From: Morinoia aosen
Lineage: Eukaryota; Arthropoda; Malacostraca; Amphipoda; Talitridae
DNA: 64,000 nucleotides
Assembly (NCBI GenBank): GCA_030386875.1
Contig: CM059578.1
Span: forward strand, 24,909,009-24,973,008
Direction of reading: 5' to 3'
Shown piece by piece: positions 1 to 64,000 of this stretch (the first letter of the stretch is position 1; every line of letters starts with the position of its first letter). The translations under genes were made by a program, and so were the position numbers. The notes below the pieces were generated by a model. It did no database searches and was not told where the DNA came from. It saw only the letters and a program-made list of their open reading frames with translations.

Positions 1-1205
1 TCAAGCAGACCCTATTCCATATAATTGAACGAGAAAATATATATGGCAGCCAGAATGTCTCTGCTGGAGAAATTGTAATGGAACGCATTTTCGTTATTTG
101 ACCATTAGCATTTTAAGTGGTTATTATTTAGAATTTGATGGAAGGATGTTAGCGTACAGAAAGATTTTGAATTCTTGAGGAATAAGGGCAAAGACATAAG
201 AATTAAATAAGGTAAAATACGTGTGGGACCGAAATTTGAACTATAGAACAGGACAGGGCACCCTGAATGAGTAAAGTTTAGTTGTATGTAGGTGAGTTGG
301 AAGGGTGTCGAGTAAGTTAATTAAAGTCATACTTAGTGCAAGATAGGTTAATTTCAGTTAGGTTGAAGTAGGTTACGTTAAATCAGGTTTGCTTAGGTGA
401 TTTTAGACTATGTTTCGTTAGTTGAGGTTAGGTGACTTTGCCTTGAGTTAGGTTGGCTTAGAGTACGTTATATTACTTTAGATAGAGTGTGACACGCAAA
501 CAGATTTAAAGATTTGATGAGCTGTAACACAACCGTATAGTCAGTGTAATACTACGAATGAGGGTGCCATCGTTTTGGTTAGGCTGTTATGAGCATGGGA
601 ATGGTTTGGTGAATTGATTTTTCACCAGTTTTTTGGTTGTAAGACATACGTTTAGTCAGTGTAATACTATGAATGAGGGTATCATATCGTTTTGGATAGG
701 CTGTGTTTTTCATGTGAATGGTTTAGAGAGAACTACTTTCGCACCAGTTTGTTAGTGGCAAGGTTAGGTTGATATTACTGTTAGTATATATGTGAATGAT
801 ATTGCTTTTGCTAAATGAAATTGTTGTGGTGTTTTCAAGTTCGACATAGAGTTTAGAGTGACAGACGTTGTATATTGGTTTGTTTTGTGAGACGATGTTG
901 TCTGTAAGTGGGTGTCTTCTGAATTGTGGTGATTCGTTTCGTCAATTGAGCATTAGTGATTAGAGATAGAGATTAGTGTTGAATAGAGATTAGTGTTGAA
1001 AAATGAAATGGTTGTGGTGTTTGAAAGTTAAACATAGAAATTGAAGTAAATAGCATTGCGTTTTGATACATATATTATTTTGGCATTTGACACGATGGTG
1101 TATCTCATTGCTATGATTTGCATTTTGATACATATATTATTTTGGCATTTGACACGATGGTGTATCTCATTGCTATGATAGTGGTGTACAGAGGAATGTC
1201 TGTGT
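1..1205 (+). repeat. R1 unit 0, 3' end only (alpha-type tail)
   Basis: Last 1.2 kb of an R1 unit cut by the window edge. It contains the GGTTA-rich tract (about 300-480) and, just before the next core, a 62-bp segment repeated in tandem (1,056-1,117 and 1,118-1,179). That doubling marks the alpha subtype. Its best partner is 36,037-37,239. Confidence 0.85.
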
Positions 1206-1250
1206 GTTCGCCCCTTGCGGGCTGTGCCTGGTTACTTGCGGCGGGCGAAC
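1206..1250 (+). other. R1 core inverted repeat, unit 1
   Basis: GTTCGCCC pairs perfectly with GGGCGAAC across a 29-nt spacer. The spacer also holds a competing GCCC/GGGC hairpin. This is the most GC-rich point of the unit, and both arms are intact in all nine cores. Confidence 0.7.
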
Positions 1251-2840
1251 TTTGTAGGTTGCGAGAACACACTAAAAATAGTACCCGTGAAAAAATCATA
1301 CCTGGCTCCAACATCGAAATGCTGGTCGCCGAAAGGTGGAGCCTCGAGTATTATAAAAATTCACCCCCTAATTCGCGCAAAACCACACTTCCCGAGGTCC
1401 TAGCGCTCTCAAACTTGGTGAGCGTGTACAAGGGAAAATTCTAAGATCTACGGACCCCTTTCCAGGCCCCAAGACCCCATAGGAGACCCCCGAGAAGTCG
1501 AAAACCGACCGAAAATAGGGTCATTTCAAACATGAAGAATTTTTTGATTGCGCCGTCGGAGGAGCTGACTTGGTGGGAGCTGATAGAGAAAATGTCGGGC
1601 TTTAAGACGGTGTGATCGTTACTTCGAAAAGTATTAGGGAAAATGTTCAATGAATGAAAAACTTTTGGGTAAAAAAACGGGCGTTTTTCAAGTGTCACTT
1701 TGGCTGCCAGTTGCGGCGTTTTCGATGGGCTTTCGCCTCCCAAAATTTGATAGAATGTAGATTGGAGTTTTTTCTAAAATCTATCAAATTTATGAAGCGA
1801 CAATTGCGATACTTTTCTCAAAATGAGCGATTTAAAAATAGTCCTTTTTGTCTGAAAATTCACTTAAACCAAAGACATTGGAGAACGCTTCGTTTTACAG
1901 GCAAAGTTGTTGAACACTTTTTGCTCGTTTTTTCACGCTACATACAAAATAGTTTTTGTGGAACGATCGCATCAACCGTTCCATATATATATGGAAAAAA
2001 CATGTTTTTCACGTCATTTCGACTTTTATTACCCCTCTCACGCCCCCTGCTTTACCCCTGAGGGCTTTTAAGTACTCTGTAGTGATGCGTCTCGGGGACA
2101 TCTTTCTATAATGATACCTGTCTCAAAGTCCTAGCTTTTCAAGTTTTTGAGAAAAATGGAAAAAACATCGAAATAAATTTCCCCTGGACGCGAAATGTGC
2201 CAGTGAAAAGGTCTTTCAATCTCCGCAGATTTTTTACACGGATTATTCCAATGAAGGCATTGAAGTCTCCGCAATGAAAACCATGGGTGACTGCGTGGAG
2301 GCACCCCAGCTTGCTTGAGTGTTGTGAGGGCTGTATAAGGATCTTGAACATCATGACGGTTATGTTTTATTTTTTGTGGAGTTTGATCCGATATCTTTCG
2401 ATTGTTTGTTAAAGTTCAAAGTTTTACCAAATTTTTTCGAATTGGAGACGCTGTTGATAATTTGTTATAGGTCTACAGTGTTGTTAAAGTTATTATAAAT
2501 TTACTTTGACGTGGCACTCAATACTCGAACTCGGCTCTTTCGCTTATAGATTCGCATAACTTGCAGTCATGACTAGTCAATCATCGTTTTCAAGTGTTGA
2601 AACTGGTTTAACTTGGAACTTTATAGAGAAGAAATGTGTTTAGACTTTGTGATTCAGCTTATGGTAGTATTATTTCAATTCTAACATGTTTGGCAGAAGA
2701 GAAGAAATGATGGTTACGCGTTTTATTTACCCTGCTTGTTGGTCCATGAATGTAAGAGTAATTTGAAGCGGTATGGCCGCTTTTTGAATGGCAATATAGT
2801 AATGAGGTTTAGTATTTGAGACTCAAATTTTCAGCTGCTG

Positions 2841-3069
2841 TTAACCCTTTAACGTCCGAATTTTTGTACTCATATTACCGTTAACACAACCACCGTCAGT
2901 AAACTGGCGCTGGCATCAGGCAGTCACCGATATCAGGATGGGATAGGAACTGCCACCCGGCAGAGAACTTCAAAGAACACATTAGGGATCTAATTGAACA
3001 AGAAATACAATATATTGAGGGTATTTTTGAAAGAGGACACTGGTGTCCTCTGGGGCGTTAAAGGGTTAA
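2841..3069. mobile_element. piggyBac-like MITE in R1 unit 1
   Basis: An insertion of about 221 bp with inverted ends CCCTTTAACGTCC and GGGGCGTTAAAGGG, flanked on each side by TTAA (2,841-2,844 and 3,066-3,069). TTAA target duplication and ends starting CCC are known features of the piggyBac superfamily. No transposase frame is present, so it is non-autonomous. An internal palindrome with 9-bp arms (AGAGGACAC/GTGTCCTCT) lies near the right end. The equivalent place in every other R1 unit reads straight through (near 7,855, 12,660, 38,877, 43,670 and others), so those are empty sites. Closest named alternative: another TTAA-specific family. Confidence 0.85.
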
Positions 3070-4571
3070 TAATTGTATTATAATGATCAAGTTTAAGTTA
3101 TATAAAGCGCCATAAACCGCAAATCAGATGTTGCGTAGAGGCTGAAATATTACACGTGATGCGTTTTTCAGCAAAAACGATGCCCATTCGTTCGTGGTGC
3201 CGGTTTCAGTTCAACTTTATTTATTTTTGATGATTTATTATATGTTGTCCTCACTCTATCACGTTACAAATCAGAAGTTGAACCTAGTGTTTTACCTTAA
3301 AGTGTCAGCATCATCGACCTTACTTCGTAGTATGAGTTCAAATACGCAAAGCGAGTTGTTTTCGACGTCAAAAATCCCGCATGTACTGTGCTGGCGTTCT
3401 TGCGAGGAATTTTAAAGCAAACCTATGATATTTGGAAATCGCAAATTGTGTCATCGGAAAACAAGCCGAATAGGTTAAACTCCGTAACTGAACTATAATT
3501 CACAGGTGATACACTTGAAATTAGTCATCTCTATAGAGATATAGGTTCTAAATATTTTTCGTTCGGCACAGGTCTTTGTGCCTATTTGTGTTGCGTTTGA
3601 AACTTGTTTTTTGACGTTAGAAAATTGAAATTGAAAGAGCTCATAGTCCAAGAATTTGACTTTTCATTTTCTAAATTAATAAAGCTCATTGAGGAACGAA
3701 TCTCTCGATATATTTGTTCAAACAACACGAAAATAGTTCATGTCGACATATGTTTTGATTGAACGAGGCATTTTCTAGGAAGGGTATAGTTTGAGTGAAT
3801 GTTTGTATCATAATTTTTTATGGTTGGGATGTAAAATTGCTGGATCTTCACGACCAAGAACCTGTCAAGTGTTCACGAAAAATTCGATCTCCAATAATAA
3901 TAATTAAAAGTCGTTGTTTGAAGGCCTCAAAATCGCTCACATTGCATGCGTGAGTTTCAGGAAGTCATCATTTGAGTGAGTATAGACAAGATTACGAGGT
4001 TGTAACTGATGATTAATATTTGGTGAATATGTGTCCCCGAAGACAACGAAATCGTGTGCAGGTTTTGTATGTTTGAATGTTGTTATTTATTGAATTTGAA
4101 ATGGTATAACTAATGTATTTGCAATAATAATTTATAAATTCCACTCAGCCTAATTGAAGGTTTCTGTATCGATCCACAATAGAAATATATGATTAGAAAG
4201 AGGTTGAAATTGTTCACATTCGTGAACTAATAATTGTTGTGGCGAAAATGATGTCTATTAGGAAACACATCAGTGATTCTAAGCTATAGCCGCAGGTGTT
4301 CACAGATAAATTTGTTTGAGAAATGTCAGAAATATGTTCGGATATGATGTTGTCGTAATGAATGGGGAATTCCTAAGTTTGATTTCTGATATGAAGAGAT
4401 TGATTTGGTGTCAATGATGCTTTTAGAAAGTTCGTAGTTGTATGTAAGTTGTAAGTGCACTCAAAATTATAGATGAGTGCCAAATGCTCAAATAGTGTTG
4501 AAAGTTTCCATGAGATTTGCTGCGAATGCGTTCTTTCTTTGTATTAAGTGACTTCAACACAAAAACGCTTT

Positions 4572-4603
4572 CGCTTGGCGAGAGCTTGAGATCTCGCCAA
4601 GCG
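4572..4603 (+). other. R1 hairpin 1, unit 1
   Basis: Perfect 12-bp stem CGCTTGGCGAGA / TCTCGCCAAGCG with loop GCTTGAGA. The small GATA-loop hairpin 2 follows at 4,645-4,658. Confidence 0.75.
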
Positions 4604-6221
4604 TTCCCAAAATGGAGAGTTTATTTCTTCGGCGTTCAAGTTAGCGCGCGATAGCGCGTTGTATATATTCGTTGAACGAGTTGTGATGCACAGTTATAAG
4701 AGACTTTGATTATTAGACCTAGAATTAATTGTGAATTATAACTGTTTTATTGCGGTGTTTCGAACGTAAACATTTATGCTTGAATTTTCAAAAGTAGCTT
4801 ACCGCAAAATAAAGATTTTGTCTATTATTTCGAAATATGCATCGTTGTGACGTCATTTCTTCGTGACATCGAATTTCTGTTGAGTATGTAGGTTGGATAT
4901 TTGATGAATTGTCGATTAGAACGAATTAAACTAGTCAACTTCGAAACAAAGGAAAAGGTTAGTGATGCGCACCCATTAATAAACCGAAATGTAATAAATG
5001 TTTCGTCACAATATTTAGTGAGGTAAAATTTGGAACAAATTTTCAATGAAACCCTAATCCCTATAATTTACCGAGAAAATATAGCAGGCAGAATGTCTCT
5101 GCCGGTGAAATAGTTATGGAACGCATTTTCATTTTGTGACCAATAGAATATCAATTGGTTATAAGTTACAGTTTGATGGAAGGATATTTTAGCGCACATA
5201 GAGGTTAGGAATTCGTGAGGAATATAAGGGCAAAGGCGTAAGCAATAAATCAGATAAAATAGGTGCTACCGAAATTGTAAGTATATAGGACAGGGAACCC
5301 TGAATTAGTAAAGTGTAGTTGTATGTACGTGAGTTGGAAATGTGTCAAGTAAGTTAATTCACGTCATATTTAGAGCAAGATAGATTAAATTGAGTTAGGT
5401 TAGAGTAGGTTACGATAAATTAGATTTTTTTAGGTGAGTTTAGACCATGTTTCGTTAGTTGAGGTTAGGTGACTTTGCCTTGAGTTAGGTTGGGTTAGAG
5501 AACATTATATTTCTTTAGATAGGGTGTGACAGTGTGACACGAAAGCTGATTTAAAGATTTGATGAGTTGTAACTTATACGTATGGTCTGTGTTATACTAT
5601 GAATGAGGGTGCCATCGTTTTGGTTAAGCTTTGTTATTCATGTGAATGGTTTGGAGAAATTATTTCGCATCAGTTTGTTATAGTGACAAGGTTAGGTTGA
5701 TATTACTGTTAGTATATATGCGAATGATATTGCTTTTGGTAAATTAAATTCTTTAGGTGTTTGTAAGTTCGATGTAGAGTTTAGGTTGAAAGACGTGTAT
5801 ATATATTGGTTTGTCTTTTGAGACGATGGTGTGTGAAAGTGGGTTGCTTCTTAATTGTGGTGATTTGTTAAGTTTCGTTAATTGAATTACGTTTCACCTC
5901 AATTGAATGAAAGTGAATTAAGTTTCTTCATCAATGGTGTTTGAGTTGGTGAAGCATTGAATATCAATATATATTATTTTGCCATTTGAGACGATGGTGT
6001 ATATCATTGCGTTGCTTCTGATTTGGGGTGCTTTGAAAACTGTGCACGACATATGCATGTGCGAGAATACTGTTTGCGTTTGTGTTTGTGTAAATGTGTG
6101 AATGTCTCTCCGTGAGTGTGTGTGTGTGTGTGTGTGTTTGTGTGTGTTGTGATTATTATGATAGTGGTGCAGAGGAATGTCTGTTTGTGTTGTGCTTAGT
6201 GGTATACAGAGGAATGTCTGT

Positions 6222-6266
6222 GTTCGCCCCTAGCGGGCTGTGCCTGGTTACTTGCGGCGGGCGAAC
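6222..6266 (+). other. R1 core inverted repeat, unit 2
   Basis: Both 8-nt arms intact. Inner spacer begins CTAGC rather than the CTTGC of unit 1. Confidence 0.7.
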
Positions 6267-9200
6267 TTTGTAGGTTGCGAGAACACACTAAAAATAGTAC
6301 CCGTGAAAAAATCATACCTGGCACCAACATCGAAATGCTTGTCGCCGAAAGGTGGAGCCTCGAGTATTAGAAAAATACACCCCCTAATTCGCGCAAAACC
6401 ACACTTCCCGAGGTCCCAGCGCTTTCAAACTTGGTGAGCGTGTACAAGGGAAAATTCTAAGACATACGGACCCCTTTCCAGGCCCCAAGACCCCATAGGA
6501 GACCCCCGAGAAGTCGAAAACCGACCGAAAATAGGGTCATTTCAAACATGAAGAATTTTTTGATTGCGCCGTCGGAGGAGCTGACTTGGTGGGAGCTGAT
6601 AGAGAAAATGTCGGGCTTTAAGACGGTGTGATCGTTACTTCGAAAAGTATTAGGGAAAATGTTCAATGAATGAAAAACTTTTGGTTAAAAAATCGGCCGT
6701 TTTTCAAGTGTCACTTTGGCTGCCAGTTGCGGCGTTTTCGATGGGCTTTCGCCTCCCAAAATTTGCTAGAATGTAGATTGGAGTTTTTTCTAAAATCTAT
6801 CAAATTTATGAAGCGACAATTGCGATACTTTTCTCAAAATGAGCGATTTAAAAATAGTCCTTTTTGTCTGAAAATTCACTTAAACCAAAAAAATTGGAGA
6901 ACGCTTCGTTTTACAGGCAAAGTTGTTGAACACTTTTTGCTCGTTTTTTCACGCTACATACAAAATAACTTTTGTGGAACGATCGCATCAACCGTTCCAT
7001 ATGTATATGAAAAAAACATGTTTTTCACGTCATTTCGACTTTTATTACCCCTCTCACGCCTCCTCCTTTACCCTTGAGGTCTTTTAAATACTCTGTACTG
7101 ATGCGTCCCGAGGACATCTTTCTATAATGATACCTGTCTCAAAGTCGTAGCTTCTCAAGTTTTTGAGAAAAATGGAAAAAACTTCGAAATAAAATTCCCC
7201 TGGACGCGAAATGTGCCAGTGAAAAGGTCTTTCAATCTCCGCAGATTTTTGACATGGATTATTCCAATGAAGGCATTGAAGTCTCCGCAATGAAAACCAT
7301 GGGTGACTGCGTTGAGGCACCCCAGCTTGCTTGAGTTGTGAGAGCTGTATAAGGATCTTGAACATCATGACGCTTATGTTTTCACGTTTGTCGAATTTGA
7401 TCCCATATATTTCGAGTGATTGGTAAAGTTCAAAGTTTCAACCAATTTTTGACCGTTTGAGGCTGTGTTGCAAATTTTTCATAGGTCTACAGTGTTGTTA
7501 AAGTTATTACAAATTTATTTTGACGTGGAACTCAATACTCGAACTCGGTTCTTTCGCTTTTAGATTCGCATAACTTGCAGTCATGACTAGTAAATAATCC
7601 TTTTCAAGTGTTTAAACTGGTTTTACATGGAAATTAATGGAGAACAAATGTGTTTAAAATATTTCATTCACCTTAAGGTAGTATTATTTTAATTCTAACA
7701 AGTTTTGCAATGGAGAATAAATGATGGTTACGCGTTTTATTTTCGCTGCTTGAAGGTCCATGAATTTCAGACACACATTTTCACAGGTATGGCGACTTTG
7801 AATTGCAATATAGTAATGAGGTTTAGTATTTGAGACTTAAATTTTCAGCTTCTTATAATAATTGTATTATAATTATCCAGTTGAAGTAATACAAAGTGAC
7901 ATAAATCGCAAATCAAACGTTGCGTAAAGGCGTAAATATTGCTCTTGATGCGTTTTTGACCAGAAATGATGCTCATTCGTTCGAGGTGCTCATTTCAGTT
8001 CGACTTTATTTATTTTTTATGACGTATTATATGTTGTCCTCTCTCTCCATCACGTTACAAATCACAAGTTCAATCTAGTGTTTTACCTTAAGGTGTCAGC
8101 ATCATCGACCTTACTTCGTAGTATGAGTTCAAATACGCAAAGCGAGTAGTTTTCGACGCCAAAAATTCCGCAACTACTTTGCTAGCGTTCTTGAGAACAA
8201 TTTTATAGCAATCCTATAATATTTCGACATCGCAAATTGTGTCATCGCAAAACAAGGCGTATTCGTAAAACTTCGTAAATGAACTATAATTCAAAGGTGA
8301 TACACTTTAAATTAGTCATTTGTATAAAGGTATAGTGGCTAAATATTTTTCGTTCGGCACAGCTATTCGTGTAGTGTTTGAAACTTGTTTTATGACGTTA
8401 GAAAATTGAAATTGAAAGAGCTCATAGTCCAAGAATTTGACTTTTCATTTTCTAAATTAATAAAGCTCATTGAGGAACGAATCTCTCGATATATATTGGT
8501 TCAAACAACACGAAAATGGTTTATGTCGACATATATGCTTTGATTGAACGAGGCATTTTCTAGGAGGGGTATAGTTTGAGTGAATATTTGTATCATAATT
8601 TTTTATTGTTGGGATGTGAAATTGCTGGATCTTCACGACCAAGAACCTGTAAAGTGTTCACGAAAAATTCGATCTCCATTAATAATAATAATTAAAACTC
8701 GTTGTTTGAAGGCCTCAAAATCGCTCACATTGCATATGCGTGAGTTTCAGGAAGTCATCATTTGAGTGAGTATAGACAACATTACGAGGTTCTAACTGAT
8801 GAATAATATTTGGTGAATATTTGTCCCCGAAGACAACCAAATATTTTGCAGGTTTTGTATGTTTGAATGATGTTATTTATGAAATTCGAAATGGTATAAG
8901 TGATATATTTGCAAGAATGTTTTATAAATTCCACTCAGCCTAATTGAAGGTTTCTGTATCGATGAATAATAGAAATAGAAGATTAGAGAGAGGTTCAAAT
9001 TGTTCCCATTCCTGAAAGAATTGATTGTTGTGGTGAAAATAATGTCTATTGGGAAATATAAGTGATTCTAAGCTATAGCCGCAGTTGTTGACAGATTCAT
9101 TTGCTTGAGAAATGTGAGGAATATGTTCGGATATGATGTTGTCGTAATGAATGTGGACTTGCTAAGTTTGATTTCTGATTTGAAGAGATGAATTTCTTGT

Positions 9201-9359
9201 CAATGATGCATTAGAAAGCTTTTAGTGGAATGTAAGTTGTAAGTGCACTCAAAATTGTAGCTGAAGGCCAAATGCGCAAATATTGTTGAAAGTTTCCAAG
9301 AGATTTGCTGTGAATGCGTTCTTTCTTTGTATTTACTGACTTCAACACAAAAACGCTTT

Positions 9360-9391
9360 CGCTTGGCGAGAGCTTCAGGTCTCGCCAAGCG
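9360..9391 (+). other. R1 hairpin 1, unit 2
   Basis: The 12-bp stem is unchanged and the loop is GCTTCAGG. Hairpin 2 is the short form GCGC-GATA-GCGC at 9,432-9,443. Confidence 0.75.
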
Positions 9392-11024
9392 TTCCCAAAA
9401 TGGAGAGTTTATTTCTTGGGCCTTCAACTTAGCGCGATAGCGCGGTGTGTATATATTCGTTTACCGATTTGTGATGCACAGTTAAGAGACTTTGATTGCT
9501 AGCCCTATAATGAATTGTTAATGATAAGTGTTTGATTACGATTTTTGGACCGTAAAGCTTTAGACTTGAATTTTGAAAATTAGCTTATTGGCAAAATAAA
9601 GATTTTATGTAATATTTCCCAATTGGCATCGCTGTGACGTCATCATTTCTTCGTGACATCGAATTTCTTTGGAGTATGTAGGTTGGATATTTGATGAATT
9701 GTCGATTAGAACGAAGTGAACTTGTCAACTTCAAAACAGAGGGAAAGTCTAGTGATGCGAACCGATGAATAAACCAAAATGTAAGAAATGTTTCGTCACA
9801 ATATTTCGTGAGCTAAAATTTTGAACAAATTCAAGCAGACCCTATTCCATATAATTGAAAGAGAAAATATAGCAGCCAGAATGTCTCTGCTGGCGAAATA
9901 GTAATGGAACGCATTTTCGTTATTTGACCATTAGGATTTTAAGTGGTTATTATTTAGAATTTGATGGAAGGATGTTAGCGTACAAAGAGATTATGAATTC
10001 TTGAGGAATAATGGCAAAGACATAAGAATTAAATAAGGTAAAATACGTGGGACCGAAATTTGAACTATATAACAGGACAGGACACCCTGAATTATTTAAG
10101 TTTAGTTGTATGTAGGTGAGTTGGAAGTGTGTGTCGAGTAAGTTAATTCAAGTCATATTTGGAGCAAGATAGGTTAATTTCAGTTAGGTTAAAGTAGGTT
10201 ACGTTAAATCAGGTTTGCTTAGGTGATTTTAGACTATGTTAGTTGAGGTTAGGTGACTTTGCCTTGAGTTAGGTTGGCTTAGAGTACGTTATATTACTTT
10301 AGATAGAGTGAGACACGCAAACAGATTTAAAGATTTGATGAGCTGTAACACATACGTATAGTCAGTGAAATACTACGAATGAGGGTGCCATCGTTTTGGT
10401 TAGGCTGTTATGAGCATGGGAATGGTTTGGTGAATTGATTTTTCACCAGTTTTTTGGTTGTAAGACATACGTTTAGTCAGTGTAATACTATGAATGAGGG
10501 TATCATATCGTTTTGGATAGGCTGTGTTTTTCATGTGAATGGTTTAGAGAGAACTACTTTCGCACCAGTTTGTTAGTGGCAAGGTTAGGTTGATATTACT
10601 GTTAGTATATATGTGAATGATATTGCTTTTGCTAAATGAAATTGTTGTGGTGTTTTCAAGTTCGACATAGAGTTTAGAGTGACAGACGTTGTATATTGGT
10701 TTGTTTTGTGAGACGATGTTGTCTGTAAGTGGGTGTCTTCTGAATTGTGGTGATTCGTTTCGTCAATTGAGCATTAGTGATTAGAGATAGAGATTAGTGT
10801 TGAATAGAGATTAGTGTTGAAAAATGAAATGGTTGTGGTGTTTGAAAGTTAAACATAGAAATTGAAGTAAATAGCATTGCGTTTTGATACATATATTATT
10901 TTGGCATTTGACACGATGGTGTATCTCATTGCTATGATTTGCATTTTGATACATATATTATTTTGGCATTTGACACGATGGTGTATCTCATTGCTATGAT
11001 AGTGTTGTACAGAGGAATGTCTGT

Positions 11025-11070
11025 GTTCGCCCTAGCGGGCTGTGCCTGGTTACTTGCGGCGGGGGCGAAC
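11025..11070 (+). other. R1 core inverted repeat, unit 3
   Basis: Arms intact although one C is lost after the left arm and two G are gained before the right arm. Length changes fall outside the pairing bases. Confidence 0.65.
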
Positions 11071-14000
11071 TTTGTAGTAGTGTTGCGAGAAGAGACTAAA
11101 AATAGTACCCGTGAAAAAATTTTAAGTGGCACCAAGATCGGAATTGCTTGTCGCCATAAAGGTGGAGCATCGGAGATATAGCAAATCACTCCCTAACTCG
11201 AGCCAAAACCGACTTCCCGAGGTGCCAGCGCTTTCAAATTTGGTGAGCGTGTACAAGGGAAAATTCTAAGACCTACGGACCCCTTTCCAGGCCCCAAGAC
11301 CCCATAGGAGACCCCCGAGAAATCGAAAACCCACCGAAAATAGGGTCATTTCAAACATGAAGATTTTTTTGATCGCGCCGTCGGAGGAGCTGACTTGGTG
11401 GGAAGTGATAGAGAAAAATTCGGGCTTTAAGACGGTGTGATCGTTACTTCGAAAAGTATTAGGGAAAATGTTCAATGAATGAAAAACTTTTGGGTAAAAA
11501 AACGGCCGTTTTTCAAGTGTCACTTTGGCTGCCAGTTGCGGCGTTTTCGATGGCCGTTCGCCTCTCAAAATTTGATAGAATATAGATTGTAGTTTTTTCT
11601 AAAATCTATCAAATTTATGAAGCGACAATTGCGATACTTTTCTCAAAATGAGCGATTTAAAAATACTCCTTTTTGTCTGAAAATTCACTTAAACCAAAAA
11701 CATTGGAGAACGCTTCGTTTTACAGGCAAAGTTGTTGAACACTTTTTGCTCGTTTTTTCACGCTACATACAAAAAAGCTTTTGGGGAACGATCGCATAAA
11801 CCGTTACATATATATATGCAAAAAACATGTTTTTCACGTCATTTAGACTTTTCTTACCCCTCTCACGCCTCCTCCTTTACACTTGAGGGCTTTTAAATAT
11901 TCTGTACTGATGCGTCTCGAGGACATCTTTCTATAATGATACCTGTCTCAAAGTCCTAGCTTTTCAAGTTTTTGAGAAAAATGTGAATAACTTCGAAATG
12001 AATTTCCCCTGGACGCGAAATGTGCCAGTGAAAAGGTCTTTCAATCTCCGCAGATTTTTGACACGGATTATTCCAATGAAGGCATTGAAGTCTCCGCAAT
12101 GAAAACCATGGGTGACTGCGTTGAGGCACCCCAGCTTGCTCGAGTTGTGAGGGCTGTATAAGGATCTTGAACATCATGACGGTTATGTTTTATTTTTTGT
12201 GGAGTTTGATCCGATATCTTTCGATTGTTTGTTAAAGTTCAAAGTTTTACCAATTTTTTTCGAATTGGAGACGCTGTTGATAATTTGTTATAGGTCTACA
12301 GTGTTGTTATAGTTATTATAAATTAATTTTGACGTGGAACTCAATACTCGAACTCGGTTCTTTCGCTTATAGATTCGCATAACTTGCAGTCATGACTAGT
12401 CAATCATCGTTTTGAAGTGTTTAAACTGGTTTTACATGGAACTTGATAGCGAACAAATGTGTTTAAAATATTAGATTCACCCTGAGGTAGTATTATTTTA
12501 ATTCTAACAAGTTTGGCAATAGAGAAGAAATGATGGTTACGCGTTTTATTTTCGCTGCTTGAAGGTCCATGAATTTCAGACACATTTTCACAGGTATGGC
12601 GACTTTGAATTGAAATATAGTATTTAGGTTTAGTATTTGAGACTTCAATTTTCATCTTCTTATAATAATTGTACTATAATTATCAAGTTGAAGTAATATA
12701 AAGTGACATAAATCGCAAATCAAACGTTGCGTAGAGGCGTAAATATTGCTCTTGATGCGTTTTTGACCAGAAACGATGCTCATTCGTTCGAGGTGCTGAT
12801 TTCAGTTAAGCTTTATTTCTTTTTGATGACCTATTCTATGTTGTCGTCACTTCATCACATTACAAATTCAATGTTCAATCTAGTGTTTTACTTTAAAAGT
12901 GTCAGCATCATCGAGGTTACTTCGTAGTATGAGTTCAAATACGCAAAGCGAGTAGTTTTCGACGCCCAAAATTCCGCAACTTCTGTGCTAGCGTTGTTGA
13001 GAGGAATTTTATAGCAATCTTATAATATTTTGACATCGCAAATTGTGTCACCGGAAAACAAGGCGAATATAGGTTAAACTTCGTAACTGAACTATAATTC
13101 AAAGGTGATACACTTGAAATGAGTCATCTCTATAAATATATAGGTTCTAAATATTTTTCGTTCGGCACAGGTCTTTGTGCCTATTTGTGTTGTGTTTGAA
13201 ACTTGTTTTTTGACGTTAGAAAATTGAAATTGAAAGAGCTCATAGTCAAAGAATTTGACTTTTCATTTTTGAAATTAATAGAGCTCATTGAGGAACGAAT
13301 CTCTCGATATATTGGTTCAAACAACACGAGAATGGTTCATGTCGACATATATGCTTTGATTGAACGAGGCATTTTCTAGGAAGTGTATAGTTTGAGTGAA
13401 TATTTGAATCATAATTTTTTATGGTTGGGATGTAAAATTGCTGGATGTTCACGACCAAGAACACGTGTCAAGTGTTCACTAAAAATTCTATCTCCAATGA
13501 TAATAATTAAAACTCGTTGTTTGAAGGCCTCAAAATCGCTCACCATGCATGTGTGAGTTTCAGGAAGTCATCATTTTAGTGAGTATAGACAACACTACGA
13601 GGTTCTAACTGATGATTAATATTTGGTGAATATTTGTCGACGAAGACAACCAAATATTTTGCAGGTTTTGTATGTTTGAATGATGTTATTTATGAAATTT
13701 AAAATGGTATAACTGATATATTTGCAAGAATGTTTTATAAATTCCACTCAGCCTAATTGAAGGTTTCTGTATCGATCCATAATAGAAATAGAAGATTAGA
13801 GAGAGGTTCAAATTGTTCACATTCCTGAAAGAACTGATTGTTGTGGCGAAAATAATGTCTATTAGGAAATATCAGTGATTCTAAGCTATAGCCGCAGGTG
13901 TTGACAGACACATTTGTTTGAGAAATGTCTGAAATGTGTTCGGATATGATGTTGTCGTAATGAATGTGGAATTGCGAAGTTTTTTTTCTGATATGAAGAA

Positions 14001-14172
14001 ATGAATTTCATGTCAATGATGCTTTAGAAAGTTTTTAGTTGAATGTAAGTTGTAAGTGCACTCAAAGTTGTAGATGAATGCCAAATGCTCAAATATTGTT
14101 GAAAGTTTCCAAGAGATTTGCTGTGAATGCGTTCTTTCTTTGTATTTACTGACTTCAACACAAAAACGCTTT

Positions 14173-14204
14173 CGCTTGGCGAGATCTTCAGATCTCGCCA
14201 AGCG
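14173..14204 (+). other. R1 hairpin 1, unit 3
   Basis: Stem intact. Here the loop TCTTCAGA adds further pairing (GAGATCT/AGATCTC), leaving a very tight turn. Confidence 0.75.
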
Positions 14205-15392
14205 TTCCCAAAATGGAGAGTTTATTTCTTCGGCGTTAAAGTTAGCGCGCGATAGCGCGTTGTATATATTCGTTGAACGAGTTGTGATGCACAGTTATAA
14301 GAGACTTTGATTATTAGACCTAGAATGAATTGTTAATGATAACTGTTTTATTTCGATGTTTCGAACGTAAACATTTATGCTTGAATTTTGAAAAGAAGCT
14401 TACCGCAAAAGAAATATTTTATGTATTATTTCGAAATATGCATGGTTGTAACGTCATTTCTTCGTGACATTTAATTTGTGTTGAGTATGTAGGTTTGGAT
14501 ATTTGAATGAATTGTCGAATAGAACGAATTGAACTTGTCAACTTCGAAACAAAGGAAAAGGTTAGTGATGCGCACCCATTAATAAACCAAAATGTAAGAA
14601 ATGTTTCGTCACAATATTTGTTGAGCTAAAATTTTGAACAAATTCAATCAAACTGTAATCCATATAATTAAACGAGAAAATATAGCACCCAGAATGTCTC
14701 TGCTGGCGAAATAGTGATGGAACGCATTTCATTTTGTGACCAATAGAATGTAAAGTGGTAATTAGTTACAGTTGGATGGAAGGATATTTTAGCGTACATA
14801 GAGGTTAGGAATTCGTGAGGAATAAGGGCAAACGCGTAAGAAATGAATAAGATAAAATAGGTGCGACCGAAATTTTAACTATACAACAGGACAGGGCACC
14901 CTGAATGAGTAAAGTTAGTTGTATGTAGGTGAGTTGGGGAATGTGTAAAGTAAGTTAATTGATGTCATATTTAGAGCAAGATAGGTTAACTTGAGTTACG
15001 TTAGAGTAGGTTACGATAAATTAGATTTTTTTATGTGAGTTTAGACCATGTTTCGTTAGTTGAGGTTAGGTGACTTTGCCTTGAGTTAGGTTGGGTTAGA
15101 CTACATTATATTTCTTTAGATAGGGTGTGAGAGTGTGGCACGAAAGCTGATTGAAAGATTTGATGAGTTGTAACACATACGTATAGTCTGTGTAATACTA
15201 TGAATGAGGGTGCCATCGTTTTAATTAGGCTATGTGTTATTCATGGTTTGGAGAAATTATGTCGGACCAGTTTGTTAGTGACAACGTTAGGTTGATATTA
15301 CTGTTAGTATATATGTGAATATAAATTTCTTCTGGTAAATGAAATTCTTGACGTGTTTTCAAGTTCGACGTAGAGTTTAGGGTGAAAGACGT

Positions 15393-15394
<2 letters not shown>

Positions 15395-15439
<45 letters not shown>
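15395..15439. repeat. TA dinucleotide microsatellite
   Basis: About 22 uninterrupted TA steps. Sister units have only 2-5 steps at this site (GTTGTATATTGG or GTGTATATATATTGG), so this is a local expansion in a single unit. Confidence 0.95.
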
Positions 15440-15442
<3 letters not shown>

Positions 15443-15849
15443 TTTGTGTTTTGAAACGATGGTGTCTCAAAGTGGGTTGCTTCTGAATTGTGGTGATTTG
15501 TTAAGTTGCGTAAATTGAATTACGTTTCACCTCAATTGAATTTAAAGTGAATGAAGTTTCTTCATCAATGGTGTTTGAGTTGGTGAAGCATTGAATATCA
15601 ATATATATTATTTTGCCATTTGAGACGATGGTGTATATCATTGCGTTGCTTCTGATTTGGGGTGCTTTGAAAACTGTGCACGACATATGCATGTGCGAGT
15701 ATACTGTTTGCGTTTGTGTTTGTGTAAATGTGTGAATGTCTCTCCGTGAGTGTTTGTGCGTGTGTTTGTGTGTGTTGTGATTATTATGATAGTGGTGCAG
15801 AGGAATGTCTGCTTGTGTTGTGCTTAGTGGTATACAGAGGAATGTCTGT

Positions 15850-18800
15850 GTTCGCCCCTAGCGGGCTGTGCCTGGTTACTTGCGGCGGGCGAACTTTGTA
15901 GGTTGCGAGAACACACTAAAAATAGTACCCGTGAAAAAATCATACCTGGCTCCAACATCGAAATGCTGGTCGCCGAAAGGTGGAGCCTCGAGTATTATAA
16001 AAATTCACCCCCTAATTCGCGCAAAACCACACTTCCCGAGGTCCCAGCGCTTTCAAACTTGGTGAGCGTGTACAAGGGAAAATTCTAAGACATACGGACC
16101 CCTTTCCAGGCCCCAAGACCCCATAGGAGACCCCCGAGAACTCGAAAAGTGACCGAAAATAGGGTCATTTCAAACATGAGGAATTTTTTGAATGCGCCGT
16201 CGGAGGAGCTGACTTGGTGGGAACTGATAGAGAAAATGTCGGGCTTTAAGACGGTGTGATCGTTACTTCGAAAAGTATTCGGGAAAATGTTCAATGAATG
16301 AAAAACTTTTGGGTAAAAAAACGGCCGTTTTTCAAGTGTGACTTTGGCTGCCAGTTGCGGCGTTTTCGATGGGCTTTCGCCTTCCAGAATTGGATAGAAT
16401 GTAGATTGGAGTTTTTTCTAAAATCTATCAAATGTATGAAGCGACAAGTGCGATACTTTTCTCAAAATGAGCGATTTAAAAATAGTCCTTTTTGTCTGAA
16501 AATTCACTTAAACCAAAGACATTGGAGAACGCTTCGTTTTACAGGCAAAGTTGTTGAACACTTTTTGCTCGTTTTTTCACGCTACATACAAAATAGTTTT
16601 TGTGGAACGATCGCATCAACCGTTCCATATATATATGGAAAAAACATGTTTTTCACGTCATTTCGACTTTTATTACCCCTCTCACGCCCCCTGCTTTACC
16701 CCTGAGGGCTTTTAAGTACTCTGTAGTGATGCGTCTCGAGGACATCTTTCTATAATGATACCTGTCACAAAGTCGTAGCTTTTCTATTTTTTGAGATAAA
16801 TGGAAAAAACATCGAAAGAAATTTCCCCTGGACGCGAAATGTGCCAGTGAAAAGGTCTTTCAATCTCCGTAGATTAATGACACGGATTATTTCTTGTTTT
16901 GCATTGAAGTCTCCACATCAAGATCATGGGTGACTGCGATGACGTGGCCTAAGCTTGCTTGAGTTGTGAGGGCTGTATAAGGATCTTGAACATCATGACG
17001 CTTATGTTTTCATGTTTGTCGAGTTTGATCCCATATATTTCGAGTGATTGATAAAGTTCAAAGTTTCAACCAATTTTTGACCGTTTGAGGCTGTGTTGCA
17101 AATTTTTCATAGGTCTACAGTGTTGTTAAAGTTATTATAAATATATTTTGACGTGGAACTCAATACTCGAACTCGGTTCTTTCGCTTATAGATTCGCACA
17201 AGTTGCAGTCATGACTAGTAAATAATCCTTTTCAAGTGTTTAAACTGGTTTTACATGGAAATTTATAGAGAACAAATGTGTTTAAAATATTTCATTCACC
17301 TTAAGGTAGTATTATTTTAATTCTAACAAGTTTTGCAATGGAGAATAAATGATGGTTACGCGTTTTATTTTCGCTGCTTGAAGGTCCATGAATTGCAGAC
17401 ACACATTTTCACAGGTATGGCGACTTTGAATTGCAATATAGTAATGAGGTTTAGTATTTGAGACTTAAATTTTCAGCTTCTTATAAGAATTGTATTATAA
17501 TTATCCAGTTGAAGTAATATAAATTGATATAAATCGCAAATCAAACGTTGCGTAAAGGCGTAAATATTGCTCTTGATGCGTTTTTTACCAGAAATGATGC
17601 TCATTCGTTCGAGGTGCTCATTTCAGTTCGACTTTATTTATTTTTTATGACGTATTATATGTTGTCCTCTCTCTCCATCACGTTACAAATCACAAGTTCA
17701 ATCTAGTGTTTTACCTTAAGGTGTCAGCATAATCGACCTTACTTCGTAGTATGAGTTAAATTATGCAAAGCGAGTAGTTTTCGACGCCCAAAATTCCGCA
17801 TCTACTGTGTTGGTGTTCTTGAGAGCAATTTTATAGCAAACCGATACTATTTCGACATTGCGAATTGTGTCATCGCAAAAGGAGGCGTATTCGTAAAAGT
17901 TGGTAAATGAACGATAATTCGAAGGTAATACACTTGAAATCAGTCATCTCTTTTGAGATGTAGCGGTTAAATTATTTTCGTTCGATACGGCTATTTGTGC
18001 GTATTTGTGTAATATGAGCCCAAATATGCAAATTGAGTATTTTGAGATGAAAAGAATTCAAGAAATACGGACTTGGGCTTATTGAGAGCAATTTTCTTCG
18101 AGCCCTTTATTATTTCGACATCAAAATTTCCGTCCAATGATATTCATTGATGACAAAAACAAAGCGCATTCGTGAATTTTTTGTAATTGCAAATAAATTC
18201 CAAGATATTGAATTTCGAATTCTTCATTTGTGGAGATGTAAGAATTTAATTGTTCAAATACGGCATATATATTTTTTTTGCCGACTTGTGTTGTGATTGC
18301 AATGGGTTATTTAGACGTTAGAAATTTGAAATTGGAAGAAATCTTAGGTCAAGCACTTGCCTTTCAATTGCGTAAAGAAAAAAAGCTCGTTGAGGAATGA
18401 ATCTGTCGTGACTGAGGGTCAAACTCAATGAACATGGTTCCTGTCGGCATATACATGCTTCCATTGAGCGAGGCATTTTCTAAGAAGGGTAGTTTAAGTG
18501 AATACATGTCTCCTTAATTTTTGTAGGATTGGAAAAGGAAATTGAAGGATGTTTAGGACCAGGGACTCGTTGATTGTACACGAAGAATTCAATCCCCTAT
18601 AATAATAATAATAATACAAAGTCCTCGTTTGAAAGCCTCAAAATCACTATCTTGGCATGCGTATGTTCCAGTAAATCCTCGTTAAAGTGGGTATAGAATA
18701 TTTAGGGTCGCCAAAAGAGTGTTAAAATGTAATGAATGTGTGTCTCTGATGTCGACTAAATTTGTAGAGGTTATGCGTGTTTGAAGTGTGATATTTATTA

Positions 18801-19552
18801 AATGTGAAATGCTATAAGTTAAATATTTGTGAACATATGTATACGATCGTTCTGAATAAGCCTTAGTATTTCGGAAATGTAAATACTCTGCAAATTTTTA
18901 TATGCGGTTTAATTCATGAAGTTTCAAGATATTGAGAGACTTAATTTTGTACTAAAATGAAGTGCCATTGAAGATGTGTTGTTTGGTGTGTGAATGAAAT
19001 TATCGTTGTGAATACATGTGAAGTATGGTTGTTGGTAAAATTTCACGTTTTCTTAGTTTGTCCAACAGAAAACGTTTAGGAAAATTTTTGTAACTTATAC
19101 TCCTTCATATGAATGAGTTTGGGTAAATATATACATATATGAGTGGAATATTTTTAAACAAACTACTTGGTGTGGGAAATGGAAGCTGTGCAATTCTTGT
19201 TCAAATTGTACCCGTATGTAAAGTTAGTGAAATGAGTTGGAAATATTAATGCTCTATCAAAGTTTAGAAATATGAATTATTTTATATGAAATGTGTGTTT
19301 TCAACTTGAATAAAGTATGTATTACAGTGCCTGTAGTTAGTTTAAAATGTTGTTATCCGAAACATGAAACCGCATATTGTGAAGAAAAAGTAAGACCCAC
19401 AAGATTAAAATCAAAGAATTGATTTTGGTAGGGTAGTTATGAGGTTTATCAGTGCACCAAGACAAATCACGTCTGTACTGTTGTAAGGTAAAAGTGACAT
19501 TTCAATAAGGATAAAAGATGGCACATTGGAATGAAACATTTAAAATGTTAGT
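15850..19552 (+). repeat. R1 unit 4, chimeric with diverged 3' half
   Basis: The first ~2.1 kb is typical R1 (core at 15,850-15,894, loop CTAGC, both arms intact). From about 17,950 the match to other units drops sharply but order is kept: recognisable segments include GACGTTAGAAATTTGAAATT near 18,315, the GCGAGGCATTTTCTA motif near 18,468 and a TAA-repeat near 18,600. Hairpin 1 is absent. Similarity fades after about 19,100. The same chimera, with the same junction, forms unit 9 at 51,913-55,608. Confidence 0.8.
17746..18295 (+). repeat. Old ~0.27-kb tandem duplication inside R1 unit 4
   Basis: Two diverged copies, 17,746-18,009 and 18,011-18,295, each running from ATGAG(T/C) through a TATTTCGACAT motif to a (T/C)TTGTGT end. 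The first copy is like standard R1, the second like the old lineage. The switch in identity falls between the copies. Counterpart: 53,806-54,355. Confidence 0.7.
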
Positions 19553-19689
19553 GTTGACAATGTAGTAGAAATGATGTTATTTGTAACTCATATGAACAAA
19601 TGGAAATGAACAGTAATTGTGTTGTAGGCAATTGAGAATGAGAATGGAATTGTTTGTGGGTAAATGTTTAGGAGAGGACCATAATAGAT

Positions 19690-20151
19690 TTCCCACTTTC
19701 GGTGCCTAAACATAACTCATTAGATGTAAATAAACAATTTTGCATCTGTGGACTTTTTGGCAGAAATGAATATTCAAGGAGTTATAGCGGTATGTTCATA
19801 TTTGTGTTTTCAGACCCCGCGCAGCCTGAACCCGCATCGAGGATCCATGAGTTATTAACACAATGATGGTTATCATCCAAATTTATTAAGTAAAAGATTC
19901 ATGAAGTGGGTTTAGCCCTTGCAGAATTGGCAGCGACTCAATCATTCTAGCTCGTCGGAAGGGAGAGTTCATTGTAGTGTAACGCCATCCGATGCGCTCA
20001 TTGAGTTACTTCGTGCTTCAAAGTCTAGAATTGAAGGAACTGATTTACCGCTATAACTCCTGAAATATTCATTTCCGGCGGAAAGTGCGTAGAGAAAAAA
20101 TGTTTATTTACGTGTGGTTATCAATGATTAGGCTCCAAAAATTGGCAAATC
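19690..20151. mobile_element. F1 foldback element, copy a
   Basis: Two arms of about 100 bp face each other. The left arm runs from TTTCGGTGCCTAAACATA to GGAGTTATAGCGGTA (to about 19,794); the right arm is its imperfect reverse complement (ACCGCTATAACTCC to TTAGGCTCC, about 20,050-20,150). The spacer includes CCCGCGCAGCCTGAACCCGC. It resembles a non-autonomous foldback or long-TIR MITE. I see no target duplication and no transposase. F2 next to it is a relative. Confidence 0.65.
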
Positions 20152-20244
20152 GATGATATTCCTCTAGTCAACATTAACCATGGTTTTGTTGGGAAACTTG
20201 AATTAGAGATTTGGTTTTTGTGAAGAAGAGGAAAAAGTTGATTT

Positions 20245-20640
20245 TTAAATTTATGCTGCCTAAACGTAGGTATTTAGATAAATAGTAAAAATTTGTCTTC
20301 AATGTACTTTTCAGCGCAAATGAGTATTTAACGAGTTATAGGGGTATCGTAATTTGTGCTGTGTATGATTAGGCGACGTTGCAGATCCGGAACCCACTTC
20401 CATGATCTTTTAGTTAATACACTCCAAAGATGTTAGCGCAAAAAAGGTGGTGTATATTTAAATCAAGGGAACCATTGATTTTTAGGGTGGCTGAGTATTT
20501 ATGAAGGTACATTGAACCGATAGAATTGAATTAAGTTACCGGTATAACTCGTAAAATACTCATTTGCGACTGATAGTGCATAGAAGAAAAATGCTTTATT
20601 TACATATAATGAACTAGGTTTAGGCAGCAGAAAGTGTAAA
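20245..20640. mobile_element. F2 foldback element, copy a
   Basis: Arms begin at GCTGCCTAAACGTAGG (about 20,255) and end at the reverse-complement-like TTTAGGCAGC (about 20,628). As in F1, the inner ends of the arms carry the (A)GTTATAGCGGT-type motif, here with changes. It is homologous to F1 but distinct, so the pair looks like an old duplication or two insertions of one family. Confidence 0.6.
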
Positions 20641-22300
20641 ATTTATTTTGTTCTCTCCTTGACATTGACCAAAAATTTAGCTTATTTCTCTTTATAAATA
20701 GGTGAATGATAGATATGTATTTTATTTCCGTGAATGTGTGTAAGTTCAATTTTAATAAGATAGAATATTGAAATATGAATGATTTCCATCAAAGTTAGTG
20801 GTGGCATGTATTAATATAAAAAGGCATTTGAAGAATATAAATGTTGTGAAATGTTAAAACAAATTTGGAAATGAATTTTTGGAATAGTTGAGGTATTGAG
20901 TTAGAATCAGCTAGGGTTGATTGATGTTGAATGAGCAGATGTAAAAAATTATTTGTTAGTGACTTGATTTATTTTGATGTTGTGTTTTTGTCTGGTTGTT
21001 AAGACATGTATGATTTTTCTCTTCATTTTATAGAATTTTGTATGAAGTTCTACTAAGCATAGTATTTTTGAATAGAGCGTTAGAGTAGACGTTGTTGATG
21101 TAATCCTTCAGCATAAGTATTATCCTTTTTTGTTCTGGATATAGTTTTGGGAAGTTGGATGTGGTTGGGAAAGCTTTAATGAACTGGCATGTTAATTCAA
21201 TAACTATTGTTGTGTGGAGCATTTATGACTGTAAGGAAATAGAAATGTTGTTGAAACGTTGTGAACTTAAGTATTTGGTTAACATTTCTTATAGAGAAAT
21301 GTAAATGTTGCTGATTGTGTTGTGAGTGAACAACTAAAAGGCCATATAAATTTCCCTTAAATGAGAAAGAAGGTATGAATATGTTGATTTTTTTTAGCAA
21401 ATTATTTTTTAGAGGAACCTCACATGTGAGCAAAAAGGAGAGAAGAATTATGAAATGTTGGAAAGAATAATTGAGGTAGGTACCTTAGGCTTTTTTGTGT
21501 AGTATATTTTTGGTAAAAAGGTTCTGTGATACATTTTATTGAAATAGATTTATGAAGGCAATGCGCTTAATTTGCCACACTATGTGATAATGGAAATGAA
21601 AAGTGATGTTCTATGTATAATAGACATGTGTGAAGCTCATGACATAATTCATGCTTCTCCAAAACATGAGGGGTTATAACTTGATGATGAGTGGGGTCCC
21701 CTGCTTCTCAACAAAGATATTGTTTTGAGAAAGAAGACTGTGTGAACAAGCATGAATTGTTCCTTATTGATGCAAAAAGAGTATTGTCTGTGAACCCATC
21801 ACTGTATACCTGTTTTATTGTGAAATATGTATTAGAAATATTGGGCTGCTTGCCATCATGAGTTTATTTGAAGTAGAATGAGAATACAAAAAAAAAGGAA
21901 ATTAGTGGTGTACATAGAAATTGAGTATAGGAGATACCAAAGAAAGTATTTAGAGTGTAGCTTGGTGAATCCTAAATGCTCATATGAATATATGATTGTG
22001 AATTGATTGATTCATCATTTTAGTTATTGAGAAATAGGTGAATAAATATTTCTTGTATTGAAGACCAATTGAATATGAAGGACCTCTGACAAAATGTGTA
22101 TATTTCTGTGTTCTGGTGTTGATTGTTCTCTACATTAATAAAAGCAAATAAAACTGCATTCACTGTAAGTGGCTAGTATTGAGAATGAGAAAAGAGTTCT
22201 TAAAAATGTAAGGAGTTGGATGGAAATTGTGAGGAGAATTGAATAATGCGCACTTAAATCTAATGGTCTGGCTTGGTATATACCTAACTAAGTTTAGGCA
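20641..22300 (+). repeat. B unit 1
   Basis: Starts after the F2 right end with TTCTCTCCTTGACATTGACC and ends where a remnant F-type right end (TTTAGGCACC, about 22,292) introduces B unit 2. Landmarks shared with the other B units: CTACTAAGC near 21,050, GTGAGCAAAAAG near 21,427, GGTTATAACTTGATGA near 21,672, GCATTCACTGTAAGTGG near 22,155. CpG is rare. No gene is visible. Confidence 0.75.
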
Positions 22301-24750
22301 CCAACAATTGGAAAATCAATGGTTGTCCTCTCCTTGACATTGACCAAAGATTGAGCTTGTTTCTCTTTAGAAATAGCTTCCATGATAGGCATGTTTTGTC
22401 TGATTATCATTGAATGTCTAAGTTTGTAATATAATAAGATAGAATATTTCATTGTGAATGATTTTGATAAATCTGAGTGGTATAATTCATTGAGTGAGGA
22501 ATTTCTTTGCAATATTGAAATGTAGTGAAGTGTTGAAGTAAATTTTTGAATGAAAGTCTCATATAGGGAGAATAGTTGTAGGCTTCAGTTAGACATTAGG
22601 TTGACTTCATTGATGTTGAATGAGTATTTGTATGAAATGTTATGTTAGTGACTTCATTTACTTTCATGGTATGTTTATCTGTGATATTTATGCATGTTTG
22701 ATTTTACTCTTTATTTCCTAGAATTTGTGATGAAATTGTACTAAGCTGACTATTTTTTGAGTAGACATTTAGAAGAGACATTGTTGATGGAAGGGTTCAC
22801 CATCAGTATTATGTTTTATTTGTTGTTATTTATGTAGTTTGGGAAAGTTGGATGTGTTTGGGAAAGCTTTAATGACTCACATTTGAATGAAATAATGATT
22901 GTTATGTGGAACATTTATGACTGAAAGGAAATTGAAATTTATTTTATATCTGGTTGAACATTACCATTTGCTTTACATTTCTTATAGTAAAATGTACATG
23001 GTGATTGAGTTGTGACTGAACTTAAAGGCCCCATATGAATGTAATTATATTTCTTTAATTTGTCCCCTGAAATGCTCAAGAAAATATTTATATCCATATT
23101 TTTCATAGTAAATCATGTTGTAAAAGCTAACCTGTGAGCAAAAAGAACAATAATTTTGGAATGTTGTAAAGAGGAATTGAGTCATCGGAGGCCTTCGTGT
23201 GAAGTGCATTTTTGGTAAAAGCCCTGAGTGATAGATTTTATTGAAATATATTCATGTAGTCAATGCGCTGAATTAGCCAGAGCAGTTGATAATAGAAATG
23301 AGAAATGGTGGTGCATGTCTTGTAAATGTATTGGTAATGAAGTAGATATGTGAAAAGGTCCTGGCATAATTCACGCTTGTTTCAAAACATCAGGGGCTAT
23401 TACTTAATGACGAGTAAGGTAACGTGCTTGTCAAAAAAGATATTGTTTTTGAGGAGTAATACTGTGTGAAGAAGCATGAATTGTTCGTGAATAATGGGAA
23501 AATAGGAATGTATTAGAACCCAGTATTGTATAGTTATTTCATTGATAAACATTGTAAATGATGAGCTAAAAAGGAAATTAGTGTTGTAGAAATGACATGA
23601 AGGAGACATCAGATAATGAATTTTGGGTGTAGCTTGCTGAACCCAATATGTTCATATGAATGTATGAATCTTAATTCATGGATTTAATATTGAAATTCAT
23701 GAAGAATAGGTGAAGAAAGATTTATTGTGTTGAAGACCAATCTAATATGAAGCACATATGTAAGAAAATGTTTGTCTCTATGTTCTGGTGTATATATTTT
23801 CTACATAATTAGATGCCAATATGACTGCATTCACTCTTAAGTGGCTAGTGATGAGAATCAGAAAAGAGTTCCTAACAATTCAAGGACTTGAATGGAAATT
23901 GTAATGAGAATTGAAATGGTTTGGTTTATGGTTTAATGGTAATGGTTTGTATATCACATGTACTTCATAATGGCAGTGAGACTGATGCATTTGAATTGTT
24001 TTAGTTTGAATTGGAATGAAAGCCAAGGTAAGGTGTGGCTGTAATTAGACAGATACATGGTAGGAATGGTAATGTACAACTTACTTGAATGACACTTTTT
24101 ACACAATGTGGTTTGCTTGAGCATTTGTTATTGGGTAATAGTACATAGATTCAATTAAAGTTTGATACTTCATTTCATTTGTAACGTCACAATATTTGAA
24201 AGATATTTTAGGAATGAGTTCATGTCAAATAGTCATGTTATGTCCAGAAGAATCGCTGGAAATGACTTTGACTTGAGTAGAGGTTCAATTTCATTTAGAA
24301 AAGTCAGAGGTAATGTTATACATTGTGTATTTATTCGTTGATAAAATAGGTTGGATGTTAGTGAATTTTAAATGAAGTACGTGAATGATGCTGATGAATT
24401 TTAAGTGTGGCATGTGGAATTGTGTTACTGCATTCATATTGTGTGTGATATGTGTGCATTTGTAGAAGATGTTTGGAAATGCATTTGTGAAGTTTTTCTT
24501 TGTAAATGGATGTCATATGTAACCAATATATCTTCATATGAAACTTGATGGAATGGAAATCTTTGCATTCTCTTCATTCCAGGATTGAAGCACTCATAAT
24601 AATTTTCCAAGCAACAGAGTAATAGAAAAACATGTGACAGAAAGTGTTTGATGGGGAATATGAAATCATGATTGAATTCTTGGGTGTGTAAGGTAAGTGA
24701 AGTAAAGTAATGAATTGGTCTTGTCTGTATAAAAGAAATGGTTGTATGAT
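22301..24750 (+). repeat. B unit 2 (longer form)
   Basis: The same landmarks recur in order (TCCTTGACATTGACC about 22,331; GTGAGCAAAAAGAAC about 23,126; GGGGCTATTACTTAATGACG about 23,392; GCATTCACTCTTAAGTGG about 23,832). The unit then continues past the point where B unit 1 stops, through GTATATCACATGTACTTCAT near 23,950. The 3' boundary is approximate. Confidence 0.65.
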
Positions 24751-26590
24751 AGCCAAATGAAAATCATTTTTGGTGTGAAATTGCTATGAATTTTAGGTGT
24801 AAGATGAGATTTGGAATTTCCTATGACCTGAATTTGTTTGAGTTGTGAACTTTGATAAGTGAAGAAGTTTTGTTAAATAGTTCAATGGAAGTGACTGTTA
24901 AGTATTTAGAATAATGTTCTGATAGTGTAATAATGTGAGCTCTTTAGTTAGTAGGTGTTAGGTAACCTGGATTTTTTATAAAGTAGTAGATGTTTTCAAA
25001 GTTTAGTTAGAAGGTTTAATTGCTTAAATGCTATGGTTTTAGGAGTTAGTTATGCATCTATGAATTATTTTCCATTTTGTATCATATTTCATGACGTTGT
25101 ACTAATGTGACTCTGTCAAGAGAGCATTATAGCACCCTTTTTATTGAATACTTCACTATAAGATTTATCACTTTTTGATGGGGATGTTGTTAGGAAAGTT
25201 TCTTGTGGTTGAGAGAGGTTGAATGAATTGATAAGATAATGTAATAAGCCTTTCCGCCAGCAGAATCAATGCATGAAAAGATTAGAAAGTGTGGTTGGAA
25301 TATATTGGAACTGAATCATTTCATGGGAAGATATTGTTTACATGATGTGTTGCAAATTTGATAGTTAATGACTTCAAACCTCTAAGAGATTTGCATTGAG
25401 TTGTTAAAGTTATAATGATATCAGAAAGATGGTATGAAAGTGTCTATTTTTGAGTGTAAGTAATGTTGTAGAATTTGATGTATGAGCAGCACTCCTAAAA
25501 CACATGAGCGCTGGCTATGATGGGAAGCGATATGAAGAGTGTGTGCAGGAATAATTGAATTTTTGTATCCCTGTGTGTGCAGTACATTATTGGTAGAAGC
25601 CCAGTGTGATGGTTTTGTATGATATGGAGTCATTTTCTGTATGTGCCTTATTAGACAGAGCGTTTTATGTGAGGAATGGTGAATGTAGTGATAATGGAAT
25701 TCACAACTGTAAGGCTCATGGCAGAATTCTCACTCGTTTCAAAACATCAGTGGCTTGTGCTTCATCGTGAGTAAGGGCAACTGCTTCTGAATGCAACATA
25801 TTGTTTTTGTAAGAGAAGACAGGGCTAACATCCATGAAGTACTGATAATGCAAGAATATGAAGTGATTATATGGCATGATGTTGTAATTATTGAATTTGG
25901 ACATATTTAAAATAAATGTTAGTAAGATCATAGAACTGTTCATCCTTTGAATCATAATTGTAGTGATTCAGAAATAGATTTCAATAGATTGATAGTGTTG
26001 AAGAAGAATATAATATGAAGCAAAAATGAAAGTTATATTTTTCCATACCCAGATGTGAAAGATTGTTCTGTATAGATGTATGCAAATATGGTAGTTTACT
26101 AGAAGTGGGTAGTAGTGTTAATGAGAATATGATTTGAAATAGAGAAGCAGTGAAATGGATAGTTTAGAATAAAGTGAAGAATGTGTAGTTGAATGAAAAC
26201 TTTAGTATTTCACACGTACTTCATTATTGGAGTGCGACTGATGCATTTCTATGTTTTTGAATTAGATTTGGAATGAAAGGGAAGGAAAGAACTAGCGTGG
26301 AGACAAATAATAAAATGAACATGATCATTACATGTTTGTGTGGTGTTTTATGTATTGTTCTAGTTTGTATTCAGTATTTGAGATCAATGTTGTCGTTTCA
26401 AATAATGAATCATTTCGTGAAACGTTCTAACTTCATGATTTTTTTTCAGTTCCATTCCTTGTGTACACGCATCGCATAAGTCGTTGGCTGAGGAAGTGGT
26501 AAAGAGGCGTTGTCACTCCTGAATTGCTTTCGATGAATTAGAGGTAAGATGAAATTACACTCACTTTTGGCATGAAATGTGTAATGAGTT
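24751..26590 (+). repeat. B unit 3 (most diverged)
   Basis: Order is kept (TTGTACTAATGTGACT about 25,097; AAAACATCAGTGGCTTGTGC about 25,741; AATATAATATGAAGC about 26,006; CACACGTACTTCATTATTGG about 26,211) but with many differences, so it is an older copy. The stretch 24,421-25,080, spanning its 5' end, has no CpG in 660 bp by direct reading. Confidence 0.55.
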
Positions 26591-26599
26591 TTGGATTAC

Positions 26600-26648
26600 G
26601 CCGTGCGGCCTCTGAAAGGGCGCAGGCCTTTCAGAGGCTGTGCACGGC
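26600..26648. other. GC-rich hairpin
   Basis: GCCTCTGAAAGG (26,608-26,619) pairs perfectly with CCTTTCAGAGGC (26,627-26,638) across a 7-nt loop. Outside it GCCGTG pairs with CACGGC (26,643-26,648) past a small bulge. The composition is very unlike the AT-rich surroundings. No second copy is seen in the window, which ends before the equivalent site in the second 36-kb copy. It could be a transcription terminator, a structured RNA element or a foldback remnant. Confidence 0.6.
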
Positions 26649-27430
26649 CGCATGCATAGAAATTAGAACTGTATGGATATTTTTTGAGATATGCATATCT
26701 CCTGGAATACTATGTCACCTTTGCTTAGAACAATAATGCTTTTAAGAAAAGTCTGTTGGTAATGAAAAGTGTACACACGAGCGCATGCGAAGAATGGGTT
26801 CAGTCCAGTGTTTGCGATTTTTTTATTGTTGTAGGTGAGTCGTTCTATTAGCGATAGTCACATTATGTGACGTAATATTTTTTTCCGTTAATTTTATTGG
26901 AGGCGAGGTATCATAGGAAGTAAACATAGCCCGTGCAATATGTGTTATTAAGAAGAGTGTATGAAATGATGTAGTAATCGTTACTAAGCAATCCTTCCAT
27001 GGATGTGTGTTTTCGAAATGTAAATTTTGTTGAAATATTTATATGCAGGCTAGTTTTGTTATAAACATGAATTATATTTGATTTGTAGTACATTGTTGAG
27101 GGAAGAAATTATAGTTGCCGAGGTTTGTTTTGTTACGAGAATATTTGTGATATATTTTTGATTTTGTTAGGGATGATGAATCTTGTATTTTATCCCAATA
27201 ATATCGATATATTTTGGTAGGGTTGTATGGAAGCTATATTTTTCCCCATTAATATGGATAGTTTGTTTTTCTCAGAATGTTGTTGATTTGTTCTTATCTT
27301 TCGTGTTATTCATAGTGAAGCAGTTGTTTGGTGTGCGCAAGGGATCTTGCTGTGTGTGTTCCCCCAAGGGGGATATGTGAATTGTGTGTATGTGAATGTT
27401 GACTCTCAGGTGAAATGTGTGAGGGGTGAG
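26649..27430. other. Linker without recognised content
   Basis: AT-rich, with no match to R1, R2 or B that I can see and no convincing gene. Around 27,351 there is TGTGTGTTCCCCCAAGGGGG, which may be the worn remains of an R1 core inverted repeat (CCCCC/GGGGG). This is tentative. Confidence 0.4.
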
Positions 27431-27690
27431 GCTGAGAGTTAGGTTGGTTGTTGATTTATGTAAATGAGTATGTTTTTGTTGTTTGAAGACCATGGTTTCT
27501 CGGTTCACTCCTGTCCTTTTTTTTAGCACCTAGTACTTTCATGTTCCAGCGTGAATACTTTGATAAACTTTTTTCGGAACTTACTGTTTCTCTGAAATTC
27601 CTGCATAAATTTCTCATTGCCTTATCAACATACTGAATAATTCATTCGTTTTTTGTGTTATGTTCGAAATTTTTTCGGCGGTTAGGGAAA
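27431..27690 (+). mobile_element. R3 SINE-like element, copy a (diverged)
   Basis: Shares with copies b and c, in order: GGCTGAGAGTTAGG, TATGTTTTTGTT, TCGGTTCACTCCTGTCC, AGCACCTAGTACTTTC, TTACTGTTTCTCTGAAATTC and CGGTTAGGG. It is pyrimidine-rich on the + strand, opposite to its surroundings. I see no reliable tRNA-type A and B boxes, so the SINE label rests on size, dispersal and the target duplications of copy c. Confidence 0.6.
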
Positions 27691-28100
27691 CTGAAGGTAA
27701 CTTTCATTATAATCGCATGGAGCGAAAGGGAGTGAGAAAAGGATGTCAGCTGCTTTGAAATGGACATGAAATGCTGCCTTCTTGTGTGATATTTTCGAAA
27801 CGATTCTTGATGTGATGGCTGTTTGAAAGGAATATATGTAAATGATTCATATAGATGGTGCTTGAAGTAGAATGGTAAGATGTTTTCATCTGTTTCTGTT
27901 CGATTCGTTAATGATGGGGTGATTTGTAGAAGTGTAACTTGATGGAGAATTTGGCGCCATTTCATGCTCCGTACAAAATTTGTGCCAGATGCATAGTATG
28001 TTTTCATGATTAGAAATATATATATATATGCATTCGTAAGTATACACGCAAACTTGATGTTTTCTTCGTGGAAATGGCATCCGTGTGAGGTACGACGTCA
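27691..28100. other. Unassigned AT-rich segment
   Basis: No repeat match recognised. A minus-strand frame of 121 codons (27,642-28,007) overlaps R3 and this stretch, but nothing marks it as a gene. A short TA run lies at about 28,018-28,029. Confidence 0.4.
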
Positions 28101-31100
28101 TTTGAAGACATATTGGTTTTAATGGAAACTTTGTAGAGAACAAATTTCGTGTAGACTGGTGCTGGAGCCTATGGTATGTATTTATTGATGCAAGTTATTT
28201 AAAGGAAATAGAATTTTGGTTCCGCACTCGATTTCCGCTCTATCGATCTCGGTATTTGCGAAAAATATTCAAGTTATTGTTCATTTAGAAATGTAATATG
28301 TCAATGAGGTTTAGGATTTAAGACCGAAATTTTCGTGTTGTTTTTGGGACTTGTCATTTCCATCAGGTTGACGCAATAAAACGGGCCATGAGTGGAAGAT
28401 GATTTCATGTGTAGAGGTCTGAATATTGCTTCTAGTTGATTTTTTATGGCAAGCGATGGTCATTCGCTGGTGTGGCCTATTCGAGTTAAACTTCATTTAT
28501 ATGAGAGAGAGTATGGAATGTTGACGTTGCATCACCACGTTACCAATCAAGTGCTTAACATACTGATGAAGTCGAAGTTTGACGATAATCGAAGTTAGTT
28601 CGAAATATGAGCTCGAATATGCGAAGTGAAGGGTTGTCGACGAGAAGAATAATGCATAAACATACCTGGATTTAGTGTTCACAATTGTCTTCAAACCCCC
28701 AATAATTATTGTTCGCAAACATTGTGCAATGGTTTTAAGGAGAACATGGTGGATGTCGCAGCAAGTTCGAAACTGAACGAAAATTCCAATTTAGTGAACT
28801 TAAAATTCGTTGTGTTCAGAAATGTTGCGGCCAACCTTGGCTACTTGGGCACAGCTGTTTGTGCCTATTTGTGTTGTTATTTGGAACACATTATTTTTAC
28901 CTTAGAAATGTTGAACTGCCAGATCATATATTCTACGAAAAAGTATTGTAATACTGTAATTTTAATGATTTGACAAAAATTTCTAGGCTCTAAGTGATTG
29001 TTCAAATTCGTGGAATGTGTGTCCCAATAGCAATTCAAATTTTTTAGATGTTATGCGTGTTTCAATGATGTTAGGAAGGGAACGTGGAATTATAGAAGTA
29101 ATATATTCTATCAATTCGTCTCTTCTCACTCTGCCTTAGTTCATGCTTCTATATCAGTCTATAATAGAAAGATAGGAGTTGAAATGTGCCGATGTCGGCT
29201 CATGGAATTGGTCATGCGATGTTACCTGACGACGGTATTGTAATGTCTTGAGTTGAAAATAGACAAGTCTTGAGATTGCAGTTGTGAAAGGTAAATGTGT
29301 GTATTGAAATTCGATATGAAAGTCTCACTGCATTCATTTTTAATGTGGAACGTGTATGAAAGTTTGTGTAAGATATGGGCAAGAGATTGCATTTCATTAA
29401 TAGTTTTTAAGTGAGGGTGATGATGTGCATTTTAGGAACTCGTTGGGCTATACAGTGAAATTGTAATCCGATAAATCTGATTTGCATTGAAGGCAAGAAT
29501 GCCAAATGTGAATGCAATTTACAAATGAATTGGTTCGATTCATGTTCACACTTCGAAAGGGAAGAAATGCAAGTATTGGGAAGAGAACATACCATGCAAA
29601 GTGAAACAGTGTTTTAAATCGGGAAGAACGACAGTTAGAGACTTAGTTTTGAGTTGAAACGCATCGCCGTTGAAAATGTGTTGTGTACTCAGTGAAAGAA
29701 ATGTTTGTTAGGAATAGTTGTTGGGAAATGTGGTTATGAGGACCATGCAATGTTAGGGCACTTTTTTGCTCGAATAACGTTTTGTGAACAGTTGTGAAAC
29801 GATGATTGTACATTCGACCGCGTTTGATGAAAAAGATTTAATGAAATTGTTGAAAGATATAGAAGACATGTTCTGATAACCTATCTAAGATATTCGTTGT
29901 AAGTTTGAAAGAACAAAGATGAACCTTTCAAAAGGACATTAATTAATTTAGCCATCGCCCGTACAAATTCGGATGAAGCCTTTAGTTACCTGTTGGGGTT
30001 AAAGGACCGAGAATGCTCCAAGAAAGACATATTATTATGCATTGTTTGTAGTGTCGGAGTGATTTAAAAATAATGACGAGCCTATCGATATGAAGTAACA
30101 TCAAAAGTACGACGAAGCCGCTGTAGGAGGGTGCTAGGCCCCACAGATCATACACAAGTTAGAAATGAACTTTCGAACACATGAACTTCACAGCGCGTTG
30201 CAGAATGGTATTTGGAATTGAGACGCACATGTTCGATTGGACCCTCGTCAGGGGGATACCAGCATTGCATCGATGGGAATTTGTACACGCAGGAGAAAAA
30301 TTTGTGAAAGGCCAAGCGGGCTGAGAGTTATGTATATTTTTTTCTGTTAAAATCGAATGTTTTTGTTTTGTTATGTCATGGGCCGCATGTTTTCGGTTCA
30401 CTGCTGTCCTGTTTTCAGTACCTACATCTTTGTTCTTCGACTTGATTTGATGAATTTCTTCCTCAACTTATTGTTTCTATGCCCCTTCTGCATAGATTCC
30501 GCATTCCCTTATCTCCATACGAAGTGGTGCCTTCCTCCTTCCTCTCTTCGATGCGGCATTTTTTGCAGCGGTTAGGGCAACAGCGCGATTTGATATTCAC
30601 GTCGATCGGTGATGAATGATGTTTCATTGGAGTATTTTGACCGGGAATATTTGCATTTGAAAAGTAAGTAAGGAAGACGCAACCTAATGCATCCTAATTT
30701 AGTACTCAATTAGTTGATTCGTCCAAACGAAAATAGTGGGATGTTAGGGTTTCATTGAAGAAAATATTGGAGAAATGTAGAAATGTGAGAAGATTTATGA
30801 ATATAGTGTGGTGGGCAACTTCTTTACGCGGTTATTTTGCGCGATGCGCGGATGTCGATTATGTGGGTGAAACTCTTTTGATTAGATAGTTTCTTGTCTT
30901 CAGGTGGTGTTAGGAGCGTTCATTTTTCTCTTATCGATAATGTCAGTATATTTTAGAATCCTTTTCAACTTTTTACATGAGGAATTTAGAAGACAACGGA
31001 GATGAAGCCTACTGTGATGCGACGATGACTATTTCGTAAAGGTGTTTCGAATGAGAATATGTAGACTGTAGTAGATTTGAAAATAGTTAACGAGCCTTTC

Positions 31101-32416
31101 TGAAAATGAACGACAATTGATGTAATGTTTTCCAGTTTCTATCGCTTTGACATCATTTATTCGTGAAAAGGAATTTCCATTGACTATTAAGGTTGGATGA
31201 CATCAAATATTGATTACAACGAAGCGCAGTTGTCATTTTCGGAACGATGCAAAAGTGGAGTGTGAAGAGGTATTAATAAACCGAAATTTTTTGTTTTATG
31301 ACAATTTTTCATGCAATGAGGTAGTCAACATGTTTACCCGGACTCGAATTCATATTTGGCAGGGGAAATATTGAAACTTGAACTTCTCCGCTTCGGAAAT
31401 CGTAATGGAACGCATCATCTCGGTAGAAGCAATAGGACATTGAGGGGTCGTTAGTTTGTCACATGAAAAAATGTTAGCGCCTATAGGAGTTAGGGATTTG
31501 TGGAGAATGAGGGCAAAGGCGTCAGAATAGAATAGACTGAAATAAGTGGGACAGAAGTTTCAACTGTTATTTATATGTGTGTGAGTTGAAACGATGTCGA
31601 GTAAGTTAGTTCACTTTGTATATGAGCAAGATAGGTTAACAAAAGTTAGGTGGGAGGGGTTACGTTATGTTACGTTTGCTTAGGTAAGCTTACACTACGT
31701 TTCGTTAGTTGAGGTTAGGTGACCTTGCCTTGAGTTAGGTTGGGTGAGAATACGTTATATTACTTTCGATAGGGTGTGACACGAAAACTGATTTAAAAAT
31801 TTGTTGAATTGTAACACATACGTATATTCAGTGTAATACTATGAATGAGGGTACCATCGTTTTAGTTAGGCTGTGTTATTCATGGGAATGGTTTAAAGAA
31901 ATTATTCCGCACTAGGTTGTAAGTGGCAAGGTTAGTTTGATATTACTGTGAGTATATATGTGAATGATATTGCTTTTGCTAAACGACATTCTTGTAGTGT
32001 TTTCAAGTTCGACATAGTGTTTAGAGTGAAATACGTTTGCGAAATAGAGTGAAATACGTGTCTCTAGGTGGGTTGCTTTTGAACTAAGGTGAATTGTAAA
32101 GTTTCGTAAATTGATCAACGGTATTGGTGTTCATAAATGAAATGGTTGTGGTGTTTGGAAATTCAACATAAAAATTCAAGTAAATAACCTTGCATATTTG
32201 TAAGTATTCATATAGGTAGTTTTTTACCATTTGAGACAACGGTGTATGTCATTGCGTTGCTCCTGATTTGTGGTGATTTGAAAAGTGTGTACGAAATATG
32301 CATGTGCGAGTATACATGTGTTTGCGTGTGTGTTTGTGTAAATGTGTGAATGCCTCTCCGTGAGTGTGTGTGTGTGTTGTGCTTATTATGATAGTGGTGT
32401 ACAGAGGAATGTCTGT
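28101..32416 (+). repeat. Degenerate R1 unit at the array edge
   Basis: Order matches standard R1 with heavy divergence: GAGAACAAATTTCGTGTAGA about 28,135, CAATGAGGTTTAGGATTTAAG about 28,303, CATCACCACGTTACC about 28,530, a GCGCGATGCGCG relic of hairpin 2 about 30,839, TGACATCATTTATTCGTGA about 31,149. Similarity rises along the unit. From about 31,650 (GGTTA tract at 31,680-31,750) it is close to standard R1, and it ends in a beta-type TG-rich tail just before the core at 32,417. An R3 element is inserted at 30,318. The same old lineage is seen in the 3' half of units 4 and 9. Confidence 0.65.
30318..30582 (+). mobile_element. R3 SINE-like element, copy b
   Basis: From GGGCTGAGAGTTA to GCGGTTAGGGCAAC. 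Closer to copy c than to copy a: TTTTCGGTTCACTGCTGTCC, TCTGCATAGATTCC and CTTCCTCCTTCCTCTCTT are shared with c. It lies inside the degenerate R1 unit. Target duplications are not clear here. Confidence 0.6.
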
Positions 32417-32461
32417 GTTCGCCCCTAGTGGGCTGTGCCTGGTTACTTGCGGCGGGCGAAC
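32417..32461 (+). other. R1 core inverted repeat, unit 5
   Basis: Arms intact. The spacer has CTAGT in place of CTAGC, a change confined to unpaired bases. Confidence 0.7.
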
Positions 32462-35400
32462 TTTGTAGGTTGCGAGAACACACTAAAAATAGTACCCGTG
32501 AAAAAATCATACCTGGCACCAACATCGAAATGCTTGTCGCCGAAAGGTGGAGCCTCGAGTATTAGAAAAATACACCCCCTAATTCGCGCAAAACCACACT
32601 TCCCGAGGTCCCAGCGCTTTCAAACTTGGTGAGCGTGTACAAGGGAAAATTCTAAGACATACGGACCCCTTTCCAGGCCCCAAGACCCCATAGGAGACCC
32701 CCGAGAACTCGAAAACCGACCGAAAATAGGGTCATTTCAAACATGAAGATATTTTTCATTGCGCCGTCGGAGGAGCTGAATTGGTCGGAAATGGTAGAGA
32801 AAAATTCGGGCTTTACGACGGTGTGATCGTTACGTCGAAAAGTATTCGGGAAAATGTTCAATGAATGAAAAACTTTTGAGTAAAAAAACGGCCGTTTTTC
32901 AAGTGTCACTTTGGCTGCCAGTTGCGGCGTTTTCGATGAGCTTTCGCCTTCCCAAATTTGATAGAATGTAGATTGGAGTTTTTTTTTAAATCTATCAAAT
33001 GTATGAAGCGACAAGTGCGATACTTTTCTCAAAATGAGCGATTTAAAAATAGTCCTTTTTGTCTGAAAATTCACTTAAACCAAAGACATTGGAGAACGCT
33101 TCGTTTTACAGGCAAAGTTGTTGAACACTTTTTGCTCGTTTTTTCACGGTACATACAAAATAGTTTTTGTGGAACGATCGCATCAACCGTTTCATATATA
33201 TATGGAAAAAACATGTTTTTCACGTCATTTCGACTTTTCTTACCCCTCTCACGCCTCCTCCTTTACCCATGAGGGCTTTTAAATACTCTGTACTGATGCG
33301 TCTCGAGGACATCTTTATATAATGATACCTGTCTCAAAGTCGTAGCTTTTCAAGTTTTTGAGAAAAATGAAAAAAAAATCGAAATGAAATTCCCCTGGAC
33401 GCAAAATGTGCCAGTGAAAAGGTCTTTCAATCTCCGTAGATTAATGACACGGATTATTTCTTGTTTTGCATTGAAGTCTCCACATCGAGATCATGGGTGA
33501 CTGCGATGACGTGGCCTAAGCTTGCTTGAGTTGTGAGGGCTGTATAAGGATCTTGAACATCATGACGCTTATGTTTTCATGTTTGTCGAGTTTGATCCCA
33601 TATATTTCGAGTGATTGGTAAAGTTCAAAGTTTCAACCAATTTTTGACCGTTTGAGGCTGTGTTGCAAATTTTTCATAGGTCTACAGTGTTGTTAAAGTT
33701 ATTATAAATTTATTTTGACTTGGAACTCAATACTCGAACTCGGTTCTTTGGCTTTTAGATTCGCATAACTTGCAGTCATGACTAGTAAATCATCCTTTTC
33801 AGTGTTGAAACTGGTTTAACATGGAATTTTATAGAGAAGAAATGTGTATAGACTTTGTGATTCAGCTTATGGTAGTATTATTTCAATTCTTACATGTTTG
33901 GCAAAAGAGAAAAAATGATGGTTACGCGTTTTATTTACCCTGCTCCATGAATGTAAGAGTAATTTGAAGCGGTATGGCCGCTTTGAATGGCAATATAGTA
34001 ATGAGGTTTAGTATTTGAGACCTAAATTTGCAGCTTCTTATAATAATTGTACTATAATTATCAAGTTGAAGTAATATAAAGTGACATAAATCGCAAATCA
34101 GATGTTGCGTAGAGGCGTAAATATTGCTGTTGATGCGTTTTTGACGAGAAAAGATGCTCATATTCGTTCGAGGTGCTGATTTCAGTTAAGCTTGATTCCT
34201 TTTTGATGACGTATTATATGTTGTCGTCACTTCATCACATTACAAATTCAATGTTCAATCTAGTGTTTTACTTTAAAGTGTCAGCATCATCGACGTTACT
34301 TCGTAGTATGAGTTCAAATACGCAAAGCGAGTAGTTTTCGACGCCAAAAATCCCGCAACTTCTGTGCTAGAGTTGTTGAGAGCAATTTTATAGCAATCTT
34401 ATAATATTTTGACATCGCCAATTGTGTCATCGGAAAACAAGCCGAATATAGGTTAAACTTCGTAACTGAACTATAATTCAAAGGTGATACACTTGAAATT
34501 AGTCAGCTCTATAGAGATATAGGTTCTAAATATTTTTCGTTCGGCACAGGTCTTTGTGCCTATTTGTGTTGTGTTTGAAACTTGTTTTTTGACGTTAGAA
34601 AATTGAAATTGAAAGAGCTCATAGTCCAAGAATTTGACTTCTCATTTTCTAAATTAATAAAGCTCATTGAGGAACGAATTTCTCGATATATTGGTTCAAA
34701 CAACACGAAAATGGTTCATGTCGACATATGCTTTGACGAGGCATTTTCTAGGAAGGGTATAGTTTGAGTGAATATTTGTATCATAATTTGTTATGGTTGG
34801 CATGTAAAATTGCTGGATCTTCACACGACCAAGAACCTGTCAAGTGTTCACGAAGAATTCGATCTCCAATAATAATAATAATTAAAAGTCGTTGTTTGAA
34901 GGCCTCAAAATCGCTCACATTGCATGCGTGAGTTTCAGGAAGTCATCATTTGAGTGAGTATATACAAGATTACGAGGTACTATCTGATGATTAATATTTG
35001 GTGAATATATGTGTCCCCGAAGAAGACAACGAAATTTTGTGCAGGTTTTGTATGTTTGAACGATGTTATTTATTGAATTTGAAATGGTACAACTAATGTA
35101 TTTGCAATAATAATTTATAAATTCCACTCAGCCTAATTGAAGGTTTCTGTATCGATCCACAATAGAAATATATGATTAGAAAAAGGTTGAAATTGTTCAC
35201 ATTCGTGAACTAATAATTGTTGTGGCGAAAATGATGTCTATTAGGAAACACATCAGTGATTCTAAGCTATAGCCGCAGATGTTCACAGATAAATTTGTTT
35301 GAGAAATGTCAGAAATATGTTCGGATATGATGTTGTCGTAATGAATGGGGAATTCCTAAGTTTGATTTCTGATATGAAGAGATTGATTTCGTGTCAATGA

Positions 35401-35554
35401 TGCTTTTAGAAAGTTCGTAGTTGTATGTAAGTTGTAAGTGCACTCAAAATTATAGATGAGTGCCAAATGCTAAAATATTGTTGAAAGTTTCCATGAGATT
35501 TGCTGCGAATGCGTTCTTTCTTTGTATTAACTGACTTCAACACAAAAACGCTTT

Positions 35555-35586
35555 CGCTTGGCGAGAGCTTCAGGTCTCGCCAAGCG
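35555..35586 (+). other. R1 hairpin 1, unit 5
   Basis: Stem intact, loop GCTTCAGG (alpha type). The short GATA-loop hairpin 2 follows about 45 bp later. Confidence 0.75.
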
Positions 35587-37239
35587 TTCCCAAAATGGAG
35601 AGTTTAATTCTCGGGCCTTCAACTTAGCGCGATAGCGCGGTGTATGTGTATATATATTCGTTTACCGATTTGTGATGCACAGTTAAGAGACTTTGATTGC
35701 TAGCCCTATAATTAATTGTTAATGATAACTGTTTGATTAGGATTTTTGCACCGTAAAGCTTTAGACTTTAATTTTGAAAAGTAGCTTATTGGCAAAATAA
35801 AGATTTTATGGAATATTTCCCAATTGGCATCGCTGTGACGTCATCATTTCTTCGTGACATCGAATTTCTTTGGAGTATGTAGGTTGGATATTTGATGAAT
35901 TGTCGATTAGAACGAAGTGAACTTGTCAACTTCGAAACAGAGGGGAGAGAAAGTCTAGTGATGCGATCCCATGAATAAACCAAAATGTAATAAATGTTTC
36001 GTCACAATATTTTGTGAGGTAAAATTTTGAACAAATTCAAGCAGACCCTATTCCATATAATTGAACGAGAAAATATATATGGCAGCCAGAATGTCTCTGC
36101 TGGAGAAAAAGTAATGAAACGCATTTTCGTTATTTGACCATTAGCATTTTAAGTGGTTATTATTTAGAATTTGATGGAAGGATGTTAGTGTACATAGAGG
36201 TTTGTAATTCTTGATGAATAACGGCTAAGACATAAGAATTAAAGAAGGTAAAATACGTGGGACCGAAATTTGAACTATAAAACAGGACAGGGCACCCTGA
36301 ATTAGTAAAGTTTAGTTGTATGTAGGTGAGTTGGAAGGGTGTCGAGTAAGTTAATTAAAGTCATATTTAGTGCAAGATAGGTTAATTTCAGTTAGGGGAA
36401 AGTAGGTTACGTTAAATCAGGTTTGCTTAGGTGATTTTAGACTATGTTTCGTTAGTTGAGGTTAGGTGACTTTGCCTTGAGTTAGGTTGGCTTAGAGTAC
36501 GTTATATTACTTTAGATAGAGTGTGACACGCAAACAGATTTAAAGATTTGATGAGCTGTAACACATACGTATAGTCAGTGTAATACTACGAATGAGGGTG
36601 CCATCGTTTTGGTTAGGCTGTTATGAGCATGGGAATGGTTTGGTGAATTGATTTTTCATCAGTTTTTTGGTTGTAAGACATACGTTTAGTCAGTGTAATA
36701 CTATGAATGAGGGTATCATATCGTTTTCGATAGGCTGTGTTTTTCATGTGAATGGTTTAGAGAGAACTACTTTCGCACCAGTTTGTTAGTGGCAAGGTTA
36801 TATTGATATTACTGTTAGTATATATGTGAATGATATTGCTTTTGCTAAATGAAATTGTTGTGGTGTTTTCAAGTTCGACATAGAGTTTAGAGTGACAGAC
36901 GTTGTATATTGGTTTGTTTTGTGAGACGATGTTGTCTGTAAGTGGGTGTCTTCTGAATTGTGGTGATTCGTTTCGTCAATTGAGCATTAGTGATTAGAGA
37001 TAGAGATTAGTGTTGAATAGAGATTAATGTTGAAAAATGAAATGGTTGTGGTGTTTGAAAGTTAAACATAGAAATTGAAGTAAATAGCATTGCGTTTTGA
37101 TACATATATTATTTTGGTATTTGACACGATGGTGTATCTCATTGCTATGATTTGCATTTTGATACATATATTATTTTGGCATTTGACACGATGGTGTATC
37201 TCATTGCTATGATAGTGGTGTACAGAGGAATGTCTGTGT

Positions 37240-37284
37240 GTTCGCCCCTTGCGGGCTGTGCCTGGTTACTTGCGGCGGGCGAAC
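37240..37284 (+). other. R1 core inverted repeat, unit 6
   Basis: Arms intact with spacer CTTGC, as in unit 1, even though the sequence after it is subtype b. Confidence 0.7.
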
Positions 37285-40200
37285 TTTGTAGTAGTGTTGC
37301 GAGAAGAGACTAAAAATAGTACCCGTGAAAAAATCACAAGTTGCACCAAGATCGAAAATGCTTGTCGCCATAAAGGTGGAGCATCGGAGATATAGCAAAT
37401 CACTCCCTAACTCGAGCCAAAACCGACTTCCCGGGGTCCCAGCGCTTTCAAACTTGGTGAGCGTGTACAAGGGAAAAATCTAAGACATACGGACCCCTTT
37501 CCAGGCCCCAAGACCCCATAGGAGACCCCCGAGAACTCGAAAACCGACCGAAAATAGGGTCATTTCAAACATGAAGATATTTTTCATTGCGCCGTCGGAG
37601 GAGCTGAATTGGTCGGAACTGGTAGAGAAAAATTCGGGCTTTACGACGGTGTGATCGTTACTTCGAAAAGTATTCGGGAAAATGTTCAATGAATGAAAAA
37701 CTTTTGGGTAAAAAAACGGCCGTTTTTCAAGTGTGACTTTGGCTGCCAGTTGCGGCGTTTTGGATTGGCGTTCGCCTTCCAGAATTTGATAGAATGTAGG
37801 TTGTACTTTTTTCTAAAATCTATCAAATTTATGAAGCCACAAGTGCGATACTTTTCTCAAAATGAGTGATTTAAAAATAGTCCTTTTTGTCTGAAAATTC
37901 ACTTAAACCACAAACATTGGAGAACGCTTCGTTTTACAGGCAAAGTTGTTGAACACTTTTTGCTCGTTTTTTCACGCTACATACAAAATAGCTTTTGTGG
38001 AACGATCGCATCAACCGTTCCATATATATATGAAAAAAACATGGTTTTCACGTCATTCCGACTTTTATTACCCCTCTCACGCCCCCTGCGTTACCCTTGA
38101 GGGCTTTTAAGTACTCTGTACTGATGCGTCTCGAGGATATCTTTCTTTAATGATACATGTCTCAAACTCCTAGCTTTTCAAGTTTTTGAGAAAAATGGAA
38201 AAAACATCGAAATAAATTTCCCCTGGACGCGAAATGTGCCAGTGAAAAGGTATTTCAATCTCCGTAGATTAATGACACGGATGATTTCTTGTTTTGCATT
38301 GAAGTCTCCACACCGAGATCATATGGGTGACAGCGATGACGCAACCTAGGCTTGCTTGCGTGGCGAAGGCTCTATAAGGATGTTGAACATCAAGACGCTT
38401 ATGTTTTATTTTTTGTGGAGTTTGATCCGATATATTTCGATTCTTTGTTAAGTTCAAAGTTTCAACCAATTTTTGACCGTTTGAGGCTGTGTTGCAAATT
38501 TTTCATAGGTCTACAGTGTTCTTATAGTTATTAGAAATTGATTTTGACTTGGAACTCAATACTCGAACTCGGTTCTTTCGCTTTGAGATTCGCATAACTT
38601 CCAGTCATGACTAGTAAATAATCCTTTTCAAGTGTTTAAACTGGTTTTACATGGAAATTTATAGAGAACAAATGTGTTTAAAATATTTGATTCACCTAAA
38701 GGTAGTATTATTTTAATTCTAACAAGTTTTGCAATGGAGAATAAATGATGGTTACGCGTTTTATTTTCGCTGCTTGAAGGTCCATGAATTTCAGACACCC
38801 ATTTTCACAGGTATGGCGACTTTGAATTGCAATATAGTAATGAGGTTTAGTATTTGAGACTTAAATTGTCAGCTTCTTATAATAATTGTATTATAATTAT
38901 CCAGTTGAAGTAATATAAAGTGACATAAATTGCAAATCAAACGTTGCGTAAAGGCATAAATATTGCTCTTGATGCGTTTTTGACCAGAAATGATGCTCAT
39001 TCGTTCGAGGTGCTCATTTCAGTTCGACTTTATTTATTTTTTATGACGTATTATATGTTGTCCTCTCTCTCCATCACGTTACAAATCACAAGTTCAATGT
39101 AGTGTTTTACCTTAAGGTGTCAGCATCATCGACCTTACTTCGTAGTATGAGTTCAAATACGCAAAGCGAGTAGTTTTCGACGCCAAAAATTCCGCAACTA
39201 CTTTGCTAGCGTTCTTGAGAACAATTTTATAGCAATCCTATAATATTTCGACATCGCAAATTGTGTCATCGCAAAACAAGGCGTATTCGTAAAACTTCGT
39301 AAATGAACTATAATTTAAAGGTGATAGACTTTAAATTAGTCATTTGTATAAAGGTATAGTGGCTAAATATTTTTCGTTCGGCACAGCTATTTGTGTAGTG
39401 TTTGAAACTTGTTTTATGACGTTAGAGAATTGGAATTGAAAGAGCTCATAGTCCAAGAATTTGACTTCTTATTTTCTAAATTGATAAAGCTCATTGAGGA
39501 ACAATCTCTCGTTATATTGGTTCGAAGAACACGAAAATGGTTCCTGTCGACATATGCTATGATTGAACGAGGCATTTCCTACGAAGTGTATAGTTTGAGT
39601 GAATATTTGGCTCATAAATTTTTATGGTTGGGATGTAAAATTCTTGGATCTTCACGACCAAGAATCTGTCAAGTGTTGACGAATAATTTGATCTCCAATA
39701 ATAATAATAATAATAATAATTAAAACTCGTTCTTTGAAGGCCTCAAAATCGCTCACATTGCATGTGTGAGTTTCAGGAAGTCATCATTTGAGTGCGTATA
39801 GACAACATTACGAGGTTCTAACTGATGATTAATATTTGGTGAATGCGTGTCCCCGACTACAACCAAATCTTGTGCAGGTTTTTTATGTTTGAATGTTATG
39901 TATTGAATTTGAAATGGTATAACTAATGTATTTGCAATAATAATTTATAAATTCTACTGAGCCTAATTGAAGGTTTCTGTATCGATCCACAATAGAAATA
40001 TATGATGATTAGAAAGAGGTTGAAATTGTTCACATTCGTGAACTAATAATTGTTGTGGCGAAAATGATGTCTATTAGGAAACATCATTGTTTCTAAGCTA
40101 TAGCCGCAGGTGTTCACAGATAAATTTGTTTGAGAAATGTCAGAAATATGTTCGGATATGATGTTGTCGTAATGAATGGGGAATTCCTAAGTTTGATTTC

Positions 40201-40385
40201 TGATACGAAGAGATTGATTTCGTGTCAATGATGCTTTTATAAAGTTCGTAGTTGTATGTAAGTTGTAAGTGCACTCAAAATTATAGATGAGTGCCAAATG
40301 CTCAAATATTGTTGAAAGTTTCCATGAGATTTGCTGCGAATGCGTTCTTTCTTTGTATTAACTGACTTCAACAGAAAAATGCTTT

Positions 40386-40417
40386 CGCTTGGCGAGAGCG
40401 TGAGATCTCGCCAAGCG
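40386..40417 (+). other. R1 hairpin 1, unit 6
   Basis: Stem intact. Loop GCGTGAGA, one base away from unit 1. The base before the left arm side (AATGC for AACGC) has changed, but it is outside the stem. Confidence 0.75.
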
Positions 40418-42031
40418 TTTCCAAAATGGAGAGTTTATTTCTTCGGCGTTCAAGTTAGCGCGCGATAGCGCGTTGTATATATTCGTTGAACGAGTTGTGA
40501 TGCACAGTTATAAGAGACTTTGATTATTATACGTAGAATTAATTGTGAATGATAACTCTTTTATTGCGGTGTTTCGAACGTAAACATTTATGCTTGAATT
40601 TTCAAAAGTAGCTTACCGCAAAATAAAGATGTTATGTATTATTTCGAAATATGCATCGTTGTGACGTCATTTCTTCGTGACATCGAATTTCTGTTGAGTA
40701 TGTAGGTTGGATATTTGATGAATTGTCGATTAGAACGAATTAAATTAGTCAACTTCGAAACAAAGGAAAAGGTTAGTGATGCGCACCCATTAATAAACCG
40801 AAATGTAAGAAATGTTTCGTCACAATATTTCGTGAGGTAAAATTTGTAACCAATTTTCAATGAAACCCTAATCCCCATAATTTAACGAGAAAATATAGCA
40901 GGCAGAATGTCTCTGCCGGTGAAATAGTTATGGAACGCATTTTCATTTTGTGACCAATAGAATATCAATTGGTTATAAGTTACAGTTGGATGGAAGGATA
41001 TTTTAGCGCACATAGAGGTTAGTAATTCGTGAGGAATATAAGGGCAAAGGCGTAAGCAATAAATCAGATAAAATAGGTGCTACCGAAATTGTAAGTATAT
41101 AGGACAGGGAACCCTGAATTAGTGAAGTGTAGTTGTATGTACGTGAGTTGGAAATGTGTCAAGTAAGTTAATTCACGTCATATTTAGAGCAAGATAGATT
41201 AAATTGAGTTAGGTTAGAGTAGGTTACGATAAATGAGATTTTTTTAGGTGAGTTTAGACCATGTTTCGTTTGTTGAGGTTAGGTGACTTTGCCTTGAGTT
41301 AGGTTGGGTTAGAGAACATTATATTTCTTTAGATAGGGTGTGACAGTGTGACACGAAAGGTAATTTAAAGATTTGATGAGTTGTAAGACATACGTATGGT
41401 CTGTGTTATACTATGAATGAGGGTGCCATCGTTTTGGTTAGGCTTTGTTATTCATGTGAATGGTTTGGAGAAATTATTTCGCATCAGTTTGTTATAGTGA
41501 CAAGGTTAGGTTGATATTACTGTTAGTATATATGCGAATGATATTGCTTTTGGTAAATTATATTCTTGAGTTGTTTCTAAGTTCGATGTAGAGTTTAGGT
41601 TGAAAGACGTGTATATATATTGGTTTGTCTTTTGAGACGATGGTGTGTGAAAGTGGGTTGCTTCTTAATTGTGGTGATTTGTTAAGTTTCGTTAATTGAA
41701 TTACGTTTCACCTCAATTGAATGAAAGTGAATCAAGTTTCTTCATCAATGGTGTTTGAGTTGGTGAAGCATTGAATATCAATATATATTGTTTTGGCATT
41801 TGAGACGATGGTGTATATCATTGCGTTGCTTCTGATTTGGGGTGCTTTGAAAACTGTGCACGACATATGCATGTGCGAGTATACTGTTTGCGTTTGTGTT
41901 TGTGTAAATGTGTGAATGTCTCTCCGTGAGTGTGTGTGTGTGTGTGTTTGTGTGTGTTGTGATTATTATGATAGTGGTGCAGAGGAATGTCTGTTTGTGT
42001 TGTGCTTAGTGGTATACAGAGGAATGTCTGT

Positions 42032-42076
42032 GTTCGCCCCTAGCGGGCTGTGCCTGGTTACTTGCGGCGGGCGAAC
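42032..42076 (+). other. R1 core inverted repeat, unit 7
   Basis: Identical to unit 2. Confidence 0.7.
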
Positions 42077-45000
42077 TTTGTAGGTTGCGAGAACACACTA
42101 AAAATAGTACCCGTGAAAAAATCATACCTGGCACCAACATCGAAATGCTTGTCGCCGAAAGGTGGAGCCTCGAGTATTAGAAAAATACACCCCCTAATTC
42201 GCGCAAAACCACACTTCCCGAGGTCCCAGCGCTTTCAAACTTGGTGAGCGTGTACAAGGGAAAATTCTAAGACATACGGACCCCTTTCCAGGCCCCAAGA
42301 CCCCATAGGAGACCCCCGAGAAGTCGAAAACCGACCGAAAATAGGGTCATTTCAAACATGAAGAATTTTTTGATTGCGCCGTCGGAGGAGCTGACTTGGT
42401 GGGAGCTGATAGAGAAAATGTCGGGCTTTAAGACGGTGTGATCGTTACTTCGAAAAGTATTCGGGAAAATGTTCAATGAATGAAAAACTTTTGGGTAAAA
42501 AAACGGCCGTTTTTCAAGTGTCACTTTGGCTGCCAGTTGCGGCGTTTTCGATGGGCTTTCGCCTCCCAAAATTTGATAGAATGTAGATTGGAGTTTTTTC
42601 TAAAATCTATCAAATTTATGAAGCGACAATTGCGATACTTTTCTCAAAATGAGCGATTTAAAAATAGTCCTTTTTGTCTGAAAATTCACTCAAACCAAAA
42701 AAATTGGAGAACGCTTCGTTTTACAGGCAAAGTTGTTGAACACTTTTTGCTCGTTTTTTCACGCTACATACAAAATAACTTTTGTGGAACGATCGCATCA
42801 ACCGTTCCATATGTATATGAAAAAAAACATGTTTTTCACGTCATTTCGACTTTTATTACCCCTCTCACGCCTCCTCCTTTACCCTTGAGGTCTTTTAAAT
42901 ACTCTGTACTGATGCGTCCCGAGGACATCTTTCTATAATGATACCTGTCTCAAAGTCGTAGCTTCTCAAGTTTTTGAGAAAAATGGAAAAAACTTCGAAA
43001 TAAAATTCCCCTGGACGCGAAATGTGCCAGTGAAAAGGTCTTTCAATCTCCGCAGATTTTTGACATGGATTATTCCAATGAAGGCATTGAAGTCTCCGCA
43101 ATGAAAACCATGGGTGACTGCGTTGAGGCACCCCAGCTTGCTTGAGTTGTGAGAGCTGTATAAGGATCTTGAACATCATGACGCTTATGTTTTCACGTTT
43201 GTCGAATTTGATCCCATATATTTCGAGTGATTGGTAAAGTTCAAAGTTTCAACCAATTTTTGACCGTTTGAGGCTGTGTTGCAAATTTTTCATAGGTCTA
43301 CAGTGTTGTTAAAGTTATTATAAATTTATTTTGACGTGGAACTCAATACTCGAACTCGGTTCTTTCGCTTTTAGATTCGCATAACTTGCAGTCATGACTA
43401 GTAAATAATCCTTTTCAAGTGTTTAAACTGGTTTTACATGGAAATTAATGGAGAACAAATGTGTTTAAAATATTTCATTCACCTTAAGGTAGTATTATTT
43501 TAATTCTAACAAGTTTTGCAATGGAGAATAAATGATGGTTACGCGTTTTATTTTCGCTGCTTGAAGGTCCATGAATTTCAGACACACATTTTCACAGGTA
43601 TGGCGACTTTGAATTGCAATATAGTAATGAGGTTTAGTATTTGAGACTTAAATTTTCAGCTTCTTATAATAATTGTATTATAATTATCCAGTTGAAGTAA
43701 TACAAAGTGACATAAATCGCAAATCAAACGTTGCGTAAAGGCGTAAATATTGCTCTTGATGCGTTTTTGACCAGAAATGATGCTCATTCGTTCGAGGTGC
43801 TCATTTCAGTTCGACTTTATTTATTTTTTATGACGTATTATATGTTGTCCTCTCTCTCCATCACGTTACAAATCACAAGTTCAATCTAGTGTTTTACCTT
43901 AAGGTGTCAGCATCATCGACCTTACTTCGTAGTATGAGTTCAAATACGCAAAGCGAGTAGTTTTCGACGCCAAAAATTCCGCAACTACTTTGCTAGCGTT
44001 CTTGAGAACAATTTTATAGCAATCCTATAATATTTCGACATCGCAAATTGTGTCATCGCAAAACAAGGCGTATTCGTAAAACTTCGTAAATGAACTATAA
44101 TTCAAAGGTGATACACTTTAAATTAGTCATTTGTATAAAGGTATAGTGGCTAAATATTTTTCGTTCGGCACAGCTATTTGTGTAGTGTTTGAAACTTGTT
44201 TTATGACGTTAAAAAATTGAAATTGAAAGAGCTCATAGTCCAAGAATTTGACTTTTCATTTTCTAAATTAATAAAGCTCATTGAGGAACGAATCTCTCGA
44301 TATATATTGGTTCAAACAACACGAAAATGGTTCATGTCGACATATATGCTTTGATTGAACGAGGCATTTTCTAGGAAGGGTATAGTTTGAGTGAATATTT
44401 GTATCATAACTTTTTATTGTTGGGATGTAAAATTGCTGGATCTTCACGACCAAGAACCTGTAAAGTGTTCACGAAAAATTCGATCTCCAATAATAATAAT
44501 AATTAAAACTCGTTGTTTGAAGGCCTCAAAATCGCTCACATTGCATATGCGTGAGTTTCAGGAAGTCATCATTTGAGTGAGTATAGACAACATTACGAGG
44601 TTCTAACTGATGAATAATATTTGGTGAATATTTGTCCCCGAAGACAACCAAATATTTTGCAGGTTTTGTATGTTTGAATGATGTTATTTATGAAATTCGA
44701 AATGGTATAAGTGATATATTTGCAAGAATGTTTTATAAATTCCACTCAGCCTAATTGAAGGTTTCTGTATCGATGAATAATAGAAATAGAAGATTAGAGA
44801 GAGGTTCAAATTGTTCACATTCCTGAAAGAATTGATTGTTGTGGTGAAAATAATGTCTATTGGGAAATATAAGTGATTCTAAGCTATAGCCGCAGTTGTT
44901 GACAGATTCATTTGCTTGAGAAATGTGAGGAATATGTTCGGATATGATGTTGTCGTAATGAATGTGGACTTGCTAAGTTTGATTTCTGATTTGAAGAGAT

Positions 45001-45170
45001 GAATTTCTTGTCAATGATGCATTAGAAAGCTTTTAGTGGAATGTAAGTTGTAAGTGCACTCAAAATTGTAGCTGAAGGCCAAATGCGCAAATATTGTTGA
45101 AAGTTTCCAAGAGATTTGCTGTGAATGCGTTCTTTCTTTGTATTTACTGACTTCAACACAAAAACGCTTT

Positions 45171-45202
45171 CGCTTGGCGAGAGCTTCAGTTCTCGCCAAG
45201 CG
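45171..45202 (+). other. R1 hairpin 1, unit 7
   Basis: Stem intact, loop GCTTCAGT: one loop change relative to unit 2 in an otherwise near-identical unit. Confidence 0.75.
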
Positions 45203-46835
45203 TTCCCAAAATGGAGAGTTTATTTCTTGGGCCTTCAACTTAGCGCGATAGCGCGGTGTGTATATATTCGTTTACCGATTTGTGATGCACAGTTAAGAGA
45301 CTTTGATTGCTAGCCCTATAATGAATTGTTAATGATAAGTGTTTGATTACGATTTTTGGACCGTAAAGCTTTAGACTTGAATTTTGAAAATTAGCTTATT
45401 GGCAAAATAAAGATTTTATGTAATATTTCCCAATTGGCATCGCTGTGACGTCATCATTTCTTCGTGACATCGAATTTCTTTGGAGTATGTAGGTTGGATA
45501 TTTGATGAATTGTCGATTAGAACGAAGTGAACTTGTCAACTTCAAAACAGAGGGAAAGTCTAGTGATGCGAACCGATGAATAAACCAAAATGTAAGAAAT
45601 GTTTCGTCACAATATTTCGTGAGGTAAAATTTTGAACAAATTCAAGCAGACCCTATTCCATATAATTGAACGAGAAAATATAGCAGCCAGAATGTCTCTG
45701 CTGGCGAAATAGTAATGGAACGCATTTTCGTTATTTGACCATTAGGATTTTAAGTGGTTATTATTTAGAATTTGATGGAAGGATGTTAGCGTACAAAGAG
45801 ATTATGAATTCTTGAGGAATAATGGCAAAGACATAAGAATTAAATAAGGTAAAATACGTGGGACCGAAATTTGAACTATAGAACAGGACAGGACACCCTG
45901 AATTATTTAAGTTTAGTTGTATGTAGGTGAGTTGGAAGTGTGTGTCGAGTAAGTTAATTCAAGTCATATTTGGAGCAAGATAGGTTAATTTCAGTTAGGT
46001 TAAAGTAGGTTACGTTAAATCAGGTTTGCTTAGGTGATTTTAGACTATGTTAGTTGAGGTTAGGTGACTTTGCCTTGAGTTAGGTTGGCTTAGAGTACGT
46101 TATATTACTTTAGATAGAGTGTGACACGCAAACAGATTTAAAGATTTGATGAGCTGTAACACATACGTATAGTCAGTGAAATACTACGAATGAGGGTGCC
46201 ATCGTTTTGGTTAGGCTGTTATGAGCATGGGAATGGTTTGGTGAATTGATTTTTCACCAGTTTTTTGGTTGTAAGACATACGTTTAGTCAGTGTAATACT
46301 ATGAATGAGGGTATCATATCGTTTTGGATAGGCTGTGTTTTTCATGTGAATGGTTTAGAAAGAACTACTTTCGCACCAGTTTGTTAGTGGCAAGGTTAGG
46401 TTGATATTACTGTTAGTATATATGTGAATGATATTGCTTTTGCTAAATGAAATTGTTGTGGTGTTTTCAAGTTCGACATAGAGTTTAGAGTGACAGACGT
46501 TGTATATTGGTTTGTTTTGTGAGACGATGTTGTCTGTAAGTGGGTGTCTTCTGAATTGTGGTGATTCGTTTCGTCAATTGAGCATTAGTGATTAGAGATA
46601 GAGATTAGTGTTGAATAGAGATTAGTGTTGAAAAATGAAATGGTTGTGGTGTTTGAAAGTTAAACATAGAAATTGAAGTAAATAGCATTGCGTTTTGATA
46701 CATATATTATTTTGGCATTTGACACGATGGTGTATCTCATTGCTATGATTTGCATTTTGATACATATATTATTTTGGCATTTGACACGATGGTGTATCTC
46801 ATTGCTATGATAGTGTTGTACAGAGGAATGTCTGT

Positions 46836-46879
46836 GTTCGCCCTAGCGGGCTGTGCCTGGTTACTTGCGGCGGGCGAAC
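46836..46879 (+). other. R1 core inverted repeat, unit 8
   Basis: Arms intact. One C fewer after the left arm, as in unit 3, its positional partner. Confidence 0.68.
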
Positions 46880-48133
46880 TTTGTAGGTTGCGAGAACACA
46901 CTAAAAATAGTACCCGTGAAAAAATCATACCTGGCTCCAACATCGAAATGCTGGTCGCCGAAAGGTGGAGCCTCGAGTATTATAAAAATTCACCCCCTAA
47001 TTCGCGCAAAACCACACTTCCCGAGGTCCTAGCGCTCTCAAACTTGGTGAGCGTGTACAAGGGAAAATTCTAAGATCTACGGACCCCTTTCCAGGCCCCA
47101 AGACCCCATAAGAGACCCCCGAGAAGTCGAAAACCGACCGAAAATAGGGTCATTTCAAACATGAAGATTTTTTTGATTGCGCCGTCGGAGGAGCTGACTT
47201 GGTGGGAGCTGATAGAGAAAATGTCGGGCTTTAAGACGGTGTGATCGTTACTTCGAAAAGTATTAGGGAAAATGTTCAATGAATGAAAAAGTTTTGGGTA
47301 AAAAAACGGCCGTTTTTCAAGTGTCACTTTGGCTGCCAGTTGCGGCGTTTTCGATGGTCTTTCGCCTCCCAAAATATGATAGAATGTAGATTGGAGTTTT
47401 TTCTAAAATCTATCAAATTTATGAAGCGACAATTGCGATACTTTTCTCAAAATGAGCGATTTAAAAATAGTCCGTTTTGTCTGAAAATTCACTTAAACCA
47501 AAGACATTGGAGAACGCTTCGTTTTACAGGCAAAGTTGTTGAACACTTTTTGCTCGTTTTTTCACGCTACATACAAAATAGTTTTTGTGGAACGATCGCA
47601 TCAAGCGTTCCATGTATATATGAAAAAAACATGGTTTTCAAGTCATTTCGAATTTTATTACCCCTCTCACGCCCCCTGCTTTACCCTTGAGGGCTTTTAA
47701 ATACTCTGTACTGATGCGTCTCGAGGACATCTTTCTATAATGATACGTGTCTCAAAGTCGTAGCTTTTCAAGTTTTTGAGAAAAATGCAAAAAACATCGA
47801 AATGAATTTCCCCTGGACGCGAAATGTGCCAGTGAAAAGGTATTTCAATCTCCGTAGATTAATGACACGGATTATTTCTTGTTTTGCATTGAAGTCTCCA
47901 CACCGAGATCATATGGGTGACAGCGATGACGCAACCTAGGCTTGCTTGCGTGGCGAAGGCTCTATAAGGATGTTGAACATCAAGACGCTTATGTTTTATT
48001 TTTTGTGGAGTTTGATTCGATATATTTCGATTCTTTGTTAAGTTCAAAGTTTCAACCAATTTTTGACCGTTTGAGGCTGTGTTATTTATTTTGTATAGGT
48101 CTACAGTGTTGTTATAGTTATTATAAATTTATT

Positions 48134-48573
48134 TTGACGTGGAACTCAATACTCGAACTCGATTCTTTCGCTTATAGATTCGCATAACTTGCAGTCATGA
48201 CTAGTCAATCATCGTTTTCAAGTGTTGAAACTGGTTTAACTTGGAACTTTATAGAGAAGAAATGTGTTTAGACTTTGTGATTCAGCTGATGTTAGTATTA
48301 TTTCAATTCTAACATGTTTGGCAGAAGAGAAAAAATGATGGTTACGCGTTTTGACGTGGAACTCAATACTCGAACTCGGTTCTTTCGCTTTTAGATTCGC
48401 ATAACTTGCAGTCATGACTAGTAAATAATCCTTTTCAAGTGTTTAAACTGGTTTTACATGGAAATTAATGGAGAACAAATGTGTTTAAAATATTTCATTC
48501 ACCTTAAGGTAGTATTATTTTAATTCTAACAAGTTTTGCAATGGAGAATAAATGATGGTTACGCGTTTTATTT
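48134..48573 (+). repeat. 220-bp tandem duplication from unequal exchange
   Basis: GACGTGGAACTCAATACTCG occurs at 48,135 and again at 48,355. The join reads TTACGCGTTTTGACGTGG, a fusion of ACGCGTTTTATTT with TTATTTTGACGTGG at a short TTTT microhomology. The left copy belongs to the GAAACTGGTTTAAC subtype, the right copy to the TTTAAACTGGTTTTAC subtype. Confidence 0.88.
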
Positions 48574-50190
48574 TCGCTGCTTGAAGGTCCATGAATTTCA
48601 GACTCACATTTTCACAGGTATGGCGACTTTGAATTGCAATATAGTAATGAGGTTTAGTATTTGAGACTTAAATTTTCAGCTTCTTATAATAATTGTATTA
48701 TAATTATCCAGTTGAAGTAATACAAAGTGACATAAATCGCAAATCGAACGTTGCGTAAAGGCGTAAATATTGCTCTTGATGCGTTTTTGACCAGAAATGA
48801 TGCTCATTCGTTCGAGGTGCTCATTTCAGTTCGACTTTATTTATTTTTTATGACGTATTATATGTTGTCCTCTCTCTCCATCACGTTACAAATCACAAGT
48901 TCAATCTAGTGTTTTACCTTAAGGTGTCAGCATCATCGACCTTACTTCGTAGTATGAGTTCAAATACGCAAAGCGAGTAGTTTTCGACGCCAAAAATTCC
49001 GCAACTACTTTGCTAGCGTTCTTGAGAACAATTTTATAGCAATCCTATAATATTTCGACATCGCAAATTGTGTCATCGCAAAACAAGGCGTATTCGTAAA
49101 ACTTCGTAAATGAACTATAATTCAAAGGTGATACACTTTAAATTAGTCATTTGTATAAAGGTATAGTGGCTAAATATTTTTCGTTCGGCACAGCTATTTG
49201 TGTAGTGTTTGAAACTTGTTTTATGACGTTAGAAAATTGAAATTGAAAGAGCTCATAGTCCAAGAATTTGACTTTTCATTTTCTAAATTAATAAAGCTCA
49301 TTGAGGAACGAATCTCTCGATATATATTGGTTCAAACAACACGAAAATGGTTCATGTCGACATATATGCTTTGATTGAACGAGGCATTTTCTAGGAGGGG
49401 TATAGTTTGAGTGAATATTTGTATCATAATTTTTTATTGTTGGGATGTGAAATTGCTGGATCTTCACGACCAAGAACCTGTAAAGTGTTCACGAAAAATT
49501 CGATCTCCAATAATAATAATAATTAAAACTCGTTGTTTGAAGGCCTCAAAATCGCTCACATTGCATATGCGTGAGTTTCAGGAAGTCATCATTTGAGTGA
49601 GTATAGACAACATTACGAGGTTCTAACTGATGAATAATATTTGGTGAATATTTGTCCCCCAAGACAACCAAATATTTTGCAGGTTTTGTATGTTTGAATG
49701 ATGTTATTTATGAAATTCAAAATGGTATAAGTTATATATATGCAAGAATGTTTTATAAATTTCACTCAGCCTAATTGAAGGTTTCTGTATCGATGAATAA
49801 TAGAAATAGAAGATTAGAGGGAGGTTCAAATTGTTCACATTCCTGAAAGAATTGATTGTTGTGGTGAAAATAATGTCTATTGGGAAATATAAGTGATTCT
49901 AAGCTATAGCCGCAGTTGTTGACAGATTCATTTGCTTGAGAAATGTGAGGAATATGTTCGGATATGATGTTGTCGTAATGAATGTGGACTTGCTAAGTTT
50001 GATTTCTGATTTGAAGAGATGAATTTCTTGTCAATGATGCATTAGAAAGCTTTTAGTGGAATGTAAGTTGTAAGTGCACTCAAAATTGTAGCTGAAGGCC
50101 AAATGCTCAAATATTGTTGAAAGTTTCCAAGAGATTTGCTGTGAATGCGTTCTTTCTTTGTATTTACTGACTTCAACACAAAAACGCTTT

Positions 50191-50222
50191 CGCTTGGCGA
50201 GAGCTTCAGGTCTCGCCAAGCG
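50191..50222 (+). other. R1 hairpin 1, unit 8
   Basis: Stem intact, loop GCTTCAGG. The last of seven copies; unit 9 lacks it. Confidence 0.75.
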
Positions 50223-51912
50223 TTCCCAAAATGGAGAGTTTATTTCTTGGGCCTTCAACTTAGCGCGATAGCGCGGTGTGTATATATTCGTTTACCGATT
50301 TGTGATGCACAGTTAAGAGACTTTGATTGCTAGCCCTATAATTAATTGTTAATGATAAGTGTTTGATTACGATTTTTGGACCGTAAAGCTTTAGACTTGA
50401 ATTTTGAAAAGTAGGTTATTGGCAAAATAAAGATTTTATGTAATATTTCCCAATTGGCATCGCTGTGACGTCATCATTTCTTCGTGACATCGAATTTCTT
50501 TGGAGTATGTAGGTTGGATATTTGATGAATTGTCGATTAGAACGAAGTGAACTTGTCAACTTCGAAACAGAGTGAAAGTCTAGTGATGCGAACCGATGAA
50601 TAAACCAAAATGTAAGAAATGTTTCGTCACAATATTTCGTGAGGTAAAATTTTGAACAAATTCCAGCAGACCCTATTCCATATAATTGAACGAGAAAATA
50701 TAGCAGCCAGAATGTCTCTGCTGGCGAAATAGTAATGGAACGCATTTTCGTTATTTGACCATTAGGATTTTAAGTGGTTATTATTTAGAATTTGATGGAA
50801 GGATGTTAGCGTACAAAGAGATTTTGAATTCTTGAGGAATAAGGGCAAAGACATAAGAATTAAAGAAGGTAAAATACGTGGGACCGAAATTTGAACTATA
50901 GAACAGGACAGGACACCCTGAATTATTAAAGTTTAGTTGTATGTAGGTGAGTTGGAAGTGTGTGTCGAGTAAGTTAATTCAAGTCATATTTGGAGCAAGA
51001 TAGGTTAATTTCAGTTAGGTTAAAGTAGGTTACGTTAAATCAGGTTTGCTTAGGTGATTTTAGACTATGTTAGTTGAGGTTAGGTGACTTTGCCTTGAGT
51101 TAGGTTGGCTTAGAGTACGTTATATTACTTTAGATAGAGTGTGACACGCAAACTGATTTAAAGATTTGATGAGCTGTAACACATACGTATAGTCAGTGTA
51201 ATACTACGAATGAGAGGGTGCCATCGTTTTGGTTAGGCTGTGATCAGCATGGGAATGGTTTGGTGAATTGATTTTTCACCAGTTTGTTGGTTGTTTAAGA
51301 CATACGTTTAGTCAGTGTAATACTATATGAATGAGGGTATCATCATTTTGGATAGGCTGTGTTTTTCATGTGAATGGTTTAGATAACTAATTTCGCACCA
51401 GTTTGTTGGTGGCAAGGTTAGGTTGATATTACTGTTAGTTTATATGTGAATGATATTGCTTTTGCTAAATGAAATTGTTGTGGTGTTTTCAAGTTCGACA
51501 TAGAGTTTAGAGTGAAAGACGTTGGGTATATATAGTGGTTTGTTTTGTGAGACGATGTTGTCTGTACGTGGGTGGCTTCTGAATTGTGTTGATTTGTTTC
51601 GTAAATTCAGCAATGGTATTAGTGTTGAAAAATGAAATGGTTGTGGTGTTTGAAAGTTAAACATAGAAATTGAAGTAAATAGCATTGCATTTTGATACAT
51701 ATATTATTTTGGCATTTGACACGATGGTGTATCTCATTGCGTGTTGCTTGTGATTTGTGTTGATTTGAAAAGTGTGTGCATGTGCGTGTGTACATAAGTG
51801 TGTGTGCGTGTGTGTTTGATCGTGTGTGCGTGTCTATCATTATTATGATAGTGTTGTACAGAGGAATGTCTGTTTGTGTTGTGCTTAGTGGTGTACAGAG
51901 GAACGTCTGTGT

Positions 51913-51957
51913 GTTCGCCCCTAGCGGGCTGTGCCTGGTTACTTGCGGCGGGCGAAC
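51913..51957 (+). other. R1 core inverted repeat, unit 9
   Basis: Identical to unit 4. Confidence 0.7.
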
Positions 51958-54900
51958 TTTGTAGGTTGCGAGAACACACTAAAAATAGTACCCGTGAAAA
52001 AATCATACCTGGCACCAACATCGAAATGCTTGTCGCCGAAAGGTGGAGCCTCGAGTATTAGAAAAATTCACCCCCTAATTCGCGCAAAACCACACTTCCC
52101 GAGGTCCCAGCGCTTTCAAACTTGGTGAGCGTGTACAAGGGAAAATTCTAAGACATACGGACCCCTTTCCAGGCCCCAAGACCCCATAGGAGACCCCCGA
52201 GAAGTCGAAAACCGACCGAAAATAGGGTCATTTCAAACATGAAGATTTTTTTGATTGCGCCGTCGGAGGAGCTGACTTGGTGGGAGCTGATAGAGAAAAT
52301 GTCGGGCTTTAAGACGGTGTGATCGTTACTTCGAAAAGTATTCGGGAAAATGTTCAATGAATGAAAAACTTTTGGGTAAAAAAACGGCCGTTTTTCAAGT
52401 GGGACTTTGGCTGCCAGTTGCGGCGTTTTCGATGGGCTTTCGCCTTCCAGAATTTGATAGAATGTAGATTGGAGTTTTTTCTAAAATCTATCAAATGTAT
52501 GAAGCGACAAGTGCGATACTTTTCTCAAAATGAGCGATTTAAAAATAGTCCTTTTTGTCTGAAAATTCACTTAAACCAAAGACATTGGAGAACGCTTCGT
52601 TTTACAGGCAAAGTTGTTGAACACTTTTTGCTCGTTTTTTCACGCTACATACAAAATAGTTTTTGTGGAACGATCGCATCAACCGTTCCATATATATATG
52701 GAAAAAACATGTTTTTCACGTCATTTCGACTTTTATTACCCCTCTCACGCCCCCTGCTTTACCCCTGAGGGCTTTTAAGTACTCTGTAGTGATGCGTCTC
52801 GAGAACATCTTTCTATAATGATACCAGTCTCAAAGTCGTAGCTTTTCTATTTTTTGAGATAAATGGAAAAAACATCGAAAGAAATTTCCCCTGGACGCGA
52901 AATGTGCCAGTGAAAAGGTCTTTCAATCTCCGCAGATTTTTTCCACGGATTATTCCAATGAACGCATTGAAGTCTCCACATCGAGATCATGGGTGACAGC
53001 GATGACGTGGCCTAAGCTTGCTTGAGTTGTGAGGGCTGTATAAGGATCTTGAACATCATGACGCTTATGTTTTCATGTTTGTCGAGTTTGATCCCATATA
53101 TTTCGAGTGATTGGTAAAGTTCAAAGTTTCAACCAATTTTTGACCGTTTGAGGCTGTGTTGCAAATTTTTCATAGGTCTACAGTGTTGTTAAAGTTATTA
53201 TAAATTTATTTTGACGTGGAACTCAATACTCGAACTCGGTTCTTTCGCTTATAGATTCGCACAACTTGCAGTGATGACTAGTAAATAATTTTTTTCAAGT
53301 GTTTAAACTGGTTTTACATGGAAATTTATAGAGAACAAATGTGTTTAAAATATTTCATTCACCTTAAGGTAGTATTATTTTAATTTTAACAATTTTTGCA
53401 ATGGAGAATAAATGATGGTTACGCGTTTTATTTTCGCTGCTTGAAGGTCCATGAATTTCAGACACACATTTTCACAGGTATGGCGACTTTGAATTGCAAT
53501 ATAGTAATGAGGTTTAGTATTTGAGACTTAAATTTTCAGCTTCTTATAAGAATTGTATTATAATTATCCAGTTGAAGTAATACAAATTGATATAAATCGC
53601 AAATCAAACGTTGCGTAAAGGCGTAAATATTGCTCTTGATGCGTTTTTGACCAGAAATGATGCTCATTCGTTCGAGGTGCTCATTTCAGTTCGACTTTAT
53701 TTATTTTTTATGACGTATTATATGTTTTCCTCTCTCTCCATCACGTTACAAATCACAAGTTCAATCTAGTGTTTTACCTTAAGGTGTCAGCATAATCGAC
53801 CTTACTTCGTAGTATGAGTTCAAATATGCAAAGCGAGTAGTTTTCGACGCCCAAAATTCCGCATCTACTGTGTTGGTGTTCTTGAGAGCAATTATATAGC
53901 AAACCGATACTATTTCGACATCGCGAATTGTGTCATCGCAAAAGAAGGCGTATTCGTAAAAGTTGGTAAATGAACGATAATTCGAAGGTAATACACTTGA
54001 AATCAGTCATCTCTTTTGAGATGTAGCGGTTAAATTATTTTCGTTCGATACGGCTATTTGTGCTTATTTGTGTAATATGAGCCCAAATATGCAAATTGAG
54101 TATTTTGAGATGAAAATAATTCAAGAAATACGGACTTGGGCTTATTGAGAGCAATTTTCTTCGAGCCCTTTATTATTTCGACATCAAAATTTCCGTCCAA
54201 TGATATTCATTGATGACAAAAAGAAAGCGCATTCGTGAATTTTTTGTAATTGCAAATAAATTCCAAGGTATTGAATTTCTAATTCTTCATTTGTGGAGAT
54301 GTAAGGATTGAATTGTTCAAATACGGCATATATATTTTTTTGCCGACTTGTGTTGTGATTGCAATGGGTTATTTAGACGTTAGAAATTTGAAATTGGAAG
54401 AAATCTTAGGTCAAGCACTTGCCTTTCAATTGCGTAAAGAAAAAAAGCTCGTTGAAGAATGAATCTGTCGTGACTGAGGGTCAAACTCAATGAACATGGT
54501 TCCTGTCGGCATATACATGCTTCCATTGAGCGAGGCATTTTCTAAGAAGGGTAGTTTAAGTGAATACATGTCTCCTTAATTTTTGTAGGATTGGAAAAGG
54601 AAATTGAAGGATCTTTAGGACCAGGGACTCGTTGATTGTACACGAAGAATTCAATCCCCAATAATAATAATAATAATAATACAAACTCCTCGTTTGAAAG
54701 CCTCAAAATCACTATCTTGGCATGCGTAGGTTCCAGTAAATCCTCGTTAAAGTGGGTGTAGAATATTTAGGGTCGCCAAAAGAGTGTTAAAATGTAATGA
54801 ATGTGTGTCTCTGATGTCGACTAAATTTGTAGAGGTTATGCGTGTTTGAAGTGTGCTATTTATGAAATGTGAAATGCTATAAGTTAAATATTTGTGAACA

Positions 54901-55608
54901 TATGTATACGATCGTTCTGAATAAGCCTTAGTATTTCGGAAATGTAAATACTCGGCAAATGTTTATATGCGGTTTAATTCATGAAGTTTCAAGATATTGA
55001 GAGACTTAATTTTGTGCTAAAATGAAGTGCCATTGAAGATGTGTTGTTTGGTGTGTGAATGAAATGATCGTTGTGAATACATGTGAAGTATGCTTATTGG
55101 TAACATTTCACGTTTTCTTAGTTTGTCCAACAGAAAACGTTTAGGAAAATTTTTGTAACGAATACTCCTTCATGTGAATGAGTTTGGTAAATATAGACAT
55201 GAGTGGAATATTTGACAACAAACTACTTGGTGTGCACAATGGAAACTGTGAAATTCATGTTTCAATGGTATCCGTATGTAAAGTTAGTGAAATGAGTTGA
55301 AAATATTCTTGCCCCTTCAAAGTTGAGAAATATGAAGGATTTGATGTGAAATGTGTCTTTTCAACTTGAAAAAAGTATGTAATACATTGCCTGTAGTTTG
55401 TGTGCCATTTTTGTGTACGAATGTTGATACTTCATATTGTGAATGGAAAGTAACAGCCATAAGTGTTAAAGAAATAGATTTTCTGAACATACATATGAGG
55501 TTTATCAGTGCACCAAGACAAATCATGTCTGTGCTGTTGAAAGGTAGAAGTGACATTTGAATGGGAAGAAAGGATTGAACATTGGAATTAAATATTTGAA
55601 ATGTTAGT
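51913..55608 (+). repeat. R1 unit 9, chimeric with diverged 3' half
   Basis: Partner of unit 4 at an offset of 36,063 bp and close to it throughout, including the switch to the old lineage after about 54,010 and the internal 0.27-kb duplication (53,806-54,355). The chimera therefore formed before the 36-kb duplication. The 135-codon frame is at 52,361-52,768. The 3' boundary is taken at the start of the 0.33-kb repeats. Confidence 0.82.
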
Positions 55609-56265
55609 GTTGATATTGTAGTAGAAAGGCTAGTATTTGTCACTCATATGAATTTTAGGAAATGAACAATAATTTCGTAGAGGCTATAGAGAAGGGTGAT
55701 GTAAATGTTTTTGGGTAAATGTTTAGGAGAGGGCCATTAAAGATTTCCCTTTTTCGGTGCCTAAACATAGCACATTAGATGCAAATAAGCAATTTTGCAT
55801 CTGTGTACTTTTTGTCAGAAATGAACATTCAAAGAGTTATAGCGGTATGTTCATATTTGCGTTTTAAGACCCCCGCGGAGCCTGAACCAATAGGGAGAAA
55901 TGATTGAACATTGGAATTAAATATTTGAAATGTTAGTGTTGATAATGTAGCAAAAATGAAAGTATTTGTCACTGATATGAATAATATGAAATGAACACTA
56001 ATTGCGTAGAAGCTGTAGAGAAGGGGGATTGAAAAGTTTTTGGGTAAATGTTGAGGAGAGGAGCATTATAGATATCCATTTTTCAGAGCCTAAACATAGC
56101 ACATTAGATGTAAATAAAGAATTTTGCATCTGTGCACTATTTGTCGGAAATGAATATTCAAAGAGTTATAGCGGTATGTTCATATTTTCGTTTTCAGACC
56201 CCTTGGAGCGTGAACCAATAGGGAGAAATGATTGAACATTGGAATTAAATATTTAAAATGTTAGT
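55609..56265 (+). repeat. 0.33-kb tandem repeats ahead of R2 (two extra copies)
   Basis: Units begin at GTTGAT(A/T)(A/T)TGTAG at 55,609, 55,938 and 56,266 (periods 329 and 328 bp). Each holds only the left arm of foldback F1, ends at GAGC(C/G)TGAACCAATAGGGAG, and leads into ATTGAACATTGGAATTAAAT again. The third copy is the start of the complete R2 unit. The 36-kb partner region (near 19,553) has one copy. Confidence 0.88.
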
Positions 56266-56399
56266 GTTGATAATGTAGTAAAAATGATAGTATTTGTGAC
56301 TCATATGAATATTATGAAATGAACAATAATTGCGTAGAAGCTGTAGAGAAGGGGGATTGAAATGTTTTTGGGTAAATGTTTAGGAGAAGGCCATTAAAG

Positions 56400-56868
56400 A
56401 TTTCCCTTTTGGGTGCCTAAACATAGCACATTAGATGTAAATAAAGAATTTTGCATCTGTGCACTTTTTGTCGTAAATGAATATTCAAGGAGTTATAGCG
56501 GTATGTTCATATTTGTGTTTTTGGACCCCGCGCAGCCTCAACCCGCATTGAGGATCCATGAGTGAATAACACAATGATGGTTATCATCCAAATGTATTAG
56601 GTAAAAAATTCTTGATGTGGGTTTAGCCCTTGCAGGGTTGGCACATGCACCGACTCGATCATTCGAGCTCATCGAAAGGGAGAGTTCATTGTATTGTTAT
56701 GCCATCCAACGCGCTCGATGAGTTACTTCCTGCTTCAAACTCTAGAGTTGCGGGAACTGATTTACCGCTAGAACTCGTGAAATATTCATTTCCGGCGGAA
56801 AGTGCGTAGACAAAAAATGTTCATTTATATGTAATTATCTACGTTTATGCTAAAAAAATAGGCAAATC
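56400..56868. mobile_element. F1 foldback element, R2 unit 1
   Basis: Left arm GGTGCCTAAACATAGCACAT; right arm end CGTTTATGCTAAAAAAATAG. Inner motifs AGTTATAGCGGTA and TTACCGCTAGAACTC face each other. Confidence 0.62.
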
Positions 56869-56964
56869 GATGATGTTCTTCTAGTCAACATTAACCATGT
56901 TTTTGTGGAGATAGTGAAATTATAGATTTGGTATTTGTAAAGAAGAGGAAAATAGTTGATTTTT

Positions 56965-57475
56965 TGATTTTTGCTGCCTAAACATAGGTAATTAGATCAA
57001 GATGAACAATTGTTTTCAATGTACTTTCCATCGCAAGTGAGTATTTAATGAGTTATAGCGGTATGTTGATTTTCGTCGTGTATGATTAGGCGACCCTGCG
57101 GAGCGTGAACCCACTTCCAGGATGTTTGAGTGAATAACACTCCAAAGATATTTGCGCAAGAGAGGTAGTGTATACCTAAATCAGGGGGAACATTGATTTT
57201 TTGGGTGCCTGAGTATTTAGCGAGCTATATCGGTTGACGGCATTATCGATGGGTCGACCAACTATTACTTGACTGTTGGGAGGGAGAGTCCATCAGTGGT
57301 CCCCATGTTGCAGTGTCAATTTAGGATCTTACCTATTTTTTCCCAAGCTTGCATCAATAGAATTGCTATGAGTTACCGCTATAACTTGTGAAATATTCAT
57401 TTGCCCCGGAAAGTGCATGGAAGAAAAATGGTTTCTTTACTTCTACTGAACTATGTTAAGGCAGCAAAAAATGGA
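56965..57475. mobile_element. F2 foldback element, R2 unit 1
   Basis: Ends TTGCTGCCTAAACATAGG and CTATGTTAAGGCAGCAAAA are near-perfect inverted repeats. Inner motifs AGTTATAGCGGTA and TTACCGCTATAACT. Confidence 0.65.
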
Positions 57476-57873
57476 AAAATTTTTTTTTTCTCTTCTTGAC
57501 ATTGACCAAAAATGAAGATTGTTTCTCTTTAGAAATAGCTTCAATGATAGGTATGTAATTTTTTCAGTGAATGTGTGTAAGTTTTATTCTATTGAGATAG
57601 AATATTAAATTATGAATCCTTTTCATTAAACTCAGTAGTGAAATGGATTCATTAAGAAAGCATTTTGAAGTGTTTAAATGTAGTGAAGTGTTGAAACAAA
57701 TGTGTAAATGAATAGTCTTACATAGTTGGAATAGTTTGGGTCTTCAGTTTGACATTAGGTAGACTTGATTGATGTTGAATGAGTATATGTAGGCAATGTT
57801 TTGTTAGTGACTTGATATACTTTCATGTTGTGTTTTTCTCTTGGATGTAGAAATGTCAGATTTTTCTCATTAT

Positions 57874-58422
57874 TTTCGGTCAATGTTGAATATAATGTTG
57901 TCAACGAATTTCATAATTTCGTAGGTATAGAAAGGTAATATAGTCAATTTTAAGACGTTTTACATGAATGGCAATATGCCCGCAAATGCTTAGTTTAGGA
58001 GATATAGGATAAATAATGCCAGGAAAGAATAGCATTAACGGCAGTTTCGAAATGGCTGTTCCGGCGTTTTGCGGACGCGGACCACGCCAATTTTTTTTGG
58101 CGGGAGTCATCGGCCTTGGTATGGTTGAGTTAAATTAAGATATATTAGGCTTACTTAGGTTAGGATCCTTAACTAAATGAACTTTACCAAACCTAACCTT
58201 ACCTATCGTTACGTCAGAACCGGATTTCTGCTTATTTACCTCTCCGTTTGTTCAATTTTATAAACGACGTTCCTATAACTTCAAAGTTAAATATCTCCAA
58301 AAATAAGCATTTGCGGGCACATTGTCATTCGTGTAAAACGTCTTAAAATCGACTATATTACCTATCTATACCTACGAAATTATGAAATTTGTTGACAACA
58401 TTATATTCAATATTGACCGAAA
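57874..58422. mobile_element. Long-TIR MITE at R2 junction, copy 1 (549 bp)
   Basis: Terminal inverted repeats of about 133 bp, roughly 90% identical by eye: TTTCGGTCAATGTTGAATAT at the left and the reverse complement of TTTCGGTCAATATTGAATAT at the right. The centre has GGCGTTTTGCGGACGCGGAC and a GGTTAGG/CCTAACC pair. There is no transposase, and no clear target duplication (CATTATT/CTTTATT is the nearest candidate and fails at copy 2). Superfamily not assigned. Confidence 0.85.
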
Positions 58423-58567
58423 CTTTATTGATGTTGATAATGTAGTAGAAATAAAGTTATTTGTTACTTACATGAACAAATGGAAATGAACAATAATTGT
58501 GTACTAGGCAATACAGAATTGTGATTAAAATGTTTTTGGGTCAAGGTTTAGGAGAGGACCATTACAG

Positions 58568-59036
58568 ATTTCCCCCTTTCGGTGCCTAAACATAGCTCAT
58601 TATATGTAAATAAACAAATTTGCACCTGTGGACTTTTTGTCGGAAATGAATATTCAAGGAGTTATAGCGGTATGTTCATATTTGTGTTTACGGACCCCGC
58701 GCAGCCTTAACCCGCATTGAGGATCCATGATTGAATAACACAATGATGGTTATCATCCAAATTTATTAGGTAAAAGATTCTTGATGTGGGTTTAGCCCTT
58801 GCAGGGTTGGCACATGCACCGACTCGATCATTCGAGCTCATCGAAAGGGAGAGTTCATTGTTGTGTTATGCCATCCGACGCGCTCGATGAGTTACTTCCT
58901 GCTTGAAAGTCTTTAGTTGCGGGAACTGATTTACCGCTAGAACTCGTGCAATATTCATTTCCGGCGGAACGTGCGTAGACAAAAAATGTTCATTTATATG
59001 TAATTATCTATGTTTATGCTAAAAAATAGGGAAATC
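58568..59036. mobile_element. F1 foldback element, R2 unit 2
   Basis: Same structure as the copy in R2 unit 1, with scattered single-base differences (for example CGTGCAATATTCAT in the right arm). Confidence 0.6.
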
Positions 59037-59133
59037 GATGATGTTCTTCGAGTCAACATGAACCATGTTTTTGTAGAGATAGTGAAATTATAGATTTTGT
59101 ATTTGTAGAGAAGAGGAAAATAGTTGATTTTTT

Positions 59134-59643
59134 GATTTTTGCTGCCTAAACATAGGTAATTAGATCAAGATGAGCAATTGTTTTCAATGTACTTTCCATC
59201 GCAAATGAGTATTTAATGAGTTATAGCGGTATGTTGATTTTGGTCGTGTATGATTAGGCGACCCTGCGGAGCGTGAATCCACTTCCAGGATGTTTGAGTG
59301 AATAACACTCCAAAGATATTTGCGCAAGAGAGGTAGTGTATACCTAAATCAGGGGGAACATTGATTTTTTGGGTGCCTGAGTATTTAGCGAGGTATATCG
59401 GTTGACGCCATTATCGATGGGTCGACCAACTATTACTTGACTGTTGGGAGGGAGAGTCCATCAGTGTTCCCTCATGTTGCAGTGTCAATTTAGGATCTTA
59501 CCTATTTTTTCCCAAGCTTGCATCAATAGAATTGCTGTGAGTTACCGCTATACCTCGTGAAATATTCATTTGCCCCGGAAAGTGCATGGAAGAAAAATGG
59601 TTTCTTTACTTCTAATGAACTATGTTAAGGCAGCAAAAAAATG
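59134..59643. mobile_element. F2 foldback element, R2 unit 2
   Basis: Ends at GCTGCCTAAACATAGG and CTATGTTAAGGCAGC. The two inner motifs facing each other are retained. Confidence 0.62.
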
Positions 59644-60042
59644 AAAATGTATTTGGTTCACTTCTTGACATTGACCAAAAATGAAGATTGTTTCTCTTTA
59701 GAAATAGCTTCGATGATAGGTATGTAATATTTTCAGTGAATGTGTGTAAGTTTTATTCTATTGAGATAGAATATTAAATTATGAATCCTTTTCATTAAAC
59801 TTAGTAGTGAAATGGATTCAGTAAGAAAGCATTTTGAAGTATTTAAATGTATTGAAGTGTTGAAAGAAATGTGTAAATGAATAGTCCTACATAGTTGGAA
59901 TAGTTGGGGTGTTCAGTTTGACATTAGGTAGACTTGATTGATGTTGAATGAGTATATGTAGGAAATGTTTTGTTAGTGACTTGATTTACTTTCATGTTGT
60001 GTTTTTCTCTTGGATGTAGAAATGTCAGATTTTTCTCATTAT

Positions 60043-60590
60043 TTTCGGTCAATATTGAATATAATGTTGTCAACGAATTTCATAATTTCGTAGGTATAGA
60101 TAGGTAATATAGTAAATTTTAAGACGTTTTACATGAATGACAATATGCCCGGAAATGCTTAGTTTACGAGATATAGGATAAATAACGCCAGGAAAGAATA
60201 GCATTAACGGCAGTTTCGATATGGCTCTTCCGGCGTTTTGCGGACGCGGACCACGCCAAGTTTTTTTGCGGGAGTCATCGGCCTCGGTATGGTTGAGTTA
60301 AATTAAGATATATTAGGCTTACTTAGGGTAGGATCCTTAACTACATTAACTTGACCAAACCTAACCTTACCTATCGTTACGTCAGAACCGGATTTCTGCT
60401 TATTTACCTCTCCGTTTGTTCAATTTTATAAACGACGTTCCTATAACTTCAAAGTTAAATATCTCCAAAAATAGGCATTTGCGGGCACATTGTCATTCGT
60501 GTAAAACGTCTTAAAATCGACTATATTACCTATCTATACCTCCGAAATTATGAAATTTGTTGACAACATTATATTCAATATTGACCGAAA
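60043..60590. mobile_element. Long-TIR MITE at R2 junction, copy 2 (548 bp)
   Basis: Differs from copy 1 by a small number of substitutions and one or two short length changes, and has the same flanks (TTCTCATTA on the left, GATGTTGATAATG on the right). It was therefore copied as part of the R2 unit rather than inserted independently. Confidence 0.85.
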
Positions 60591-60733
60591 CTTCAGTGAT
60601 GTTGATAATGTAGTAGAAATGAAGTGATTTGTTACTTACATGAACAAATGGAAATGAACAATAATTGTGTACTAGGCAATACAGAATTGTGATTAAAATG
60701 TTTTTGGGTAGAGATTTAGGAGAGGACCATTAC

Positions 60734-61204
60734 AGATTTCCCCCTTTCGGTGCGTAAACATAGCTCATTATATGTAAATAAAGAAATTTGCATCTGTGGA
60801 CTTTTTGTCGGAAATGAATATTCAAGGAGTTATAGCGGTATGTTCATATTTGTGTTTTCGACCCCGCGCAGCCTCAACCCGCATTGAGGATCCATGAGTG
60901 AATAACACAATGATGGTTATCATCCAAATTTATTAGGTAAAAGATTCTTGATGTGGGTTTAGCCCTTGCAGGGTTGGCACATGCACCGACTCGATCATTC
61001 GAGCTCATCGAAAGGGAGAGTTCATTGTAGTGTTATGCCATCCGACGCGCTCGATGAGTTACTTCCTGCTTGAAACTCTAGAGTTGCGGGAACTGATTTA
61101 CCGCTAGAACTCGTGAAATATTCATTTCCGGTGAAACGTGCGTAGACAAAAAATGTTCATTTATATGTAATTATCTATGTTTATGCTAAAAAAGTAGGCA
61201 AATG
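60734..61204. mobile_element. F1 foldback element, R2 unit 3
   Basis: As in R2 unit 1, with GGTGCGTAAACATAG at the left end. Confidence 0.6.
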
Positions 61205-61301
61205 GATGATGTTCTTCTAGTCAACATGAACCATGTTTTTGTAGAGATAGTGAAATTATAGATTTGGTATTTGTAAAGAAAAGGAAAATAGTTGATTTTT
61301 T

Positions 61302-61810
61302 GATTTTCGCTGCCTAAACATAGGTAATTAGATCAAGATGAACAATTGTTTTCAATGTACTTTCCATCGCAAATGAGTATGTAATGAGTTATAGCGGTAT
61401 ATTGATTTTCGTCGTGTATGATTAGGCGACCCTGCGGAGCGTGAACCCACTTCCAGGATGTTTGAGTGAATAACACTCCAAAGATATTTGCGCAAGAGAG
61501 GTAGTGTATACCTAAATCAGGGGGAACATTGATTTTTTGGGTGCCTGAGTATTTAGCGAGGTATATCGGTTGACGCCATTATCGATGGGTCGACCAACTA
61601 TTACTTGACTGTTGGGAGGGAGAGTCCATCAGTGGTCCCTCATGTTGCAGTGTCAATTTAGGATCTTACCTATTTTTTCCCAAGCTTGCATCAATAGAAT
61701 TGCTGTGAGTTACCGCTATAACTCGTGAAATATTCATTTGCCCCGGAAAGTGCATGGAAGAAGAATGGTTTCTTTACTTCTAATGAACTATGTTAAGGCA
61801 GCAAAAAAAT
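61302..61810. mobile_element. F2 foldback element, R2 unit 3
   Basis: As in R2 unit 1; ends CGCTGCCTAAACATAGG and TATGTTAAGGCAGC. Confidence 0.62.
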
Positions 61811-64000
61811 GAAAATCTATTTTGTTCTCTTCTTGACATTGACCAAAAATGAAGATTGTTTCTCTTCAGAAATAGCTTTGATGATAGGTATGTAATTTTG
61901 TCAGTGAATGTGTGTAAGTTTTATTCTATTAAGATAGAATATTATATTATGAATCATTTTCATTGAACTTAGTAGTGGAATTGATTCAGTAAAAAACCAT
62001 TTTGAAGTATTTAAATGTAGTGAAGTGTTGAAACAAATGTGTAAATGAATAGTCTTACATAGTTGGAATAGTTGTGGTTTTCATTTAGACATTAGGTAGA
62101 CTTGATTGATGTTGAATGAGCATATGTAGGATATGTTTTGCTAGTGACTTGATTTAATTTCATGTTGTCTTTTTCTCTTGGATGTAGAAATGTAAGATTT
62201 TTCTCATTATTTTCTAGAAGTTTTGATGAAGTTCTACTAAGCAGACAATTTTGTTAATAAAGCGTTAGAGTATACGTTGTTGATTGAATCCTTCAGCATA
62301 AGTATTATCCTTTTTTGTTGTGAATATAGTTTTGGAAAGTTGGATGTGGTTGGGAAATGTTTAATGAGCTCACATCTTGATTCAATAAGTATTGTTCTGT
62401 GGAAGATTTATGACTCAAAGGAAATGGAAATGTTGTTGAAGTGTGGTTGAACTTGAGTATTTGGGTAGCATTTCTTTTAGAGAAATGTGCCCGAGCTAAA
62501 GGTTAGGTAGGGTTTATTTTTTTGTTGAAACAGAGTATGTTTTTGTTTTGTTACGGACCATATTTTTTCGGTTCACTGCTGTCCTGTTTTTTGTCAGCAC
62601 CTACTACTTTCTTCTTCAACTTTGATTTTGATTCATGAAATTCTTCCTCATCTTACTGTTTCTATGGCGTTTCTGCATAGATTCCCCATTCTCTCATCTG
62701 CATACTAAATGGTCGCTTCCTCCTTCCTCTCTTGGATACGTTTTTTTGTAGTGGTTAGGGAGGGTAACTTATAATCTTTATAATCTGGAATGTTTTAGAT
62801 AAATGTACATGTTGATGGTTGTGTTGTGACTGAACAACTAAACGGCCATATAAATGTAAGTGAATTGATAAAAATTTTTACCTGAAATGGAAAAGATGGT
62901 GTGAAAGTGCAGGTTTTGTATAGTAAATGATGTTTTTTGGAAGCTCACGTGTGAGCAAAAAGAGATAATAATTTAGAAATGTTGAAAAGAATAATTGAGG
63001 TAGCGCAGGGTTTTGTGTGTACTACATTTTTTGTAAAATCCCTCTGTGAGACATTGTATTGAAAGAGATTCATGTAGCCAATGCACTTAATTAGCCAGAC
63101 GAGTTGATAATGGAAATTATAAATGATGTTGTATGTATTTACAATGTGTTGGTAATAAAATACACATGTGTAAAGGTGTTGGCATAATTCACTATTCTTT
63201 CAAAACATGAGGGGCTAGAACTTGATGACAAGTAATATCACCTGGTTCTCTTGAAAGATATTTTTTTTGGAGAAAGAAGACTGTGAACAAACATGAATTG
63301 TTTGTGAATAATGTGAAAATATGAATGTATTTGAACCCTGTATTGTATACCCATTTCATTGTTAAATATTGTAAATAAAGGGACTTCTGAAAAGGAAAAT
63401 CGTTTTGTAAAAATGACTGATAGGAATAGGAGATACATTGAGAACAATATTGGGTGTAGGTTGCTGAATCCCAAATGTTCATATGCATGTAAGACTCTGA
63501 ATTGATGGATTCAATATTTTATTTAATGAGAAATAGGTGAAGAAGGATGTCTTGTGTTGAAGACAAATTTAATATGAAGCACGTATGGATGAAAATATTT
63601 GTATGTATGTTGTGGTGTAGATTTTTTTCTACATGAATAGATGCAAGTATGATTGCATTCACTGTAAGTGGGTGGTAGTGAGACTCAATAAATACTTCTT
63701 AAAAAGCAAGGACTTGAATGGAAATTGTCATGAAAGTAGAAGAATGCTTACTAAAAAGTATTGGTTTGTATATCACATGTAGTTCATGATAGCAGTGAGA
63801 CAATTGCATTTTAATTGTTATACTTTGAATTTGAATGGTGGTAAAATAAGGCTGGAATTGGACAGGTACATGGTAGAAATGGTATATACAAGGTACTTAA
63901 GTCATTCTGTCCTGTATATTCCAGAGGAAGAATTTTCAAAGTAATTTTTGGTACAATGTGGTTTGCTTGAGCATTTGTTATTGGGTAATAGTGCAGAAAT
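61811..64000 (+). repeat. B unit, B1/B2 hybrid (runs off the window)
   Basis: The 5' part follows B unit 1 (TCCTTCAGCATAAGTATTAT, present at about 21,103 and here about 62,289). The 3' part continues as B unit 2 does, past the point where B unit 1 ends (GTATATCACATGTAGTTCAT about 63,769; GCTTGAGCATTTGTTATTGG about 63,965, as at 24,114). It looks like B1 and B2 reduced to one by unequal exchange, or the unduplicated ancestral state. It contains an R3 insertion. No gene is visible. Confidence 0.72.
62475..62806 (+). mobile_element. R3 SINE-like element, copy c, with target-site duplications
   Basis: The body (62,489-62,792, about 304 bp) is flanked by TTTTAGAGAAATGT (62,475-62,488) and TTTTAGATAAATGT (62,793-62,806), 14 bp with one mismatch. 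B unit 1 has the matching empty site near 21,285 (TTATAGAGAAATGT running straight on). Duplications of this length are typical of LINE-mediated insertion. The right end has an ATAATCT repeat rather than poly-A. It could also be a processed copy of a host transcript. Confidence 0.78.

What the first reader, a model, noticed from the sequence alone, without database searches (positions are those of the whole stretch)
1..64000. A ~36-kb higher-order tandem repeat with at least two copies
The order R1 array - chimeric R1 - R2 - B occurs twice in the same orientation, with R1 core offsets of 36,034, 35,810, 35,811 and 36,063 bp. Window start matches 36,037. A tandem unit this large, itself made of tandem units, suggests a longer ampliconic or megasatellite block outside the window.
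Basis: seen in the sequence. Interest (0 to 1): 0.8.

Follow-up and report, generated by a model that had tools for sequence, protein, structure and literature searches.

The report
Self-stacking non-coding transposon arrays
The apparent 36-kb repeat is a chance spacing inside a long head-to-tail stack of separate non-coding mobile elements, of a family that has built such stacks on many chromosomes of this probably arthropod genome and seems to insert mostly next to its own copies.

Summary
The two similar stretches about 36 kb apart are real, but 36 kb is not a repeat unit. The window lies in a single-orientation array that starts at C23:24,783,720; family members are seen to 25.117 Mb. It is built of complete elements of three sizes (4.8-5.1, 16.57 and 25.9 kb), each running TTACTTGCGG...CTGTGCCTGG and joined without spacer.

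The same ends occur genome-wide: 918 exact head-to-tail junctions, 65-71 free 5' ends, up to 70 free 3' ends, ten solo-length insertions and a 250-kb array with both ends. Insertions sit in TTYA|TT targets without a consistent duplication beyond a possible TT. A window element is 100% identical to one on another chromosome and 99.94% identical to a solo copy, while neighbours differ. Adjacent units are no more alike than distant ones.

Best reading: a non-coding, Helentron/HINE-like transposon that accretes mainly element by element onto its own junctions. Arrays of discrete elements are well supported; Helentron affiliation and joining chemistry are inferred, and no autonomous partner was found.

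The parts
1..1231 (+). 3' part of a 5,032-bp element (E14), ending ...CTGTGCCTGG
   Evidence: Ends listed; its start C23:24,905,208 is outside the window
1232..6247 (+). 4.8-kb-class element E15 (5,016 bp), TTACTTGCGG...CCTGG
6248..11049 (+). 4.8-kb-class element E16 (4,802 bp); 100% identical to L002 on C1, 99.94% to solo insertion L004 on C6
11050..15875 (+). 4.8-kb-class element E17 (4,826 bp)
   Evidence: a 2-kb piece is found on 13 contigs among the 40 scored of 330 candidates (recounted)
32443..37265 (+). 4.8-kb-class element E19 (4,823 bp)
37266..42057 (+). 4.8-kb-class element E20 (4,792 bp)
42058..46860 (+). 4.8-kb-class element E21 (4,803 bp); 99.8% identical to E04, which starts 115 kb upstream in the same array (C23:24,835,892)
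46861..51938 (+). 4.8-kb-class element E22 (5,078 bp)
   Evidence: a 501-bp piece is 100% identical to a C1 element
51939..64000 (+). 5' 12.06 kb of a long element (E23) of the 25.9-kb type, cut by the window end
   Evidence: 99.8% and 99.5% identical to E02 and E11 (25,912 and 25,914 bp)
   Evidence: (95% at +2,167)
6222..6266 (+). example of a head-to-tail junction: GTTCGCCC (8-bp subterminal repeat) ... GGGCTGTGCCTGG|TTACTTGCGGC GGGCGAAC (subterminal repeat)
   Evidence: 23 of 23 internal junctions in the C23 stretch have no spacer, one of them starting TTACTTAC
46688..46811 (+). 62-bp x 2 tandem repeat near the 3' end of element E21 (same feature at 1056-1179, 10877-11000, 37090-37213)
41926..41961 (+). 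(GT)n microsatellite near the 3' end of element E20 (another at 6112-6151 in E15)

Best explanation
The window is part of a head-to-tail array of complete, non-coding mobile elements. One family with three main sizes (about 4.8-5.1, 16.6 and 25.9 kb) shares a 5' end (TTACTTGCGGCGGGCGAAC), a 3' end (GTTCGCCC-N4/5-GGGCTGTGCCTGG) and the first ~2.1 kb. Shown: elements with these exact ends occur alone at TTYA|TT sites on several contigs and in arrays, one of 250 kb with both ends found; copies moved as discrete units, because identity runs to the element ends and stops there; array neighbours are mostly unrelated subtypes. Inferred: copies are mobilised in trans by a rolling-circle (HUH) Helitron/Helentron-type transposase, and new copies join mainly at existing element junctions, because the 5' edge of a resident copy (TTYA|TTAC) recreates the preferred TTYA|TT target and carries the binding sites of the enzyme. 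Repeated self-targeted joining then gives spacer-free, single-orientation arrays. The 36-kb period is one 16.6-kb element plus four of the 4.8-kb class.
For: Ends: 71 places with the 5' end preceded by a non-G base (A 54, T 15, C 2, tallied); the 65 with four flank bases shown contain no mutated junction, with T at -3 in 63 of 65. 70 places with the 3' end not followed by NNNC; TT follows in 64 of 70. 17 same-strand nearest 5'/3' pairs: 10 of solo length, 4,737-4,862 bp, and 7 longer (9.75, 13.4, 24.1, 48.3, 106.6, 135.3, 249.8 kb); the 249.8-kb one on C1 holds 39 unit tags and 37 exact junctions. Both flanks read for 14 pairs: no consistent duplication other than a possible TT. 918 exact 29-base junctions and 988 exact unit tags. 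Discrete units: eight extracted copies from six contigs are 99.5-100% identical over the whole element, while the following 1,383 bp match at 0.895-0.967 among the array copies and at 0.45-0.47 to the solo's flank. The two 16,567-bp copies are 99.99% identical with right neighbours at 90.5%. Adjacent versus non-adjacent identity 0.911 (15 pairs) vs 0.917 (156 pairs), P 0.78. Non-coding: longest ORF in the window 152 aa; none of 13 ORFs scanned (10 in the window, 3 from the 25.9-kb element E11) reaches a Pfam cut-off. A Helitron_like_N gene pool exists in the genome: 150 scored hits of 289 candidates. C>T exceeds G>A on the + strand (33/448 vs 26/696, Fisher P 0.009, one of six comparisons), as a plus-strand ssDNA intermediate would give.
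Against: No Rep/helicase gene was found with these ends: none of the 150 scored PF14214 hits lies within 60 kb of the 141 listed ends; 139 candidates were not scored. The 5' end is not the TC of canonical Helitrons. The 3'-terminal hairpin is only 3-4 bp and the end folds little better than shuffles (z -1.58, -1.52, -0.98). The subterminal repeats are 8 bp, shorter than in described HINEs. Three of the 14 two-sided sites have the same four bases on both sides (TTCA, TTAA, TTTA), so a short duplication is not wholly excluded. Some elements recur together in several arrays (4,803+5,078 bp in C1, C4 and C23), and C1 has two adjacent long elements of equal length (16,608 bp), so moves of several elements or local duplication also occur. 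Several 4.8-kb-class copies are mosaics of others, so recombination acts as well. Up to 23 of the 70 listed 3' ends read TTA[AGT] and could be mutated junctions; the six of these read further are true ends. Six of the 71 5' ends have C at -4 and were not resolved. The 177-aa frame in E11 slightly exceeds the longest of 30 shuffles (174). The C>T excess is marginal after correction for six tests and could come from transcription.
Confidence: 0.62

Rival explanations
1. Rolling-circle read-through: one element is copied many times from a circle and the concatemer is inserted in one step, as proposed for plant centromeric Helitron arrays.
For: Precise head-to-tail junctions without spacer and one orientation in the C23 array and in the junctions listed for the C1 and C4 arrays; two adjacent 16,608-bp elements on C1; a pair of elements recurring on three contigs.
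Against: Neighbouring units of the C23 array are not clones (adjacent mean 0.911, maximum 0.968 over 15 pairs, while distant pairs reach 0.998). Sizes are mixed within one array. Every inner unit there keeps its 3' end, unlike many plant arrays as described in the review PMC12628747 (passages read).
Confidence: 0.12
2. Site-specific integration of element circles by a tyrosine- or serine-type recombinase with a TT core, giving cassette arrays as in integrons, ICE tandem arrays or Cryptons.
For: The outer and inner junctions share TT (TTYA-TT-ACTTGC, CTGG-TT-NN, CTGG-TT-ACTTGC). The inner junction has an 8-bp inverted repeat around it. It predicts discrete units and preference for resident junctions.
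Against: No recombinase found with these ends; the Crypton-type DUF3504 domain gives three matches within 3 kb at one locus on C12 only (3 of 9 candidates). No integrase-type family other than PF12012 was searched.
Confidence: 0.15
3. An ordinary long-unit satellite (macrosatellite) with a 36-kb higher-order repeat, spread by unequal crossing-over and conversion.
For: Long tandem arrays; similarity at 36-kb offset; mosaics among units.
Against: Irregular spacing, solo-length copies with clean ends in unrelated DNA, identity bounded by element ends, no adjacency effect.
Confidence: 0.06
4. Assembly artefact (collapsed or duplicated copies).
For: Only a single assembly; reads are not available here.
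Against: Copies at the 36-kb offset differ by about 4-8%. The two near-identical long elements have different neighbours. The same ends recur on 26 of 29 contigs.
Confidence: 0.03

Closest known systems
Helentrons and their non-autonomous HINE/DINE-1 elements (PMC4067079, passages read)
   Same: Non-coding, defined ends, preference for TT, no target modification, subterminal inverted repeats, small 3' palindrome, internal microsatellite or tandem repeats.
   Different: Subterminal repeats 8 bp rather than the 12-15 bp of the mite HINEs; an A usually precedes the 5' end; elements up to 25.9 kb; arrays of hundreds of kb made of full-length copies; no autonomous partner identified here.
Tandem Helitron arrays of plant genomes (Xiong et al. 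2016; not read here, known from passages of PMC12628747 and PMC5148889)
   Same: Head-to-tail arrays of rolling-circle elements, there with several to several hundred repeats.
   Different: There many arrays have multiple 5' but a single 3' end and truncated copies; here the 23 complete units of the C23 stretch keep both ends and neighbours are mostly unrelated subtypes.
TE dimers and short tandems from insertion-site preference (McGurk and Barbash 2018; not held, known from passages of PMC12628747); three tandem Helitrons in Metarhizium acridum (PMC5148889, passages)
   Same: A copy inserts at the edge of a resident copy and so makes a tandem (for Metarhizium one of two explanations its authors give).
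   Different: Dimers, 16 copies of hobo, or three copies there; here 918 exact junctions in one genome and a 250-kb array with both ends found.
Integron cassette arrays (recalled, no call)
   Same: Discrete mobile units of different length added one by one in one orientation at shared junction sites.
   Different: Bacterial, mostly coding cassettes with an integrase encoded beside the array; nothing homologous was shown.

Membership tests
Helentron/HINE | Insertion within or next to TT, no target-site modification | tested here: met
   Element starts TT; TT follows the 3' end in 64 of 70; no consistent duplication beyond TT in 14 two-sided sites, three of which share four bases
Helentron/HINE | Subterminal inverted repeats (12-15 bp in mite HINEs, 13 bp in DINE-1) | tested here: inconclusive
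   8-bp GGGCGAAC starting at base 12 of the 5' end and GTTCGCCC ending 17-18 nt before the 3' end; shorter than described
Helentron/HINE | Palindrome near the 3' end | tested here: inconclusive
   3-4-bp terminal hairpin and a 5-bp one about 25 nt from the 3' end; folds little better than shuffles (z -1.58, -1.52, and -0.98 for the diverged relative's end)
Helentron/HINE | Shares ends with an autonomous Rep/helicase(-endonuclease) Helentron | tested here: inconclusive
   None of 150 scored PF14214 hits (of 289 candidates) lies within 60 kb of the 141 listed exact ends; partners sharing only part of the ends, or unscored, are not excluded. Membership is therefore not claimed as proven
Canonical Helitron | 5' TC | tested here: not met
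   5' end is TTACTTGC
Canonical Helitron | 3' CTRR | tested here: met
   ...GCCTGG
Canonical Helitron | Always inserts between A and T, no duplication | tested here: not met
   A before the 5' end in 54 of 71 and T after the 3' end in 64 of 70: preferred, not invariable
Crypton | Element encodes a tyrosine recombinase (DUF3504 type) | tested here: not met
   No Pfam domain at cut-off in the 13 ORFs scanned; PF12012 at one locus on C12 only
36-kb higher-order megasatellite | Constant long period with copies alike over the whole period | tested here: not met
   Spacings 21.4, 64.6, 55.2, 36.1 kb; interior of E18 absent at +36 kb
Plant-type rolling-circle Helitron array | Many 5' ends, a single 3' end, truncated units | tested here: not met
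   Full 3' ends at 23 of 23 inner junctions of the C23 stretch, non-clonal neighbours

The most novel reading that the evidence does not exclude
A eukaryotic cassette-accretion system: element ends act as joining sites, so that mobile units of 5-26 kb are added, mostly singly and in one orientation, to resident junctions and build cassette-like arrays of hundreds of kilobases, comparable in logic to integron arrays, using either a rolling-circle nuclease or an unidentified recombinase. Long 'satellite' arrays would then be made by targeted transposition and not by unequal crossing-over.
Probability: 0.35. Interest if true: 0.8.

Novelty: new variant of a known kind. Interest (0 to 1): 0.58.

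Why it matters
How long-unit satellite blocks arise and how the same units come to sit on many chromosomes is an old question, and the usual answer is unequal exchange. This genome offers a case in which most steps can be read: solo-length copies, a pair, a 250-kb array with both ends, and near-identical elements set among unrelated neighbours. It points to self-targeted transposition as a builder of satellite-like arrays and can be tested by comparing individuals. It also warns that a 'higher-order repeat' inferred from one window can be an accident of element order.

Tried and rejected
A 36-kb tandem unit: rejected. A coding, ampliconic gene family: one ORF of at least 150 aa in the window (152 aa), no Rfam match at gathering score in the window, no Pfam domain at cut-off in 13 ORFs (two sub-threshold matches, DUF7044 at E 0.02 and NGO1945_C at E 0.085). 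Longest stop-to-stop frames were 135, 151 and 177 aa in E16, E18 and E11, against maxima of 168, 177 and 174 aa in 30 base shuffles each, so only E11 slightly exceeds chance; shorter frames were not scanned. A gene-like conserved 'head': the first kilobase is the best conserved part within the array, but the diverged C16 relative is similar along nearly the whole length (200-bp windows mostly 0.62-0.83), so no privileged coding part shows.

Block-wise duplication between chromosomes: three length-matched runs of elements looked shared between arrays (exact two-element matches 4 vs 0.83 expected, P 0.015; with 1- or 2-base tolerance P 0.11 and 0.09; three-element matches P 0.12 or more). Sequence probes confirmed one pair (E21-type + E22-type in C1, C4, C23). 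In the other two runs two of six probes did not fit and a third fitted several elements but not the predicted one: C4 run 1 held the 25.9-kb type but then E08-like and E09-like pieces instead of E03 and E04 (E08 and E09 are neighbours on C23, so a different shared pair is possible), and run 2 held E16-like and E18-like elements around one unlike E17.

An autonomous partner with the same 5' end: the 8-kb C16 stretch holds another element of 4,818 bp without a long ORF. Species: not identified; invertebrate mitochondrial code and abundant TTAGG repeats (15,492 exact 30-mers) suggest an arthropod.


Full report
1. Where the window lies. It is C23:24,909,009-24,973,008 of an unnamed 1.99-Gb genome in 29 contigs. 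Mitochondrial COX1 reads open with the invertebrate code, and TTAGG telomere-type repeats are abundant, so the host is probably an arthropod. The species was not identified.

2. The observation. Self-comparison confirms like-oriented matches at 36,036, 35,813 and 36,062 bp. Adding 200 kb to the left shows that the array begins abruptly at 24,783,720 with a jump in GC skew. The spacings of the long elements are 21.4, 64.6, 55.2 and 36.1 kb. The 36-kb figure is therefore one value of a variable spacing. Further 16.6-kb-type matches lie at C23:25.059 and 25.085 Mb and a 4.8-kb-type match at 25.114 Mb; continuity between 24.973 and 25.058 Mb was not read.

3. Element ends. All 23 inner junctions of the C23 stretch read CTGTGCCTGG|TTACTT without spacer, one of them TTACTTAC. 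Cutting there gives 24 elements, the last cut by the window: 19 of 4,785-5,078 bp, two of 16,567 bp and three of the 25.9-kb type. The block starts with the same TTACTTGCGG, preceded by TTTA. Genome-wide, a pattern demanding a non-G base before this end finds 71 places. A second pattern that shows four flank bases finds 65, and none of them is a mutated junction; the other six have C at -4 and were not resolved. A pattern for 3' ends not followed by NNNC finds 70. Up to 23 of these read TTA[AGT] and could be mutated junctions; six of the 23 were read further and are true ends. The patterns leave out flanks with G at -1, C at -4 or C at +4, and ends with any mismatch, so free ends may also be under-counted and the logo is biased at those positions.

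4. Solo copies and arrays. Pairing each 5' end with the nearest 3' end on the same strand gives ten of solo length (4,737-4,862 bp, on eight contigs) and seven longer intervals up to 249,801 bp. The C1 interval holds 39 unit tags and 37 exact junctions, the C2 interval two tags and one junction; the interiors of the other five were not read. Two of the ten solos (C13, C20:47.75 Mb) have another copy about 35 bp upstream. Fourteen pairs had both flanks read (and locus L004): the 5' side ends in A in 13 and in T in one, the 3' side starts TT in all 14. Three of the 14 have the same four bases on both sides (TTCA, TTAA, TTTA), the other 11 do not. The target is TTYA|TT: T at -3 in 63 of 65, A at -1 in 48 of 65. 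Exact junctions number 918 and exact unit tags 988, against some 65-71 free 5' ends; by these counts most copies sit next to another copy.

5. Copies move as units. Window element E16 (6,248-11,049) is identical over 4,802 bp to L002 on C1, and 99.94% identical to L004, a solo in unrelated DNA on C6. In the ten compared copies (eight loci, E04, E21) the element is 99.5-100% alike, whereas the following sequence is 0.895-0.967 alike among array copies and 0.45-0.47 to the solo's flank. For the preceding 230 bp three of the array contexts (L001, L008, E21) are 0.987-0.996 alike, so some context is shared. The loci were the eight best hits of a query inside E16, out of 40 scored and 1,984 candidates. 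The two 16.6-kb copies are 99.99% identical and their right neighbours 90.5%. Adjacent 4.8-kb-class elements (15 pairs, mean 0.911) are no closer than the 156 non-adjacent pairs (mean 0.917; P 0.78). The long types are likewise near-identical on many contigs: the 40 scored hits of each were 99-100%, on 13 contigs (of 330 candidates) and 11 contigs (of 6,268 candidates).

6. Limits to the one-by-one picture. Element order by length shows a few shared pairs between the C1, C4 and C23 arrays. Twelve 501-bp probes confirmed the pair 4,803+5,078 bp in all three and did not confirm two longer predicted runs, although one of them showed pieces like E08 and E09, which are neighbours on C23. Some 4.8-kb-class elements are mosaics. 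Moves of more than one element, and recombination, also happen.

7. Relatives and coding. The same 19-base 5' end begins elements that differ soon after it. One on C16 is about 72-77% identical to the 4.8-kb type in BLAST pieces through nearly its full length and ends GGGCTATGCTGG after 4,818 bp. Stop-to-stop frames in E16 and E18 are within 30 base shuffles; the longest in E11 (177 aa) exceeds their maximum (174) slightly. Thirteen ORFs have no Pfam domain at cut-off.

8. Mechanism. A 3' end of the CTRR type, a difference between the two ends, no consistent target duplication, TT targets and 8-bp subterminal repeats resemble Helentron-type elements (PMC4067079, passages). The genome holds many Helitron_like_N genes, but none of the 150 scored lies near the listed ends. 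In Helraiser only the plus strand is transposed and precise head-to-tail circles are used (PMC5876387, passages); the observed excess of C>T over G>A on the plus strand (P 0.009, one of six tests) would fit but is weak. Since the edge of a resident copy reads TTYA|TTAC, it matches the preferred target; a nuclease that cuts its own 5' end there could also use it as a target. That step is inference. Growth only at the outer edge would make the 5' end youngest; the data neither show nor exclude this, because near-identical copies occur throughout the array.

9. Novelty. Tandem rolling-circle elements are known: truncated plant arrays; three copies in Metarhizium; satellite-like repeats inside HINE/DINE elements (PMC5148889, PMC12628747, PMC7492417; passages). 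In the listings of my searches of the held library I noticed no case of arrays of this size from full-length, mixed-size, unrelated neighbours; I read passages of five papers only, and subscription papers are mostly not held there. I rate it a new variant of a known kind.

Noticed in passing
C13:2,062,067-2,062,103; C15:4,303,725-4,303,753; C21:80,000,856-80,000,888; upstream of C20:47,751,485: Four cases of two same-strand elements separated by 36, 28, 32 and 34 bp of unrelated sequence that begins TT and ends TTNA (TTCA, TTTA, TTTA, TTAA), as if new copies land about 30 bp upstream of a resident copy.
   Followed up: partly
65 free 5' ends: Flank positions -4 and -1 vary together (T..A 45, A..T 13, other 7); some of the A..T cases are duplicates of one site (L054/L055, L059/L060).
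   Followed up: partly
C2:64,444,603 and 64,561,613; C12:7,145,222 and 7,935,845: Pairs of element insertions with identical host flanks, indicating segmental duplications about 0.12 and 0.79 Mb apart, inverted in the C2 pair.
   Followed up: no
G000:C27:55-72 Mb: Several open COX1-type genes without TGA codons look bacterial; C27 may hold unplaced or symbiont sequence.
   Followed up: no
G000:C28:2209 and 20565; C29:8500; C26:20.75 and 21.03 Mb; C22:9.486 Mb: Several mitochondrial COX1 copies; two on C28 lie 18,356 bp apart (tandem mitochondrial units or concatenated contigs), and C22 holds a partial copy with a TAA stop.
   Followed up: no
C1:8,974,012-9,007,256: Two adjacent long elements of equal length (16,608 bp), a possible local duplication or concatemer.
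   Followed up: no
C27:73.24-74.64 Mb, C21:79.54-80.26 Mb, C6:45.16-45.82 Mb: Clusters of near-identical long-element matches, all on one strand, hint at arrays of 0.7-1.4 Mb; continuity was not read.
   Followed up: no
window 58,090-58,179 +: ARAGORN calls a tRNA-Thr(ggt) inside the repeat, with no Rfam match at gathering score; probably spurious.
   Followed up: partly
whole array from C23:24,783,720: Strong G>C and T>A strand skew over the array, rising toward element 3' ends, with C lost faster than G.
   Followed up: partly
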